DNA of 64,000 nucleotides. Origin: an uncultured Caldilineaceae bacterium (GTDB lineage: Bacteria; Chloroflexota; Anaerolineae; Caldilineales; Caldilineaceae). The stretch covers positions 2,998,722 through 3,062,721 of the forward strand of contig OY282381.1 in the NCBI GenBank assembly GCA_958295915.1, read 5' to 3'. How positions within the stretch are numbered: the first letter of the stretch is position 1; each line of letters begins with the position of its first letter. A model generated the notes under the pieces. That model was not told the DNA's origin. It searched no databases and was given only the letters and a program-made list of their open reading frames with translations. Below, one piece after another: positions 1-64,000 of the stretch. The translations under genes and the position numbers were made by a program.

Positions 1-1151
1 CGGCCGCGCTCAGAAACGGAGAGGCGGCGGTCGTTACCCTGGCCGGGGGCGCGGGCAGCCGCTGGACCCAGGGCGCGGGGGTCGTCAAGGCGCTGAATCC
101 GTTTGTGCGTCTGGGCGGCAGGCACCGCAACTTTATCGAAATCCACTTAGCCAAGAGCCGCCGCATCAGTCGGCTTTTCGATACCCCCTTGCCCCATATC
201 ATCACCACCAGCTATCTCACCCATAGCGCGATTGCCGACGCTCTGCGCGACGCGGACAACTATGGCTATGAAGGCCCACTCTTTCTATCCCCGGGACGCA
301 GTATCGGGTTGCGGATGGTGCCGATGGCCCGGGATCTGCGCTTCGCTTGGGAGGAAACGCCCCAACAAATTCTGGATGCGCAGGCGCAAAAGGTGCAAGA
401 GAGCCTGCGCGCCGCGCTGATCAATTGGGCTCGTTCGATGGGGCAGGGCAGCGACTACATCGACAATCTGCCCGACCAATGCATTCACCCGGTGGGCCAC
501 TGGTATGAACTGCCGAATCTCCTGCGCAACGGCGTTTTGCGCCGGTTGGTGGAGGAACGTCCACAGCTTCAGTATCTGATGATGCACAATATCGACACGG
601 TCGGGGCGAATATCGACCCGGCTCTGCTGGGTCTGCATATCTGTGCGGAGGCAACCATGACCGCCGAAGTCAGCAACCGACGGCTAGAGGACCGGGGGGG
701 CGGTCTGGCTTACGTCGACGGCAAAATGCGTCTGGTGGAAGGGTTGGCCCTCCCCCAGGAGGAGATCGAATTCAATCTGACGTTCTACAATTCCAACACC
801 TTCTGGATCCACATCGATCGCCTGCTGACGATTTTTGGCCTGGATCGGGCTGCCCTGACCGACGAAACCCGCGTGGCCGACGTAGTGCGGCGCATGGCTG
901 CGCGGATGCCCACGTATGTGACCCTTAAAGAGGTGAAAAAACGCTGGGGCCGTGGTCAGGAGGATATCTTCCCCGTCACCCAATTCGAAAAGCTATGGGG
1001 GGATATGACCGCGCTGCCGGAGATGGACTGCCGCTTCGTAATCGTGCCGCGTCTACGCGGCCAGCAGCTCAAAGAAATGGCCCAATTGGACGGCTGGCTT
1101 CGGGATGGCTCCGCCGTCTACGTGGCGGATCTATGCGATTGGGAGGCCTGA
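1..1151 (+). CDS. UDP-sugar pyrophosphorylase-like (UDPGP family), 5' end outside window
   Basis: The reading frame is already open at the left edge, so the start is missing. Codons from about position 30 to 104 read a nucleotidyltransferase signature, LAGGAGSRW followed by VVKALNPF, which is the nucleotide-binding loop of UTP-hexose-1-phosphate uridylyltransferases. Further on, [12 protein letters not shown] matches the metal/sugar-binding NxD region of this family, and ITTSYLTH lies in the expected middle strand. The visible part is about 380 codons, close to a full-length enzyme, so only the extreme N-terminus is cut. A GTG at 105 is not the true start because the catalytic loop precedes it. 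The predicted role is to make UDP-glucose or a related UDP-sugar in the cytoplasm. Exact sugar specificity cannot be read from the sequence. Confidence 0.8.
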
Positions 1152-1178
1152 TCAAAACGGCACTTAAAAAAATTACAG

Positions 1179-2198
1179 TCAGGCCTGCGCCAAAACCGGA
1201 TTCGGCGCATCCGGCAGATGCTGATAGCCGGGATCCTCTTTCTGCTTCCGCAAAATCGAGATGATCTCCCGCCAGGTGGCGACGAGACCGACAGGGCTGG
1301 GCGGCAGATCATCCAGGATCGCCGTATGCAGTCTGCCCAGTTTGTAGCAAGGCACCGCGGCGTACATATGGTGCTCGATGTGAAAGTTCATGTGCCAGTA
1401 CAGGAAGCGCACGAACGGGTTCAGAATGATCGTGCGGGTGCAGAGACGGAAGTCCGGTATGTTGTCCATAAGACCCACGTGTTGGGTGTTGTTGCAGAGA
1501 AAGAGAAGCCAGCCGCCATAGAACGGCGCCAGCGTAATGAGAACCGGCAGCAGCCAGAAGCCCAGCGCCAGTGAAACAGCGGTCAGGAGAACGTGACCGA
1601 CCAGCAGAATGCGCGCCCAAGTGAACAGACGCTTGCGTTTTTCCACATCCTGCGGCGGAAAGAGCATCTGCTCCCACTCCCCTTCCAGCTGTCCACATGC
1701 GAGATGGAACACCCCTTTGAGTCGCGAGAAGAATCCCCAGGGATTCACGAAGGCAGCTTTGAGAAAGCTGCTCAGAGTGATCTCGACTGGCAGCACGACT
1801 TCGAGATCGTCGGGCGGGTGCAGGGTATATTTGTGGTGTTCCTGATGGCTCGTCCAGAACAGAACATGATTGTACCAGCCGAGAAAACTGAAAACCCGCA
1901 AAAAGAACTCGTTCAGAAACCTGGTGCGGAAGACCGAACGGTGGCAGAGTTCATGGAAGCCGTTCAGAAGAAAGGCATAAAATGTTCCATGCAGAAAGAG
2001 TATCGGGATCAGCGCCAGCCAAGCTCCCACCTGCGCAACATACCAGGCCGCAGCGCCGGTCAGCCCCAGCAGGCCCAGATGGCCGAGGGTCTGCAAAAGC
2101 CCGAACAGATCACTGCGTTGATTCAGTTCCGCCAGAGTTGCCCGATTTACTGGTGATCTGTACCAGTTGATTTTGGATTGCACTGGTTCATTCGTCAT
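1179..2198 (-). CDS. Membrane fatty-acid desaturase
   Basis: A 339-residue integral membrane protein with the three histidine boxes of acyl-lipid/acyl-CoA desaturases: HELCH, HQEHH and HIEHH. These bind the di-iron centre that inserts a double bond in a fatty acyl chain. Hydrophobic stretches before the first box and between the second and third fit four membrane spans. The start at 2198 is chosen over a longer frame because AAAGGAG lies 8 bases upstream of that ATG. It is convergent with the pyrophosphorylase gene, 27 bp away. A family C hairpin remnant lies just upstream of the start. Substrate and regiospecificity are not visible. Confidence 0.88.
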   Translation of the reverse strand: MTNEPVQSKINWYRSPVNRATLAELNQRSDLFGLLQTLGHLGLLGLTGAAAWYVAQVGAWLALIPILFLHGTFYAFLLNGFHELCHRSVFRTRFLNEFFLRVFSFLGWYNHVLFWTSHQEHHKYTLHPPDDLEVVLPVEITLSSFLKAAFVNPWGFFSRLKGVFHLACGQLEGEWEQMLFPPQDVEKRKRLFTWARILLVGHVLLTAVSLALGFWLLPVLITLAPFYGGWLLFLCNNTQHVGLMDNIPDFRLCTRTIILNPFVRFLYWHMNFHIEHHMYAAVPCYKLGRLHTAILDDLPPSPVGLVATWREIISILRKQKEDPGYQHLPDAPNPVLAQA

Positions 2199-2220
2199 GT
2201 TCGGCGCTCCTTTCATCAAA

Positions 2221-2235
2221 ACCTTGTGGTTGCCC
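2221..2235. repeat. Family C palindrome, half copy
   Basis: Keeps the loop and right arm (ACCTTGTGGTTGCCC) of the hairpin seen intact at 26305, and has lost the outer left arm. It sits in the leader of the desaturase gene. Confidence 0.5.
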
Positions 2236-2374
2236 GCTAGGGCGCGGCGCGCAGAAATTGTAACCGATTTTGCGCGGCCGCGCAATCGGAATTGGCAGAT
2301 TGCAGAGCCTCGCGCCCATGTATCTTCGTCTATTGTGGTTTTTCGTTGCCATAGAAGCGCAATTGGCCCGCGTC

Positions 2375-5005
<2,631 letters not shown>

Positions 5006-5295
5006 TGATTGCTCCTTTCATTTCCACACGGATCCCCCACGCATCCGCAATCGGTTGCAGAGGTCGCAGTGACATCTACTGTCCATTCTCAGTATAGGCC
5101 GCATTCATCGCCTTGACGTTTGCGAAATGTCAGAAAAAGATAAGCGAACCGAGAGGACCCTACCTTTGCTCGATAGAAAGGTCAGAGCGCGCAATGCGGA
5201 TAGACATGCGCGCTACGAGGTGGAACAGAAGAAGAATGCCATATAGCGATACGTAGTGAAGGCGCGCGCAAGAGGCTTGCGGGGGAATAGAATAA

Positions 5296-5340
5296 GGGAA
5301 GACGACATCGCCACTGCTCCCCCCGGCGATGTCGTCTCCC
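5296..5340 (-). terminator. Hairpin terminator downstream of tRNA-Pro
   Basis: A long inverted repeat (GACGACATCGCC pairing with GGCGATGTCGTC, extended by GGG/CCC) lies 10 bp beyond the tRNA 3' end. On the minus strand it is followed by a moderately T-rich stretch, TTATTCTATT. It probably ends transcription of the tRNA before clpB. The weak T run lowers certainty. Confidence 0.6.
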
Positions 5341-5349
5341 TTTGCATTC

Positions 5350-5426
<77 letters not shown>

Positions 5427-5487
5427 ACACCAATCATAAGTATACCATACCGCAACAGCCCCGCCAAATCGGAGCGCTCTTTTGGGG

Positions 5488-5518
5488 CGCGTTCTTTCGA
5501 GCAGAGGCGCATTCAACA
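5488..5518 (-). repeat. Palindromic element A, intergenic copy 1
   Basis: Reads CGCGTTCTTTCGAGCA then GAGGCGCATTCAAC. The tail and right arm match the consensus, and the left arm has mutated (GTTCTT for CCTCTT). It lies between tRNA-Pro and fmt. The rest of 5427-5810 shows no gene. Confidence 0.8.
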
Positions 5519-5746
5519 CTTTCCTGAATGAGCCCGTTCCTCTCTCCTCACTTCTACCCTCTCTACTTCAGCAGGCTGTGGTGATGATACCCCAGTAAGA
5601 GAATTTTCTATACTGAATATCCCTGATTTTGCTTGATTTTTGCTGCCAACTGATGCTATGCCGCCAAACCCGGCGCATACTGACCGCAATGCGCAGTGCG
5701 TATTGCGTAACCAGCGCCAGGTAGACAGTTCAAGAAACTGGTTTTT

Positions 5747-5780
5747 CTTTGCGTCTTCGCGTCCTGGCGACATTGCGTTT
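5747..5780 (-). repeat. Intergenic repeat G, copy 1
   Basis: GCGTCTTCGCGTCCTGGCG then ACATTGCGTTTT, 31 bp past the fmt stop. The reverse complement of the same phrase recurs at 14014 and it recurs in direct form at 47752; a weaker form is at 31581-31615. All copies lie next to gene ends or starts. Confidence 0.55.
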
Positions 5781-5810
5781 TTTCAAATTGCGCATACTTG
5801 GGGGGACCTG

Positions 5811-6800
5811 TCAAACGCCCAGGCGGGAGCCAATAAAATCTGGCGCGCCGTTGAGGAATGTGGTCAGCGCCATCCGCCTCTTGCCCGCCGGCTGCACTTC
5901 CTGCAGCGCCAGCAGCCCGTCGCCGGTTCCCACGGCGACTTGGCCAGCAGCTTCCACTACAAGGCCGGGGGGCGCGTTTCCCGCGATGACGTCGCCCCGC
6001 CACAATTTGAAGTTCTGTCCCTTCCAACTGCTAAAGACGCTCGGCCAAGGGGTATAGGCGCGAATCATGCGCTCTATCCCCACTGCCGGCAATGTCCAGT
6101 CGATATGGCCATCCTGCTTTTTCACCAGCCGGCAGACGGACGGCTCGCCGGGGAGCTCTGCCTGGGGGATCGGCGCTACATCACCGGCCAACCAGCCAGG
6201 GAGCGTTTCGAGCAGCAGTTCGGCGCCGCGGAGCGCCAGTCGGTCGCCCAGCGATGCAGTTGTATCATCTGCCCGGATGGACAGCCGGGCCTGGGCCAGC
6301 ATTGGCCCGCTATCCATGCCCGCGTCCATCAGCATAATCGTCACGCCGGTCTCGGCCAGGCCGTCCAGCAGCGCGCTGGCAATGGGTGACGCGCCCCGGT
6401 AGGCAGGCAGCAGGCTGGCATGCACATTCAGGCAGCCGAACGTCGGGATATCCAGCACGCGCGGCGGCAGAATCTGCCCGTAGGCGGCCACAACGATCAC
6501 ATCCGGAGCCAACATGCGCAGATCTTCGATCGCGCCCGGCTCTGTACGCAGGCGGCCCGGCTGCATCAGCGGCAGGCGGTGTTCTAAGGCGAACGTCTTG
6601 ACAGGCCCGGCGAGCGATTTTTTCCCCCGGCCGGCCGGTCGATCCGGCTGTGTGATAACGCCCACAACCTGCCAACCGGCTTGCGCGGCCAATCCGTGCA
6701 GCGCCGACAGGGAAGGCCGCGCGAACGCCGGCGTGCCCATAAAGACAATTCGGAGCGTATTCCTGACTTCTGTTCGAGGCTCTGCGGGCAGATCTGTCAT
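5811..6800 (-). CDS. fmt: Methionyl-tRNA formyltransferase
   Basis: A 329-residue enzyme that formylates initiator Met-tRNA using 10-formyl-tetrahydrofolate. The N-terminal formyltransferase fold starts at RIVFMGTPAFA (17-27). The catalytic triad is visible: N125 and H127 in CLNVHASLLP, and D163 in MDAGMDSGPML. The GRGKK loop (58-62), which contacts the acceptor stem, is also present. A C-terminal OB-fold (about 225-315) contains the usual ARAYTPWP-like phrase as IRAYTPWPSVF. Length is normal. The neighbour on the left is tRNA-Pro, separated by element A and repeat G; the gene on the right is divergent. Confidence 0.96.
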   Translation of the reverse strand: MTDLPAEPRTEVRNTLRIVFMGTPAFARPSLSALHGLAAQAGWQVVGVITQPDRPAGRGKKSLAGPVKTFALEHRLPLMQPGRLRTEPGAIEDLRMLAPDVIVVAAYGQILPPRVLDIPTFGCLNVHASLLPAYRGASPIASALLDGLAETGVTIMLMDAGMDSGPMLAQARLSIRADDTTASLGDRLALRGAELLLETLPGWLAGDVAPIPQAELPGEPSVCRLVKKQDGHIDWTLPAVGIERMIRAYTPWPSVFSSWKGQNFKLWRGDVIAGNAPPGLVVEAAGQVAVGTGDGLLALQEVQPAGKRRMALTTFLNGAPDFIGSRLGV

Positions 6801-6960
6801 ACATGTTATTATAACATATCCATAGACGCGATTCTGAAACTTTCGGCGGGAGCCTGCGTACAGTGATCAAGGGTGTATCCAGACGCCTCCCCCAAGATCT
6901 GGATGTCGTGCGGTGTGGGTTTATCTGCCAGCGATTACAGATAGTGGATGGAGAAGATTC

Positions 6961-7644
6961 GTGGAGAACAAAAAAAACGTTGAAGCGCGCGCCACTGTTG
7001 AGAGCGACCGCAAACAACAGTTCGCAGAGGGTTCCCAAACAGAGTCGGGTGAAGTGGAGGCGACGCCGCAACCTTCTGCGGCCCAGACACCGTCCCTTGA
7101 TGCAGCAGCCAAAGAGACTCTTGTCGAGGCGGAAAACGTCGGCGACAGCGAGCGATCCGAGCCCACCCCTGCCGAACGGTTCGCCGGGTCGGCCCGTGTC
7201 CAGGCCGGCGCGGCAGCCGATGCCCTGCGCCGAGGCGAATTTACGCATGACGCGACGATCGATATATCCGCTGACAGCGATGACCGCCTGATTGCGCTGC
7301 TGTGTTATGTGACGCAAATGCTGATTCCGCTGGTGATGCCGATTCTGGTGCTATTGAGCGCAAGCAGTAAAAAGCGTCCGTTTCAACACTTCCATGCCAT
7401 TCAAAGCCTGGCCTTGTCGCTGGTTTTTATTCTGTTTGGGCTGCTGATAGCCCTTGGCTCGGCGATTATGACGCTCGTGCCTGTCATCGGTTTGCTGATT
7501 GCACTCGTCGTTTTCTGCCTCAGTCCGCTACTGGTGTTGATGGCCTACCTGGCCCTGGCCTACTATGGCTATCAGGCTTATCAGGGCAAGAAGTTCGCTA
7601 TCCCCGGCCTGACGAGTTTCCTGCAGGATCAGCGCTGGATATAG
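6961..7644 (+). CDS. Small membrane protein, DUF4870/Tic20-like
   Basis: A GTG start at 6961 is preferred because GGAGAAG lies just upstream; an in-frame GTG at 6913 lacks such a site. The first 110 residues are polar and low complexity, rich in E, A, P and S. They are followed by three or four hydrophobic segments from about residue 112 onward (LIALLCYVTQMLIPLVMP, then two more). This arrangement of a cytosolic tail and a short helical bundle matches DUF4870-type membrane proteins. No enzymatic motif is seen and the function is unknown. The 7645-7899 gap holds no recognisable gene. Confidence 0.65.
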   Translation: MENKKNVEARATVESDRKQQFAEGSQTESGEVEATPQPSAAQTPSLDAAAKETLVEAENVGDSERSEPTPAERFAGSARVQAGAAADALRRGEFTHDATIDISADSDDRLIALLCYVTQMLIPLVMPILVLLSASSKKRPFQHFHAIQSLALSLVFILFGLLIALGSAIMTLVPVIGLLIALVVFCLSPLLVLMAYLALAYYGYQAYQGKKFAIPGLTSFLQDQRWI

Positions 7645-7899
7645 CCAGAAGACTTTCCGCCAAAAGATCGGGCAGGCAATGGCGCTTGGTCGGTTTTTTG
7701 CGTCTCTACGGCATCTTTTCGGTTGCGCGTCGGCTGATTGTCAGGCTGTTGTTGGGTGAAGGCGCTCACTTCACCTATACTATACAGTCAGGAAGGCGCA
7801 TGCGGATCCGAAGAGAAACTGAAAACGCAAAACTAGAAACTGATAGGGGCAAGCCTGCTTGACGGAGATCGATCTTCCCCAGAATCAGCGGAGGAAACA

Positions 7900-8406
7900 G
7901 TGTTGGACGAAAACATTCAGGAGTTGCTGCGTTGGGGGTGGATTGTCGTTGCCGTGTTCTTTTTTATTACGGAAGTATTCACGGCCGGATTTGTGTTGCT
8001 GTGTTTTGGCATCGGCGCGCTCGGCGGAGCATTGGCGGCCTTTCTGGGCGCGGGATTAGAATGGCAACTGATGGTCTTTATCGTCGTATCGGCGGTTTCT
8101 GTGGTGTTGGCGCGCCCCTTCGCCGCTCGTATTTCGCGACCGGGCGTACAGCAGATCGCTGGCGACCGGATGCTCGGCAAGTGGGCGGTCGTTTTGCAGA
8201 CGGTCGACCTGATAGCCAACACCGGCATGGTACGGGTGGAGAGTGAAGAGTGGCGCGCCGAATCGTTGGACGGCGAATCATTGGCGGTTGGGGAGGTCGT
8301 GGAGGTGGTGGGTGTAGCCGGGGTGCGTTTACAGGTTCGGGCCGCGCCCGGCGCGGCCCATAGCGCGCGCGCGGATTCGAACGAGACAACCGAGTCAGCA
8401 GCATAG
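7900..8406 (+). CDS. NfeD-like membrane protein
   Basis: A 168-residue protein with a GTG start and GGAGGAAAC upstream. Three hydrophobic segments (residues 12-70) are followed by a small beta-rich domain (KWAVVLQTVDLIANTGMVRVESEEWRAE with intervening residues) that matches the NfeD OB-fold. Short NfeD proteins act with stomatin/slipin proteins in organising membrane microdomains. The slipin gene follows 15 bp downstream on the same strand, the classic NfeD-stomatin operon. The last 20 residues (rich in A, S, R, E) are probably a disordered tail. Confidence 0.85.
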   Translation: MLDENIQELLRWGWIVVAVFFFITEVFTAGFVLLCFGIGALGGALAAFLGAGLEWQLMVFIVVSAVSVVLARPFAARISRPGVQQIAGDRMLGKWAVVLQTVDLIANTGMVRVESEEWRAESLDGESLAVGEVVEVVGVAGVRLQVRAAPGAAHSARADSNETTESAA

Positions 8407-8421
8407 CAAAGGAGAGGCAAA

Positions 8422-9333
8422 ATGTGGGGAGCAGCAGTAGTGCCGATTATTCTTTTGGCGATACTCGCCCTGTTCGTGTTTGTGGTTGCCATTGCCAGTA
8501 TACGCATTGTGCAGCCCTACCAGAAAGGCGTCATCGAGCGGTTGGGGCGCTACCAACGCACAGTCCAACCGGGCCTTACCCTGATCATCCCCTTCATCGA
8601 TGCCATCCAGAAGGTGGATATGCGGGAACAGGTTGTGGACGTGCCGCCTCAGGAGGTGATTACAAAGGACAATGTGGTGGTCACCGTCGATGCGATCGTC
8701 TATTTTGAGGCCACTGATCCGGTGAAGCTGGTCTACAATGTGGCTGATTTCTACAACGCGGCCACCAAACTGGCCCAGACAAATCTGCGCAATGTCGTCG
8801 GCGAGATGGAACTGGATGCGGCCCTGACCAGCCGCGATCACATCAACGCCAAACTGCGCGAGGTGTTGGATGACGCCACGGACAAGTGGGGCGTGCGCGT
8901 GGTTCGGGTGGAGATCAAACGCATCGATCCGCCGGCGGATGTCACCGAAGCGATGCACCGACAGATGAAAGCGGAACGGGAAAAGCGGGCCGCCATTCTG
9001 GATGCGGACGGCGACCGCCAAGCCCAGGTTCTGTCCGCGGAAGGCGAAGCAGAGGCGGTCAAGAGAGTGGCCGACGCCCAGCGCTATAAGCTGGAAGTGG
9101 AGGCCACCGGCCAGGGCAACGCCATCACAACCGTTTTCAACGCCATCAAAGACGCGGAACCGGACGACAAGCTGATTGCCATCCAGTATCTAGAGGCCTT
9201 GAAGGTAATGGCCGACGGCGATGCCTCAAAGATCTTTCTGCCCTACGAAGCAACCGGCGTGTTGGGCGCGCTCGGCGGAGTGAAAGAGCTGTTCAACGAT
9301 CAGAGCAATCATAACAACAGGAGCAGCCAGTAG
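8422..9333 (+). CDS. Slipin/stomatin-type SPFH protein
   Basis: A 303-residue SPFH (band 7) protein with AAAGGAGAGG before the ATG. A single N-terminal membrane helix (residues 8-28) is followed by [16 protein letters not shown], the stomatin entry motif. It then has [14 protein letters not shown], an SPFH core to about 190, and an Ala/Glu-rich coiled coil (about 190-245, [14 protein letters not shown] region) that drives oligomerisation. It probably forms ring-like membrane scaffolds with the NfeD protein encoded just upstream. A protease role is not supported, since it lacks protease motifs. Confidence 0.92.
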
Positions 9334-9361
9334 CCAGAGGGTTTACAGAAACTACACGGCA

Positions 9362-9513
9362 GGGGAGCGTATTGTACGGTTGAGGGGGCATACGAACATC
9401 TGGCTACAAAGGCTGACATTGAAAGCCTGCGTTGGCTAGTCGGTGTCGGTATTGCGGTGGCGGGGGATTGTCGGGCCACTGTCGCGCCACTGTTGAGCCG
9501 GTTGCTTCCCTGA
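9362..9513 (+). pseudogene. Decayed remnant of a coiled-coil membrane gene
   Basis: Codons for GERIVRL, then after a one-base shift AYEHLATKADIESLRWLVGV, then LLSRLLP and a stop at 9511-9513. This matches the start (GERIARIEGAYEHLATKAD) and end (LLKWMIGI, DLLARLP) of the intact gene at 55513, with the whole coiled-coil repeat missing and at least one frameshift. It is therefore a deleted and frameshifted paralogue. Confidence 0.7.
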
Positions 9514-9536
9514 ATGTGAGGAGTGAGAAAACCAGG

Positions 9537-9596
9537 TTTTAGTTTCTCGTGGCCAGTGCCGTTACTGGCAACTAGCCACTAACCACTAAAAACTGC
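9537..9596. repeat. Intergenic repeat F, copy 1
   Basis: A degenerate string built from CAGTGGCCAGT/ACTGGCCACTG-like words with AGTTTC and CTAAAAACTG phrases. It lies between the pseudogene and the stop of the FtsX-type permease. Confidence 0.6.
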
Positions 9597-9634
9597 AGTT
9601 CTCACTTCTCTCTCCTCTACCCTCTTTTCTCGCT

Positions 9635-12481
9635 TTACGCCTGCCCCACGCGCATGACCTCGAAGATGCGCCGCTGGGTCGCCTGGGCCGTGGCAGCCAC
9701 GACAACGATGACCATCACAGCAATGAAAAGAATTGTGAGTTGGGTGATCTCTCCCTCAGCGATGACCGGCAGCATCGGTGGCAGGATGGCCTTGGAGTCG
9801 GCCGCCGCGCGGAAGAAGGGGGTGAAGAGAACGGAGACCCAGACGCCGATCAAGGCGCCGGCCGCAGTGCCGTAGATGACGAGGACCGCGTATTCGATGG
9901 CGAGCTGGATGATCAGTTGACGACGCAAGGCGCCAATCGCCCGCAATACACCGAACTGGTAGAAGCGCTCGCGCAGGGAAGCGTAACTGTGGACAAGAAA
10001 GGCCAGCACAGCCATCAAGGCGGCGGCCAAAAAGCCGACGCTCAGCGCGCCGAAGACTCCGACCCGCTCCAGGAGCGCCTTTTCCTGGGTAAGCGTATCG
10101 ACCACATCGTGCCAGCGGGGGGTCTCGAGCCCTCCGATCCGCAGCTTGCGACGCACTTCGTTTCCGCGATCATTGTCCGGCGAGCGCAGCCAGATTTCAT
10201 ACTCGTAGATGGCCCCGCCGATCAGATGCAGGTAGTCCAGATTGCCGATCAGAACGATCTCGTCTTCCTCGACAGTGGGAAAGTAGTCGTAGACGCCACT
10301 GATAACGAAATCTGTGCGCATACTGATCCCAGGTTCCAGAATCACCCACAGGTCCAACCGGTCACCAATGCGCAGTAGATGCTCGTTCAGAAACGAGCGC
10401 GAGGCCAACACCGCCTCGGGCGCGGCGGCCAGCCGGTTCATCAGGCCGCCCAGCGAATCATCGGCGAAGTCAGGGCGGAACCAGGCAACGGAAGCGAACT
10501 CAGCTCGGTCCACCCCGAGCATCCGCCCGCGCCCACGGGTGGACAGTCCTTCGATGCGGGCGCCATAGTTGCCCACGCGCACAGCGCGTTGCGCGTCGAA
10601 CCTCTCTGCAAACCAGGAAAGTTCAGGGATCCAGGCGCCGCCGGTCTTGCCCTCCGCCGCCGGCAGAAAACGAAAGTCACCGCCAGCCTGGTACTTGACG
10701 CGATCCACCAGCCATTCGTCCACGCTGGCGGCCAGGGAGTGGGTATAGATACCCAGCCCCAGGCAGATGATCACAAGCAACAGAGGGTTCAGATAACTAT
10801 GGCCCTGGCGGCCCAGCTGGCGTAGAGCCAGGTGAAAGACGGCGCCGGACAACAGGCTCGCCAGCCTATCCAGCAGATTCATCAACGGTGAAAACAGACG
10901 CATGATCAGCAGAGAGGCGGAGAGAATCACCAATGCCGGCGCCAGGATCAGTAGGGGGTCGTTGTACAGTTCGGAGGCGTTTTCCTGGGCCAGCAGGGCG
11001 AAAGCTTCTTGTTGATCCAGCTGTTGGTATGCGTAGACCGTCGGCACGATGAGTAGAAAGTCGAGATAGGCGCGCCGCCAGAAGGGGCCTTTGTCCGGAC
11101 GGGCGTAGGCAGTCTCATATTCGACGATGCTGGTGCGCGCGGCCACGACAGCCGGCATCAAGCGGGCGATGAACGCCAGCCCCAGGGCAGCGACGATCAG
11201 CCACAGATCAACACCCTGCAACGAGACAGGCAGAGGATCCCGCACAGTGAAATCGAGAAAACTGTCCGTGTAGCCCATGCCCCGGGCGATAAGCATGCCA
11301 GCGCCCAGGCCCAAGGGCACGCCCAGCAGAAAGAGCAGCCCCTCCTCCACAAACACCAACCACAGCACGCGTATGACGCCCGCGCCGCGGCTGACCAGCA
11401 CAGATGTCTCTCGCTGCTGGGAGCGGGCGATAATGCCGGAAATCAGCGCCAGAAAGTAGAGCAGAAAGCCAATGGCCGGCACATTCATACTGAGGAGCAG
11501 CACCGTCAGTGTCGTCTGACGCTGCACAAAATCCTTGAGGGGATCCAGAGGCGAAACGTCCAGATTTGCGCCTGGCAGGTATTTACCAATGATTGTCATG
11601 CCCTTTTCAAAACCGCGGGCGTAGGCGGCGGCGTAGGCCGGATTGAGGGTACGGTCGTCGAGGGAGATGCGCCAGCTGGCAAAGCGAGAGCCACCGGCCA
11701 CCAGGGGCTGTACCCATCGCACATAATCCTCCCGTTGCACGAAGAGAGCTTCTTTCATGGAGATGTCCGGTGGACGGAACCAGAAGGTATCATCCGGGTC
11801 GCGCGCCCGCCACAGGCCGATGATCTGCACGTTGATGCCGGGCTGGGCAGCAGTGGGCGCGACGCGAAACTGCTCACCGGGCAGGACACCCATTTCAGCG
11901 GCCAAGCTGTCGTGCATCAGCACAGACAGGAGATCCGTGTCGGGCGTATTCGCGTCTCTTTCGAGCGGAGGCGCATTCAACTCATCCCAGACACCACCGG
12001 CAGTGATCTCCAGGTGGGGCGCGACGTCGGCCAGATAGACCAGATCGACTTGTGTGAGAAAGTTGCTGTCTTCGCCGTAGCGGTCGTCGTTTTCCGGGGT
12101 CAGCATCATCATACTGCCGCTTTCCAGATGCACGCCGACCTCCTTGATGGGGAGAGCGATCTCCGTGGAAAGGGTGGCGGCGACGCTGCGCCCGGCGCGT
12201 TCGGCCGCGGGCACGTCCATCGGCTTGCGGGAGGAGGGGAAGAAGTAGACGCGCGTTGAGAACGGAGGACGCCCCGTGCGGGCGCTCAACGCGTCCAATT
12301 CTTCCTGCAGGATCACCCGATCCACAGCTTGGGCGAAGAAGCCGGCGCTGCTGAGCAGGCCGACAGTCAGCACGATCTGAAACAGCGCCAACAGGGTCAA
12401 CCCCAGATTGCCGGCCAGGCGTTTGCATGTGAAGATTGTCAACCCGCCGATGAGACGGGGGAACATAAGACTACGATTCAT
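9635..12481 (-). CDS. Large FtsX-type ABC permease
   Basis: A 948-residue protein with an N-terminal helix (about 20-50), a long extracytoplasmic region, three helices around 325-445 and a short linker with YLDFLLIVP. A second helix pair lies near 505-580, followed by a second extracytoplasmic region with PDFADDSLGGLMNRLAA, then a C-terminal FtsX domain of three helices (about 815-935). This is the duplicated FtsX layout of lipoprotein- or peptide-export permeases. It is a paralogue of the gene at 27316. No ABC ATPase lies nearby. Residues about 168-177 are encoded by an inserted element A. No clear ribosome-binding site precedes the ATG at 12481, so the start is uncertain. Substrate is unknown. 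Confidence 0.85.
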   Translation of the reverse strand: MNRSLMFPRLIGGLTIFTCKRLAGNLGLTLLALFQIVLTVGLLSSAGFFAQAVDRVILQEELDALSARTGRPPFSTRVYFFPSSRKPMDVPAAERAGRSVAATLSTEIALPIKEVGVHLESGSMMMLTPENDDRYGEDSNFLTQVDLVYLADVAPHLEITAGGVWDELNAPPLERDANTPDTDLLSVLMHDSLAAEMGVLPGEQFRVAPTAAQPGINVQIIGLWRARDPDDTFWFRPPDISMKEALFVQREDYVRWVQPLVAGGSRFASWRISLDDRTLNPAYAAAYARGFEKGMTIIGKYLPGANLDVSPLDPLKDFVQRQTTLTVLLLSMNVPAIGFLLYFLALISGIIARSQQRETSVLVSRGAGVIRVLWLVFVEEGLLFLLGVPLGLGAGMLIARGMGYTDSFLDFTVRDPLPVSLQGVDLWLIVAALGLAFIARLMPAVVAARTSIVEYETAYARPDKGPFWRRAYLDFLLIVPTVYAYQQLDQQEAFALLAQENASELYNDPLLILAPALVILSASLLIMRLFSPLMNLLDRLASLLSGAVFHLALRQLGRQGHSYLNPLLLVIICLGLGIYTHSLAASVDEWLVDRVKYQAGGDFRFLPAAEGKTGGAWIPELSWFAERFDAQRAVRVGNYGARIEGLSTRGRGRMLGVDRAEFASVAWFRPDFADDSLGGLMNRLAAAPEAVLASRSFLNEHLLRIGDRLDLWVILEPGISMRTDFVISGVYDYFPTVEEDEIVLIGNLDYLHLIGGAIYEYEIWLRSPDNDRGNEVRRKLRIGGLETPRWHDVVDTLTQEKALLERVGVFGALSVGFLAAALMAVLAFLVHSYASLRERFYQFGVLRAIGALRRQLIIQLAIEYAVLVIYGTAAGALIGVWVSVLFTPFFRAAADSKAILPPMLPVIAEGEITQLTILFIAVMVIVVVAATAQATQRRIFEVMRVGQA
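11951..11981 (-). repeat. Palindromic element A inside FtsX-type gene (copy 2)
   Basis: Coding-strand arms GCGCCTCC and AGAGACGC flank the GCTCGAA loop, with the GTTGAAT-type tail. It is translated in the frame LNAPPLERDA within the permease. No stop is created. Confidence 0.85.
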
Positions 12482-12518
12482 ATGATTATTGTGATCGAGA
12501 TGATCGCTAAAAATCTGT

Positions 12519-12580
12519 GGTCAGTTGCCAGTGGTTCGTGGCCGGCAACTGACCGCAGGGCACTGGCCACTGCAGTGAAG
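12519..12580. repeat. Intergenic repeat F, copy 2
   Basis: TCAGTTGCCAGTGG, then GGCAACTGACC, then GGCACTGGCCACTGCAGT. It lies between the GH4 stop and the start of the FtsX-type gene and can fold on itself. Confidence 0.6.
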
Positions 12581-12581
12581 G

Positions 12582-13982
12582 TCAGGCAAGCTCCTTGACA
12601 GGCGCCGGTTCGCGCAGCATCTCCTGGCCTGGGGCCCACATGTAATGCTCGTTGGCTCTTTCATTGCCATCCATCTCCATCAACCCTTCGAAGACAGTGA
12701 GCGCCTGGTTGTAGGAGTGGGTCTGGTCACAATCGAAAGCATTCAAAAGGAGGAGGGAGCGGTCGCCGGTGTGGAAGGCGAGCAGATCCCGTTCCATTTC
12801 CAACACCTCGGGCAGGATCTGAGTGTACAGGATTTTCGGCGGCAGAGGGTCCACGCGGAGGGGCTGAATGCCGCTCTTGTTGATGATGGCTGGAACTTCG
12901 ACGACTACATCGTCAGGCACGCCTGCCAGAGCGCCGCGGTTGGGCACGTTCACCTGAAACTGGCCCTGCTTGTCGTTCACCAGACTGTCGATGATCGGCG
13001 CCTGCTGCTCCTGGGTCTTCTCCGCGCCGAAAGCTTCGATCAAGCTGGTGGACGGGTCGTTGGTCAGTTCGGTCATTTGGGCGATGCGTTTCTCCAGATT
13101 TTCCACAAAATAGGGCCGGGCCAAGTGAGTGTCCGGCCCACCCCAAGGCTGGGGAAACCACCACATTTTGGCGTCGATATCTGTATGATACCACCATCCA
13201 CCTCGCCGGGGTGTGTCACCAATGGGCATGAGGCCAAACAGTCGGTACATGTGGATGGCGCCCCGGCTCATCTGAATGTCGTGCGTGCGCGAAGCTGTGT
13301 GCGTCTGCCAATAGCGCTCACCTTCCTCTGCGATCCATTTTTCCAGAATCGGATAGGCATCTTCGCCTTTGTAATAGAAATGGGTAAGCCAGATGTTGTG
13401 ATTGAGGCCCGGCGCCTGCCAGGTGATCTCATCCTCAGCGGTCAGACCGAGCGTCGCGGCAATTTGATAGACGCCATAGTGGCCATGACAGAGGCCGCAC
13501 ACCTTGATGCTCGACGCGCGCGTCATCATCGTGCAGCCTTCGTAGACCGGATTGCCCGATTGGATCAACCAGGCATCCGGGCAGATTTCTTCCATATCCC
13601 GCGTCACGCCGAGCATCAGATCGAGGTTGGTGTAATCGCTCTGACGCATACGCCCGCCATGATAGTAGCCGTGTTTCGCCATCAGCTCGCGGGCATCCCG
13701 CTGCTTCTGATGGCTGTTGACGGATGCCGTGTTGATGACGAAATCCACGTCTTGCAGGGCTTCCTGTCGGTCGGTGACGCTCTCGAAGCGCAGATCCGCG
13801 CCCAGTTCATTAGCATAGCGGGCGCCCAGCCTGTGGATCATATCCAGCCGGTCTGCGTCGATATCCATAAACGTGATGAGACTGCCGTTGAGAGATTCGG
13901 TCAGGCAGATGTCTTTTACGAGGCCAAGCGAAAACTGAGCGCTCCCAGCGCCGATGACGGCAAGTTTGATCGGGGTGGACAT
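12582..13982 (-). CDS. GH4 family glycosidase (alpha-galactosidase/alpha-glucosidase type)
   Basis: A 466-residue NAD- and Mn-dependent glycosidase. It has an N-terminal Rossmann motif, AVIGAGSAQFSLG (8-20), then the GH4 signature N144-P, C165-H166-G (GLCHGHYG) and H195 in PGLNHNIW. The Cys and His residues hold the catalytic metal. Enzymes of this family oxidise the sugar at C3 and eliminate the aglycone, and act in the cytoplasm. The start at 13982 has AAGGAG upstream; an upstream in-frame ATG at 14057 would add 25 unrelated residues. Related proteins are often annotated as alpha-galactosidase (melibiase), but specificity cannot be settled here. It probably takes part in sugar breakdown together with the island to the right. 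Confidence 0.9.
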   Translation of the reverse strand: MSTPIKLAVIGAGSAQFSLGLVKDICLTESLNGSLITFMDIDADRLDMIHRLGARYANELGADLRFESVTDRQEALQDVDFVINTASVNSHQKQRDARELMAKHGYYHGGRMRQSDYTNLDLMLGVTRDMEEICPDAWLIQSGNPVYEGCTMMTRASSIKVCGLCHGHYGVYQIAATLGLTAEDEITWQAPGLNHNIWLTHFYYKGEDAYPILEKWIAEEGERYWQTHTASRTHDIQMSRGAIHMYRLFGLMPIGDTPRRGGWWYHTDIDAKMWWFPQPWGGPDTHLARPYFVENLEKRIAQMTELTNDPSTSLIEAFGAEKTQEQQAPIIDSLVNDKQGQFQVNVPNRGALAGVPDDVVVEVPAIINKSGIQPLRVDPLPPKILYTQILPEVLEMERDLLAFHTGDRSLLLLNAFDCDQTHSYNQALTVFEGLMEMDGNERANEHYMWAPGQEMLREPAPVKELA

Positions 13983-14013
13983 ACAGACTCCTTGAAAGTA
14001 TGGGATGATTTGA

Positions 14014-14050
14014 AAAGAAACGCAATGTCGCCAGGACGCGGAGACGCACA
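14014..14050 (+). repeat. Intergenic repeat G, copy 2
   Basis: AAACGCAATGTCGCCAGGAC then GCGGAGACGCA, in the leader of the GH4 gene and inverted relative to the copies at 5747 and 47752. Confidence 0.55.
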
Positions 14051-14187
14051 AATTCAATTACGAATTGGACAGCTCTCAATTCCCAATTCAGAATTTCTTG
14101 GTTGCCACGATCTGGGCGTGTTCAGACAGGTAGGGCGCATCCTTGCGATCCGAGTGAGGCCCGTTCCTCCTTTCGATTGATAGGCCC

Positions 14188-14311
14188 TCGCGCCTCTTTG
14201 ACCTTTGATTCGCTTGATTTATAGGATAAAGATGATGAAGCAGTTATCACCTCAAGCATACAAATCAGATGAAGCAGTGGCCATACATCTGTGGTCAGAG
14301 GCGCATTCAAC
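14188..14311 (-). repeat. Element H inserted in the loop of an element A (A copy 3)
   Basis: On the plus strand an A left arm (CGCGCCTCTTT, 14189-14199) and an A right arm with tail (CAGAGGCGCATTCAAC, 14296-14311) are separated by about 95 bp instead of a 7-nt loop. Positions 14188-14273 form an 86-bp segment whose near-identical inverted copy (two mismatches) is at 32848-32933. This looks like a nested insertion. No gene is encoded here. Confidence 0.7.
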
Positions 14312-14332
14312 CTTGGTTCTGACGCATTGGCA

Positions 14333-15583
14333 TTAGACTGTTCTCAGATACTCACGAATCAGCAGGGCCGCGGTTGCGCCTTCGCCGGCGGCGCTGGCGA
14401 CCTGTTTTGTGCTGTCGGCTCGCGCGTCCCCGGCGGCAAAGATGCCGGGGACGCTCGTTTCCAGCGCGGTCGGCTCCCGTTGCGAGAAGAGATGCAGGCG
14501 TTCGTCCGGGTTGTGGATCAGTTTATGCCCGGTGTCGATGAAGCCCCATTCATTCAGGCGCACGCCGGCCCCCTCCAGGAATCCAGTATTCGGCTTGAGG
14601 CCAATAAAAACGAAAGCGCCGTCCACAGACATCCGCCACTCTGCATCGGTCTGGTTGTTCCTGAGACGCAATCCGTTCAAATGGGATCGTTCACCAAGGA
14701 ACTCCTGCGCCTCCGTATGCCATCGCACTTCGATCTTCGGCTCAGCCAGGACCGACTCCTGAATGATCTGACTGGCCCGCAATGCAGAGCCGCGGACCAG
14801 AATTGTAACCCGATCGGCGAATTTCGTCAGCAGCAGACTTTCTTCCGTAGCGCTGTTGCCGCCGCCGATCACGGCCACATGTTTGCCTTTGTAGAAAGGC
14901 CCATCACAGGTGGCGCAGAAATGAACGCCAGCCCCGATGTAGGCGCTTTCGCCGGGCACATTCAGCCGACGGTAGCGACTGCCGGTCGCGATCAGCACGG
15001 CGTGCGCGCTGTACTCATCACCGGCCGCCGTGTCCACGCAGTGATAGTTGTCGTGGCTGTGAACTCTTGCCACATCCTGAGCCTGGAGCAGTTCAACTCC
15101 GAACCGTTCGGCCTGCGCCCGCAGCCTTTGTGAAAACTCGCCGCCATCGACGCCGTCAGGAAAGCCAGGCAGGTTGTCCAGCTTTCCCGTGGCTGCGGCC
15201 TGTCCACCAAAGGCAGCGCGCTCGATGATGAGGGTATCGATGCCTTCGCGGGCCAAGTACAGGGCCGCTGTCAGGCCGGCAGGGCCGCCGCCGATACCGA
15301 TCACCGGGTAGTGATGTCTGCTGGCGGTGGTCTTCAATCCCAGTTTTTCGGCCAGTTCGGTGTTGCTCGGCTCAACGAGAATAGAACCGTCGCCAAAGAC
15401 GATCGTCGGAATGATGCGTTTGCCATTGTTCATTGCCATGACCTGCCGCTCAGCATCCGGATCCTCCTCGATGTTCACCCAGTTGTATGGGATCTGGCGC
15501 TCGCCGAGGAACTGTTTGCTGCGCCGGCAATCCGGACACCAGAAGGCGCCATAGACGACAATTTCAGGGGACGAATCGGGCAT
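14333..15583 (-). CDS. Glutaredoxin-like domain fused to thioredoxin reductase
   Basis: A 416-residue fusion. Residues 1-80 form a glutaredoxin/mycoredoxin-like domain with redox pair C16-P-D-C19 and IPTIVFGDG. Residues about 94-416 form a thioredoxin-reductase flavoprotein: FAD motif GIGGGPAG (96-103), active-site pair C223-A-T-C226, NADPH motif VIGGGNSATEE, and the terminal FAD phrase GIFAAGDAR. The ATG at 15583 has GGAGAAAG upstream. The reductase probably passes electrons from NADPH straight to its own attached redoxin domain, making a self-contained disulfide reductase. Such fusions are known in several bacterial groups. The gene is flanked by element H/A on one side and repeat F on the other. 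Confidence 0.93.
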   Translation of the reverse strand: MPDSSPEIVVYGAFWCPDCRRSKQFLGERQIPYNWVNIEEDPDAERQVMAMNNGKRIIPTIVFGDGSILVEPSNTELAEKLGLKTTASRHHYPVIGIGGGPAGLTAALYLAREGIDTLIIERAAFGGQAAATGKLDNLPGFPDGVDGGEFSQRLRAQAERFGVELLQAQDVARVHSHDNYHCVDTAAGDEYSAHAVLIATGSRYRRLNVPGESAYIGAGVHFCATCDGPFYKGKHVAVIGGGNSATEESLLLTKFADRVTILVRGSALRASQIIQESVLAEPKIEVRWHTEAQEFLGERSHLNGLRLRNNQTDAEWRMSVDGAFVFIGLKPNTGFLEGAGVRLNEWGFIDTGHKLIHNPDERLHLFSQREPTALETSVPGIFAAGDARADSTKQVASAAGEGATAALLIREYLRTV

Positions 15584-15600
15584 GAAGCTTTCTCCAAACT

Positions 15601-15720
15601 GCAATGGTTAGTGGCTAGTTGCCAATAACGGCGCTGATTGGGCAGGCGCAAGACCCGCTCCGATTGGAAACTGACTACTGGCAACTGATCTATGCCCCTG
15701 CACGAAAAACTAGAAACTAA
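15601..15720. repeat. Intergenic repeat F, copy 3
   Basis: Contains GGTTAGTGGCTAGTTGCCA, GGAAACTGACTACTGGCAA and AAAACTAGAAACTAA. It is the longest F copy and directly abuts the left end of the TnpB element at 15722. Confidence 0.6.
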
Positions 15721-15822
15721 AGGGAATTATATACTTAACTGCACAAGTAAGATTATCGTATGTTGAAGTTGCGTTGGGTGAGCATATGTGCTATTGTGGT
15801 ATGATGGGGCACTCAAAAAAAA

Positions 15823-15909
15823 TGGAACGCGGATGGAAATTCAGATCCCGCGCAGCCTTTCTTAAAGGCTGAGAAGTATGTACTTAACTGCGTACGTACA
15901 TAATTCCCA
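15823..15909 (+). repeat. Remnant right end of a second TnpB-type element
   Basis: GGAACGCGGATGGAAATTC, CCCGCGCAGCC, AAGGCTGAGAAGTATGTACTT and a final CATAATTCCC align in order with the last 80 bp of the full element (tnpB 3' end plus right terminus at 17087-17166). They differ at many bases. This segment would correspond to the guide-RNA-encoding 3' region of a related element. Confidence 0.6.
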
Positions 15910-15985
15910 ACAAGAGGAGCTGTTCCATAAGAAAAGCCCGTCAGTGCGGGAACACTACGGGCTGCGACCCACAAGGTGATGGCTT

Positions 15986-17130
15986 ATGGATACTCCCCAG
16001 ACTACCACAACTCACAAAACATATCAAGAACGAGGCTACTGTTCGCGCCCTGGCTATGCTCGCATCCGCGAGGCGCTGCGCGCTTGCTGCTGGCTCTACA
16101 ATCATTCCCTTGCACAGAGAAAGAATACCTATCTTGCCGATGGCAAAGGTATGACCTTGTATACGCAGATGAAGGGACTGACCCAACTGCGGAAGGAACA
16201 ACAGTTCTGGCGAGATATAGGATTACCAGTTGCCCGCGGGGTGTTAGTGAGAGTAGACCGGGCATTCAAGGCCTTCTTCCGTAGGGTGAAAGCTGGGGAA
16301 AAGCCGGGCTATCCACGCTTCAAGCCGCATCAGCGCTATCAGTGCCTTGAGTTGGCAAGCGTTACAGCGGGCATGGTGAAGGGCAATTGTATCAAGGTAA
16401 AAGGATTGCCCGCTATCAGGATACGCCCCCATCGTGAATTGTCAGAAGGTAGACAACTGAAAGCCTTGCGGCTCGTGATGCACGGACGTATTCTGACAGT
16501 TGACCTGGTATATGAAGAGGAACAGAACATCCTGGCGCCTGTGGATACTGTGGTAGGTATCGATGTGGGCGTACACGAACGCATGACCTTCAGCGATGGG
16601 AAGACAGTTTCCCGGCGTGTACTTGACAGAAGCAGGGAAACAAGCTTGCAACAGGCGATTTCCACAAAGAAGAAAGGAAGTAACAGACGGAGAAAGGCAA
16701 TAGCTACGTATGCCCGCGAGAAACGTAGGAATACAGTACGCAATCGCAATGAATGCCATCAGTTGACCACTGCTATCGTGCGAAACTATCAGAAGATAGC
16801 GATCGAAAAGCTGGCCATACAGAACATGTCTCGACGTGGTGGCAATCGTAAACGTGGCTTGAATCGCAGTATGATGGAACAGACTTGGGGCATACTATTT
16901 CAACAGTTGCGCTACAAGGCAGAATGGGCCGGTAGACAATTCATTGCAGTGGACCCCAGGAACACTCCAAGACCTGTTCCCATTGTGGTGAAGTAAGGAA
17001 AGAGAAGCTGGCGGACTATCGGACCTTTGTATGCCTCTCGTGCCGGCATACGGAAGACCGGGATCTGAACGCCGCTAAAAATATTCAGGAACGCGGGTGG
17101 GAATTTCCCGCACAGCCGAAAGCTGGCTGA
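15986..17130 (+). pseudogene. tnpB: RNA-guided nuclease TnpB, frameshifted
   Basis: The first 336 codons carry the TnpB helical/wedge region (RPGYARIREALRACCWLYNH), RuvC-I GIDVG with D193, and RuvC-II AIEKL with E274. Near 16969 the frame is lost within RNTPRPVP. One base further, the sequence continues as TCSHCGEVRKEK, then CLSCRHTEDRDLNAAKNIQ, to a stop at 17128-17130. That is the four-cysteine zinc finger and RuvC-III aspartate. A single-base deletion has thus separated the last 50 residues. Without them the protein should be inactive, unless ribosomal frameshifting occurs. Intact TnpB is a DNA nuclease guided by an RNA from the element's right end. A sequencing error is an alternative. 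Confidence 0.85.
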
Positions 17131-17168
17131 GAAAGATATACTTGTGCAGTTAAGTATATAATTCCCAT

Positions 17169-19322
17169 TCATTGACTGAGTGGATAGACAGAACCTTTTT
17201 CTATGACGAATGGCCCGACTCGCAGTTGGTCGGTGAGCCGATCATCCTGTTCAACTGGGATGCGCTGACCAGTATCCAGCCGGTAGAAGCCGGTCAGCAG
17301 ATAATACTCGCCATCAGAGAGGTCGGCCGGCATTGGCAACAGGTAGTAATTCAGAAGCATATCGCCGTCCCGCCATTGCGCTGACAGGTGCCCGAGACCG
17401 TCGGCTTGGGTAAATTTGTTGTCGTCGCTATCTACCAGATGATTGAAAATGCTGAGTTGCATAGGTAGATCGACCGGCCTTTGGCGGATATGCCAGCAGT
17501 TCACGACTATCAGATCTCCGCTCTCTGTTGGGTGCAGACGAATCCCCGCGAACATCACTTGTCCATCAAATGTGGAGGCTGATGTCTTTATGCCTTTAGC
17601 CGGTTGGCAAAGTTCACGCGCCTGGCCGTTTCCGCTGGCATATTGGTACAGAAATAGCTTCTTGGCGCCGCGTTCGTATGGTACCTGAGCAACCATGGAG
17701 AACGCCATGTCGCTGGCAATCGCTTGTGTGAGCGGTTGGTCCGATGACTCGAGAATCAGAATCGTGGGGCCCGAGCTGACCACCAACGTTCGCCAAGGAG
17801 CGGGGTCGGCCCCGCGTACATGATAGCGCTGGCGCAAGGAATAGCGTAGCGCCTCGGCCAGATCATAGGACAGGTTGACCAGGTAGACATCACCGGAGGG
17901 CTGGCTGGAGCGCGCCGTTTCCGCGATAGAATCGGTTTCACCGACTGTCAGACCATGGCCGCCCGGCGTTGGATATTGTCTGATAAAATCCAGAAACTTG
18001 GCATGATCGGTTATTTGGATTGCGCTCAGCGGCAGTAACCATATCGCGGCGACGATCGAGCCGCCGAAAAGTACCGTTCTACGACGGATGGCCGACCGAT
18101 CAGCTAAGGCGGCAGTGCAGTCACCCAGCAGAACACCAACAGCGATAAACGTAGCCGGCCACATCTGCACGAAGTAATGTATGTAAAGGGCCCCCCACGG
18201 GTGATACAGGAACATGAGTGGAGGAGAAGCGGCAGCCAGACCTATAACCATCCGGCGCCAGCTCCAATATGCGTCTCTGCTCGAAAGAGGCGCATTCAAC
18301 AACTTCAAACGACGCTTCCAGATCGGAGAAGCGAGCATGTATAACACAGCGGCTGTTGCCAAGATCAGAGTGATGCGCTCGATCAAGGATCGGAGCCCGG
18401 ACTGCTGATCGATCAAGCGCGCAAACTGTGGGTATGCCATACCACTCAGCGATGGGTAACCGGCTCCGCTCAGTAGCTCACGAGTCAACTCCAGCGATCG
18501 CATATCGAGCCCACCAGCTGACAGTGCCTCGGGTAGGCTGCGCCAACCCTCTCTGGTCTCACCATATGCCATCGGGACAAATGAGACCAGAAAGAGAACC
18601 ACGCCGATGCTGAGTGGGCGTAGATTGCCGCGATGTATGCCAGTGATCAGGGCGAAAGCGACCACAGGCAGTAGCGCGACAGAGGAGACATGCATCTGAA
18701 TTGCAATTGCCCACACGAAAAGAGCGCTGGCGCCCCACCAAGGACGTCGACCGCGTTGGTACAGCAATAGACAAGCCAGTAGAGCGACTGTAAAAATCGG
18801 CAGCGCGGCTGGCTGCCAGATTTTGCGCGAAAAGATCACCGACCACGGGTTCAAGGCGAACAGCAGCGACGCGACGATGGCTGGCCCCAAGCCAAACCAT
18901 CTTCTGGTCATGCCATAGCATCCGACAACAGCGAGCGTATTGATCAGGGCGATGAATCCGGTAGCCCAAAGCGGCTCCGGGCTGAAAAGCAGCGGTATTG
19001 TCAGCAGATAGAGGAAGGCAGGTGAGTTCACTGGCCCAACGGAGGTAGGAAGACCTCTGGTAACAAACAGGTCGTTTTCCAGGATTTCCGTTGCCCACAG
19101 TAGTCCGCGGGCCTCGTCGAGCTTAAACTCGGCCAGGTCTAGCTGGGCAAACCGGACATAGCCGGCCAAAAGGAACAGGATAAGTGGTATTGCGCGCCAC
19201 TGTAGGGCGCGTCCATCCAACGTCGCGCCCTGATAGCGGGCGAAGCGCAGATAATACTTTCCCATAGAAATCAGAACTGCATATCCGAATCGATCATCTG
19301 GCGCCCGCAAACGGATACTCAT
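17169..19322 (-). CDS. Multi-pass membrane glycosyltransferase (PMT/ArnT-like, GT-C fold)
   Basis: A 717-residue protein with about ten hydrophobic segments in residues 45-420 and a soluble C-terminal half. After the first helix, LAEFKLDEARGLLWATEIL carries the acidic motif of GT-C transferases that use lipid-linked sugar donors. The remaining helices and NPWSVIFSRKIWQPA fit the dolichyl-phosphate-mannose transferase-like group. It probably adds a sugar to a lipid or protein outside the membrane. The start may be at 19322, overlapping the upstream gene by 29 bp, or at an ATG at 19265. Two palindromic elements are translated in it: B at residues 37-46 and A at about 341-351. The TnpB element ends 2 bp past its stop. 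Confidence 0.82.
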   Translation of the reverse strand: MSIRLRAPDDRFGYAVLISMGKYYLRFARYQGATLDGRALQWRAIPLILFLLAGYVRFAQLDLAEFKLDEARGLLWATEILENDLFVTRGLPTSVGPVNSPAFLYLLTIPLLFSPEPLWATGFIALINTLAVVGCYGMTRRWFGLGPAIVASLLFALNPWSVIFSRKIWQPAALPIFTVALLACLLLYQRGRRPWWGASALFVWAIAIQMHVSSVALLPVVAFALITGIHRGNLRPLSIGVVLFLVSFVPMAYGETREGWRSLPEALSAGGLDMRSLELTRELLSGAGYPSLSGMAYPQFARLIDQQSGLRSLIERITLILATAAVLYMLASPIWKRRLKLLNAPLSSRDAYWSWRRMVIGLAAASPPLMFLYHPWGALYIHYFVQMWPATFIAVGVLLGDCTAALADRSAIRRRTVLFGGSIVAAIWLLPLSAIQITDHAKFLDFIRQYPTPGGHGLTVGETDSIAETARSSQPSGDVYLVNLSYDLAEALRYSLRQRYHVRGADPAPWRTLVVSSGPTILILESSDQPLTQAIASDMAFSMVAQVPYERGAKKLFLYQYASGNGQARELCQPAKGIKTSASTFDGQVMFAGIRLHPTESGDLIVVNCWHIRQRPVDLPMQLSIFNHLVDSDDNKFTQADGLGHLSAQWRDGDMLLNYYLLPMPADLSDGEYYLLTGFYRLDTGQRIPVEQDDRLTDQLRVGPFVIEKGSVYPLSQ
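18270..18300 (+). repeat. Palindromic element A inside glycosyltransferase gene (copy 4)
   Basis: Arms and tail are in one orientation, but the loop (TGCTCGAAA on the plus strand) is flipped relative to copies with the same tail. The loop has thus inverted within the stem. It is translated as LNAPLSSRDA. Confidence 0.85.
19186..19214 (-). repeat. Palindromic element B inside glycosyltransferase gene (copy 1)
   Basis: Coding strand GCGCCC, loop TACAGT, GGCGCGCAATACCA. It is translated as GRALQWRAIP just before the first membrane helix. Confidence 0.85.
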
Positions 19323-21573
19323 ACCAATCCAGCAGCCCCAGGGGTGTGGCCGCGCCAGCGAAGAGGATCAGGGATGTATATTTGTCGGCGAAGATGCGGC
19401 CGCCCCCTACCCCGTCGATGACCGCGCCGGACGGATCCGCGAATTTGGGGCCGGCGTCGCCAGCTTCCAACTTGGCCATCAGCGCGGCGAATGTATTGGT
19501 TGCGATCCGAAGATAGCGCTCGTCGCCGCTAATGCGCCAGGCGTAGGTCAAGGCCTCCAGTGCATGGGGGGTGGGCGCTGTACGCTGGAGGGAAGGAAGC
19601 TCCTTGTAATAGAAGACACCGTCCGGCCCCAGACAGTGCTCGATCAGGTCGTCCATCACCGCCACAATCAGCTGCTTTACCCGCTGGTTGTCTTCGATCA
19701 GCAGATAGCGGGCGAAAGAGGTGACGGTCAGGGAGATCATAAACGGCACTCGAGGCATGGTGTGGCTGGTGTAGGGGGCCAGCAGCGCGCCGTACTCCTC
19801 ATGCCAGGCCAGAAACATTTCGATCAGAAACTGGGCTTCGTCCCGCCAGCGCCGCTCGCCGGTGCCCAGCCACAGGCCGATATAGGCGCGCAAGGCCCAG
19901 CCCCCTTCCCGCACCGCGGCTTCACCTGGCTGCCGCATCTCCGGCAGCTGCATGTGACGCCGGATGTTTTCGCCGACGGACAGGGCCGCGTCCAACCCTT
20001 CCCGGCGCCCGCTAAGAAAGTAGTAATCCAGGAGGCCTTCGGTCCATTCGTGGGACGGTATACATTTGCCGGTAGCATGGTAGCGTGTGTGGATGCGCAG
20101 GCCGCCGTTGATCAGCGGATCCGGGTGGTAATGGCAGAAGTCCACATCCAGCCAGTGACGGGCACTGACCAGCGCTGAATCCAGGACGCGACGCTGGCCG
20201 CTGAGCGCGTAGTAGAGGGCGCAGCAGTGGGGGCGGTCATACTCGTTGTTTACCCACACATTTTCGCCGCCCCCTCGACCCTGGTTGGTGTAGCCGGCAT
20301 CGGGCGCGTCACCGAAATGCATCATGCCCAGCGCTTTGGGGCGCCCGTCGTGGAGCTCATTCAGGTCGGTGAACAGACGCCGCGGGAGCTTTTCCGGAAA
20401 GAAGGTCTCCACCCAGGGATTGTTGGCCCGATACCAGTCGGCTGGAAGCGCGGGCTGGTCCGGCAGCTGAAACTGCAAACTGCGCCGGCTCAGCTCCTCC
20501 AGGGGCGTGTCCGGCCCATGGAAATGAAGCTGTATGCGGTGGGTCTTGGCCATCCCCTGCAAGATCGGCGCCGGCGGTTCTCCGGCAGGGTAGAGCCAGC
20601 AGGCAATGCCATCTGGGTGGCCGTGCAGCTTCTTGGGGAAATTTTGGTGGGCCTGATGAATGGAAAGACAGAGGCCGCCCCGCTCGCCCCGCCAATCGGT
20701 CCAGAAATCACCGTAATAGGAGTCGATGAAATGCTCGTTGGACTGGTACAGCATCGTATCGGTATCCAGCGTTTCTGAAACTTCACTGTCGCTCTGCTGG
20801 ATGCTGGTCCTATACCATCCCTCGCCCAGAGCGAGTTGGGGAGGCTTCGCCGCCTGGCCAGGCGCAAAATCAAGACGCAAGCTGCGCAGAGAAATCTCCG
20901 CGTCGCGCCTCTTTCGAGCAGAGGCGCATTCAACAGCATCCAGCGTGTGCAGGAACTGGTGTTCGACTTCGATGTATGCTTTGCCGGCGTAGGCGGTGAT
21001 ACGTCCGCGCAGTTCCAGGAAACCGCTGCCATCGGCCTGCAGGTGTCGCCCGCGCACGAGAATCACCGCCCGTAGAGGACCCGCCTCTTCGATTTCCAAT
21101 TCGACAGGCCCCAGGCTGCTGTCTGCGGCGCCGGCGTCGGTTTCCAATCGGAAGCCAGTAAAAGGCCGGGACCACTGCTGGGCGCCCTTGAGGGTTACAT
21201 CCTGCACCGGCAGAAAACCAGCGCGAGGTACCCGAAATCGCAGGGGGCCGGTGTCCACCAGCAGGCCGTCGGCGTCTTCCGTCACCTGTACCGGCTGAGA
21301 CGGTTGCAGAGAGCTGCCGGATGCGATGCGAAAGCCAAGTGTTTTGGCGCGATTGCCGGGCAGATCTGGCTGGCAATGGACCAAGAGCCACTTGACGCTG
21401 CCGTCGGGCCAGTGGGCCAAGGCGCGCTGCTGGGAGGGGAGCGCGGCGCTACCGTCTTCGATGGCAAATTGGCGGGGGTCTGGCAGGATGCCTTGAGCGA
21501 AAGGGATGCTGACGGTCACCGGTTCGGCGGCACGATCATACTGGGAAAGTTTCTCGAAAAAGAGGGCGCTCAC
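19294..21573 (-). CDS. YetA/PcRGLX-like exo-rhamnogalacturonan lyase family protein
   Basis: A 759-residue protein with no evident signal peptide. Residues about 15-260 are beta-rich: PVTVSIPFAQGILPDP, then ALAHWPDGSVKWLLVHCQ, typical of the RIFT-barrel N-domain of the YetA/PcRGLX family. The central part is followed by an alpha/alpha-barrel-like region with repeated Trp/Tyr helices and HEWTEGLLDYYFLSGR. The family cleaves acidic polysaccharides such as rhamnogalacturonan chains, but the substrate here is an inference. A GTG start at 21573 has AAGGAGA upstream. Element A encodes residues about 213-223 (VECASARKRRDA) between two strands of the first domain. The glycosyltransferase gene overlaps its 3' end, suggesting co-transcription; a divergent sulfatase lies next door. 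Confidence 0.75.
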   Translation of the reverse strand: MSALFFEKLSQYDRAAEPVTVSIPFAQGILPDPRQFAIEDGSAALPSQQRALAHWPDGSVKWLLVHCQPDLPGNRAKTLGFRIASGSSLQPSQPVQVTEDADGLLVDTGPLRFRVPRAGFLPVQDVTLKGAQQWSRPFTGFRLETDAGAADSSLGPVELEIEEAGPLRAVILVRGRHLQADGSGFLELRGRITAYAGKAYIEVEHQFLHTLDAVECASARKRRDAEISLRSLRLDFAPGQAAKPPQLALGEGWYRTSIQQSDSEVSETLDTDTMLYQSNEHFIDSYYGDFWTDWRGERGGLCLSIHQAHQNFPKKLHGHPDGIACWLYPAGEPPAPILQGMAKTHRIQLHFHGPDTPLEELSRRSLQFQLPDQPALPADWYRANNPWVETFFPEKLPRRLFTDLNELHDGRPKALGMMHFGDAPDAGYTNQGRGGGENVWVNNEYDRPHCCALYYALSGQRRVLDSALVSARHWLDVDFCHYHPDPLINGGLRIHTRYHATGKCIPSHEWTEGLLDYYFLSGRREGLDAALSVGENIRRHMQLPEMRQPGEAAVREGGWALRAYIGLWLGTGERRWRDEAQFLIEMFLAWHEEYGALLAPYTSHTMPRVPFMISLTVTSFARYLLIEDNQRVKQLIVAVMDDLIEHCLGPDGVFYYKELPSLQRTAPTPHALEALTYAWRISGDERYLRIATNTFAALMAKLEAGDAGPKFADPSGAVIDGVGGGRIFADKYTSLILFAGAATPLGLLDWYEYPFAGAR
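20903..20935 (-). repeat. Palindromic element A inside YetA-like gene (copy 5)
   Basis: A perfect-arm copy (GCGCCTCT/AGAGGCGC) with intact loop and tail. It is read in the frame VECASARKRR, different from the frames used in copies 2 and 4. Confidence 0.9.
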
Positions 21574-21595
21574 TGTATTGGGTCTCCTTATTGCA

Positions 21596-21665
21596 ATGGC
21601 CAGTCACCAGTGGCGAGTGGCCAATAACGGCATTGGCCATTGGAAACTGACCACCGGCGTGTGAT
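21596..21665. repeat. Intergenic repeat F, copy 4
   Basis: AATGGCCAGTCACCAGTGG, GGCATTGGCCATTGGAAACT, GACCACCGGC. It lies between the divergent lyase and sulfatase genes, beside a B copy. Confidence 0.6.
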
Positions 21666-21670
21666 CTATG

Positions 21671-21697
21671 CCCGCCCCCCATGGCGCGCGCAATACA
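21671..21697 (+). repeat. Palindromic element B, intergenic copy 2 (degenerate)
   Basis: CGCCCCCCATGGCGCGCG then CAATACAAC. The loop is shortened and the tail conserved. It lies upstream of the sulfatase promoter region. Confidence 0.6.
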
Positions 21698-21847
21698 ACA
21701 AATCCTACCAGCAGAGTGACGCCATTGCAAGGTTGTATTCAAGAGTGTTTGCATGGTAATGGGTCTTCTGGTTGCGCAGATGGCGGCATGCGCTATACTT
21801 CATCTGCTGACTTGGCGTCGCCATGCCACCACAACGGAGAGCCCTTC

Positions 21848-23251
21848 ATGCCACCCAATATTCTTTTTCTGATGAGCGACGAGCACCGCGCCGACATCAC
21901 CGGCTACGAGGGCGACCCGACCGTGCGCACGCCCGTGCTGGACGAGCTAGCGCGCACGGGTGTCGTCTTTCGCAACGCCTATACGCCCTCGCCGGTCTGT
22001 ATTCCGGGCCGGCAGGCGCTGATGTCCGGCCAGCTTCCCCGCACCTGCGGCTGCGAACTTTTCGCCCAGGATCTGCCGCCCGGCCACATGACCTTCGCCC
22101 GCCGCTTCAGCCAATACGCCTATTACACCGTCGCCGCCGGCAAACTTCACCACACAGGGCTGGATCAGATGCAGGGCTGGAGCCAACGCGTCGGCTCGGC
22201 GATTCAGATGGCTCCCCACTTCATCGAAGAGCGGGACGATGCTTCCTTTGCCCGCTACACGAGAGAAAGGTCTGCTGGAAAGAGGCGCGAGTTGGCCAGC
22301 GTTAAGTGGAGCGATACAAAGGAAGTGCTGCGGGCGGGCGTCGGGCATTCGCCCCATATCATTCAGGACGAGTACGCGTGTACAGGCGCGCGTGACTTCA
22401 TCCAACAGTACTTCACCGACCCCTACTACGACCGCCAGCAGCCGGAACGTCCGCTGCTGCTGAAAGTGAGCCTGAACCAGCCCCACTATCCATACCTCAC
22501 GACAGAAGAAAAGTTCACCTACTATCTGAACCGGGTGGAACCGTTCCGCGACGAACCGGTTTTCGATCATCCCTTCCTGAGCCAGCGCCAGGTGCGGCCG
22601 GGGGTGGATGCCTCGGCCAGGGAACTGCGCCGGGCCGTCGCCGCCTACTACGGCATGATCGAGACGATCGACGAAATGTACGGCTCCCTGCTCGCCGCGC
22701 TGGAGCAGGTGAACCAGGATCTTGACGACTGGATCATCATCTACACCAGCGATCACGGGGAGATGCTGGGCGAGCACGGCATCTGGGAAAAACAGAAATT
22801 CTTCGAGGCCAGCGCGCGCGTGCCGCTGATCATCCGTTGGCCCAAATCATTCGACGGTGGTCGGATCGTTCAGGAAAACGTCAATCTGTGCGATCTGTTT
22901 GCCACCCTCTGCGAGTTATGTGAAATTCCGGCGCCGGCAGATCTGGACAGCCGCAGTCTTGCACCTCTGCTCCACGGCAATGGGGAAGGCTGGCGCAACG
23001 AAAGCGTCAGTCAGTTCGGCGCGCGCAATCTGATGATCAAATGGGATGGGTTGAAATACCAGTACTACGGCGAGGAGATGCCGGAGGCGCTGTTCGATCT
23101 GGAGAGAGATCCGTCCGAACGGATGAACTTTATCGATGATCCCCGCTATGCCGACATCCTGGCCAAGTTCCGCTGTCGGCGGTTCGAATTGGGTTTCGGT
23201 CCCGGCGCGCAGGATGGATATGTGAATGCAGGGTATCAGGGCAGGCGATGA
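21848..23251 (+). CDS. Sulfatase (Cys-type, arylsulfatase family)
   Basis: A 467-residue sulfatase without an export signal. N-terminal PNILFLMSDEHRADITGYEG gives the first metal-binding acid. C51-I-P-G-R is the motif whose cysteine is converted to formylglycine by an activating enzyme, and YTSDHGEMLGEHGIWEK gives the second metal/substrate site. The enzyme would remove sulfate esters from sugars or other organics in the cytoplasm. The ATG at 21848 has GGAGAG upstream; the open frame extends further 5' but through a B repeat. Codons near 22263-22291 (RERSAGKRREL) resemble a worn element A. It lies directly upstream of the first sugar ABC locus. Confidence 0.92.
   Translation: MPPNILFLMSDEHRADITGYEGDPTVRTPVLDELARTGVVFRNAYTPSPVCIPGRQALMSGQLPRTCGCELFAQDLPPGHMTFARRFSQYAYYTVAAGKLHHTGLDQMQGWSQRVGSAIQMAPHFIEERDDASFARYTRERSAGKRRELASVKWSDTKEVLRAGVGHSPHIIQDEYACTGARDFIQQYFTDPYYDRQQPERPLLLKVSLNQPHYPYLTTEEKFTYYLNRVEPFRDEPVFDHPFLSQRQVRPGVDASARELRRAVAAYYGMIETIDEMYGSLLAALEQVNQDLDDWIIIYTSDHGEMLGEHGIWEKQKFFEASARVPLIIRWPKSFDGGRIVQENVNLCDLFATLCELCEIPAPADLDSRSLAPLLHGNGEGWRNESVSQFGARNLMIKWDGLKYQYYGEEMPEALFDLERDPSERMNFIDDPRYADILAKFRCRRFELGFGPGAQDGYVNAGYQGRR
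22263..22291 (+). repeat. Possible degenerate element A in sulfatase gene (copy 6)
   Basis: TCTGCTGGAAAGAGGCGCGA keeps the loop and right arm of element A but has lost the left arm pairing. It is translated as RSAGKRRE, one change from the VECASARKRR frame. It may be an old copy or chance. Confidence 0.35.
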
Positions 23252-23282
23252 CCGCAGAAGAGATCGCGCAGAGCGGTGAGAT

Positions 23283-23312
23283 GTCGCGCCCCACAGTGGC
23301 GGGCGCCACAAC
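23283..23312 (+). repeat. Palindromic element B, intergenic copy 3
   Basis: GTCGCGCCCCACAGTGGCGG then GCGCCACAACA, 32 bp past the sulfatase stop. The 23252-23760 gap holds three B copies and no recognisable gene. Confidence 0.75.
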
Positions 23313-23576
23313 ACTCTGAAACAGCATCGGCAGACCAACCATATTTGACACTTCGTCTCTTCACATTTACAATTGCGGCCCGGCTGGACACTATTGACAG
23401 AACGTGGTGAAATACTGCAGGCTCGCAAGTTGCAGTCGCTCCCCGAATCTCCCATCGGCTATACTCTGGAGGTTCTCCACAGTTCTGGTCATAGCCAACT
23501 CTGGCTGTGTTTCAGGGACTGCCGGTTCTCCCGACGGGCCGCCGCTGGCATTGGGCGAAGCGCGCCTTTCTCCCCC

Positions 23577-23606
23577 CATCGCGCGTCACAGTGGCGCGCA
23601 ATACGA
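23577..23606 (+). repeat. Palindromic element B, intergenic copy 4
   Basis: CATCGCGCGTCACAGTGGCG then CGCAATACG. One arm carries a substitution and the tail is intact. Confidence 0.75.
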
Positions 23607-23703
23607 ATGCTTATAACCAGACTATGATCTCTTTCCGATCCATTCTGATGCCGTATCGACATTGCAAAAGTCAAGGTGGAGGTTAGGCGATCGTTTTTCC
23701 CGC

Positions 23704-23732
23704 GTCGCGCCCCACAATGGCGCGCAATACAA
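23704..23732 (+). repeat. Palindromic element B, intergenic copy 5
   Basis: GTCGCGCCCCACAATGGCGC then GCAATACAA, 28 bp before the start codon of the substrate-binding protein gene, so within its transcript leader. Confidence 0.85.
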
Positions 23733-23760
23733 TCCTTTCATTCAGCCCAAGGAGATAAGC

Positions 23761-25227
23761 ATGAAGAAGCTCAACAGACGCGCATTCCTTCAATCGATGG
23801 GATTGGCCAGTGCCGGTATAACGCTAGCGGCCTGCGCGTCCCCTGTCGCGCTCCAGGAAGCTGCCGGTGAGGAGATGGCCGGTGAACCCGGCATGACCGG
23901 CGCCCTGGAAATCTGGGTCCAGTTCTATACACCCACCGAAAGCATGGTGCAGGGCCCCAACAACCCCGTCCCCCACAACATGATCCAGATTCTGGCTGAC
24001 GAGTACATGGAGGCGCACCCTGGAGCCACGATCGAAATCATCAAGAAACCGTCCAATCTGGCGAGCCACGAGTGGATTGTCACCCAGCAGGTCGGTGGCA
24101 CGATCCCGCATATCGTCTGGACCCATTCCTTCTGGGTCCAGGATGAGATCGACAAGAACTGGTGGATACCTCTGGATCCCTTCTTCGAACAGCCCAACCC
24201 ATACGTGGCTGCCGGGGACCCAGGCAGCGAGCGTTGGTTGGATCAGTTCTATGAGATTCCCACCGAGGCCAAACGCGGCCCGGACGGCAAGCACTATGTC
24301 GTGCCCATCGACCTGGTGACGACGTTCTTCTTCTACAACAAGACCATCTTCGACGAAGCCGGCCTGCAGCCGCCGGCCACGTACGGGGAGTGGATCGAAA
24401 TTCAGGAAGCGCTGCAAGCTGCGGATGTGATACCCAATGCCAGACTTGCCTGGTATCAGAGTCAGATCGGCGCGATGGTCTATGCGGGCAAGGATGAAGC
24501 GATCAATGTCGATGGCGGCGTGGCCTCATTGGAGGAAGTCGCCTGTGCCATACAGAGCGGCCTGTACCGGGCTTCCAACCCTGAATATGGAGAATGGTTC
24601 CGGCTCGTCAAGCAGCTCATTCCCCACCTGGCTCCGGATTGGGCGGCCGAGGGCACCGACTTCAACCGCAAGTTCCTCAACAAAGAGGTGGCCGTGTATG
24701 AGGACGGCAGTTGGCGTTTCGGCAGACTCAAGGCCGATCCGCTGGTTGATTTTGAATGGGGCAGCTTCTACGCGCCCACAGTTACCGAGTCCGATTCGCC
24801 CTTTGCCACGGGGAGATCGGCGCCGCCGATCGGGGGCGCCACCGCGGCCCAATGGGCATTGGCAACCAAGGCGGAAGGGGATGGCGTGGTGCCGTTGGCC
24901 ATCGACTTCGTGCGGTACGTCACCGCGCCCCAAAACGCGGGGCGGATGATCGAAGAAGCGGGCCAGTTCCTGCCCAATATCAAAGGCGTGGACGTCAATC
25001 CCGACTTGGCTGAACCGCTGCGGGCCATCACCGAGGGGCTGGGTGAAGCCGGTATGGTCACCTATCCCGATAAGATCGGCACCGAGCAACGGGAGAAGAT
25101 CGACAACGCCTGGACCGACTTCAAACTGGATGTGATCAACCAGGAGGAAGCGGCGGCGCAGATCGACGAGCTGTTGCTTGAATACGCCGAGGATGCCATC
25201 GCCAAGAACGAATGGCAGTGCGGGTAA
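23761..25227 (+). CDS. ABC sugar-transport substrate-binding lipoprotein
   Basis: A 488-residue family 1 extracellular solute-binding protein. The N-terminus has a twin-arginine motif (RRAFLQS, 6-12) followed by a lipobox ending LAAC with C25, so it is probably Tat-exported and lipid-anchored outside the cell. FYNKTIFDEAGLQPPATYGEW is the hallmark of this fold, and EVAVYEDGSWRFG lies in the C-lobe. It would bind an oligosaccharide and deliver it to the two permeases encoded downstream. AAGGAGA precedes the ATG. A palindromic F repeat separates it from the permeases. No ATPase gene is present in the locus. Confidence 0.93.
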   Translation: MKKLNRRAFLQSMGLASAGITLAACASPVALQEAAGEEMAGEPGMTGALEIWVQFYTPTESMVQGPNNPVPHNMIQILADEYMEAHPGATIEIIKKPSNLASHEWIVTQQVGGTIPHIVWTHSFWVQDEIDKNWWIPLDPFFEQPNPYVAAGDPGSERWLDQFYEIPTEAKRGPDGKHYVVPIDLVTTFFFYNKTIFDEAGLQPPATYGEWIEIQEALQAADVIPNARLAWYQSQIGAMVYAGKDEAINVDGGVASLEEVACAIQSGLYRASNPEYGEWFRLVKQLIPHLAPDWAAEGTDFNRKFLNKEVAVYEDGSWRFGRLKADPLVDFEWGSFYAPTVTESDSPFATGRSAPPIGGATAAQWALATKAEGDGVVPLAIDFVRYVTAPQNAGRMIEEAGQFLPNIKGVDVNPDLAEPLRAITEGLGEAGMVTYPDKIGTEQREKIDNAWTDFKLDVINQEEAAAQIDELLLEYAEDAIAKNEWQCG

Positions 25228-25237
25228 CCGTCTGAAC

Positions 25238-25303
25238 TGCAGTGGCCAGTGGCTAGTAACTGTAATGTCTGGCGACTGACTACTGGCAACTGGCCACTGG
25301 TGT
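25238..25303. repeat. Intergenic repeat F, copy 5 (hairpin between binding protein and permease)
   Basis: CAGTGGCCAGTGG at the left pairs with CTGGCCACTG at the right, about 40 bases apart. This large hairpin sits between the highly expressed binding-protein gene and the permease genes, where processing or partial termination would lower permease expression. Confidence 0.65.
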
Positions 25304-25320
25304 TAACCGAGCGGGGCACT

Positions 25321-26286
25321 ATGACCACGGATGAGATGCGCGCAACCGCGCCAAACGCCACGCAAGTCAACCCAACGATTCCCGAGGAACGGGTGTCGGG
25401 CCTGTGGGAGCGCGTCTATCGCTATCGCTTCGTATACGTAATGCTTGTCCCCACCTTCGTGTTGCTGTTCACCTTTAACTACTATCCGGCCTTCATGGGA
25501 CTGTACCGCGCCTTCTTCAAATGGGACATCGGACTACAGCCAGAGTTTCTGGGACTGGGCAACTTCCAGAAGCTCTTTCTTGAGGATGATGTCTTCCTCA
25601 AGTCGCTGCGCCATGTGAGCATCCTGACTTCGTGGCGGGTGATCAGCGCTGTCACCTTTCCCTTTATCGTAGCCGAACTCATCTTCAACCTGCGCAACCA
25701 CATCCATAAGTACACCTACCGTGTCCTGATCATCTTGCCGGCTGTGGTGCCCGGCATTGTCAATCTGCTGCTCTGGCAGTTCATCTATGACGGCACACAT
25801 GGGTTGCTGAATGCCTTCCTGGAAGGAATTGGCCTGGAAAATCTGCAGCAGCCGTGGCTGGGAAGCCCCAAGACATCTCTCTACGCGGTCACGTTCATGG
25901 GGTTTCCCTGGGTGGGTGGCGTTACGGTTCTGATCTACCTCGCGGGTCTGCAGGGCATCTCTGATGAAATTATCGATAGCTCCCTGGTAGACGGGTGCTC
26001 CGGCCTGCGCCGCATCTTTGCCATCGACATTCCCCTGATCCTGGGCCAGTTCAAGCTCATCATTGTCCTGGCCGTCATTGGTGGCCTGCAGGGGTGGGTA
26101 GCCATTTTCGTCATGACGGCCGGTGGGCCGGGCACCGCGAGTATGGTGCCCGGGCTCTGGATGTACAACAACGCCTTTCTGTGGAATAAGATGGGATACG
26201 CTTCCGCCATCGGCATGTTCCTGTTCTTGCTGATCCTCAGCCTGACTATCTTGAACATCAAATTCATGAAGACAAGTGATGTGTAA
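25321..26286 (+). CDS. ABC sugar permease, MalF/UgpA type
   Basis: A 321-residue inner-membrane protein with six predicted helices from about residue 40. The cytoplasmic coupling loop reads IIDSSLVDGCSGLRRIFAIDIPLI in parts, an EAA-type motif (DG followed by IPL) that docks on the ATPase. It pairs with the permease encoded 55 bp downstream to form the import channel. The ATG at 25321 is the likely start, though only GAGCGGGG lies upstream; an upstream in-frame ATG runs through repeat F. The cognate ATPase is missing here and is probably a shared MsmK-like subunit encoded elsewhere. Confidence 0.92.
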   Translation: MTTDEMRATAPNATQVNPTIPEERVSGLWERVYRYRFVYVMLVPTFVLLFTFNYYPAFMGLYRAFFKWDIGLQPEFLGLGNFQKLFLEDDVFLKSLRHVSILTSWRVISAVTFPFIVAELIFNLRNHIHKYTYRVLIILPAVVPGIVNLLLWQFIYDGTHGLLNAFLEGIGLENLQQPWLGSPKTSLYAVTFMGFPWVGGVTVLIYLAGLQGISDEIIDSSLVDGCSGLRRIFAIDIPLILGQFKLIIVLAVIGGLQGWVAIFVMTAGGPGTASMVPGLWMYNNAFLWNKMGYASAIGMFLFLLILSLTILNIKFMKTSDV

Positions 26287-26304
26287 GCGCGCGCGAATCG
26301 TAGA

Positions 26305-26323
26305 GGCAACCTTGTGGTTGCCC
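26305..26323. repeat. Family C palindrome, intact copy
   Basis: GGCAACC, loop TTGT, GGTTGCC: a perfect 7-bp stem with a 4-nt loop, between the two permease genes. Other copies are at 2221 and 38372. Confidence 0.6.
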
Positions 26324-26341
26324 AGACAGGAGAGCTGAGCG

Positions 26342-27223
26342 ATGGCAGTGATCGAGGGACAATCGCGACCAATCCAACGTCTGCAGTTGGCCGATAGTTG
26401 GCGCCGCGCCTGGCGCTCAGGAGATTGGTGGCGCCAGCTCGTTCTACTTGCCTTTCTGTTCTTCATGTTCTTGCCCTTCATCATCACCTTCATCATCTCG
26501 TTCAAGGATATTCCCCAGTTCGACCATGCCCCTTTCCGTGTCACGTTCCCGCTGCACCCCGTAAACTACGTGGATGCCTGGCGTATCGTCTCACGCTACA
26601 TTTATAACAGCCTTATCGCCAGCAGCGCGTCGGTGATCGGCATGGTGATTCTGGCGGCGATTGCGGCGTGGGCGTTTGCCCGTTACCCGTTTCCGGGCCG
26701 GGAGATCTTCTTCTTCGGGGTTCTGGCTTTGTTGATGGTTCCAGGTGAGCTTACGCTGATTCCGGCGTTCCTTCTGGTTAAGACTCTGGGCTTGCTCAAT
26801 ACCCGTTGGGTTCTCATCGCTCCCTATATCGCGGGTGGCCAGGTTTTCGCTATCTTTATCCTGCGTCAGTTCTTCGAAGCTTTGCCAGGTGAGATGTTCG
26901 AAGCGGCGCGCATCGACGGCGCCAACGAATGGCAGGTGTTTCGGCACATCGGCATACCTCTATCCCAATCCATTCTGGGTGTGGTCGCCATCATGCACGT
27001 CCTCAGCACCTGGAATGACATTATCTGGCCTTTGGTGACCCTCTCCAGTGACAAGCTCATGACCCTGACCATTGGGCTTTACGCCTTTCGCACCGCCTAT
27101 TACACGATCTGGGGGCCGCTGATGGCGGGCTATGTGATTGCTTCCATTCCTCTTATCATCCTGTTCGCCTTCACCAGCCGCCTCTTTGTCGAAGGGCTCA
27201 GCTCCGGCGCCATCAAGATGTAG
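26342..27223 (+). CDS. ABC sugar permease, MalG/UgpE type
   Basis: A 293-residue permease with six predicted helices. The EAA loop is clear: EMFEAARIDGANEWQVF, then IGIPLS. It ends with LFVEGLSSGAIKM, the typical C-terminus of MalG-like subunits (VEGLTxGAVK). CAGGAGAG precedes the ATG. It works as the second half of the import channel with the gene before it. The following gene is a large FtsX-type permease that is not part of the sugar importer. Confidence 0.94.
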   Translation: MAVIEGQSRPIQRLQLADSWRRAWRSGDWWRQLVLLAFLFFMFLPFIITFIISFKDIPQFDHAPFRVTFPLHPVNYVDAWRIVSRYIYNSLIASSASVIGMVILAAIAAWAFARYPFPGREIFFFGVLALLMVPGELTLIPAFLLVKTLGLLNTRWVLIAPYIAGGQVFAIFILRQFFEALPGEMFEAARIDGANEWQVFRHIGIPLSQSILGVVAIMHVLSTWNDIIWPLVTLSSDKLMTLTIGLYAFRTAYYTIWGPLMAGYVIASIPLIILFAFTSRLFVEGLSSGAIKM

Positions 27224-27226
27224 GTG

Positions 27227-27310
27227 GCAACTGCAGTGGCCAGTCACCAGTGGCCAGGAACGGCACGGGCCGCTGGAAACTGCAGTGACTCGAAACGAAA
27301 AACCAGAAAC
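27227..27310. repeat. Intergenic repeat F, copy 6
   Basis: GCAACTGCAGTGGCCAGTC, CCAGTGGCCAGGAACGGC, GGAAACTGCAGTGACTCG, AAACGAAAAACCAGAAAC. It fills the gap between the sugar permease and the FtsX-type gene. Confidence 0.6.
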
Positions 27311-27315
27311 TTCCC

Positions 27316-30300
27316 TTGCGTCCTATCCACAGCTATCTTGGTTTATGGCGGATCGCGCTGCGGCGTTTCAGCTCTGAGCCGATTCTGACATTGTGTCTGC
27401 TGTTCGGCTGGATCGTTGTGGTCGCTCTGGCTGCCGCGCCGTCCATGTATACCGACGCCGCCAACCGGTCTCTGCTTCAGCACGAATTGCAGACCATGCG
27501 GAATCGTTCTGCCTTCGCCGTCGCGCCCCACAGTGGCGCGCAATACAAATTTTTCTATCACTATGTGCGCGGCTCCAGCGGCGGCGCGCAGTGGCAGGAC
27601 TATCTGGCGCTGGATCAGTATATGCAGAGCGAGTATGCCCAAGACCTGGGGCTTCCCTACCGATCGGGCATGCACTATGTCAAGAGCGATCTTTTCCAGG
27701 TTTTTCCTCTGCGCGGCGGCAGATACGCAGTGCGCGATAAGCCCCTGCTACGGGGATACCTGGGCTTTATCGACAGACTGGATGAGTACGTTTCTGTCGT
27801 CGAGGGCAGCGCGCCCCTTGCGAGCAGAAGCGCATCGCAACGTCGCGCCCCACAACAATCTCCTGGGCCGGACAGCGAGAATGCGGATCGCGACGGCGTG
27901 GTCGATGTCCTGGTCAGCCAGGAGCTTGCTGTCGAGTCAGGGCTGCAAGTGGGAGAGCAGTATATCCTCTTCGATCCAAGCGCCCGCTCGCCGAGCGGGC
28001 TTCGCCAAAGGTTGGAGGTGCCGGTGCGCGTGGCTGGCATCTGGCAGGCATCCCATGCTGAGCTCTGGCATATCCCCCCCTCCTCGTTCGCCAATGTATT
28101 CCTCGTATCCGCAGAGACCTATATCAGCGATATCGGCAGTAGGGCGCCCCACGCTCTTTCCGACGCAGGTTGGTATACGGTGGTCGACGGCGACGGCGTA
28201 CGCGCGGAAGATGTAGACGCGTTCCTGCGCAGGGTGACCTATGCCGACAGACGAATCAAGACCATGATTCCGACTTCCTATCTCGAGCTCTCACCCGTCT
28301 CGGCGCTGAAGCGATACCAGCTCGTGGCCTCGGCCCAGGCTGTCCTGCTACTTCTCTTCAGCATCCCCATCCTGGGGCTTGTGCTCTACTTTATCGTTCT
28401 TGTGGCTGACAGCGCGGTGAAGCGCCAACAGATTGAGATATCCATCTTGAAGAGCCGGGGGGCAACCACTGGTCAGGTGTTCTCGATCTATCTGCTACAG
28501 GGCGCTACCCTTGGGGTCGTTGCCCTGGCAATCGGTCCTCTGGTGGGGCGGATGGTGGCGCAGATCATCGGGGGGACGCACTACGCGTCTCTTGCGAGCA
28601 GAGGCCCATTCAACGTCGCGCCCCACAGTGGCGCGCAACACAACACTTTCCTGACGTTTGGCGCGCAGATGCCCCTGCAGATAGAGACCACGACAACCAG
28701 CCTGACGTATACATTCGTCGCGCTCGGTTTTGCCCTACTCGCTACGGTACTGCCTGCCATGGGGGCCGCGCGTCTGGCCATTGTCGAAGCCAAGCAGGAA
28801 ATAAGCCGCAGGCGGCATCGCTCTTTCTGGGAACGCGCCCACCTCGATTTCCTGCTGTTGGGCATAGCGAGCTATGGCTATTATCTGCTCAAGACCCAGG
28901 GCCGTATTGCCTTTTTGCAGGCCAATGTCCCCACTGATCCGCTCGACAATCCTCTCCTGTTTCTCGCGCCGGCCCTCTTTATTCTGGCGCTTGCGCTCGT
29001 TTCTGTCCGTCTTTTCCCCCTGATCGCGGCCGGCTTGAGCCTGCTATGGGCGCGTCTGGGGGGCATTTCAATGCTCTTGGCGTTCTACAATCTCGCGCGC
29101 ACGGGCAGGATATACACCAGCTTGCTTCTCCTGCTGATACTGACCACAAGCTTGGGTACGTTTACCGCATCTATGGCGCGCACTCTGGATGCCAATCTGG
29201 TGGCCCGCGTCTTCTACCAGATCGGGGCCGATGTTGCCCTGACCGAAGGGGCGGCTTTGCGTACGATATCCTCCAACGCCGACGGGCCTGGCGCTGCCGA
29301 AGAGAACTTCGTCTGGATAACTTTGCCGGTGGATGAACATCGGCGCGCCCCTGGCGTACGGGCCGCGACCCGCATCGGAGAGTACCCTGTTTCCACGCGG
29401 GTCGGCGACAGGCTGGTCAGCGGGGTTCTCTTCGGTATTGATCGCAGCCACTTCCCTGAGGTCGCTTACTTTCGGCCGGACTTCGCTGACGATTCCTTGG
29501 GCGCGCTGATGAACGCCTTGGCGCTCGAGTATGGGGGCGTCCTTGTCAGCAGTTCAATGCTGCAGGCGCTGGGCTTGCAGGTGGGCGACTCGATTGCCCT
29601 GCGCGGCCTTATACCCACCAGCAATGCAGCGTTCACGTTTCGGATTGTGGGCGCAATGGAGCTCTTTCCCACTGCCTACCCGCAAGACGGCGCCTTTTTT
29701 GTGGCCAACCTGAACTACATCTTTTCGCTGTTGGGGCACGAGGTACCCTACAGGGTATGGCTGGCCACGGATGAAGCGGTCGATCCGGATCTGTTGACCA
29801 GTTCATTAGACGATATCGGCTACAAGGTGCTGGCCATCAAAGACGCATACGCGGAGCTGGCGGAAGCGCAGGCGCGACCTCAACGCGTCGGGCTGTTCGG
29901 TTTCCTTTCTGTGGGCTTCATTGCCGTCGCCATGCTCAGTATGCTGGCGCTCATGATCTATTCGGCCCTGTCGTTCCGTCAACGATTCATTCAGCTCGGC
30001 ATTCTGCGCGCGCTGGGCTTGTCGACAAGGCAACTCATCGTCTCTCTCGGCAGTGAACAGGTGACGGTAACGATCGCAGGCATCGCTCTGGGCAGCTACC
30101 TGGGGCTGCTGAGCAGCCATCTATTCATCCCATTCTTGCAGATAGGATACGAACAGACCGATCTGATCCCGCCCTTCATTGTGCATATCGCTTGGGATGA
30201 TGTGATCGTACTGACGCTGGCCATGCTCATCATGGCGCTGGCGGCCGCGTGTGGCACGATCGGGTTGCTTGTTCGGATGAAGACTTTCCAGGCCGTGAAA

Positions 30301-30321
30301 CTGGGCGAAGCGCTTGCCTGA
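27316..30321 (+). CDS. Large FtsX-type ABC permease with palindromic-element insertions
   Basis: A 1001-residue paralogue of the gene at 9635-12481. It has an N-terminal helix, long extracytoplasmic region, helices around 340-480, the shared phrase HLDFLLLG, further helices near 535-620, PDFADDSLGALMNALA, and a C-terminal FtsX domain (about 860-990). It is longer than its paralogue mainly because of translated elements: B at residues 69-78 (VAPHSGAQYK), A plus a short B at 166-181, and A plus B at 423-443 (SLASRGPFN then VAPHSGAQ). The start is a TTG with no strong ribosome-binding site, so it is uncertain. No ATPase is nearby; the export substrate is unknown. Confidence 0.85.
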   Translation: MRPIHSYLGLWRIALRRFSSEPILTLCLLFGWIVVVALAAAPSMYTDAANRSLLQHELQTMRNRSAFAVAPHSGAQYKFFYHYVRGSSGGAQWQDYLALDQYMQSEYAQDLGLPYRSGMHYVKSDLFQVFPLRGGRYAVRDKPLLRGYLGFIDRLDEYVSVVEGSAPLASRSASQRRAPQQSPGPDSENADRDGVVDVLVSQELAVESGLQVGEQYILFDPSARSPSGLRQRLEVPVRVAGIWQASHAELWHIPPSSFANVFLVSAETYISDIGSRAPHALSDAGWYTVVDGDGVRAEDVDAFLRRVTYADRRIKTMIPTSYLELSPVSALKRYQLVASAQAVLLLLFSIPILGLVLYFIVLVADSAVKRQQIEISILKSRGATTGQVFSIYLLQGATLGVVALAIGPLVGRMVAQIIGGTHYASLASRGPFNVAPHSGAQHNTFLTFGAQMPLQIETTTTSLTYTFVALGFALLATVLPAMGAARLAIVEAKQEISRRRHRSFWERAHLDFLLLGIASYGYYLLKTQGRIAFLQANVPTDPLDNPLLFLAPALFILALALVSVRLFPLIAAGLSLLWARLGGISMLLAFYNLARTGRIYTSLLLLLILTTSLGTFTASMARTLDANLVARVFYQIGADVALTEGAALRTISSNADGPGAAEENFVWITLPVDEHRRAPGVRAATRIGEYPVSTRVGDRLVSGVLFGIDRSHFPEVAYFRPDFADDSLGALMNALALEYGGVLVSSSMLQALGLQVGDSIALRGLIPTSNAAFTFRIVGAMELFPTAYPQDGAFFVANLNYIFSLLGHEVPYRVWLATDEAVDPDLLTSSLDDIGYKVLAIKDAYAELAEAQARPQRVGLFGFLSVGFIAVAMLSMLALMIYSALSFRQRFIQLGILRALGLSTRQLIVSLGSEQVTVTIAGIALGSYLGLLSSHLFIPFLQIGYEQTDLIPPFIVHIAWDDVIVLTLAMLIMALAAACGTIGLLVRMKTFQAVKLGEALA
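27519..27547 (+). repeat. Palindromic element B inside FtsX-type gene (copy 6)
   Basis: GTCGCGCCCCACAGTGGCGC then GCAATACAA, a consensus copy read in the frame VAPHSGAQY. The paralogue lacks these residues. Confidence 0.9.
27811..27859 (+). repeat. Compound A plus truncated B in FtsX-type gene (A copy 7, B copy 7)
   Basis: GCGCCCCTTGCGAGCA then GAAGCGCATCGCAAC (A, worn), followed directly by GTCGCGCCCCACAA (B left half). It is read as APLASRSASQRRAPQQ. It occupies the same extracytoplasmic loop as the A copy in the paralogue at 11951. Confidence 0.8.
28584..28643 (+). repeat. Compound A plus B in FtsX-type gene (A copy 8, B copy 8)
   Basis: CGCGTCTCTTGCGAGCAG then AGGCCCATTCAAC (A), immediately followed by GTCGCGCCCCACAGTGGCGC then GCAACACAA (B). 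The 60 bp add 20 codons with no stop. The paralogue has no residues here. Confidence 0.88.
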
Positions 30322-30340
30322 CCACCGTCTTGAACTGTGC

Positions 30341-30440
30341 TGTATATGATTAAATGATCACCATAATTCATACCTGAAATCTTACTGCACAGGGTGGTAA
30401 TCACAGTAATTATAAGAATCATCTGAATCAGTGGTCAGAC
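30341..30440. other. Intergenic A+T-rich segment, H-like
   Basis: Unlike its surroundings, this stretch is A+T-rich (TGATTAAATGATCACC, AATTATAAGAATCATCTG, AATCAGTGGTCAG). The last words resemble the edge of element H (CATCTG, GTGGTCAG). It may be an old H-type repeat and probably holds the promoter of the dehydrogenase gene that follows. Confidence 0.35.
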
Positions 30441-30460
30441 ATTTACCAGGAGACCATCTA

Positions 30461-31549
30461 ATGAGAAGCTACAGAGCCGCTGTGATTGGCTGCGGGCGCA
30501 TGGCCCGAGGGCACATGCGGGCGTACAGGGAGTCAGGCATACCCATTGTAGCTGGAGCGGATATCTCTGAAAAAGCCCTGCAAGCCTTTGCCGAGGAGAC
30601 AGGCGCAGAGGGGCTTTTCACGGACTACAAGACAATGCTGGACGAGGTCCAGCCGGAGCTGGTGTCTGTGGTAGCCCACGAGCAGCTGCATTGCCCCATG
30701 GTTGTGGCTGCCGCCCGCGCCGGCGCAAAGGGCATTATCTGCGAAAAACCGATGGCCATGGATCTGACGGAGGCGGACCAGATGCTGGCGGCCTGCCGGG
30801 AATCAGGCGCCAAGCTGACCGTCAGTCACCAGCGCTACTACATGCCTCAATACGCCCGCGCCCGCCAACTGATTGCGGAAGACGCGGTCGGCAGGGTACT
30901 TTCCGCTGAGGCGTCACTCAAAGCCGGCTGCCTGATGACGGACGGCACCCACATGATCCACATGTTGCTGGCGCTCCTGGGCGATCCTGAGGTCACACAC
31001 CTGCTCGGTCAGATCGACGGCCACGCCGGCTATGAATACTACGGCCACCGCTGCGAGAATGCAGGAACGGCATTCTTGGCGTTCGCCAATCAGGTCAAGG
31101 CCCACCTGGTCTGGGGCTGGCTCGCGCGTGATTCCCAGACCAGGCGGCAGGAATCGCTGGATCCAGGCTGGCGCGATGATGTCCATCGCTACCAGTACTT
31201 CATCGTTCACGGAGATCAGGGTAGACTGGAACTCTACGGAGACGTTTACCCAGATACAGATGGCGCGACTCGCCCGATTCTGCGCATCCTCCGCGGCCGA
31301 GAGGTCGAAAACATTGCCGTTGCGTGGCCGGCGCCAGTCGGCGCTATTGCCCTCGAGATCAGGGATTTGATTCAGAGTATCGAAACGGGCGCGCCCCATC
31401 CCCTGGACGGCGAAAACGGTCGCAAGGTGACGGAGATCATGATGGCCATTTACGAATCAGCGCGTCGCCGCTCCATAGTCAGATTCCCGGTTGCGGCGCG
31501 GGACAATCCGTTCCTGGCGCTGTGCGCCGCCGGAGATTTCCCCGCATGA
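30461..31549 (+). CDS. Gfo/Idh/MocA-family oxidoreductase
   Basis: A 362-residue NAD(P)-dependent sugar dehydrogenase-like protein. The Rossmann motif is AAVIGCGRMARGHMRAY and the active-site phrase is IICEKPMAMDLTEADQM, where the lysine of EKP is catalytic. TVSHQRYYMPQYARAR begins the C-terminal alpha/beta domain, with THMIHMLLALLGDPE as the D/H-containing helix. CCAGGAG precedes the ATG at 30461. It is predicted to oxidise a sugar or sugar acid in the cytoplasm; substrate unknown. It is the first intracellular enzyme gene after the first sugar ABC locus. Confidence 0.93.
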   Translation: MRSYRAAVIGCGRMARGHMRAYRESGIPIVAGADISEKALQAFAEETGAEGLFTDYKTMLDEVQPELVSVVAHEQLHCPMVVAAARAGAKGIICEKPMAMDLTEADQMLAACRESGAKLTVSHQRYYMPQYARARQLIAEDAVGRVLSAEASLKAGCLMTDGTHMIHMLLALLGDPEVTHLLGQIDGHAGYEYYGHRCENAGTAFLAFANQVKAHLVWGWLARDSQTRRQESLDPGWRDDVHRYQYFIVHGDQGRLELYGDVYPDTDGATRPILRILRGREVENIAVAWPAPVGAIALEIRDLIQSIETGAPHPLDGENGRKVTEIMMAIYESARRRSIVRFPVAARDNPFLALCAAGDFPA

Positions 31550-31580
31550 CGCTTTTTTGAATTAGCTGGATCGGGTGTCG

Positions 31581-31680
31581 ATTTAACGCAATGGCGCCGG
31601 GACGCTATGACGCACTCCCGCCCATCACAGGAATCATACGAATCCTGGTCACATTGCGGCTCTGCGCCTTCGCGTTATAT
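31581..31680. other. Gap 31550-31862: weak G-type repeat, no gene
   Basis: TTTAACGCAATGGCGCCGGG then ACGC, and further on CACATTGCGGCTCTGCGCC then TTCGCGTTAT, resemble repeat G in both directions, with ATCATACGAATCCTGGTCAC between them. Short open frames here have no recognisable protein features. Confidence 0.35.
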
Positions 31681-31862
31681 CGTTTCAAGCGCTTTCTCAA
31701 GCGCAGGGCGTCCGAGGTTGGCAAAGTCGCGCTGGATGTGAACGAGGCCTATACGTCCAAGATGTGCAGTTGGACAGGTGAAGTCGGAGATACACCCGCG
31801 CTGCAAGCGTGCGTTGTTGTGTAGACTCAACTTTACTCAACAAAAATAGATCGGGGGAGAGG

Positions 31863-32717
31863 ATGAAGATCGGTCATACGGGGATCACCTGGGGCATAGC
31901 GGGTGGTGTAGAAGAGGCATATCGGGATACAGCCGAGTTGGGCTATCTGGGCTTCGAGACGTTCGCCAGGACGATTCTCGATAGCAATGAGACCAGAGCG
32001 GGCGGATATCGCAGCCTGGTCGACAGCTTTGGCATTCCCACCGTTGCTGCCTACTGTTACAAAGAATGGATCAATCCGGACACGGCGGCCGGCGATCTGG
32101 AAAGCGCCCGCCGGGAAGCCGACGGGCTACGCGAGCTGCCCGGCGGCGAGACTCTCGTCCTGCAGGCAGGTCCCAGACCTGCAAACGGCTATTTGTCAGA
32201 CCAATTCCGCCGGCTCGCCGACGCGCTCAACCAGGTCGGCGCCTATTGTCGAGAGATCGGCCTCGCGGCCGGGCTGCATCCCCATACGGGAACGGCCATC
32301 GAGACTCGGGACGACATCGAGACCATCTTGCGCCTGGTCGACTCCACACTCATCGGATTCGCTCCCGATACAGGGCAGATCGCCAAGGGCGGCAGCGATA
32401 TACTCGAGGTGATGCGCAGATACCGAAAGCGGATAGTTCACGTCCACTTGAAGGACTGGCGCGGCGCGTGCGAACGCGATGCCGATGGCAAGGAGATCGA
32501 CCAAAGCGGCTATGTCAACTACGAGCCAATCGGCAATGGGATCCTGCCCATGCCGGAGATCTTTGCGATCTTGTCCTCCAACGGTGGTTTTGACGGCTGG
32601 ATCAACGTCGAGCTCGACGGCGCCCCCCGCGCGCCGCGCCCCCCGCGCGCGGCGGCCGCCATGAGCCGTCGCTATCTCGGCGATCTGCTCGGCGACAGTG
32701 TCTCCTGGGGTCGTTGA
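31863..32717 (+). CDS. Sugar phosphate isomerase/epimerase (xylose isomerase-like TIM barrel)
   Basis: A 284-residue AP-endonuclease-2-type TIM barrel. It opens with MKIGHTGITWGI, and the barrel strands carry metal-binding residues: GLAAGLHPHTGTAIE, GFAPDTGQIAKGG, and RIVHVHLKDWRGACERD near the end. The HVHLKD phrase is typical of IolE-, hydroxypyruvate isomerase- and epimerase-like enzymes. GGGGGAGAGG precedes the ATG. It would isomerise, epimerise or dehydrate a keto-sugar, possibly following the neighbouring dehydrogenase (inosose-type chemistry). The C-terminus contains a low-complexity APRAPRPPRAA stretch. Specificity is unknown. Confidence 0.88.
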   Translation: MKIGHTGITWGIAGGVEEAYRDTAELGYLGFETFARTILDSNETRAGGYRSLVDSFGIPTVAAYCYKEWINPDTAAGDLESARREADGLRELPGGETLVLQAGPRPANGYLSDQFRRLADALNQVGAYCREIGLAAGLHPHTGTAIETRDDIETILRLVDSTLIGFAPDTGQIAKGGSDILEVMRRYRKRIVHVHLKDWRGACERDADGKEIDQSGYVNYEPIGNGILPMPEIFAILSSNGGFDGWINVELDGAPRAPRPPRAAAAMSRRYLGDLLGDSVSWGR

Positions 32718-32734
32718 ATCCCGACGCCGACTTT

Positions 32735-32835
32735 GAGAACTGCACTGGTCACTGATCACTCAGTTTCTAGTTTTGCGTTTTCAGTTTCGAGTAACAGCTC
32801 AGTTGCTAAAAACGAAAAACGGGCAACTAAAGATG
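32735..32835. repeat. Intergenic repeat F, copy 7
   Basis: AACTGCACTGGTCACTGATC, CAGTTTCTAGTTTTGCG, TTTCAGTTTCGAGTAACAG and CTAAAAACGAAAAACGGGC. It is the most complete copy of the T/A-rich half of repeat F. Confidence 0.6.
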
Positions 32836-32847
32836 TATGACCACGGA

Positions 32848-32933
32848 TTCATCTGATTTGTATGCTTGCCGTGATAACTGCTTCATCATCTTTATCCTAT
32901 AAATCAAGCGAATCAAAGGTCAAAGAGGCGCGA
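32848..32933 (+). repeat. Element H, copy 2
   Basis: An 86-bp segment starting TTCATCTGATTTGTATGC and ending CAAAGAGGCGCGA. It is the inverted, almost identical copy of 14188-14273. It ends 15 bp before the sulfatase start codon and so supplies that gene's leader. Confidence 0.8.
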
Positions 32934-32948
32934 AATGGAGTCATTCTC

Positions 32949-34349
32949 ATGTCTTCTCCCAACATTCTTTTCCTGATGACCGATCAGATGCAGGGTCGGG
33001 CGCTGGAGCCGGATAACCCGTGCCAGACCCCCAACCTGGACCGGCTGGCGGCCAGAGGAGTGCGCTTCCGCCGGGCGTACACGCCGAACGCGGTCTGCTC
33101 GCCAGCCCGGGCCAGTCTGATGACCGGTCTTCTGCCCCACAACCACGGCGTGATCTATGTAGAGCATACAGTTGACGACGACCAGGCAAGGCTGCGCGCC
33201 CCGTATTTCCACTGGGCGGACCAGCTAACGGCAGCCGGCTATGATACCGGCTACTTCGGCAAGTGGCACGTGGAGCGTTCCAACGAACTCTTCCGCTTCG
33301 GCTGGCAGGAACAGGGCGCGTTGTTTGATCGCCCGGACTGGGACGCTGTCAACTTTTCGCTGCAGCGCTATCTGAACGGCCCGCCCGGCTATCATCCCAA
33401 CCGCTTCTATGGCGTCTGTGATCTGCCAGCCAGCGAACGGGGCATGGGCAAGAAGACCGACGCTGCCCTGGCGTTTCTGGACACAGTCCTGGACGATAAC
33501 GCCCCCTGGTGCTGTTTCGTCAGCTTCACCGAACCCCACGACCCCTTCTACTGCCACGAAGACGCGTTCGCTCAGTACGACGTGGACGCAATCCCTCTGC
33601 AGCCAAACGTGCGCGACGACCTGCGCGATCGGCCGAATCTGTACCGACGGGCGGCGCGGATCTGGAGCGACTGGACCGATCGGGAACACCGGGAAGCCGC
33701 GGCCTGCTACTACGCCTCCATCAGCGAAATCGACCAACAGTTCGGGCGGCTGCTGGCGCGGGTGGAGGCCGCAGGGCAGATGGAAAACACGATCGTGGTG
33801 ATGACTTCGGATCATGGAGAATTTCTGGGCGCGCATGGGCTGTACTGCAAAAATATCGGCGCGTTTGAAGAGGCCTATACTATTCCGCTGCTGATGGCCG
33901 GGCCGGGCGTGGCGGAATCGGCAGTGACCGACGCCAGGGTCGGTCTGCAGGATGTGGGCCAGACGCTCCTGGAACTGACAGGCGCGCGGCCGCTGCAGGA
34001 GATCGATGGCAGATCGTTTGCGCCTGTGCTGGCCAACCCGCATGACACGACCGCCTACCAACGGGGGTTTGCGGAATACTACGGCGGGCGTTATATTGTC
34101 ACCCAGCGGCTGCTGTGGGATGGTGACTGGAAGTTCGTTCACAACGGCTTCGATTTCGATGAACTCTACAATCTGGCCGAAGACCCTTACGAAATGACCA
34201 ATCTGGCGCAGGATCCGGCCTACGCCCAGACGGTGCAAGCGATGACCCGGCAGATGTGGCGGATCGTCATCGAATCCGAAGATCACAGCCTCTACAACAC
34301 CCATTATCCGCCTATGCGGATCGCGGCGACAGGCCCAGCGGAAGGATAG
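32949..34349 (+). CDS. Sulfatase (CSPAR-type)
   Basis: A 466-residue sulfatase. NILFLMTDQMQGRALE carries the first metal-binding Asp, and C50-S-P-A-R is the exact formylglycine motif. CCFVSFTEPHDPFY and VVMTSDHGEFLGAHGLYCKN supply the remaining metal and sulfate ligands. There is no signal peptide, so it probably acts inside the cell on imported sulfated sugars. The ATG at 32949 has ATGGAG upstream; an earlier in-frame start would translate element H. The dioxygenase gene follows 23 bp downstream, suggesting an operon through to the nuclease-like gene at 37098. Confidence 0.95.
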   Translation: MSSPNILFLMTDQMQGRALEPDNPCQTPNLDRLAARGVRFRRAYTPNAVCSPARASLMTGLLPHNHGVIYVEHTVDDDQARLRAPYFHWADQLTAAGYDTGYFGKWHVERSNELFRFGWQEQGALFDRPDWDAVNFSLQRYLNGPPGYHPNRFYGVCDLPASERGMGKKTDAALAFLDTVLDDNAPWCCFVSFTEPHDPFYCHEDAFAQYDVDAIPLQPNVRDDLRDRPNLYRRAARIWSDWTDREHREAAACYYASISEIDQQFGRLLARVEAAGQMENTIVVMTSDHGEFLGAHGLYCKNIGAFEEAYTIPLLMAGPGVAESAVTDARVGLQDVGQTLLELTGARPLQEIDGRSFAPVLANPHDTTAYQRGFAEYYGGRYIVTQRLLWDGDWKFVHNGFDFDELYNLAEDPYEMTNLAQDPAYAQTVQAMTRQMWRIVIESEDHSLYNTHYPPMRIAATGPAEG

Positions 34350-34372
34350 AAGCGAGAACGCAAAGGACAGAT

Positions 34373-35137
34373 ATGAACCAACCACTGACAGTCGAGCAGG
34401 TGTGTTTTTTTCGCGACAACGGCTACCTGATCCTGCGCAACGTGCTGGATCAGGCGTTGATGGCCCGCACCAGGGACGCCTGGTGGGATGCGGCTCCACC
34501 GGAGTTGAGACGGGACGATCCGGAATCGTGGGTGGGCGCGTTCGCCGACTCGCGCTTTACGTGGAAGTATCGGGAGCGCAGCAGCGAGCCGTGGATGATC
34601 GAACTCCTGTACGGCAATGCCACACTCCAGGCTGTCGCCAGACAACTGCTCGGTCCGGATTTGGAGACCCCGGAGCGCATCCGGGGCATCTATTGCGTCT
34701 TTCCGGATACGGATGCGACCGCGCGTCCAGCCCGTTTCCACGTGGATGCGCACGCCTTTCACCTGGGCGTCGTCGGCTATGTGGACGATGTGCCGCCCGA
34801 CGGCGGCGGCTTCACTGTTTGGCCGGGCAGCCACAAAGATTTCTATCATTTCTTCAAGACCGCCTATACGTTCAACCCAGTGGAAGAGCGAAAAGACCAC
34901 TGGGACACAGATGTGTGGCGAACTGTGTTGCAGATCGAGCCAGTGCACACATACGGATCCGCCGGCGATGTCGTCTTATGGCATCATCGCATCGGCCACG
35001 GCGCCGGCCACAACCGCTCCCGCCAGGTGCGCCAGGCCGTGTTGTACGACTTCTGTCGGGCAGATCTCAAGGCTGTGCAGGACGAGGCGACGCCGGCTGA
35101 TATGTGGCGGGATTGGCCCGGAATCAGCGCGGGGTGA
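34373..35137 (+). CDS. Phytanoyl-CoA dioxygenase-family Fe(II)/2-oxoglutarate enzyme
   Basis: A 254-residue jelly-roll dioxygenase. The iron triad is H123 and D125 in FHVDAHAFH and a distal His near 209 in GHGAGHNRS; the following RQVR should hold 2-oxoglutarate. GGGFTVWPGSHKD is the usual strand between them. AAAGGAC precedes the ATG at 34373. Enzymes of this family hydroxylate small molecules; in sugar-degradation operons they may act on methylated or sulfated sugars, but no substrate can be assigned. It sits between a sulfatase and an enolase-superfamily dehydratase, 13 bp from the latter. Confidence 0.9.
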   Translation: MNQPLTVEQVCFFRDNGYLILRNVLDQALMARTRDAWWDAAPPELRRDDPESWVGAFADSRFTWKYRERSSEPWMIELLYGNATLQAVARQLLGPDLETPERIRGIYCVFPDTDATARPARFHVDAHAFHLGVVGYVDDVPPDGGGFTVWPGSHKDFYHFFKTAYTFNPVEERKDHWDTDVWRTVLQIEPVHTYGSAGDVVLWHHRIGHGAGHNRSRQVRQAVLYDFCRADLKAVQDEATPADMWRDWPGISAG

Positions 35138-35150
35138 AAAGCCGCCACCC

Positions 35151-36281
35151 ATGAAAATCAGCGATATCAAGACATATCTGATGCATGCCAGTGTGCCCGG
35201 GGGCGGCTGGACAAAGCGCAATTGGCTATTCGTGAAAGTCTTCACCGATGAGGGCATCTATGGCGTCGGTGAGGCATCCGGCTGGCCGCGGGTGGTGGAG
35301 ACCGCTATCCAGGATCTGCGCGAGATCCTCATCGGCGAGGACCCGTTTCAGATCGAGCGCATATGGCAAAAGATGTATCTGGCAATGATGGGCCATGGCA
35401 TGACGGGCATCATCGGTGGGGGCGCGCTCACCGGCATCGAAATGGCCCTGTGGGACATCAAAGGCAAAGCGCTGGGCACGCCGGTCTGGAATCTGCTGGG
35501 AGGCAAGATCCGGGATCGGATTCGGCTGTACGCGCATGCGCACACGCCGGAACGGGCGCGGGAGTTGGTGGACCGGGGCTTCACCGGTCTCAAAAGCGGT
35601 GGGATAATCAACCCGATTGAGACGATGCGCGCGCTGCGAGAGGCTGTCGGCCCGCAGATCGACCTGATGGCCGATGTCCACGGCCCGCCCTGGCTCACTG
35701 TGCGGGATGCGATTCGTGTGGGCCAGACGCTGGAGGAGTTCGACCTGCTTTTTTACGAAGACCCGGTACCGCCGGAACACATCGAAAATCTGGCCAAAGT
35801 AGCGCGACATGTCAATCTCCCCATCGCGGCCGGGGAACGCCACGCCCATATCTACGGAGTACGGGAGCTGATCGAACGCGAGATTGTGGACGTGATCCAG
35901 CCGGATACAGGTCGGGCCGGCGGGCTGATGCAGATGAAAAAGATGGCGGCCATGGCCGAAGTCCACGGGATCGGCTTCGCGCCCCACGACGGTTCATTGG
36001 GGCCGGTGGCGGAGATGGCCGCCGTTCATCTGTTGGCGACCCTGCCCAACTTTCTGATTCTGGAACATCTGGAGGACGACGCGCCCCAGCGTTACGAAGT
36101 GATGCAGCCCCAGCCCGAAATCGTCGACGGCTCGATCGTCGTACCGGATGCGCCGGGCTTGGGCGTGGATATCGTCGAAGAGGCTATCGCTCGCTACCCT
36201 TCCTCAGGCAACGTCTCCCAACCCCGCGAATACGTCTACTTCCAGGCCAAATACGGCCGGGCCAAATGGCTGGGGCAGTAG
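35151..36281 (+). CDS. Mandelate racemase/enolase-superfamily sugar acid dehydratase
   Basis: A 376-residue enolase-superfamily enzyme with capping domain (1-120) and barrel. Metal ligands D175 (MADVHGPPW), E203 (FYEDPVPPEH) and E229 (AAGERHAH) are in place. The catalytic base pair is K148 region (GLKSGG) and H279 (GFAPHDGSLGP), the D-galactonate dehydratase-like arrangement. ALWDIKGKALGTPVW is the family hallmark. It would remove water from a sugar acid to give a 2-keto-3-deoxy acid. The aldolase-like RraA gene follows, consistent with dehydration and then retro-aldol cleavage. No ideal ribosome-binding site precedes the ATG; it may be coupled to the upstream dioxygenase. Confidence 0.93.
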   Translation: MKISDIKTYLMHASVPGGGWTKRNWLFVKVFTDEGIYGVGEASGWPRVVETAIQDLREILIGEDPFQIERIWQKMYLAMMGHGMTGIIGGGALTGIEMALWDIKGKALGTPVWNLLGGKIRDRIRLYAHAHTPERARELVDRGFTGLKSGGIINPIETMRALREAVGPQIDLMADVHGPPWLTVRDAIRVGQTLEEFDLLFYEDPVPPEHIENLAKVARHVNLPIAAGERHAHIYGVRELIEREIVDVIQPDTGRAGGLMQMKKMAAMAEVHGIGFAPHDGSLGPVAEMAAVHLLATLPNFLILEHLEDDAPQRYEVMQPQPEIVDGSIVVPDAPGLGVDIVEEAIARYPSSGNVSQPREYVYFQAKYGRAKWLGQ

Positions 36282-36364
36282 CCAGGAGAGACAGCGGGGG
36301 GCCACGCGTTCAGAAAGAGGCTGATCGCGCCGACATCAACAACGGTCGGCAAGGAAAGTGAAGA

Positions 36365-37096
36365 ATGACGGCAAAATCAATCCGAACCCACGAACTGTCA
36401 GCGAACGCCAAAGTGAAGCTGCACTCTGTCTCGACCGCTACGCTCACCAGCCAACTGCTGAAGCAGGGCTTACGCAACACATTTCTGGCCGGACTGTATC
36501 CCCTGCGGCCAGACTTGCGTATGGTGGGTTATGCCTTCACCTTGCGCTACATTCCAGCTCGGGAAGATTTGGCGGATGAACTCTACGACAATGCCAAGAA
36601 CGTGCAGCGGCTGGCAGTGGAGGCTATCGGACCGGAAGATGTGCTGATCATCGACGCCCGGGGCGACGTCAGCGCGGCGTCCTTCGGTCACATTCTGGGG
36701 ACACGCATCAGCCAGCGCGGCGCGGCCGGTTTTGTCTCCGACGGCGCGCTACGGGATACGCCTGGATTTCGCCGCCTGGCGTTGCCGTCGTACATTCGAG
36801 CGGCCCATGCCACGACTTCATTTGTGACCCATCATCCGGTGGATATGCAGGTTCCTATCGGTTGCGCCGGCGTGGCGGTGACGCCAGGGGATGTGATTGC
36901 AGGCGACGGCGAGGGCGTGGTTGTCATTCCGGCCCAGGTGGCGGAGGAGATAGCCCACCACGCCTACGAGCAAGAACGCAGGGAGGAGTTCTTTCAGGAA
37001 AGAGTGGCGGACGGCGCCAGCATTGTGGGCATCTATCCTCCCAACGACGAGGCTTTGACTGCGTTCGAGCATTGGCGACAGGAACGAGGAGTGTAG
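36365..37096 (+). CDS. RraA-family aldolase/decarboxylase-like protein
   Basis: A 243-residue member of the RraA/HMG-aldolase family. The core has VLIIDARGDVSAASFGHIL, RGAAGFVSDGALRDTPGF (the Arg/Asp pair that positions a divalent metal and pyruvate enolate) and GVAVTPGDVIAGDGEGVVVIP, the typical final strand pair. An N-terminal extension of about 40 residues precedes the core. Family members cleave 4-hydroxy-4-methyl-2-oxoglutarate or similar keto acids, or decarboxylate oxaloacetate. Here, after a sugar-acid dehydratase gene, a retro-aldol role on a 2-keto-3-deoxy sugar acid is a reasonable guess. The next gene starts 1 bp after its stop. Confidence 0.88.
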   Translation: MTAKSIRTHELSANAKVKLHSVSTATLTSQLLKQGLRNTFLAGLYPLRPDLRMVGYAFTLRYIPAREDLADELYDNAKNVQRLAVEAIGPEDVLIIDARGDVSAASFGHILGTRISQRGAAGFVSDGALRDTPGFRRLALPSYIRAAHATTSFVTHHPVDMQVPIGCAGVAVTPGDVIAGDGEGVVVIPAQVAEEIAHHAYEQERREEFFQERVADGASIVGIYPPNDEALTAFEHWRQERGV

Positions 37097-37097
37097 C

Positions 37098-38156
37098 ATG
37101 CGGCACATGTCCCTCTCCCAGTCCCATCAGCTCCTCGGCACGCTCTTGCAGTTGTCCCTGACGTCGGTGCAGATCTCAGTGAACATCGAGGTGGATCTCC
37201 TGAGCGAGTCCCCCAAAGCCGATATTCTGCTCCTGCGGCGTGAGGGCGAAGCGTGGAGTGCAGCGCAACGGGCGCGACTGCCGGATGGCGTGCGCGACAG
37301 CCTAGCAGGCCATGTCCTGCTGGAGTTCAAGTATACAGAATCGGTGAACGAGACGGCCCTGGCGCAGGCTGTCGCCTACGACTATTTCTACCGCCAGGCG
37401 CAGAAGTTGCCTGAGGAGCAGGTGCTGACTGTGGTGCTGAGCGCCAAGACCCCACGAACACAGCGGCTGGAGGAATGGGGGTACACAGAGGAGCAGAAAG
37501 GCGTCTTCCGCAGCCATCTGCCACTGCTACGGCGCGTGTGGTTGCTGGTGTTGAACGACCTGCCATCCCAACCCCACAACGCCTATGTCAAGCTCTTTGC
37601 CAGCCGGGAGCGGGAACGAGAGGCGGCCTTTGCAGCTCTGGATGCGCCGGTGGTAGCGGAGTCGCCGCGTCTGCAGGTCTACATGGTTGGTCTGCAGCGG
37701 GCCTTGGATGTGAAAGGAGAGATTGAGATGGCGGAGGTATTGACCCCGGAGAAGGTGATGGAGATTGGCGAGAAGGTGCGCCAGCGTATCCTTGAACTGG
37801 CCACGCCCGATGAAATCGACGACACGCTGCGCCAGCGCATCCTTGAAATGGCCACGCCCGATGAAATCGACGACACGCTGCGCCAGCGCATCCTTGAAAT
37901 GGCCACGCCCGATGAAATCGACGACACGCTGCGCCAGCGCATCCTTGAAATGGCCACGCCTGAAGAACGATTGATAGGGTTGGACCCGAATACAATCGAC
38001 GACACGCTGCGTCAGCGCATCCTTGAACTGGCCACGCCTGAAGAAAGACTGGCGGGCATGAGTGCTGCAGAACGCCGCACACTGTTGCGATTGTTGCAAG
38101 AGAACATGGACGCTGACACAGGGGAAGCGGAAAACAGGGACAATGAGACCACATAA
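37098..38156 (+). CDS. PD-(D/E)XK nuclease-like protein with tandem 17-residue repeats
   Basis: A 352-residue protein. The N-terminal 160 residues look like a PD-(D/E)XK fold: ADILLLRREGE supplies an Asp and HVLLEFKYTES gives the E-x-K pair, with a helix QAVAYDYFYRQ after it. This resembles Rpn/transposase-like nucleases common in Cyanobacteria and Chloroflexota, but family membership is inferred. The C-terminal part (about 225-325) is made of repeats of RQRILEMATPDEIDDTL, then a lysine-poor helical tail. AGGAG precedes the ATG, and the gene begins 1 bp after the RraA stop, so it is probably co-translated with metabolic genes it has no obvious link to. Function unknown. Confidence 0.7.
   Translation: MRHMSLSQSHQLLGTLLQLSLTSVQISVNIEVDLLSESPKADILLLRREGEAWSAAQRARLPDGVRDSLAGHVLLEFKYTESVNETALAQAVAYDYFYRQAQKLPEEQVLTVVLSAKTPRTQRLEEWGYTEEQKGVFRSHLPLLRRVWLLVLNDLPSQPHNAYVKLFASREREREAAFAALDAPVVAESPRLQVYMVGLQRALDVKGEIEMAEVLTPEKVMEIGEKVRQRILELATPDEIDDTLRQRILEMATPDEIDDTLRQRILEMATPDEIDDTLRQRILEMATPEERLIGLDPNTIDDTLRQRILELATPEERLAGMSAAERRTLLRLLQENMDADTGEAENRDNETT
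37779..38048 (+). repeat. In-frame 51-bp tandem repeat
   Basis: Units start with CGCCAGCG at 37779, 37830 and 37881 (51 bp each) and at 37932. The fourth is expanded to 78 bp by an EERLIGLDPN insertion, and a partial fifth starts at 38010. Units 2 and 3 are identical or nearly so, indicating recent expansion. Each unit adds 17 codons. Confidence 0.9.
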
Positions 38157-38371
38157 TCCAATGGGAGCGTATCTATGCCCCCGTGCTGAGAGCCTCTATA
38201 ACTTGCTGCCTGGTTCTGCGCATAACTAAAGCGTAAAATATTCCAGCGCGCCTGTATCCTCTGCTATAATGCGTTGACGGCTCTATACTTTGCAAACAGA
38301 CGCCGGATTCTATCTCCTGTCCTGTCGCCTCTGCAAGGTTACATTCTCCGCTGTGGATGAGCGGGGAACTT

Positions 38372-38394
38372 GGGCGCAACCCTTATGGTTGCCC
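38372..38394. repeat. Family C palindrome, copy 3
   Basis: GGGCGCAACC, loop CTTAT, GGTTGCCC, followed by CAGGGCGGGCACAAGACCC. It lies in the 320-bp gap before the second binding-protein gene, where no other gene is seen. Confidence 0.6.
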
Positions 38395-38476
38395 AGGGCG
38401 GGCACAAGACCCATCCCTACATGCAAGTTTGAGCAATGGCTTATCCTACTCTCTTTTTTCAACCAGGAGGAACCTT

Positions 38477-39814
38477 ATGACCCGTAAAGTGAGCGCTTCA
38501 TTGAAGCGGCCGGTCTCCCGACGCGCCTTTTTGAAGACAGCTGGCGCCGGCGCGACCCTTGCTGCCCTTGGCGCCTGCGCCCCCCCAGTTGCTGCCCCCA
38601 TGCCTGAGGCCGATGATGCAAGTGAAGCCATGGCCGAAGGGCAGGAGCTGAACCTCGTCTACTGGGCCGATAGAAATGATTTCTTCCAAGCGGTGATCGA
38701 CCAGTATCAAGAGGAAACCGGCAACACAGTAAACTATGAAGTCGCGCCGGCGACTTACATTGAGTGGCAACAGATGATGACGACGCGGCTGGCCGCGGGT
38801 GATATCGGTACCGACACCTTCCACTGTGACGATTTCCAGGCAGCCATCTATGGCGCAGCTGGATGGCTATCGCCGCTCGAACCCGTTGCCGAGCTATATG
38901 ACATCGACCTGGATGATTGGCCGCAGACCCTGCTCAGAGATGTCTCATCCTGGGATGGCGTGCTGTATCGCCTGCCGTGGGGCAATGACACAGAGATCTT
39001 CTTCTATCGCACTGACTTTTTCGAGGAAGCGGGGCTGACGCCGCCCTCCGACTGGAGCGAACTGGTGGAAGCGGCCCAGGCCTTGACCGATGCGGACGCG
39101 GACCGCTATGGGATTGCGTTGTCCGGCAAAAATGGCGGGGCCCTGGGCAATGAGATTCAGCATTGGACCAATCAGGCCGGCGGCGCCATCAACAAGCTGG
39201 ACAATGATGGCGCGCGCGAGGCTATCGCCCTGTACAAGGCCCTGTTCGCCGAGCATAATGTTGCGCCGGATTCAGTTCCACAAGAGGATTACAGCACGGT
39301 CTTCCAAGGGTGGTTGGCTGATAAATATGCCATGTGGTGGTGCTGGGATGGCTTCTTGGGGGCCATGCGCACCAACGAGGAGTTCTGGGCCGATCAGGTT
39401 TCCGCTTTTCTGCCGCCCAAGGGCCCGGACAATGCGCAGACGATCACCGGCTGTTGGGGGTGGGCAATCGTGGCAGGCTCGCCCAAGCAGGAGCTGGCAG
39501 CCGAGTGGGTAGGGTATACCGCGCGCGCCGATATCATGAAGCAGCAGATCTTCCGCGGACGCGTGCCCGCCCGCGTTTCCCTCTGGTCCGACGCCGAAGT
39601 GCAGGATCTGGCGCCCTCTTCACCCTTCCTGCTGGAGCTGGCTGAAGCCGGCGACCTCGTCAAGGCGCGGCCGGTCACGCCCAGCATTCAGGAGATCTAT
39701 GATGCGGCCGAGCAGAATGTGCATGCCTATCTGACCGACCAGGTCAGTCTCGACGAAGCAGTCAAAGCTGCTATGGATAAGATCAATCCGATTCTGGAAC
39801 GCGATTTTGGCTAA
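38477..39814 (+). CDS. ABC sugar-transport substrate-binding lipoprotein
   Basis: A 445-residue family 1 solute-binding protein with a strong AGGAGGA site. The leader has the twin-arginine motif SRRAFLKT (14-21) and lipobox ending LGAC at C34, so Tat export and lipid anchoring are expected. FYRTDFFEEAGLTPPSDWSEL is the family signature, and GIALSGKNGG and WGWAIVAGSPKQELAAEW lie in the C-lobe. It feeds the two permeases at 39960 and 40866. It differs from the first binding protein in sequence and length, so it probably takes a different oligosaccharide. Confidence 0.94.
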   Translation: MTRKVSASLKRPVSRRAFLKTAGAGATLAALGACAPPVAAPMPEADDASEAMAEGQELNLVYWADRNDFFQAVIDQYQEETGNTVNYEVAPATYIEWQQMMTTRLAAGDIGTDTFHCDDFQAAIYGAAGWLSPLEPVAELYDIDLDDWPQTLLRDVSSWDGVLYRLPWGNDTEIFFYRTDFFEEAGLTPPSDWSELVEAAQALTDADADRYGIALSGKNGGALGNEIQHWTNQAGGAINKLDNDGAREAIALYKALFAEHNVAPDSVPQEDYSTVFQGWLADKYAMWWCWDGFLGAMRTNEEFWADQVSAFLPPKGPDNAQTITGCWGWAIVAGSPKQELAAEWVGYTARADIMKQQIFRGRVPARVSLWSDAEVQDLAPSSPFLLELAEAGDLVKARPVTPSIQEIYDAAEQNVHAYLTDQVSLDEAVKAAMDKINPILERDFG

Positions 39815-39856
39815 CATATTGTCAACCTCATGCAGGTAAAACCGCTGCGACTGCAA

Positions 39857-39906
39857 CGCACGGCGATGCCAGCCTAAAGCAGGGGATGCTGGCCGCCGTG
39901 CAATGC
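39857..39906. promoter_or_regulatory. Large imperfect hairpin between binding protein and permease genes
   Basis: GCACGGC followed by CCAGC pairs with GCTGG followed by GCCGTGC around a loop of about 13 nt. It is positioned like repeat F in the first ABC locus but unrelated in sequence. It may stabilise the upstream mRNA or reduce read-through to the permeases. There is no T run, so it is not a simple terminator. Confidence 0.5.
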
Positions 39907-39959
39907 GGTCTCCGCCAACCTGACCACATCCGTTCACGACGATTGCGCAGATCATACCC

Positions 39960-40850
39960 TTGTTTAGCCGACACAACCTCAGTACCCGTCGTATACTCCT
40001 GGCCTATCTGCTGGTTACCCCTGTGGTATTATGGCGGCTTCTTACCTCTGTCTATCCCTTCCTGCGCACCTTTTACATCAGCTTTTTCGATCATAGCCCG
40101 GTGCGTCGCACCTTCGAATTTGTCGGTCTGGACAACTATATGGCGTTGACGCGCGATGCCAATGTAGACGCCACGCTATCGTTTACAGTTTTTTTTACAA
40201 CCACATCCGTTGCCCTGCAGGTCGTGCTGGGGCTCGCCATTGCCGAACTGTTGAATCAGCGCTTTCGCTTGCGCAACCTGACGCGTGCCGTCAATCTGTT
40301 GCCCTGGGCCATGGCGCCGATCGTGATTGCCACCGCGGCTCGATGGATATTTCACCAGGACTTCGGTTTGGTGAACGACATCATCTGGCGACTGAGCGGT
40401 GAACGCCCGCTGTGGCTGATCAACATCACCAGCGCTCGCTTTGCCGTGACGTTGACCGATGTCTGGAAAAATACGGCATTTCTGGCTGTCATATTCCTCA
40501 GTGGTCTGCAAGGGATCCCTCTTGAGCTATACGAGGCTGCCAAGATCGACGGCGCGGATGGCGCGCGCTCCTACTGGTATATTACGCTGCCTTTGCTGAT
40601 GCCGCTGATTATCTCAATGATCATTTTTACCGCTATCTTTCGCGTTCTCTCCTTTGAAATCGTCTACGCGCTGACCAATGGAGGGCCGGGGACGGCGACA
40701 TCCTTGCTGTCATATCTGGTCTATCTTGAAGGGTTCCGCGTGTTGAACTTCGGCTATGCGTCGGCTATTGCCATGCTGCTGTTTTTCATCGTTCTGGTTG
40801 TTGGCTTGCTCGGCTATGGTCTGTTGCGACGCGCCTGGGAACGTCTGTAA
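39960..40850 (+). CDS. ABC sugar permease, MalF/UgpA type
   Basis: A 296-residue permease with six predicted helices beginning at residue 12. The EAA loop is LELYEAAKIDGADGARSY, then ITLPLL, and FEIVYALTNGGPGTATSLLSY is the usual phrase near the fifth helix. The start is uncertain: TTG at 39960 or ATT at 39942, with no good ribosome-binding site and a stop just before. Translation may depend on the hairpin upstream. It pairs with the permease encoded 15 bp downstream. Confidence 0.9.
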   Translation: MFSRHNLSTRRILLAYLLVTPVVLWRLLTSVYPFLRTFYISFFDHSPVRRTFEFVGLDNYMALTRDANVDATLSFTVFFTTTSVALQVVLGLAIAELLNQRFRLRNLTRAVNLLPWAMAPIVIATAARWIFHQDFGLVNDIIWRLSGERPLWLINITSARFAVTLTDVWKNTAFLAVIFLSGLQGIPLELYEAAKIDGADGARSYWYITLPLLMPLIISMIIFTAIFRVLSFEIVYALTNGGPGTATSLLSYLVYLEGFRVLNFGYASAIAMLLFFIVLVVGLLGYGLLRRAWERL

Positions 40851-40865
40851 GGGCATGGAACTGAT

Positions 40866-41813
40866 ATGGATAAGAGATACAACTTTACGAACAGGCCGCG
40901 CGCCGCGCTGTCGCGCCCCACAGTGGCGCGCAATGTCATGTCGCGCCCCACAGTGGCGCGCAATGTCATGTCGCGCCCCACAGTGGCGCGCAATGTCATA
41001 TTTACCCTCACAATCATTCTCTTCTTAGTCGTGATCTTGTTGCCGATCTACTATATCTTTTTGACTGCGTTTGCCCCGGGCGAGAAGCTGTTCACCAAAC
41101 CGTTAACCTATTTGCCGCAGAGCCTCGCTATCGAACGATTTCGCGACATCTTCTCTGCGCTGCCCATCGCCCGCTATATGTTCAATTCCTCGATGTTGGC
41201 TACGATCTCCACCGTGCTGGCGCTCACGGTCAGTCTACTGGCGGCATACGCCATCGCCCGTCTGCAGTTCCCGGGCGCCAACTTGGTCATGATTGGGTTG
41301 CTCGCCTCCAGTATGTTGCCGGGCACGGCCACGGTTATCCCTCTCTTTCAGATGTTTCAGCAGTTGAAGCTGATGGATACACTGCATGGCCTGCTGATTC
41401 TCTATGGCAGCGCGCTGCTGCCCATCACCACATGGGTGCTGGTTTCATTTCTGCGTCAGGTGCCAGAGGAGATCGAAGATGCGGCCAAAGTTGATGGCGC
41501 CAGCCTCTTCCCGCTACTGTGGAGGATTGTCCTGCCGGTGATTCGTCCCGGAGTCGCCACGATGTTCTTGATCAATTTCATTGTGGGTTGGAACGAGTTC
41601 TTCACACCCCTCATCTTCGCGCGCGGCGCCGGCGCCAAGGTGATTACCATGGCCCTGTCGGAAGCACAGGTGATCGGCGCTTCCAGTGAATTTGAGGTCT
41701 CATGGGGAAACATGTCCGCGGTGGCTATTCTGGCGACCATACCGGTATTCATTCTTACCCTGATTTTTCAGCGCCAGATCGTCGAAGGCATCACCAGCGG
41801 CGTCTTTAAGTGA
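40866..41813 (+). CDS. ABC sugar permease, MalG/UgpE type, with triplicated element B at N-terminus
   Basis: A 315-residue permease. The six-helix body starts at residue 47, the EAA loop is EIEDAAKVDGASLFPLL then IVLPVI, and the C-terminus QRQIVEGITSGVFK is typical. Residues 16-45 are three identical copies of SRPTVARNVM, translated from a 30-bp palindromic element repeated in tandem. They add a positively charged cytoplasmic extension just before the first helix, where length is tolerated and the positive charge fits the inside-positive rule. Without them the N-terminus would be about 17 residues, normal for this family. Confidence 0.92.
   Translation: MDKRYNFTNRPRAALSRPTVARNVMSRPTVARNVMSRPTVARNVIFTLTIILFLVVILLPIYYIFLTAFAPGEKLFTKPLTYLPQSLAIERFRDIFSALPIARYMFNSSMLATISTVLALTVSLLAAYAIARLQFPGANLVMIGLLASSMLPGTATVIPLFQMFQQLKLMDTLHGLLILYGSALLPITTWVLVSFLRQVPEEIEDAAKVDGASLFPLLWRIVLPVIRPGVATMFLINFIVGWNEFFTPLIFARGAGAKVITMALSEAQVIGASSEFEVSWGNMSAVAILATIPVFILTLIFQRQIVEGITSGVFK
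40911..41000 (+). repeat. Three tandem in-frame copies of element B (copies 9-11)
   Basis: Three 30-bp units starting at 40911, 40941 and 40971, each TCGCGCCCCACAGTGGCGCG then CAATGTCATG. They are identical except for the last base of the third. It is the only tandem array of a palindromic family in this window. Confidence 0.95.
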
Positions 41814-41946
41814 AGCAAATAACTTTGGATCTTCGTCTTTGGTCGAGGTTATGCACTGACATATTGGTTGGCTAGAAGGTACAAAGTCCCGGCTGTGCCA
41901 AGCGATTGCTATAGTGAAACAATTCCCACAGCACACAGGAGCGATA

Positions 41947-43005
41947 GTGAGTATGGCGAAACTAAGAGTTGGAATAATCGGGTTAGGCGGCATCGCCCGC
42001 GCCCACTGTGATGCCATCGCCAGCCTCGATGACGTGGAGGTGGTAGCGGTCGCCGATCTCTTCGCGGAGAAGCGCCGCGCATATATGCAGAAATATGACA
42101 TTGCCAAAGGCTACGCTTCGCACACAGAGCTTTTGGCGGATGACGCCATCGATGCGGTGGCGGTAGTGCTGGGCCATCACCTGCATCACCGGCTCACTGT
42201 GGACGCCTGCAATGCTGGCAAGCATGTGCTGGTGGAGAAGCCAATGGCTCTCAGCCTGGAGCAGTGTGATGAGATGATCGAAGCGGCGGCCAACAACAAT
42301 GTCAAGCTCATGGTCGGGCAAACTCAGCACTTCTATGGCACCAGCCTCAAAGCCAAAGAGATCCTCGATTCGGGAGAATTGGGCCCGCTGATTACGGCCA
42401 TCTGTTACATGTCCAAGAATTGGAACTTCGCCGGTCGTCCCCCTCAGTACCGCAGCCGCTTCCATGGTGGCGGCATGTGGCTGACCAATGGCGTTCACGT
42501 GGTGGACCGTCTCACCTGGGTGATGGCATCCCAGGCTGTATCGGTATCAGCCAGTATCGGCACGCGCGCCCACTATCAGGCGAGTGACGACTCGGCCACC
42601 GCATTCATTCGCTACAAGAATGGACTGGCCGGCGTGGCGGTTGCCGTGGGCTTTGCCGACGGCGCGCCCAACCATGAAATCCAGGTAATCTGCGCCAATG
42701 GCGCCTTGCGCTTCAGCCAGCATGGCGAGAAGTACGTCAAAGTCGGGAAGGGCGACCAGTGGGAAGATATACCCTTTGAAGATCCGCCGGCCGAGATGCG
42801 CAACGAGTGGAAGGCATTCGCCGAATCGATCGCTCAGGACATCGAGCCGCCCACGTCTGGTGAGTGGAGCCGACACATTATGGAGATCCTATTCGCTGCT
42901 GAACGTTCCGCCATCAGCGGGCGCGAGGTAGTCTTAGACAGCGGTCTATCGTGGGTCAACCAACGCTCTGGGACGCCCGTCGCCATTCACCACGGTTGGA
43001 TCTGA
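41947..43005 (+). CDS. Gfo/Idh/MocA-family oxidoreductase
   Basis: A 352-residue dehydrogenase-like protein. It has Rossmann motif VGIIGLGGIARAHCD, active-site VLVEKPMALSLEQCDEM, and GGGMWLTNGVHVVDRLTWV in the C-terminal domain carrying the catalytic D/H. AGGAG ends 5 bp before a GTG at 41947 and 11 bp before an ATG at 41953, so either may be used. The upstream 130 bp carry no recognisable feature. It is followed 11 bp later by a second, divergent family member, and both probably process sugars imported by the second ABC locus. Confidence 0.93.
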   Translation: MSMAKLRVGIIGLGGIARAHCDAIASLDDVEVVAVADLFAEKRRAYMQKYDIAKGYASHTELLADDAIDAVAVVLGHHLHHRLTVDACNAGKHVLVEKPMALSLEQCDEMIEAAANNNVKLMVGQTQHFYGTSLKAKEILDSGELGPLITAICYMSKNWNFAGRPPQYRSRFHGGGMWLTNGVHVVDRLTWVMASQAVSVSASIGTRAHYQASDDSATAFIRYKNGLAGVAVAVGFADGAPNHEIQVICANGALRFSQHGEKYVKVGKGDQWEDIPFEDPPAEMRNEWKAFAESIAQDIEPPTSGEWSRHIMEILFAAERSAISGREVVLDSGLSWVNQRSGTPVAIHHGWI

Positions 43006-43016
43006 GGAGCAATAGC

Positions 43017-44045
43017 ATGAGATTGGCTCTGCTCTCCTTTAGCCATCATGGACGCAGTATGGCGCGCGTGACGCGTGAACTTGGGCATGAGATCATCGGC
43101 GTGATGGACGCTGAGGAAGCGCCGCGCCAGCAGTTAGCGGATGAATTTCAGTGCCCCGCCTTCGATTCGGCGACCCTATGTCTGGATGCGAGCCAGCCGG
43201 ATGCTGCGCTGATCGCCGGCAAGCATAATGAGATGCCGCACTATGTCCAAGCCTGCGTGGATCGGGGCCTTCCTTTTCTCCTGGACAAACCCTTTGCCGA
43301 CTGTGCCGACCGGCTGCGACCGGCAGCCGCGGCCTGCATAGAGCGCGGCATCTTCAGCGCCCTGACTTTGCCCAACCGCGCGACTCGCCTCGTGGCCCGA
43401 GTCCAGCAGATGATGGAGGAAGGCAGCCTCGGAGATCTGATACTCTATAACAGCCGTCTGAATAACGGGCCGCCATCGCGTTACGATCCGTCGCCATCTG
43501 CATGGCACAATGATCCAAAGGTGTCAGGCGGTGGCTGCTGGGCGGTCGAAGCCGCGCACGGTATCGATACGTTTCTGCAATGTGTCGGCCGCAAGCCTGT
43601 CACTGTCGTCGGCGCCGTCATCTCCAATGCCATGTATGCGCGCGCCGTAGAGGATGTAGGCGTGGGTGTGCTGCGCACGGACGACGGGATAACGGGCATC
43701 ATCGAATCGGGCTACAGCTACCCGTCGGGCGCGCGTAGTGGGGACCACAGCTTTCGCTTCATTGGCGCCAAAGCGACAGTTTTGCAACGCTATGACAAGC
43801 AGGGGAATCCGGTCATTGAGGTTCACACAACGCAGGGCGCTACCTTTCATCCAGACATCGCCCACCCTGCTCGGATGCGGAATATACTCAGGCAGGCGCT
43901 GGCAGCCCTGCATGAAGGGCGCAGCTTCGAGCCCAATATCGCTGATGCAGTGCGCATACTCGAGATTCAGGACGCCGTTTACGCGCACGCGCGCGCCAAT
44001 CCTATGACGAACGGTCCATATCCACTGGGGGCGCCTGGGGTGTAA
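43017..44045 (+). CDS. Gfo/Idh/MocA-like protein with atypical N-terminus
   Basis: A 342-residue protein. LPFLLDKPFADCADRLRPA matches the EKP active-site region (as DKP), and GGGCWAVEAAHGIDTFLQCVG matches the C-domain D/H helix. The start, LALLSFSHHGRSMARVTRE, lacks the usual GxGxxG dinucleotide motif, so cofactor binding may be altered, or it may act as a partner subunit. GAGGAG precedes the ATG at 43017. The gene is closely coupled to the canonical dehydrogenase before it. Substrate unknown. Confidence 0.82.
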   Translation: MRLALLSFSHHGRSMARVTRELGHEIIGVMDAEEAPRQQLADEFQCPAFDSATLCLDASQPDAALIAGKHNEMPHYVQACVDRGLPFLLDKPFADCADRLRPAAAACIERGIFSALTLPNRATRLVARVQQMMEEGSLGDLILYNSRLNNGPPSRYDPSPSAWHNDPKVSGGGCWAVEAAHGIDTFLQCVGRKPVTVVGAVISNAMYARAVEDVGVGVLRTDDGITGIIESGYSYPSGARSGDHSFRFIGAKATVLQRYDKQGNPVIEVHTTQGATFHPDIAHPARMRNILRQALAALHEGRSFEPNIADAVRILEIQDAVYAHARANPMTNGPYPLGAPGV

Positions 44046-44069
44046 CCCTGGCGGCGCTGTCGCGGCAGA

Positions 44070-44106
44070 AGGTTGAATTGCGCCCCTGCTCGAAAGGGGG
44101 GCGCGG
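44070..44106 (+). repeat. Palindromic element A, intergenic copy 9
   Basis: GGTTGAATTGCGCCCCTGCT then CGAAAGGGGGGCGCGG. The arms changed together (GCGCCCC/GGGGGCGC), which keeps the stem. The rest of 44046-44242 shows no gene. Confidence 0.8.
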
Positions 44107-44242
44107 CTGAACGAATTGGCCTATGCCCGCAGCGCCAGCCATCGCATCATTCAGCAGGAGGGGCCGGTCTTGTGAGGGCTGAGCGCACCGCAGGTCTTGC
44201 GCATCGCGCGCAGCCCGAATTGCCCGCCCGTCCCGGATCATA

Positions 44243-45037
44243 TCATACGCGTCCGACAAATGAGCGGCCTCTGACCTGCTTGAATGGCGGCATTTTCGGG
44301 GCATCAGTAACCGATTCATCGCGCTGCGAGGCGGCGCGCATGTAGTGGACTGCATAGCCGCGACGGCGTTGACCAGACAGGTTGGCATTGCTCTGGTGCA
44401 AGACCAGGCTGTGATGGAAGCTGATGCTGCCCGGACGCAGCGGCGCCGCTACGACCGGCCATTGATCGCTTCCCAGGTCCTCCAGGAACCAGGCCAGCTG
44501 TTTGTGGCGCATCATACCCCAGCGGTGGGTGCCGGGGACGAAATTCAGGCAGCCGTTCTCAACCATAGCGTGATCGATGGATGTCCATGCTGTCACCAGA
44601 TCCATGGGGAAGATGTCGCGCCACGACGCCGAATCCTGGTGCCAGGGCTGCTCTGTACCCGTTACCGGCGCTTTCATAAAGAGCTGGTCTCCGTACAACT
44701 TGATGTCATCGCTGCCGAGTAGATCGACGATTATATCCACGATTCTGGGATTGGTGACATGGCTCCACATTACCTCGTCGTAGACAGCCAGATTGAATAA
44801 TTTGCGCACCGACAGCACCTGATCGGTAATGTTGCGTGTGCCCTCGCGAAACATTTTTTCCAGCTGAATGCTCGTTTCTGGAATGTGCGCGACCTTGCCA
44901 GCGGCGATCAGATCAGTATGCGCAGCCAAAGCCTCGATCTCTTCGGCAGAGAGAACATCTCTTACAGTCAGAAAGCCGTTCAGTCTGAATTGCCTGACCT
45001 GCTCTTCGGCAAGAGTGCGCAATCGCGGTGTAGCCAT
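44243..45037 (-). CDS. Phytanoyl-CoA dioxygenase-family Fe(II)/2-oxoglutarate enzyme
   Basis: A 264-residue dioxygenase. Iron ligands are H133 and D135 (PWHQDSAS) and H214 (VLHQSNANLS), with the 2-oxoglutarate arginine in GQRRRG. LNFVPGTHRWG lies between them. The start at 45037 has AAAGGAAA upstream; an in-frame ATG at 45061 is less well placed. It lies on the opposite strand to the second dehydrogenase pair and next to the aldo/keto reductase, which may share its promoter region or operon. Substrate unknown. Confidence 0.9.
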   Translation of the reverse strand: MATPRLRTLAEEQVRQFRLNGFLTVRDVLSAEEIEALAAHTDLIAAGKVAHIPETSIQLEKMFREGTRNITDQVLSVRKLFNLAVYDEVMWSHVTNPRIVDIIVDLLGSDDIKLYGDQLFMKAPVTGTEQPWHQDSASWRDIFPMDLVTAWTSIDHAMVENGCLNFVPGTHRWGMMRHKQLAWFLEDLGSDQWPVVAAPLRPGSISFHHSLVLHQSNANLSGQRRRGYAVHYMRAASQRDESVTDAPKMPPFKQVRGRSFVGRV

Positions 45038-45073
45038 ACGAGGTTTCCTTTCCACAATCATCGAAATCTTCAG

Positions 45074-45135
45074 TAGCCACTGGTCAGTAGCCAGTCACTG
45101 CAGTCCACTGGCGCTAGCCACTGGTCACTATGGAG
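45074..45135. repeat. Intergenic repeat F, copy 8
   Basis: AGCCACTGGTCAGTAGCCAG, CACTGCAGTCCACTGGCGC, TAGCCACTGGTCACTATGG. It lies between the aldo/keto reductase stop and the dioxygenase start. Confidence 0.6.
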
Positions 45136-45151
45136 CGATTCTCTCCGCATA

Positions 45152-46135
45152 CTATTGAGACTCCACCCAGGTAGAGGGAGCGGTATCCACGCCGTGTTTG
45201 GCGAACACTGCCTCGATTTCGTCCAGTGTTTCCTGATCAAGTGACCAGTCGAGGCCGGCTACGTTTTCTTCGACCTCCTCAGGTCGACGAAATCCTACCA
45301 ACGCCACGCTTACCACCGGATTCGACAGCACCCAACGCAGCGCCAGGTGGGCTACCGTTTTGCCATGTCGGGCCGCGATAGGCTTGAGGTCGTCAACAAC
45401 AGCCACATTTCTGGCAAAGACCTCCGCTGTAAACAGTGGAAGGTTGAAGGCAACGCCATTGGCGCGCCAGTCGTTTTCCCCGAACCTTGTCTCAGGCGTG
45501 AACGTGCCGGTTAGCAGACCATGCGCCAGCGAACCGTAGGTCATCAGACCGATCCCATGTTGTTCGATGGCGCCAAAGACCTCGCGCTCCAGTCGGCGAT
45601 CAAACAGATGATAGCCGTACTGCGCGATATCCACGCGCCGGGTCTCCATGCAGGTCTCGATCTGTTGCGGCCGGAAATTGGAGACACCGACGAAACGGGC
45701 TTTGCCGGCCTGCGCAATCTTCTCCATCGCCTGCATCGTCTCCTCAAGAGGAACATCGCTATCGGGCCAGTGGATCAGATAGACATCCACATAGTCGGTC
45801 TGGAGGGCCTTGAGGCTGCGTTCGATGGCCGCCAAGGCTGTCTCGCGCCGGCTGTCGCGGCTCCATGTTCCGTTATTGTCATACACGCCAAACTTGGTGA
45901 CGAGAATGGCATCCTGGCGCCGCGCGCCCAGAGCCTTGCCCAGGATGCGCTCAGACTGCCCAAAGCCATAGCCCTCTGCGGTGTCAAAGAGATTGATCCC
46001 CAGGTCGAGCGCGCGCTGCACAGCCGCGACAACCTCGCCTTCGTCAAAGTGTCCGTAGACGCCGCTGGTTTCCCAGCAGCCAAACCCAATCGCAGAAACT
46101 TCCAATCCTGTGCGTCCAAATGCGCGATATTCCAT
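45152..46135 (-). CDS. Aldo/keto reductase
   Basis: A 327-residue AKR with the full catalytic tetrad: D51 and Y56 (FDTAEGYGFG), K81 (LVTKFGVYD) and H122 (YLIHWPDS). It begins MEYRAFGRTGLEVSAIGFGC as expected and has a C-terminal NADPH-binding part (VALVGFRRPEEVEEN). It reduces aldehydes or ketones, or oxidises sugar alcohols or lactol sugars, with NADP(H) in the cytoplasm. Position at the edge of the sugar island suggests a sugar substrate. The start has no strong Shine-Dalgarno sequence (GGAGGCC lies just before the ATG). Confidence 0.94.
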   Translation of the reverse strand: MEYRAFGRTGLEVSAIGFGCWETSGVYGHFDEGEVVAAVQRALDLGINLFDTAEGYGFGQSERILGKALGARRQDAILVTKFGVYDNNGTWSRDSRRETALAAIERSLKALQTDYVDVYLIHWPDSDVPLEETMQAMEKIAQAGKARFVGVSNFRPQQIETCMETRRVDIAQYGYHLFDRRLEREVFGAIEQHGIGLMTYGSLAHGLLTGTFTPETRFGENDWRANGVAFNLPLFTAEVFARNVAVVDDLKPIAARHGKTVAHLALRWVLSNPVVSVALVGFRRPEEVEENVAGLDWSLDQETLDEIEAVFAKHGVDTAPSTWVESQ

Positions 46136-46230
46136 CTGTTGGCCTCCATTTCTACACGTTAACGCCAGCCCACTTGCACTGCCAACGCTTGCATCCGTTC
46201 AAGGAGTAGTTGTATCTTGCTGTGGAAAAA

Positions 46231-46260
46231 CCTCGCGCCCTACAGTGGCGCGCAATACAA
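46231..46260 (+). repeat. Palindromic element B, intergenic copy 12
   Basis: CTCGCGCCCTACAGTGGCGC then GCAATACAA, upstream of the aldo/keto reductase on the opposite strand. Confidence 0.85.
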
Positions 46261-46378
46261 CCTTGAAAAACGGGTCATGCTCAGGTAGATGGGTCGTGTG
46301 CAGCAGGACTACACACAAGGTGAGTACATCTCACAAACAGTGTACACTGCGACCGATGACAGGTCAATGGGCAGAAGC

Positions 46379-46412
46379 GTTCAATGCGCCTCTGCTCGAA
46401 AGAGGCGCAGTT
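46379..46412 (+). repeat. Palindromic element A, intergenic copy 10
   Basis: CAATGCGCCTCTGCTCGAAA then GAGGCGCAGTTGAA, with perfect arms. A GTTGAA-like word is present on both sides. It is 119 bp from the B copy in the same gap, which holds no gene. Confidence 0.85.
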
Positions 46413-46518
46413 GAAGGGCGCATCCTGGATTTGGGGGAAACGCTGTTGGATCGCTTGTCTGCGGCGTCACTTTGTCTGGTCGATAAAGCAGATGACAAGG
46501 GCGCGAGGGAAAATGGAT

Positions 46519-47685
46519 TTACGAGTTGTAAATTTCCAAATGTCGCGCCGAGATAACATCCCAGTGAAACTGACGCGCAGCCTGGCGAGCATTGGCGCGT
46601 AGATTCGTCGCCAGGCGCGCATCCTCGGCGATACGCATCACCGCAGCGGCCGTTGTCAGAGAATCTCTGGGAGGGACGAGCAGCAGGTCGGAGTCCGGCT
46701 CTAGCTCCGGCGTCGGGGTCTGGGGATGGGTGGCTACGATCGCGCAGCCGTTGGCAAGGCCAGCCATCAGTGTGCTGCGGCGCAGACTCAGGCCATCTTC
46801 GTAGGGCATCACCAACACGTCGATGGCGTTGAGATCCATGGCCACCTCAGCGTCTGACTGATGGCCGGTCCACTGGACACGACTGTTCAGCCCCTGTTCG
46901 GCGATGCAGGCCTCGACCCGTTGCAGATAGCTGAAATTCGTTTCGTCACTGGCCCCGACCCGTTCGCCGATCATCAGTAGATGGGCATCCCATCCCTTCC
47001 GCACCAGCGCGGCTAATGTCTCTATCAGGGTCAGACCGCCTTTGCTGGCGTTCAGAAAGCCGAAGTAACCGAGCACAAGCTGTGCGCTGCCATAGCCGCG
47101 CGCGGTCCGCCGCTGTCTCCTCTCTGCCGTCGATATCTGCCGATTTTCGATATCGCTGCCGATGGGAATTCGATGGAGTTGGGAGGGCAGCGTCTGCCCG
47201 CGCACGGATTCCCAATCGCTCTGATTTGTAACCACGACCGCATCCGCAACGCGCAGCGGAGAGCGCGTAACCCAATGTCGTAGACGGGCGCCGGCTTTGG
47301 GGAAGAGATACGGCACACGCAGATCGTGATACGTCCAGGCGGTGCGGAATCCCTTTCGCTGTAGAAAATAGGGCGCAAAGTTGATGGCCGGGTGCATTCC
47401 GTATGCCGCGGTCTGATATTGAATGTGAACCCAATCGGCGCCGACCGCGCCCGCGCATGCAGGGATGTCTGTCAGGATCCGCCAACCCCAGCCGCCGGTT
47501 TGCGTCAGGATCCGGGCTGCATCAGCCTCCCGGGACGCCATGACCTGTCTATCGGTCAGGATGCGTATCCGCGCGCCCTGGGCCTGCAATGCCCGCGCCA
47601 GTTCGGCCGTATACCTGCCTACACCGCCCAGCATCGGCGGGTATTCGCCGGTGACGAACAACACCTTCAATTGCCCTGGCGCCAC
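46519..47685 (-). CDS. GT4-family glycosyltransferase
   Basis: A 388-residue GT-B retaining glycosyltransferase. N-terminal LFVTGEYPPMLGGVGRYTAELA is the acceptor-side start, LVLGYFGFLNASKGG the middle phosphate-binding loop, and MPYEDGLSLRRSTLMAGLANGCAIVATHP holds the E-x7-E-type donor site. It uses a nucleotide-sugar to extend a cell-surface glycan on the cytoplasmic side. A GTG start at 47685 has GGGAGAA upstream. It lies at the end of a minus-strand block with a flippase and a secreted TIM-barrel protein. Confidence 0.9.
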   Translation of the reverse strand: MAPGQLKVLFVTGEYPPMLGGVGRYTAELARALQAQGARIRILTDRQVMASREADAARILTQTGGWGWRILTDIPACAGAVGADWVHIQYQTAAYGMHPAINFAPYFLQRKGFRTAWTYHDLRVPYLFPKAGARLRHWVTRSPLRVADAVVVTNQSDWESVRGQTLPSQLHRIPIGSDIENRQISTAERRQRRTARGYGSAQLVLGYFGFLNASKGGLTLIETLAALVRKGWDAHLLMIGERVGASDETNFSYLQRVEACIAEQGLNSRVQWTGHQSDAEVAMDLNAIDVLVMPYEDGLSLRRSTLMAGLANGCAIVATHPQTPTPELEPDSDLLLVPPRDSLTTAAAVMRIAEDARLATNLRANARQAARQFHWDVISARHLEIYNS

Positions 47686-47751
47686 TTTGTTCTCCCGGTC
47701 GCAACTATGTGCCCATCAGCCCCACACAATAGAATGCAGACGCCACGAAGG

Positions 47752-47787
47752 AAAAAGCAACGCGTCCTGGCGACATTGCGTTGCTTT
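47752..47787 (-). repeat. Intergenic repeat G, copy 3
   Basis: AAAAAGCAACGCGTCCTGGC then GACATTGCGTTGC, touching the stop codon of the next gene and 67 bp upstream of the glycosyltransferase start. Confidence 0.55.
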
Positions 47788-48209
47788 CAGCCGGCTATGT
47801 GATCTTGCATGACGGCCAGAAGTTTCTCCTGGCGCGCCACAGCCGGCAGAAATAGGGTGCGGGGCGCGTCCGTATTGACGAAACCGTCAGCGTTGATGGG
47901 CCAATAGACGAGGCTCAAGCCGGACGTAGCGCGTCCGGCTTCGGCGCAGGTGACCATCTGGCGAAAGAGAATATGCAGAGGCGGCCGCAGCGGTGCGTGA
48001 ACAGTCAGACCGTCGGGGGTCAGCTCCAAACGCATCAGCGTCCAACGTAGATAGACGACGACGAAACCGATGGTCGCCAACAGAAAGAACAGGGCAGGCA
48101 GGCTAAACCTGTTCATACTCTCCCACAAAAAGAGCATGGCTACCGCCACACCGGCTATAGCAAACAGCCGGTATGTCCGTCGGGGGAGGTACACTGGCGC
48201 ATCAGTCAT
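47787..48209 (-). CDS. Small membrane protein with PH-like domain
   Basis: A 140-residue protein. Two hydrophobic helices (residues 14-34 and 36-53) are followed by a short beta-rich region, LELTPDGLTVHAP, and LFRQMVTCAEAG, which resembles the bacterial PH-like domain found after paired membrane helices. No catalytic motif is seen. The start lacks a clear ribosome-binding site. Function unknown; it may be a membrane accessory to the neighbouring glycan genes. Confidence 0.6.
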   Translation of the reverse strand: MTDAPVYLPRRTYRLFAIAGVAVAMLFLWESMNRFSLPALFFLLATIGFVVVYLRWTLMRLELTPDGLTVHAPLRPPLHILFRQMVTCAEAGRATSGLSLVYWPINADGFVNTDAPRTLFLPAVARQEKLLAVMQDHIAG

Positions 48210-48236
48210 CAGATCTGCCCGAAACGCTGATTCGGT

Positions 48237-48288
48237 CCGCCAATTGACGATTGATCGATGTGGTTTGTGTAATTGCGCTCATACCTCA
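48237..48288. repeat. Repeat E, copy 1
   Basis: CCGCCAATTGACGATTGATC, GATGTGGTTTGTGTAATTGC, GCTCATACCTCA. It matches 53321-53372 at most positions. Confidence 0.65.
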
Positions 48289-48314
48289 CCAACGCGCAGC
48301 CAAGAAGCGGAAAG

Positions 48315-48343
48315 GTTGTGTTGCGCGCCACTGTAGGGCGCGA
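48315..48343 (-). repeat. Palindromic element B, intergenic copy 13
   Basis: Minus strand: GTCGCGCCCTACAGTGGCGC then GCAACACAA. It is 16 bp past the stop of the small membrane protein gene. Confidence 0.85.
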
Positions 48344-48358
48344 CCGCGCGGCCCTCCC

Positions 48359-48673
48359 TCAGGGCGCCTGCTGGGAGCGGCTGCTGATCACCAGCATCAC
48401 AATCGCGGCAAGCGAGAGAACCGCCGCGCCATAGACGAGCGCGCGAATCACCTGACTCTCCCAGAGCGTCGGCGCAAAGCCGGCAAGACCGCCGAGAATC
48501 CCGGCCAAAGGCACTGTGGCAATAAGAATGAAATGGAGCATGAGAACCGTAGAGGAGGGGCGCCGCCCGTCCGCCCGAGTGAGGGACTGCATCATGACGT
48601 AAATCGTCGCTAGTGGATACAGCGCGCCCACCAGCAGAAGAACAGCCGATCCGACTCTGTATAGGATGTCCAT
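48359..48673 (-). CDS. Small membrane protein, three helices
   Basis: The ATG at 48673 gives 104 residues with three hydrophobic segments (VGSAVLLLVGALYPLATIYV, then two more) and no enzymatic motif. The frame is open up to 48850, but that extension (residues 27-46 of the long form) is encoded by palindromic repeat D, so the downstream start is preferred. If the longer start is used, the repeat would supply an extra hydrophobic helix. Function unknown. Confidence 0.5.
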   Translation of the reverse strand: MDILYRVGSAVLLLVGALYPLATIYVMMQSLTRADGRRPSSTVLMLHFILIATVPLAGILGGLAGFAPTLWESQVIRALVYGAAVLSLAAIVMLVISSRSQQAP

Positions 48674-48712
48674 CAATTCCGCGCTTTCACTGCACCCTGT
48701 GCCATCAGATTC

Positions 48713-48772
48713 TTTGATTGCCCAGCACGCGCACGCGAGAAGAGCAAAAACTACAATCGCTGGGCATTCAAA
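48713..48772. repeat. Palindromic repeat D, copy 1
   Basis: 60 bp beginning TTTGATTGCCCAGC and ending GCTGGGCATTCAAA. The ends pair for 14 bases with one mismatch around an interior with CACGCGCACGCG and AGAGCAAAAACT. Copy 2 is at 53272. Confidence 0.75.
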
Positions 48773-48918
48773 ATAATACCAGTAGGGGCGCGGCGCGCCA
48801 ACTGTCAGTTGTGCCTGGCGCGTTGCGCGCAGACCTACAGACGCAAACACTGCCTGGCCGTAGATGGATATAGAGGAAGCGACGATTAGAGAACTTCATG
48901 GTCCCTGCGCAGATGCGC

Positions 48919-50184
48919 TTACCTGCACAGCTCTGCCCTCCGCTCAGCTTGATAGGGTGGCTCGGAGAGCAGTTGCAGGTTCTGCAGAGAATACTGTCGA
49001 AAGGCTTTTCCCGTTTGCGTGAGCTGAGATGTGTGTGGATCCATGAGCTTCTGAAACTCGTTGAATATTGTATCGTCGAAGCTATACCAGATCCACTTCT
49101 GGACAAGCCGACATGCATCGGCAGGATAGCCCAGGTTGCAATCTTTCGTGTGCAGGAAGTAATCAAACGTAGCCAGCATAAAATCGATAACCACCTGCGG
49201 ATCATCATTGGGCGCACCAAGGTTCTCGTTGTGTAACAGTATCCCATATTCGCTTATAATCAGCGGTTTCTCCTGTTGGCCCCGATCCTTCATCCATTGC
49301 CGGAGCATAAGGACCTGCTCCTCGATAAACTGCGTATTTAGGTACTCTGAAACAGGATGTTTCAGAGTACTATCTTCGTCAACATTAAACAGATAGGCGC
49401 CTTCAGTTTCATCGATGCCAACTGGAATGTCGGCTCCCCACTCATCAAGCTTTTCTGGGAGAATAAAGACATGGGTATTCCAGACATCAACAGGCATATC
49501 GGTTCCGAACTTCGTTTTATATGCGTCCCAAATCCGTGTCAGATATTGGAGTCGCAAAGGCGTCACCTGCACCATTCCGCCATTTGCAATCATTGCAGAA
49601 GGATCAGCAGCCTTAATTAAATGGTATAGTTCATAATATGCCTCTGCGTACAGTTCGGGCAGAATTTCATCCTGACCGCCAAGCGGCCAATCTTTGCGCT
49701 CGATTTCATTGCCGATCAGCCATGTAGAGCCGGGGTTGTTGTAGGCCGCCTCCTGAATCGTGGCAGCATCGGGAGAGAATGTATAGGAGTGGGGCTGTTT
49801 GTACGGACAGATCATGCGATCGTGCGCATGCTGAGATTTAAGTTCGCAGCTCTCCGCCTGATTCGGATCCACCTGCGTCAGATCCTGATGCAGCCGCACT
49901 GTCTGTATAAATTCGATCCCTAGCGGCCTTTCCGGTTCGATCCGAACGTCCCAGTGCAAATATACACCCGCACGCAGGGAGTTCGTCTCAGGATGCGTTC
50001 CAAACCCACCTCTACTTACACCATACCCCATTCGTGTACTCAAGGGAACAGGACGGGTCACTTCCCCGCAACTGCCGCCAGAATCGTTTTGAAACACAGA
50101 CGCGCCACTCGCGCGCAGCGCAAGGGCCAGCGCCAACCCACATACGACTACAATCATCCGAGCAAACAGAACGCGAAAGGTCAT
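48919..50184 (-). CDS. Secreted TIM-barrel glycosidase-like protein
   Basis: A 421-residue exported protein. MTFRVLFARMIVVVCGLALALAL in parts forms a signal peptide. The mature part has STWLIGNEIERKDW, where NE is the usual acid/base position of clan GH-A barrels, and LIISEYGILLHNE, where E of SEYG fits the nucleophile. PVDVWNTHVFILPE lies between. This resembles GH39/GH5-like proteins of Chloroflexota, though family assignment is an inference. GGAGAGAACC precedes the ATG at 50184; a longer frame to 50277 lacks support. Being next to a flippase and glycosyltransferase, it may trim or modify an exported glycan. Confidence 0.75.
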   Translation of the reverse strand: MTFRVLFARMIVVVCGLALALALRASGASVFQNDSGGSCGEVTRPVPLSTRMGYGVSRGGFGTHPETNSLRAGVYLHWDVRIEPERPLGIEFIQTVRLHQDLTQVDPNQAESCELKSQHAHDRMICPYKQPHSYTFSPDAATIQEAAYNNPGSTWLIGNEIERKDWPLGGQDEILPELYAEAYYELYHLIKAADPSAMIANGGMVQVTPLRLQYLTRIWDAYKTKFGTDMPVDVWNTHVFILPEKLDEWGADIPVGIDETEGAYLFNVDEDSTLKHPVSEYLNTQFIEEQVLMLRQWMKDRGQQEKPLIISEYGILLHNENLGAPNDDPQVVIDFMLATFDYFLHTKDCNLGYPADACRLVQKWIWYSFDDTIFNEFQKLMDPHTSQLTQTGKAFRQYSLQNLQLLSEPPYQAERRAELCR

Positions 50185-50307
50185 GACAGGTTCTCTCCAG
50201 CAGACTGTCTGTTCCCATATACTCTCTGGCGCCTGGTGTATGGAAGGCAATCGTCGGCAGACGCCACCGCCATGCAATTGAGCGGAATATCCATTGAGCG
50301 GAATATC

Positions 50308-51804
50308 CTATGTGAACACTTTCCAAATGCGCTGAAAATCTGCGATGGTTACAAGGCCAGCTGCATATACGCCGGCAATGTAGGTCGCGCCGCCTGCGAG
50401 AAGCGCTCCCAGCCATGCGTATGAGCCATCCAACCCTCGCTGCGCCAGATAAGCCGTTAGCGCCGCCAGGCCGGTGACGCCCAGCAGGCGCCCTGTTTGT
50501 CGGGGCAGCCCCAACGGGATCTCCAGCCGGCGCAACAACAGTAGCCCATACAGGGCGCTGGTAAAAACAGCCACAATAACCGCGGGCGCGAACCCATCGA
50601 CGCCGACGGCTACTGTCAAACTTGGCAGGAGGATGAGAACCACAGCGATATGCGCGCCGGGAACCAATAGGCTCTGTCGCGGCTTGCCTTCCACCAGCAG
50701 GATATTGACACAAAAGAGCGCAATTAAATAGAACGGCGCTGCCCAAATCAGGACAGGAAGGATACGGGCAGACAGCAGGTAGTCATCCCCCCTGAAGATC
50801 AGCTGAACCAACGCGCCAGCAACTCCAGCAATCACAGAACTGAGAGCGGCAACGGGCAGCAGCGCCAGAAGCCCAAAACGCAGGGCCACTCTCGCCAAGC
50901 TGGTGTACTGGCGCGCCGACTGTTTCCGCAAACGGCTTAAGGTGGGATAGAGGGCCTGCCAGTAGGTTTGGATTAGGGTCAGCAGCATCCGCACTATCAG
51001 ATAGGCTGCGCTGTAGATGCCGGTGATCACCTCGCCGGCCAGCGCAGACACGAGCAAAATATCCAGCCGTTGTAACAGGACATTGGACAGAGCCAGCGTA
51101 TAGAAGGGCCTGGCCCGGCGCACCAGTAGCGACATCTGTGCCCACAGTGCATCCGGCTTGTGCGCTGGCGTTGCTCCCAGTAACAGGCCGCTGCGCCGCA
51201 GAAGAAAGAGACAGAGCATCCCGGAGATCGCCTGGATGAGTACCAGAACAGCGGCCAGGCTCACGACATTCCCGCCGCTCCACAAAACAATCCCACTGAG
51301 CACGACGATCAGCGTGTTGATCGGCGCCTCCACCCCCATCACCAATTGCATACGTTCGCCGGCCTGAAAAAGCATCTCGCAGACAGAGGTGACGGCAAAG
51401 AACGGCAGAGTGGCTCCCACAACAATCAGAGCCAATCGGTTTGTGTCGCCAAGAGGGAGTATGAATGTCAGAAGACTGAGGCCGCCCCAAACAAGGAACG
51501 CAGCGCCCCCCTGGAGTAGCAGGGCCGCATAGAAAGAGGAGAGCCGATCTTGCGGACGCTGGGAAAGATCTCGCGCCAGAAGCTGAGGCAGGCCGAGTTC
51601 ACTCAATACCTGACAAACGTTCAAATAGGCGAGGACAGTGTTGTACTGACCAAGCCCTGCCGCGCCGAGACGATTGGCGATCAGCAGTTGCAATCCAAAG
51701 CTGATGAGAATGCGCCATAGTCTGGAGCCCGCCAGCGCGCCGGTATTGAGGAGCACACGGCGCCCTATGTGACCGCTGTCCGTACGCTCAGCCGACATTG
51801 TCAT
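50308..51804 (-). CDS. Oligosaccharide flippase (Wzx/MATE-like)
   Basis: A 498-residue membrane protein with about 12-14 hydrophobic segments spread over its whole length. The N-terminal RRVLLNTGALAGSRLWRILI and ANRLGAAGLGQYNTVLAYLN phrases match polysaccharide flippases of the MVF/MOP superfamily. It would turn lipid-linked oligosaccharides to the outer face of the membrane. The start is one of two nearby ATGs (51804 or 51798), without a clear ribosome-binding site. It lies between the BMP-type lipoprotein and the secreted barrel protein, all on the minus strand. Confidence 0.9.
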   Translation of the reverse strand: MTMSAERTDSGHIGRRVLLNTGALAGSRLWRILISFGLQLLIANRLGAAGLGQYNTVLAYLNVCQVLSELGLPQLLARDLSQRPQDRLSSFYAALLLQGGAAFLVWGGLSLLTFILPLGDTNRLALIVVGATLPFFAVTSVCEMLFQAGERMQLVMGVEAPINTLIVVLSGIVLWSGGNVVSLAAVLVLIQAISGMLCLFLLRRSGLLLGATPAHKPDALWAQMSLLVRRARPFYTLALSNVLLQRLDILLVSALAGEVITGIYSAAYLIVRMLLTLIQTYWQALYPTLSRLRKQSARQYTSLARVALRFGLLALLPVAALSSVIAGVAGALVQLIFRGDDYLLSARILPVLIWAAPFYLIALFCVNILLVEGKPRQSLLVPGAHIAVVLILLPSLTVAVGVDGFAPAVIVAVFTSALYGLLLLRRLEIPLGLPRQTGRLLGVTGLAALTAYLAQRGLDGSYAWLGALLAGGATYIAGVYAAGLVTIADFQRIWKVFT

Positions 51805-51846
51805 CAAGAATCAAGGCAGGATATACCTGCATCTTCCTGTTCATCC

Positions 51847-53181
51847 TTACATCCTGACCGGAATCCATATATCCAATTGTAGCACCGCGCCTGCCGATAG
51901 GAAACTAGGCAAAAGACTTATAAACGCGACTTCAGACACATCACCGGAGAGTGCCCCGGCATCCGCCGGGGCCGATGCCGAAGCAGGCATAGGCGCGCCG
52001 TCAATGGGCGCAGCATCGTTCGGGGCATCACCCACGACCCCCTCCACAAACCAGTCCATACCCAGCATCTGGCCATCGGTCATGCACTGCCCCGCCGGCA
52101 GGAACACAACGCCGTTCTGACCGGTCAGCGCGCCACAAAACACGTCACTCTCACCGGCAATGATCGCAGCCTGTTTTTCTGCGACCAGCGTCGCCACTTC
52201 CGCAGGAACAGACGGGCTGAAATCAGCCAGAGCCACAAGGTTGTCCTCCATCCCGACCCAGACCTGCTGGCTCTCCCAGGCATCGTCCCGCACCAGCTCG
52301 GCAAACATCAGGAAAGCCGGCCCCCAGTTCCAGACCGGACCGGTGAGGACGGTGTCCCCGACAAATGCTCGCATATCGCTATGGTAGCCGATGCTGTGCC
52401 CGCCCCGCTCGGCGGCGGCCTTCTGCGGCTCTGTCGTATCCTGGTGTTGGGCAATGATATCCGCGCCCTGATCCAGCAGAGCTTCGGAGGCCTCCTTCTC
52501 TTCCGGGGGGCCAAACCAGGTGTTCGTCCACACAACCCGCACTTCGGCATCCGCATTTACGGCGCGTACGCCAAGCGTGAAGGCGTTGATTCCTCGGATC
52601 ACTCCAGAAATCGGGAAGGCGGCCACGTAGCCGATAATATCGCTTTCGGTCATGCTACCGGCGACCAGACCGCTCAGATAGCGGGGCTGGTACATGCGAC
52701 CGTAGAGGGTACTCATATTCTCAGCAGTCTTGAAGCCGGATACATGCACAAAATGGGTATCTGGAAACTCCCGGGCGACTGTCAGAGTCGAGTCCATATA
52801 GCCGAAGGTGGTGGTGATAATCAGGTCGAAGCCCTTTTGGGCAAAGTCGCGAATGACCCGCTCTGCGTCCGGGCCTTCCGGCACGTTCTCAATGAAGGCC
52901 GTCTCGACGCCGTCTTGTAACTGCTCTTCCAGATACAGCCGCCCCTGATCGGACGCCCATGTCCAGCCGAGGTCGCCGATGGAAGCGCTATAAACGAAGG
53001 CGACTTTCAGCGGCTCGGCCGCTTCCGCGGCGCTTTCCTGTGATACAGATTCAGAAGCGGACTGCTCCGCGGCAGGCTCCTGTCGATCGTCCGAACCGCA
53101 CGCACTGATGAACAGCACGATGAGCGCAACGGCTACAATCGTCCACACATGTCGGATTCTCTTTCTGTATCTCTCATTCAT
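51847..53181 (-). CDS. BMP-family substrate-binding lipoprotein (PnrA-like)
   Basis: A 444-residue exported lipoprotein. The leader ends FISAC, a lipobox, followed by a Ser/Glu/Ala-rich linker. Then PLKVAFVYSASIGDLGWTW opens the BMP/PnrA fold, with GADIIAQHQDTTEPQKAAAERG and VGMEDNLVALADFSPSVP typical of family members that bind nucleosides or related small molecules. A transporter is not encoded beside it. The last 50 residues (APMPASASAPADAG and a hydrophobic tail ending IWIPVRM) go beyond the family core and may be read-through of a lost stop. An alternative ATG is at 53202. Confidence 0.88.
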   Translation of the reverse strand: MNERYRKRIRHVWTIVAVALIVLFISACGSDDRQEPAAEQSASESVSQESAAEAAEPLKVAFVYSASIGDLGWTWASDQGRLYLEEQLQDGVETAFIENVPEGPDAERVIRDFAQKGFDLIITTTFGYMDSTLTVAREFPDTHFVHVSGFKTAENMSTLYGRMYQPRYLSGLVAGSMTESDIIGYVAAFPISGVIRGINAFTLGVRAVNADAEVRVVWTNTWFGPPEEKEASEALLDQGADIIAQHQDTTEPQKAAAERGGHSIGYHSDMRAFVGDTVLTGPVWNWGPAFLMFAELVRDDAWESQQVWVGMEDNLVALADFSPSVPAEVATLVAEKQAAIIAGESDVFCGALTGQNGVVFLPAGQCMTDGQMLGMDWFVEGVVGDAPNDAAPIDGAPMPASASAPADAGALSGDVSEVAFISLLPSFLSAGAVLQLDIWIPVRM

Positions 53182-53271
53182 AAATGGATTTCGTCCATTC
53201 ATTCAGGCTATGGTAACGCAAAGAGCGGCAATGTGTAACATTGAAACGGCGCGAAACTGCAATTCGGTATT

Positions 53272-53319
53272 TTTGAATGCCCAGCGCGCGCGAGGAACAA
53301 AAACCGCTGGGCAATCAAA
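53272..53319. repeat. Palindromic repeat D, copy 2
   Basis: 48 bp beginning TTTGAATGCCCAGCG and ending CGCTGGGCAATCAAA, with interior GAGGAACAAAAAC. It is shorter than copy 1 by 12 interior bases. Confidence 0.75.
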
Positions 53320-53320
53320 C

Positions 53321-53372
53321 CCGCCGGTTGACGACTGGTTGATATGGTTTTCGTAATTGCGCCATACCTCAT
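53321..53372. repeat. Repeat E, copy 2
   Basis: CCGCCGGTTGACGACTGGTT, GATATGGTTTTCGTAATTGC, GCCATACCTCA, directly after repeat D. The rest of the 53182-53645 gap has only repeat F and no recognisable gene. Confidence 0.65.
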
Positions 53373-53513
53373 AAAGGCGGCTTCCAACGCCGCGCCTATG
53401 CCTGCAAGAGGTATCTTGCGGACAACGCCGCCGCCTTCTGAGCTTGTAAGCGGCAGCTTTTAGGCATTCTTGCGCGCCAATCGGTATAATACTGAAGAGA
53501 TGACGACCTGATT

Positions 53514-53565
53514 TTTAGTTTCGAGTAACTGCAGTTCACTGACTACTAAAAACTGACGAAACCAC
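53514..53565. repeat. Intergenic repeat F, copy 9
   Basis: TTTTTAGTTTCGAGTAACTG, CAGTTCACTGACTACTAAAA, ACTGACGAAACC, before the methyltransferase gene. It shares the GTTTCGAGTAACTGCAGTTC phrase with the copy at 55430. Confidence 0.6.
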
Positions 53566-53645
53566 AACTGAATCAAGAGTATATATGACTGTCTGAGATC
53601 CTGAAACTCCAGTTGTTCTTAATTTTGAAATGAGGTTCAATTGCT

Positions 53646-54881
53646 ATGGCTGAATATCAGATCACATACTGGCGCACTATTCCTTCGCTGGTGACAGCCC
53701 GGGAAGGACGCCACAACCGGCACAAAGTCGAGTTGCCGGCCCGCTTTCAGGTAGCTATCGACGAAGCGGCGATGCGCGCCGGCGCCACCGACATGAATGC
53801 CTACTTGGACGGCTGGATCCGCACAGATTGGCAGAAACAGAAGGGCCTTCCGCAAGAAGTGGCCCAGGCCGTAGCCGCGCAGCTCGAAGCTGACTATCCG
53901 CCGGGACGGATACGGAGCCTGTTGGACTCGGGCGCGCCAACGCGCCGCTTTCGAGCGGAGGCGCATGCAACGACCTCCTCCGCTGGATGGGTGACGTCGC
54001 GTCCCCATCCGCTTGTCGAGCGGCTGCGTCAGGGCGGCCCTTTGCTGGGCGACGGCGCAATGGGCACCATGCTGCAGGACGCGGGTCTGACCGACGGCGG
54101 CGCGCCGGAGCTGTGGAATGTGGAACAGCCGGCCGCGGTGCGGGCGATCTATCAGGGCTATGTGGATGCCGGCTCCCACATCATTTCTACGAACACCTTT
54201 GGCGGCACATCTGCCCGGCTCAAGATGCACGATCTCCAGGACAGGGTGCAGGATCTAAACGAGGCCGGTGTGCGCTTGGCCCGGTCGGTGGCTGATGCAG
54301 CTGAAGATGTGCTGGTAGCCGCTTCCATCGGCCCGTCCGGCGAGTTACTCGATCCTTTGGGCGATCTCTCCATGGCGGCAGCGACGGCGCTGTTTGCCGA
54401 GCAGGTCGTGGCCTTAGCCCAAAGTGGCGCGGATTTCATTCTCATCGAAACGATGAGTGATCTGCGGGAAGTGGAGGCCGCTTTGCAGGCAGTCCAGCAG
54501 GTGACAGACCTGCCTGTCGCTGTCACCCTCACATTCGATACAAAATTGCATACGATGATGGGAGTCAGCCCCAAACAGGCGGTGGAGACGCTCTCCAGGT
54601 GGGGTGTGCAGGTAATTGGAGCCAACTGCGGCAACGGCCCGCTAGAGATCCAGGCGGTGATGACCGAGATGGCTCAGCATCGCGCGGAAGGAGTTGTGTT
54701 GTATGCCCAGAGCAATGCCGGTCTGCCTGTGTTCGAGAAGGGAGTCATTTACTATGATGGCACACCGGACGTGATGGCCGACTATGCCCGGCAGATGCGC
54801 AATCTGGGCGTGGATATCATTGGCGGCTGCTGCGGCACAACGCCGGCCCATCTGCGCGCCATGCGGGAGGCGCTGAAATGA
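53646..54881 (+). CDS. Virulence_fact domain fused to homocysteine S-methyltransferase-like domain
   Basis: A 411-residue two-domain protein. Residues 1-96 (MAEYQITYWRTIPSLVTARE onward, YLDGWIRTDW) match the small Virulence_fact domain found beside one-carbon enzymes. Residues about 120-411 form a homocysteine methyltransferase barrel: GPLLGDGAMGTML, STNTFGGTSARL, then zinc cysteines in GANCGNGP and GGCCGTTP. The zinc-bound thiolate of homocysteine would accept a methyl group from a donor such as methylcobalamin or a methylated compound. The joint between domains, residues 98-109 (PTRRFRAEAHAT), is a translated palindromic element A. The start has only weak upstream GAGG. Confidence 0.9.
   Translation: MAEYQITYWRTIPSLVTAREGRHNRHKVELPARFQVAIDEAAMRAGATDMNAYLDGWIRTDWQKQKGLPQEVAQAVAAQLEADYPPGRIRSLLDSGAPTRRFRAEAHATTSSAGWVTSRPHPLVERLRQGGPLLGDGAMGTMLQDAGLTDGGAPELWNVEQPAAVRAIYQGYVDAGSHIISTNTFGGTSARLKMHDLQDRVQDLNEAGVRLARSVADAAEDVLVAASIGPSGELLDPLGDLSMAAATALFAEQVVALAQSGADFILIETMSDLREVEAALQAVQQVTDLPVAVTLTFDTKLHTMMGVSPKQAVETLSRWGVQVIGANCGNGPLEIQAVMTEMAQHRAEGVVLYAQSNAGLPVFEKGVIYYDGTPDVMADYARQMRNLGVDIIGGCCGTTPAHLRAMREALK
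53940..53971 (-). repeat. Palindromic element A at a domain junction (copy 11)
   Basis: ACGCGCCGCTTTCGAGCGG then AGGCGCATGCAAC. The arms are worn, and the loop and tail are recognisable. It is read as RRFRAEAHAT between the two domains of the methyltransferase fusion. Confidence 0.85.
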
Positions 54882-54884
54882 AGT

Positions 54885-54914
54885 GTTTGATGCGCCTCCG
54901 CTCGAAAGAGGCGC
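54885..54914 (+). repeat. Palindromic element A, copy 12
   Basis: TTTGATGCGCCTCCGCTCGA then AAGAGGCGCA, just 3 bp past the methyltransferase stop and directly joined to the broken hsdS fragment. Confidence 0.85.
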
Positions 54915-54915
54915 A

Positions 54916-55221
54916 GTGCGTGAACCCCCCGCCATCGCGGAGGGTCAGCCTAACCTTAGCCAAGAATTGCTGAAATCCATGCGAGTGCCAACCCCTCCTC
55001 TTTCCGAACAAGCCGCCATCGTCGAGTACCTCGACAAGGCGACCGCTGACATTGACACTGCCATTGACCTCACTCGGCGCAAGATCGAACTCATGCGTGA
55101 ATACCGCACCCGACTGATCGCCGACGTGGTCACCGGCAAACTGGATGCGCGCGAGGTGGCGGCCAATCTGCCGGACATTTGGGATGACTCCGATGAAGCG
55201 TCTGAGGAGGTGAGGATATGA
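54916..55221 (+). pseudogene. hsdS: C-terminal fragment of type I restriction specificity subunit (HsdS)
   Basis: LSQELLKSMRVPTPPLSEQAAIVEYLDKATADIDTAI-type sequence, followed by RTRLIADVVTGKLDAREVAANLP, is the conserved end of HsdS: second target-recognition tail, coiled coil and C-terminus. The N-terminal three quarters are absent. The 5' edge is element A, whose codons would supply a short false start (MFDAPPLERGA). Without target-recognition domains it cannot specify a DNA site. No hsdM or hsdR is seen. Confidence 0.8.
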
Positions 55222-55367
55222 TTCCAGTCCGAGATCATGAACATCTCGCTGGCCTGGCGCGTGCGTTGAAAACCGGTTGCGCCGCCTGCCGGGTGAAACC
55301 GAGCCGGAGCCGGACATATCTGCCCTTCTGGGCCGGGTTCATCCCGCAACCGGGGCTATTTGTTTGA
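55218..55367 (+). CDS. Short open frame after hsdS remnant
   Basis: A 49-codon frame whose ATG overlaps the hsdS stop (ATGA) behind GAGGAGGTGAGG, a strong ribosome-binding site. Its product shows no recognised domain. In type I loci hsdR often follows with such an overlap, so this may be the leftover start of a lost neighbour. Confidence 0.25.
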   Translation: MIPVRDHEHLAGLARALKTGCAACRVKPSRSRTYLPFWAGFIPQPGLFV

Positions 55368-55429
55368 TGGTCGCTGCGCTTGACAAAGTTGATATGCTGA
55401 ATACGGACAGCGTGGTAAGCGACTTGCCA

Positions 55430-55490
55430 GTTTTTCGTTTCGAGTAACTGCAGTTCATTGGCTACTGGAACTGACAACTGAAAACGAACG
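55430..55490. repeat. Intergenic repeat F, copy 10
   Basis: CAGTTTTTCGTTTCGAGTAA, CTGCAGTTCATTGGCTACTG, GAACTGACAACTGAAAACGA, directly upstream of the coiled-coil gene's ribosome-binding site. Confidence 0.6.
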
Positions 55491-55512
55491 AAGGGTGAGG
55501 GGAGAAAGACGC

Positions 55513-56055
55513 ATGGCACAGAGAACAGATGACGGGGAACGCATTGCCCGCATTGAAGGCGCATACGAACATCTGGCAACCAAAGCCGACGTGCAGGCGG
55601 TCAGAACCGACGTGCAGGCGGTCAGAACCGAGATGCAGGCGGTCAGAACCGAGATGCAGGCGGTCAGAACCGAGATGCAGGAGGTCAAAGCAGAGCTGCA
55701 GGCGGAGATGCAGGAGGTCAAAGCAGAGCTGCAGGCGGAGATGCAGGTGGTCAGAACCGAGATGCAGGAGGTCAGAACCGAGCTGCAGACGGAGATGCAG
55801 GAGGTCAAAGCAGAGCTGCAGACGGAGATGCAGGTGGTCAGAACCGAGATGCAGGAGGTCAAAGCAGAGCTGCAGACGGAGATGCAGGTGGTCAAAGCAG
55901 AGCTGCAGACAGAGATGCAGGAGGTCAAAACAGAGCTGAAAAGCGATGTGGCAGCCGTTAAGTCGGAATTGCGCTTGCTTAAGTGGATGATAGGAATTGT
56001 GATCGTGGGCATTCTGATCCCGTTGCTACAAGACCTGTTGGCGCGGTTGCCATGA
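55513..56055 (+). CDS. Coiled-coil protein with C-terminal membrane anchor
   Basis: A 180-residue protein with GGGGAGAAAG before the ATG. Residues 1-28 are a conserved head (GERIARIEGAYEHLATKAD). Residues 29-145 are an uninterrupted heptad array built from QAVRTEM-like 7-mers and EVKAELQ/TEMQ 11-mers with no proline or glycine. The last 25 residues contain a membrane helix (WMIGIVIVGILIPLLQ). This is the form of DUF1640/Bdr-type membrane-anchored coiled coils. The DNA is a 21/33-bp tandem array that can change length. A collapsed relative lies at 9362-9513. Function unknown. Confidence 0.8.
   Translation: MAQRTDDGERIARIEGAYEHLATKADVQAVRTDVQAVRTEMQAVRTEMQAVRTEMQEVKAELQAEMQEVKAELQAEMQVVRTEMQEVRTELQTEMQEVKAELQTEMQVVRTEMQEVKAELQTEMQVVKAELQTEMQEVKTELKSDVAAVKSELRLLKWMIGIVIVGILIPLLQDLLARLP
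55583..55950 (+). repeat. In-frame 21/33-bp tandem array
   Basis: CAGGCGGTCAGAACCGAGATG-type 21-bp units lead into mixed CAGGAGGTCAAAGCAGAG/CTGCAGACGGAG 33-bp units. All lengths are multiples of three, which preserves the heptad frame. It encodes the coiled coil of the gene at 55513. Confidence 0.85.
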
Positions 56056-56261
56056 GTAAAGAGGAGGCCGGACAATCCGGGATCTGTCCAGCGACGGCGT
56101 CGTCGGATTGCTGCCATGTGAAGCCGCGACGATTCCACGTCACCCACAGATACGTGTGGGAACAGTAAGCGCGAAACGGCATACACCTCCCATAATCTCC
56201 AGCAGGCGGACGCGCCATGCCGATCGACAGCAGCGAAAAGGGGCTTGAATGCCCCGCCTGC

Positions 56262-56340
56262 ACGGCTCTGACGGGCGAGTTGGATATGCGCGAGGCGGCA
56301 GCTGGGTTGGGAAAAATTCAGGAGTCAGACGATAAGGAGT
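56262..56340 (+). pseudogene. Second HsdS tail fragment
   Basis: Codons reading ALTGELDMREAAAGLGKIQ resemble VVTGKLDAREVAANLPDIW at the end of the first fragment. Only about 25 codons remain, ending beside the DUF1638 gene. This suggests the restriction locus or its tail was duplicated before decay. Confidence 0.5.
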
Positions 56341-56346
56341 TTTCGT

Positions 56347-56970
56347 GTGAAGATCGGAATCATAGCATGTGGCGCGATTGTGCGGGAACTGATCGCTATC
56401 GCCAATCGGCGGGGCTGGGATTACGAGCTGACAGCCATCCCGGCCCAGCTTCATAACCGCCCCGCGCGCATCGCGCCGGAGGTGGAAAAGAAACTGAACG
56501 TCTGGGCGGACCGCTTCGATCGCATTCTTGTCGGCTATGGGGAGTGCGGCAGTGGCGGCGCGCTGGACACGCTGCTGGCCCGCTATCCTCACGCAGTGCG
56601 TATCCCCGGCCCCCACTGTTACGAGTTTTACGCCGGCGCGCTTTTCAGCGAGCAGGCTGAACGGCAGCCGGGCACATTTTACCTGACCGATTTTCTCGCC
56701 CACCACTACGAGGGTCTCGTTATCGAATCCCTGGGCCTCGACCGTTACCCGGAGCTGCGTGACATCTACTTCGGCAACTACAAGGAACTGCTCTATCTCC
56801 GCCAATTGCCAGAGCGGGACGAGAGCGAACGCGCGCGCGCGGCGGCATCACAGCTGGGGTTGGCGTATAACAAAGTCGATTCAGGATTGGATGTTTTAGA
56901 AAAGCGGCTGGTAGAAATCGTTGAATGCGCCTCTGCTCAAAAGAGGCGCGGTATCGAAAGAGATGGATGA
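56347..56970 (+). CDS. DUF1638-family protein
   Basis: A 207-residue protein with a GTG start behind AAGGAG. IACGAIVRELIAIANRRGWDYE, then LHNRPARIAPEVEKKL and VGYGECGSGGALD, carry the conserved Cys and His residues of DUF1638 (pattern C...LH...P...YG.CG). This family often occurs beside corrinoid methyltransferase systems, and the methyltransferase-like fusion lies 1.5 kb upstream. The last 18 residues (EIVECASAQKRRG and after) come from element A, so the natural C-terminus has been replaced or extended. Biochemical function is not established by the sequence. Confidence 0.8.
   Translation: MKIGIIACGAIVRELIAIANRRGWDYELTAIPAQLHNRPARIAPEVEKKLNVWADRFDRILVGYGECGSGGALDTLLARYPHAVRIPGPHCYEFYAGALFSEQAERQPGTFYLTDFLAHHYEGLVIESLGLDRYPELRDIYFGNYKELLYLRQLPERDESERARAAASQLGLAYNKVDSGLDVLEKRLVEIVECASAQKRRGIERDG
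56920..56950 (+). repeat. Palindromic element A forming a protein C-terminus (copy 13)
   Basis: GTTGAATGCGCCTCTGCTCA then AAAGAGGCGCG, consensus except for one loop base. It is read as VECASAQKRR, 20 bp before the DUF1638 stop. Confidence 0.9.
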
Positions 56971-56979
56971 TACTCTGTC

Positions 56980-57915
56980 ATGCGCCGTGTCCTTTTCCTT
57001 TTCATCGACGGCGTCGGCTTGGGCAGGGATGACCTGACGGTAAATCCTCTGGCCGCGGCCACACTGCCCACACTGGCAGCGCTCCTCGATGGCAACCCTC
57101 TCACCGCCTCCACGGGGCGCTTCAGCCACGGTGACGCCCATCTGTGTCCAACAGACGCCCAGTTGAGCGTGCCAGGCCGTCCCCAAAGCGCCACCGGTCA
57201 GACGGCAATCCTGACCGGCGTCAACGCGCCGGCCCGCTTGGGGGAGCACTACGGCCCGCGCCCGGATCAGCGGGTGCGGGACATTCTGGACGAGGCCGGC
57301 ATCTTCGCTCGGCTCCACGCGGCAGGTCATCCGACTGCCTTCGTCAACGCCTATCCCCAGCGCTATTTCGACGCAGTTAAGCGGGGCAAACGCCTACTGA
57401 GCGCAGTACCCTACGCCGCCCAACGCGGCGGGCTGCGGCTGTTGACGTGGAAAGATATGCAGGCGCAGCAGGCCCTGTCCGCAAATTTCACTGGTCTGGG
57501 CTGGCGCACACAGTTGGGCTATCCGAACGCGCCGCTCTACTCGCCGGCGGAGGCGGGCGCGCAGTTCTGGCGTATCGCCCAGCCAGCGCGCTTCGCTTTC
57601 TTCGAGCACTGGCTGACCGACTATCTGGGCCACCGGCGGGACTTTCGCGCTGCCGTCGATAACTTCCAACGCATCGACGGCTTCCTGGCCGGGCTGTTGG
57701 ACGTGATGGACTGGCAGGAGACCCTCTTGATCGTCGCCAGTGATCACGGCAATGTGGAGGACTGCTCCACCCGCAAGCATACGGAGAACCAAGCATTGAC
57801 ACTTCTCGTCGGCAGCCAGAGCGGCCGCTATGCGCACAGAATTCGCCGGCTGGATGATTTTGTGAATGTGGTTGCAGAATTTCTGGGAAAAAACAACCTG
57901 GCTCACCCACAATAG
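56980..57915 (+). CDS. Alkaline-phosphatase-fold metalloenzyme (phosphoglycerate mutase/phosphopentomutase-like)
   Basis: A 311-residue member of the alkaline phosphatase superfamily. FLFIDGVGLG supplies the first metal Asp, and RPQSATGQTAILTG contains the likely Thr/Ser nucleophile. FEHWLTDYLGHRRD and VASDHGNVEDCSTRKHT give the remaining Asp/His metal ligands. The layout resembles cofactor-independent phosphoglycerate mutase and phosphopentomutase-like proteins but is shorter. It starts 9 bp after the DUF1638 gene and is followed 8 bp later by a PHP-domain gene, so the three are probably one operon. Substrate unknown. Confidence 0.82.
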   Translation: MRRVLFLFIDGVGLGRDDLTVNPLAAATLPTLAALLDGNPLTASTGRFSHGDAHLCPTDAQLSVPGRPQSATGQTAILTGVNAPARLGEHYGPRPDQRVRDILDEAGIFARLHAAGHPTAFVNAYPQRYFDAVKRGKRLLSAVPYAAQRGGLRLLTWKDMQAQQALSANFTGLGWRTQLGYPNAPLYSPAEAGAQFWRIAQPARFAFFEHWLTDYLGHRRDFRAAVDNFQRIDGFLAGLLDVMDWQETLLIVASDHGNVEDCSTRKHTENQALTLLVGSQSGRYAHRIRRLDDFVNVVAEFLGKNNLAHPQ

Positions 57916-57923
57916 GAGAAACT

Positions 57924-58865
57924 ATGGAATCCCTGCCACGCGCCTCTTTCGAGCAGAGGCGCATTCAACCTTTTTCCAAACCTGGTCGTTTCTGGAAGGG
58001 CAATCTTCACACCCACTCGACCCGTTCGGACGGACTGAAATCGCCGCAGGAAGTCTGCCGGCTGTATGCGCAGGCCGACTACGATTTCATCGCCCTGACC
58101 GATCATTTCCTGCCACAGTACGGCTTTCCCATCACCGATACGCGGCCTTTCCGTTCACCGACGTTTACAACGATTCTGGGCGCAGAGCTCCACGCCGGGC
58201 AGATCGAAAACGGCTCTGTCTGGCACATTGTGGCCGCGGGGCTGCCCCCTGATTTTGCGCCCCCGACCGCAGACGAAAGCGGAGCGCAGATCGCTACCAG
58301 GGCCAGGGAAGCCGGCGCGTTCATCGGCATCGCCCATCCCAACTGGTACGCGCTTTCAGAAAATGATATCCATGCTCTGGGGCCGGCGCACGCGGTGGAG
58401 ATCTACAACGGCGTGGCCGTGGACGCCAACGACCGGCCCGAAAGCTGGCATATTTTGAATGTGCTGCTGGACAGACGCCAGCGCTACTTCGCCTATGCCG
58501 CCGACGATGCCCACTTTACGCCCAACCGTCATGACTTTCGACGCGGCTGGGTGCAGGTGAAAGCCGAAGAACTGTCGCCAGACGCTCTGCTGACCGCACT
58601 GAAGGCCGGCGCATTCTATTCCAGCACCGGCCCGGACATCTACGACATCGCCCTCATCCCCGGCGAACGGATTGCCATCCACTGCTCCCCCGCGCAACGC
58701 ATCTTTCTGACCGGCGTGGGCAGCGCTGGGCAGCAGGCCTGGGGCAACGGCCTTACCAGCGCAGAGTTCGACCTATCTGAATGGAGCAGCCACTATTGTC
58801 GGGTGACGGTGCGGGACCACCAGGGTGGCAGGGCCTGGTCGAATCCGATTTGGCTGGAAGGATGA
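57924..58865 (+). CDS. PHP-domain metal-dependent phosphoesterase
   Basis: A 313-residue PHP-fold hydrolase. H29 and H31 (GNLHTHSTRSDG), H61 (ALTDHFLP), GIAHPNWYALS and AADDAHFTPNRHD supply metal ligands of the trinuclear site. A beta-rich C-terminal domain (about 225-313) follows. GGAG lies before the ATG. Residues 5-15 (PRASFEQRRIQ) are a translated element A, so the native start was probably nearer KPGRFWKGN. It shares an ATGA overlap with the PfkB kinase gene. Role may be in phosphate ester or nucleotide breakdown. Confidence 0.88.
   Translation: MESLPRASFEQRRIQPFSKPGRFWKGNLHTHSTRSDGLKSPQEVCRLYAQADYDFIALTDHFLPQYGFPITDTRPFRSPTFTTILGAELHAGQIENGSVWHIVAAGLPPDFAPPTADESGAQIATRAREAGAFIGIAHPNWYALSENDIHALGPAHAVEIYNGVAVDANDRPESWHILNVLLDRRQRYFAYAADDAHFTPNRHDFRRGWVQVKAEELSPDALLTALKAGAFYSSTGPDIYDIALIPGERIAIHCSPAQRIFLTGVGSAGQQAWGNGLTSAEFDLSEWSSHYCRVTVRDHQGGRAWSNPIWLEG
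57938..57968 (-). repeat. Palindromic element A forming a protein N-terminus (copy 14)
   Basis: CGCGCCTCTTTCGAGCAG then AGGCGCATTCAAC, a perfect consensus copy 11 bases after the start codon of the PHP gene. It is read as RASFEQRRIQ. Confidence 0.92.
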
Positions 58866-59797
58866 AAGGAACCCCTATCGTTGTCGATGTGCTTTGTCTG
58901 GGCATTGCCTGTTATGATCTGATCTTCTCGGTGGATCGCCACGTGGGCCCGGATGAAAAGGTCAGAGCGTCGGAGTTGACCGCTTGCGGCGGCGGTCTGG
59001 CTGCCAACGCCGCCATGACCGTCGCCCATCTCGGCTATTCCGTGGCCTTCGCCGGCTATCTGGGCCAGGACATCTATGGCGATAAGCATCTCCATGAACT
59101 GCGCGCGGCCGGCGTCAACACCGAACTGGTAGTCCGCGGCGAGTGGCCGACATCCCTCTCTGCCATTTTCGTCAAGCCGGACGGCGCACGTGCGCTTGTC
59201 AACTACGCCGGCAGCCAGGATCTACCCGTCGAGGCTGAATTCCAGCTGGATCGCTGCCGTCCTCGGGCTATTCTCGTGGACGGACATCACTTGGCCGCCG
59301 CCGAACCGTTGATCGATTGGGCCAGAGCAAAGGGCATTCCCACTGTACTGGATGGAGACACAGTCCATGTCGGCTCGAAAACGCTGATGGAAAAGGTGGA
59401 ATTTCTGGTGGCGTCAGAACATTTCGCCCTTGATTTCAGCTGTCAGGAGGATGCGGCGGTTGCCTTGGCGCAACTGAGTCGCCGCGCGCCGTCGAGTGTC
59501 ATTACCCTCGGCAAACTGGGCCTGATCTGGCGCAACCGGGCTGACAGTCGGTTTGGCGCCAGCGCCGGCAGCTACCCCGCCTTCGCGGTCCCCACAGAGG
59601 ACACCACCGGCGCCGGCGATGCCTTCCATGGCGCGTTCGCCGCCGGTCTTTCCCAAGGGATGAACTGGGAAGAGCTGCTGCGTTTTGCTTCGGCCGTGGG
59701 CGCGCTCTGCTGCACAAAAAAAGGCGCGCGTCTCGGCATCCCCACCGGCGCAGAAGTGGCGGCGTTTCTGGCGCGCCATGGATGGATGCGTCCCTGA
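58862..59797 (+). CDS. PfkB-family carbohydrate kinase
   Basis: A 311-residue ribokinase-like enzyme. VLCLGIACYDLIFSVD is the start, LTACGGGLAANAAMTVAHLG the substrate-binding glycine pair, and EDTTGAGDAFHGAFAAGL the ATP/anion-hole signature with catalytic D253. The start codon overlaps the PHP stop (ATGA), so translation is coupled. It phosphorylates a sugar or nucleoside; with PHP and phosphatase-fold enzymes in the same operon, it may belong to a sugar-phosphate or nucleoside salvage route. Specificity unknown. Confidence 0.92.
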   Translation: MKGTPIVVDVLCLGIACYDLIFSVDRHVGPDEKVRASELTACGGGLAANAAMTVAHLGYSVAFAGYLGQDIYGDKHLHELRAAGVNTELVVRGEWPTSLSAIFVKPDGARALVNYAGSQDLPVEAEFQLDRCRPRAILVDGHHLAAAEPLIDWARAKGIPTVLDGDTVHVGSKTLMEKVEFLVASEHFALDFSCQEDAAVALAQLSRRAPSSVITLGKLGLIWRNRADSRFGASAGSYPAFAVPTEDTTGAGDAFHGAFAAGLSQGMNWEELLRFASAVGALCCTKKGARLGIPTGAEVAAFLARHGWMRP

Positions 59798-60069
59798 TTT
59801 GGGGCATCCAGGCCAGCGGGTTGCCGAATCCCGCTGTAGCTGCCCAGAGGGAGTCAGAAACGCGCCCAAGGCTTGTAACCAACCTATTTAGTTTTCTATG
59901 ATTGTGTGGTAGGATCTACAGGATATGGCCTGAGAATATATTGAATTCTGTGAACCTTCGCGTCCAGTTCGTCGGAGGGAAAACGCCCGGGGAGATGGGC
60001 TACGGTCGGTCTCCCTCGGCAACCGTCTGTGAAGCAGGAATGCGAATCGCGGGATTGCAAGCGGAATCT

Positions 60070-60100
60070 GTTGAATGCGCCTCTACTCGAAAGAGGCGCG
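60070..60100 (+). repeat. Palindromic element A, intergenic copy 15
   Basis: GTTGAATGCGCCTCTACTCG then AAAGAGGCGCG, one loop change from consensus, 71 bp upstream of the dioxygenase start. The 59798-60171 gap holds no recognisable gene. Confidence 0.9.
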
Positions 60101-60171
60101 AATCAGGATTCGATCAGGTTCGCAGGAACAGAGTACAACAGCCCATCTAGTGTAATCCTGGGAGGATGAAA

Positions 60172-61141
<970 letters not shown>

Positions 61142-61148
61142 ATCGGCT

Positions 61149-61178
61149 ATTGTATCGACAGATGCCGCCAACTGCCAA
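61149..61178 (-). promoter_or_regulatory. Promoter of tRNA-Sec
   Basis: On the minus strand, TTGGCA and TACAAT are separated by 18 bp. The -10 box ends 7 bp before the tRNA 5' end, so transcription would start within a base or two of the mature tRNA. Confidence 0.65.
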
Positions 61179-61221
61179 ATGTCGCGGCTGTGTTCAGATA
61201 CGAGCACGCCGCCAACAGGAA

Positions 61222-61253
61222 GGTTGAATGCGGCTCTGCTCGCAAGAGGCGCG
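61222..61253 (+). repeat. Palindromic element A, intergenic copy 16
   Basis: GGTTGAATGCGGCTCTGCTC then GCAAGAGGCGCGG. Two changes lie in the left arm and loop. It is between the hydrolase stop and the tRNA-Sec promoter. Confidence 0.85.
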
Positions 61254-61259
61254 GTGATC

Positions 61260-64000
61260 TTACCTGAACTGCCTGCGCAGGGCCGCGAGAGATTCTTCGT
61301 CGTGGAAATACTCGAAATGATTGCAGCTGAGCACATCCACCCGCAAACCAGGCCAGTGACCGCCCCGCACAGAGTGCGCCGACCCCACCCCAACCAGTAG
61401 ATCGTTCGGCCCCAGAACCTGATCCAGCCCCTTATCTAAAATGCGCATCAACTCCGTTTTGGAAAAGAGCTTGCGCCAGTTCACCGGGCCATCCAAGTCG
61501 GAATTTACGCCGATTTGGATGTAGTATTTCACATCCACCGGTGTCCTCTGGTCATTGAGCTGCCGATACACCTTTGCGCTCGGCGCCAGATCTCGCAGGC
61601 CGGTGATCAGATGGGATATCCCCATTGCCAGCATCTGTGCCAGGGGCGCAGCCTGAACCAGCCCCGCCTGATTGATCAGAATGGTTGCCAGCCAGGGTAC
61701 CAGCCGATGAGCCTCAGCGAGTGGCGTGCCGGTGTTGTGGGCGCCGCTCATAAATACCCGCTCCACAAATTCGTGCCCCCCCTCCATCTCTATACACACA
61801 CGGGCTATTTGTGTTCCCATGCTGTGGCAGAATATATCGAGCGATGGCCCTTTGGCAGCGCCAAAGCCAAGACCGCGCAGCTCATCTGTCAGCAGTCGGC
61901 CATTCTCGTGGATACCGGTGTTGAGGCTTTCGTAATCAAACGCCAGGGCCAGGTCGTAGTCGTCCAGCGCCAGCAAGCTCGCCAGGGATCTCTGCGCAAG
62001 CTGTTCCGTGCTGCTGGCGAACCCGTGGGTGATCAGCAATGCCTTGTGCGTTTGCGCCATATCTTTCGGCGTCACTTTTGAATAAACGGGGATCCCGTCT
62101 ATCCCGCACCGGACTTTGCGCACGCCAAGGTCAGGCGGGCGTTCCCGATAGATGATTTTGTAGAGGAACAGACGCACCATATGTTTCAAGTCTCGAGAGG
62201 GCAGTTCGCCCACAGCGCCCTCGTCAGCCCCGGCTGAAGCCCCGCGCGCATCAAGCTCAGCCAGGCGCTTCTTGCCATGGAGGCTGGATAGGAGCCGGCG
62301 GGTCATCCCTTTCAAGTTCCGGGCAGGGCTCTCCGCCACAACATCATCGCCGCTTCCGCTATCATCAGGGGTCGGCAGATGGGTGATCTCTACCGCCATG
62401 CGTCGTCTGCTCACATCCTGGGCTGTGGTTTTGGCATCTGCGGGATGACCGGCCACGTAGTAGTACTCGCCATCGAAGGCGATGGGCAGAAGCCCCACCA
62501 GGTCTGGCTCATCCTTCAGGCTAAGCTCCACCCGCAACGGTGACTCGGCGCTGATTGCGCGTAGCTGATTCGCTTCGGCATCCAAAGTCAGCACGCCCGG
62601 CGATGCGCCGATGGCCCGGAGGGTTTCAGAGAAGGTCAGAGGCTCGAAGAATGCGGCTGCGTCCGGATTGTCCAGCCCCGGTGGCAAGGATATCGGATCC
62701 TCTGCATCCCAGGTAGAATTGATCAGATTGCTGACCACCAATTGGCCGCTTAGCTCCGCCGGTTTCTCAAGAGAGATATCCAGAGGCGACCCCACTTCGA
62801 TACTGCTTTTGCCGGCCGGCAGGACGCATATCTCCGGTTTTTTCAGAACGGTGATCGCCACCTGTTTTGTAATCCAGCGATCATGCGTATCGTCTCGGCG
62901 CACCACCAGATTGCGGGAGCCGGAACCATCGTAACGAATGCCGTTCATCAGCTCTGCAAGGGGACCGAACGCGCGGGTTTTATCTGTTGTGTCCGGTTCG
63001 TTCAGATTCGGCATCTCCAGCACATCGAAGGAAGTGGGAACTCGGGTGGCGAAGACTTTCAGAATCTCTATGGAAGACTCAGCATAAGGGTCATCCACGC
63101 CCGGCTCGATGTCGCGAATGAAAAAGCCCTTGCCTGGCACCACCAGCTGATAAGGCGCTCGCTCCGGGTAGACGCGGTGGATGCCAAAATGGGCAGATAG
63201 ATTGAAGACAGTCACATACAGATTTTCGGCGCTCTCGTTACGCACCGAAACCCATAGCTTGCGCCCCGGCGGCAACATCCCATCCTTGCCCAGGAATTCG
63301 CCGTCTTTGGGAGCGGTAAAGCTGGCCCGGGTGTAGGTGTGGGCTTCGACGCGCAACGCGTCCTCCAGAAACACCATCGGCGAGGGATTGCGCAAGGCGC
63401 GCACATTATTGAAGGTCGCCAGGTGATGCAGATTCTCGGCAGTTTTGGCCGCGCCTACCTGCGTGCGGGGTGGAGTCTCCCAGACGATCTGCGCGCCACT
63501 GCCGTCCTGAATCACATAGGCGTCATCCTCCACCAATACATGAAACCGGGTGAATGGGCTGCCCGCTTCAACGACGCGGAGGAACGGAGAGGCATGCGTA
63601 GTGGTCAGAGCCGCCCTGAGCAACGGATCCTCAGTTGCCACTTCGTATGTCAGATCTTCGTAGCCATAGGCCGTCACTTTTGCCCTGGCGGGCAGGCTGA
63701 AATCAGCTTTGCGCACGCCGTTGATCAGTGTGTAGGCGTAATCGACTTTGGATTCGAGCACCTCGCCGCGGCCAAGCCCCTTCTCCTGCATGGCATCGCT
63801 GCCCGCCGGGTACAGTTCCACCTGACTGCCCGGGGTGAGACCCACCGCCGCGCCGCCACCGATACGGATGAGCACATCGTCACCCGCGTCCTTGGCATCG
63901 GTGACGTTCAGATACGAGCCGGCGGAGGGGGTTATCCCGCCAAAGATGACGCGGTTGCCGGGGCCCTCTAACTGAGGTATCTGCCGGGCATAGATGCCAT
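61260..64000 (-). CDS. C-terminal part of large protein with alpha/beta-hydrolase domain (caspase-linked type), 5' end outside window
   Basis: The frame is open from the right edge to 61260 (about 912 codons visible). The first visible residues, ARQIPQLEGPGNRVIFGG, and the beta-rich region after them (GGGAAVGLTPGSQVELYPAG) resemble the linker that follows caspase-like (peptidase C14) domains in large bacterial proteins. VWVSVRN-like beta segments and a proline-rich linker follow. The last 270 residues are an alpha/beta hydrolase: KALLITHGFASSTEQ oxyanion region, IFCHSMGTQIARV nucleophile elbow with Ser, and CNHFEYFHDEESL with the final His. The caspase domain itself is not in view, so that link is inferred. 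Confidence 0.7.
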   Translation of the reverse strand, partial: GIYARQIPQLEGPGNRVIFGGITPSAGSYLNVTDAKDAGDDVLIRIGGGAAVGLTPGSQVELYPAGSDAMQEKGLGRGEVLESKVDYAYTLINGVRKADFSLPARAKVTAYGYEDLTYEVATEDPLLRAALTTTHASPFLRVVEAGSPFTRFHVLVEDDAYVIQDGSGAQIVWETPPRTQVGAAKTAENLHHLATFNNVRALRNPSPMVFLEDALRVEAHTYTRASFTAPKDGEFLGKDGMLPPGRKLWVSVRNESAENLYVTVFNLSAHFGIHRVYPERAPYQLVVPGKGFFIRDIEPGVDDPYAESSIEILKVFATRVPTSFDVLEMPNLNEPDTTDKTRAFGPLAELMNGIRYDGSGSRNLVVRRDDTHDRWITKQVAITVLKKPEICVLPAGKSSIEVGSPLDISLEKPAELSGQLVVSNLINSTWDAEDPISLPPGLDNPDAAAFFEPLTFSETLRAIGASPGVLTLDAEANQLRAISAESPLRVELSLKDEPDLVGLLPIAFDGEYYYVAGHPADAKTTAQDVSRRRMAVEITHLPTPDDSGSGDDVVAESPARNLKGMTRRLLSSLHGKKRLAELDARGASAGADEGAVGELPSRDLKHMVRLFLYKIIYRERPPDLGVRKVRCGIDGIPVYSKVTPKDMAQTHKALLITHGFASSTEQLAQRSLASLLALDDYDLALAFDYESLNTGIHENGRLLTDELRGLGFGAAKGPSLDIFCHSMGTQIARVCIEMEGGHEFVERVFMSGAHNTGTPLAEAHRLVPWLATILINQAGLVQAAPLAQMLAMGISHLITGLRDLAPSAKVYRQLNDQRTPVDVKYYIQIGVNSDLDGPVNWRKLFSKTELMRILDKGLDQVLGPNDLLVGVGSAHSVRGGHWPGLRVDVLSCNHFEYFHDEESLAALRRQFR

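Follow-up and report, generated by a model that had tools for sequence, protein, structure and literature searches.

Elements A and B are very probably (we put this at about 0.85) a pair of related families of tiny hairpin elements, mobile but non-autonomous, that have been amplified in one Caldilineaceae species and that sit passively in two of its permeases. They were studied in a window of 64,000 nucleotides, the whole stretch of DNA that was analysed, which spans positions 2998722–3062721 of the 5.06-Mb genome of a Caldilineaceae bacterium. The genome is assembled as one contig and is 99% complete. The comparison set comprised 17 genomes of the genus, including 16 congeneric species; the congeners are named Caldilineaceae MAGs and, from their bin names, appear to come from marine sponges. 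None of the literature searched describes repeats of this kind in Caldilineaceae.

Empty sites in two permease genes

Permease a (9635–12481, minus strand, 948 amino acids) contains one A element, and permease b (27316–30321, plus strand, 1,001 amino acids) contains four element copies at three sites. Both are FtsX/MacB-type (type VII), YbbP-like ABC permeases, as judged from Pfam matches to FtsX (PF02687; 9.5e-13 for a and 2.2e-17 for b) and from the closest PDB fold of permease b, E. coli YbbAP (9ge6, E=7e-21). BLASTP aligns the two over nearly their full length with 29% identity (E=3.5e-105), and their Smith–Waterman score of 970 compares with 50±7 for shuffled sequences, in agreement with the proposal of the earlier note that they are full-length paralogues. 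The same note took the paralogues as proof of insertion. Insertion is indeed proven, but by congeneric orthologues rather than by paralogues that share 29% identity, and the empty sites of the orthologues are the stronger evidence. Permease a has orthologues in 15 congeners (84–87% identical), while 13 congeners have full-length copies of permease b (about 77–80% identical), most with open frames of 977–980 amino acids. Codon alignments with these genes show that the element insertions are absent from 15 of 15 orthologues of a and 13 of 13 orthologues of b.

In permease a, element A lies in the sense orientation at 11951–11981 (minus strand), where it is read as LNAPPLERDA at about residues 168–177. 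The net insertion relative to the orthologues is 21 nt or 7 codons (11954–11974), which is less than the 11 codons of a full A element, so some residues must have been lost or replaced. The first site in permease b is an exact 30-nt, 10-codon insertion of element B (27520–27549, with the GTTG tag on the minus strand; residues 69–78, VAPHSGAQYK). At this position relatives read TTC TCA TTC and permease b reads TTC GCC, the ten codons and then TTT; a topology taken from helix order puts the insert where the extracytoplasmic domain begins. At the middle site, an A element antisense to the gene (27810–27841, minus strand, APLASRSASQ) abuts a truncated B element that has lost one hairpin arm (27842–27858, minus strand, GTCGCGCCCCACAACAA), and together they account for a 48-nt, 16-codon insertion (27817–27864, residues 168–183). 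The third site is a head-to-tail composite of A (28584–28614, SLASRGPFN) and B (28615–28644, VAPHSGAQHN), both on the minus strand, within a block of 63 nt or 21 codons (28585–28647, residues 424–444) that corresponds in the model, again with topology from helix order, to a disordered outer loop between TM3 and TM4. These results confirm the positions that had been given for the copies in both genes, the opposite orientations of A (sense in a, antisense in b) and the extra residues of permease b at B and A+B, which amount to net gains of 10 and 21 codons over the orthologues. The inventory for permease b was correct for B and A+B but had missed the truncated B beside A at the 48-nt site, with which permease b has A+B pairs at two sites.

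The A-bearing loops of the two permeases are equivalent in AlphaFold models, each of them predicted to link the same pair of strands in the first extracytoplasmic domain (placed outside the membrane from helix order). Low-confidence loops are modelled at residues 167–181 of permease a, between strands 157–162 and 184–190, and at residues 170–192 of permease b, between strands 159–164 and 196–201. The interval between a conserved glycine (G162 in a, G164 in b) and a conserved valine (V187 in a, V198 in b) is 25 residues in permease a and 34 in b, compared with 18 in the element-free orthologues. Mapping the insertion sites on predicted models, which the earlier note had suggested as a check, thus puts the A copies in equivalent loops. 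That note had also named two outcomes that would count against it, A copies at non-equivalent positions and loops of similar length in homologues without elements; instead, the positions agree at the level of the loop, and the element-free loops are shorter by 7 and 16 residues.

Structure, distribution and behaviour in genes

In both families a GTTG tag at the 5′ end is followed, after a short spacer, by a GC-rich hairpin. The consensus is GTTGAATGCGCCTCTGCTCGAAAGAGGCGCG for A (about 31–33 nt) and GTTGTATTGCGCGCCACTGTRGGGCGCGAC for B (30 nt), with exact ends uncertain by 1–3 nt, and hairpins folded as single-strand DNA give z-scores of −2.8 to −4.8. With up to two mismatches allowed, the whole genome contains 279 copies of A and 458 of B, and a reversed control pattern has zero copies in this genome. 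Each congener has 0–2 copies of A at the same threshold and up to 3 when three mismatches are allowed, some of these A-like copies having the same tag and compensated stems. Element B is essentially restricted to this species, and none of 395 further genomes in the class has more than one copy (two mismatches or fewer). Viral contigs contained no exact core of A or B.

A map of 1.2 Mb of the host genome, in regions picked partly for density, contains 173 A and 242 B copies. Only 23% of these 415 copies lie in genes, as delimited by a simple codon-usage gene caller, versus 80% coding sequence (binomial p=6e-138). Among intergenic regions, 35 are divergent and 15 convergent. For a replication-strand bias the GC skew is too weak, and no clear replichore pattern was seen in the orientation of the copies. 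The flank on the GTTG (left) side is purine-rich and AAAG-like (74–75% purine versus 48–50% at control positions), and no enrichment of duplicated flanks, as expected of target-site duplication, was detected. Neighbouring copies of the same family are in the same orientation in about 89 cases and inverted in none, with periods of about 29–33 nt. Three tandem B copies with a 30-nt period occur in the window at 40904–41005, and bigger arrays elsewhere in the genome are always head-to-tail. At genome positions 1803735–1822504, about eight related membrane-protein genes stand in tandem, and most of them have B copies or B arrays immediately before the start codon.

Other repeats were also noted. 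The window contains a further interspersed and apparently intergenic repeat, with words such as AACTGCAGTGGCCAGTGGCTAGT and TTTCGAGTAACTGCAGTTCACTGACTACT, at 15597–15687, 21589–21663, 25235–25292, 27229–27292, 45066–45116, 53512–53547 and 55431–55466. In-gene tandem repeats at 55560–55971 (21/33-nt periods) and 37710–38051 (51-nt period) are unrelated to A and B. The congener G015 has a different, longer high-copy repeat, AGGGGGGCGTTGCGGGGGCGCAGCCCCTGCACAAGGGAGG, of which there are about 91 copies in 1.2 Mb and in which GTTG adjoins a GC-rich palindrome.

In-frame insertions across the genome were measured against 1.2 Mb of G015, and the sizes come from genic copies, the congeners being too divergent between genes. 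Single B insertions add 10 codons in most clean cases, A insertions add 11 codons in three cases and A+B insertions add 21. The net gain at several A insertions is non-canonical, at 7, 10 or 16 codons. Of the 31 genic cases for which a homologue was available, a single in-frame alignment spans 30 (one of them a native look-alike with no gain in length), and the last is a weak, doubtful match; no clear frameshifting insertion was found among them. The genic copies keep the frame because the number of nucleotides in an element is divisible by three and the consensus is open in at least five of the six reading frames. In different proteins A and B are read in many frames and in both orientations, which argues against a peptide function. 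In the congener G012 an A-like element lies, apparently as an in-frame insertion, in a 629-residue open frame that we take to resemble a glycosyltransferase.

The earlier note had also concluded that one extracytoplasmic loop is a repeated target. The equivalence of the loop in both proteins stands, but targeting is not supported. A true hotspot, in which two independent insertions chose the loop by target sequence or structure, would account for A in opposite orientations in equivalent loops of both paralogues, for three insertion sites within the 3 kb of permease b and for a B insertion in a further FtsX paralogue (G000 4876166–4879132). Nevertheless, the three sites of permease b are in three different places, the B insertion of the third paralogue is elsewhere in the protein, and copies of both families are spread genome-wide and mainly between genes, with a weak purine-rich preference at the flank and no loop-specific site. 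The loop is hypervariable in sequence among congeners and hence permissive, and by length alone one of the three sites in permease b would fall within a given 18-residue loop with a probability of about 5%, or more if insertions can occur only in tolerant surface loops. With such a loop and three insertions in one gene the coincidence is unremarkable, and a hotspot is improbable. It is more improbable still that the inserted peptides act as motifs with a function, spread by gene conversion and kept by selection: VAPHSGAQ does recur at two sites in permease b, yet the diversity with which identical DNA is read among proteins contradicts a shared motif, most copies are intergenic, and the insertions are in low-confidence, variable loops. 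That variability among congeners might also suggest ordinary indels, or an artefact of assembly or alignment. We give this almost no credence, given that the inserted sequences agree with the consensus of high-copy repeats, that gains of exactly 10, 11 and 21 codons recur in unrelated genes, that the inserts are in no congener, and that the genome is a single, nearly complete contig. The permease inserts are very probably passive additions that the outer loops tolerate, neither functional peptides nor the product of directed insertion in one loop.

Relation to known palindromic repeats and the search for a mover

Intragenic palindromes are established for the RPE of Rickettsia and the palindromic repeats of Wolbachia (PMC2229807). 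The parts of that source that draw on Ogata 2000 and Abergel 2006 describe RPE as in frame in protein genes as well as intergenic, and as tolerated by functional proteins. A and B are likewise palindromic and found in frame in genes and between them, and as in-frame insertions that are absent from orthologues they behave like RPE. The comparison is by description, and the elements differ in that RPE are described as 105–146 nt long and alphaproteobacterial, whereas A and B are 30–33 nt, GTTG-tagged and from Chloroflexota. RPE-4 and RPE-6 are CGTC-type REPs, REPs inside ORFs are known, and GTAG repeats have been reported in Chloroflexi (PMC3733652).

In layout A and B resemble the GTAG and CGTC REPs (Di Nocera 2013, PMC3733652), which are also hairpins of 20–40 nt with a one-sided unpaired tag and a high copy number, mostly intergenic with some copies intragenic and in frame. 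CGTC-type REPs have no dedicated transposase, and none was found for A and B. The size and copy number of both families are those of GTAG repeats, but the consensus tag is GTTG in both. The other strand of B begins with GTC and has a preceding C in about 25% of copies, and A has no CGTC tag at all. The Y1_Tnp profile (PF01797), typical of RAYT, had no match in any of the 17 genomes of the genus, although control genomes matched. Failing on the GTAG and CGTC tags and on RAYT, A and B are not filed as REP members, though they work like REP and RPE palindromes. It is possible, if doubtful, that they are standard GTAG/RAYT REPs whose Y1 transposase was lost after the burst. The unit of 30–33 nt, the tetranucleotide tag on one side of a hairpin, the high copy number and the lack of target duplication would all fit (compare PMC3733652), but the tag is not GTAG, a Y1_Tnp gene is missing from all 17 genomes, the exclusively head-to-tail arrays are unlike the alternating REPs of BIMEs, and the excess in divergent over convergent regions differs from the unidirectional and convergent regions that REPs are said to favour (PMC3733652).

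MITEs, defined by terminal inverted repeats and target-site duplication, are not matched by a one-sided hairpin without enrichment of duplicated flanks. The SDR of cyanobacteria, described by Elhai in 2008, are reportedly mobile repeats of 20–30 nt with no known transposase, found through the empty sites of relatives. A and B can be likened to them, by description only, in size, in having no known transposase and in the empty sites of relatives. With IS200/IS605 elements they share the absence of target duplication and a subterminal hairpin that has a conserved flank on one side, and they differ from them in that no Y1 transposase was found and the TnpB of the host belongs to a different element bounded by terminal inverted repeats.

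TnpB (PF07282) has 36 matches in this genome versus 0–4 in congeners, and this burst was considered as the mover of A and B. It was rejected as such, the TnpB copies sitting in elements with 26-nt terminal inverted repeats and target duplications of about 8 bp, unlike A and B. In the window, a TnpB gene (15986–16996) lies in an element at 15716–17166 with terminal inverted repeats GGGAATTATATACTTAACTGCACAAG...; the duplications are present at several of its sister copies elsewhere, and the element showed no further transposase gene. A Y2_Tnp profile (PF04986) gave no match, its positive control being silent as well.

Insertion, unit size, the absence of detectable duplication, the flank preference and the species-specific burst are direct observations. 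By analogy with REPs and IS200/IS605 (PMC3733652, PMC8266576), we infer that A and B were mobilized in trans as single-stranded hairpins. The elements, amplified as non-autonomous units in one species, would move in this form under the action of a tag-reading nuclease or transposase that is not a recognizable Y1/RAYT protein. The inserted unit, as observed, is about 30 nt for B (10 codons) and 33 nt for A (11 codons); it lies beside a purine-rich flank on the GTTG side and leaves no detectable target-site duplication. Adjacent copies could have arisen by head-to-tail duplication or by insertion next to an existing copy. A more speculative and rather unlikely proposal is that hairpins with a GTTG tag make up another REP-like superfamily, with a mover other than Y1/RAYT and a unit fixed at a codon multiple of 30 or 33 nt.

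Reading frames with inserted selfish DNA have been described mainly in Rickettsia and Wolbachia. The present case is an instance of this known but rare phenomenon, selfish DNA in protein genes, in a new lineage. It combines a species-specific burst with empty sites in 16 congeneric species, so that the length, frame and orientation of insertions, and how well structures tolerate them, can be measured at dozens of sites together, and it raises the question of what moves REP-like elements without RAYT. If the hairpins do represent a GTTG superfamily, proteins in this lineage would be continually seeded with cassettes of 10–11 residues.
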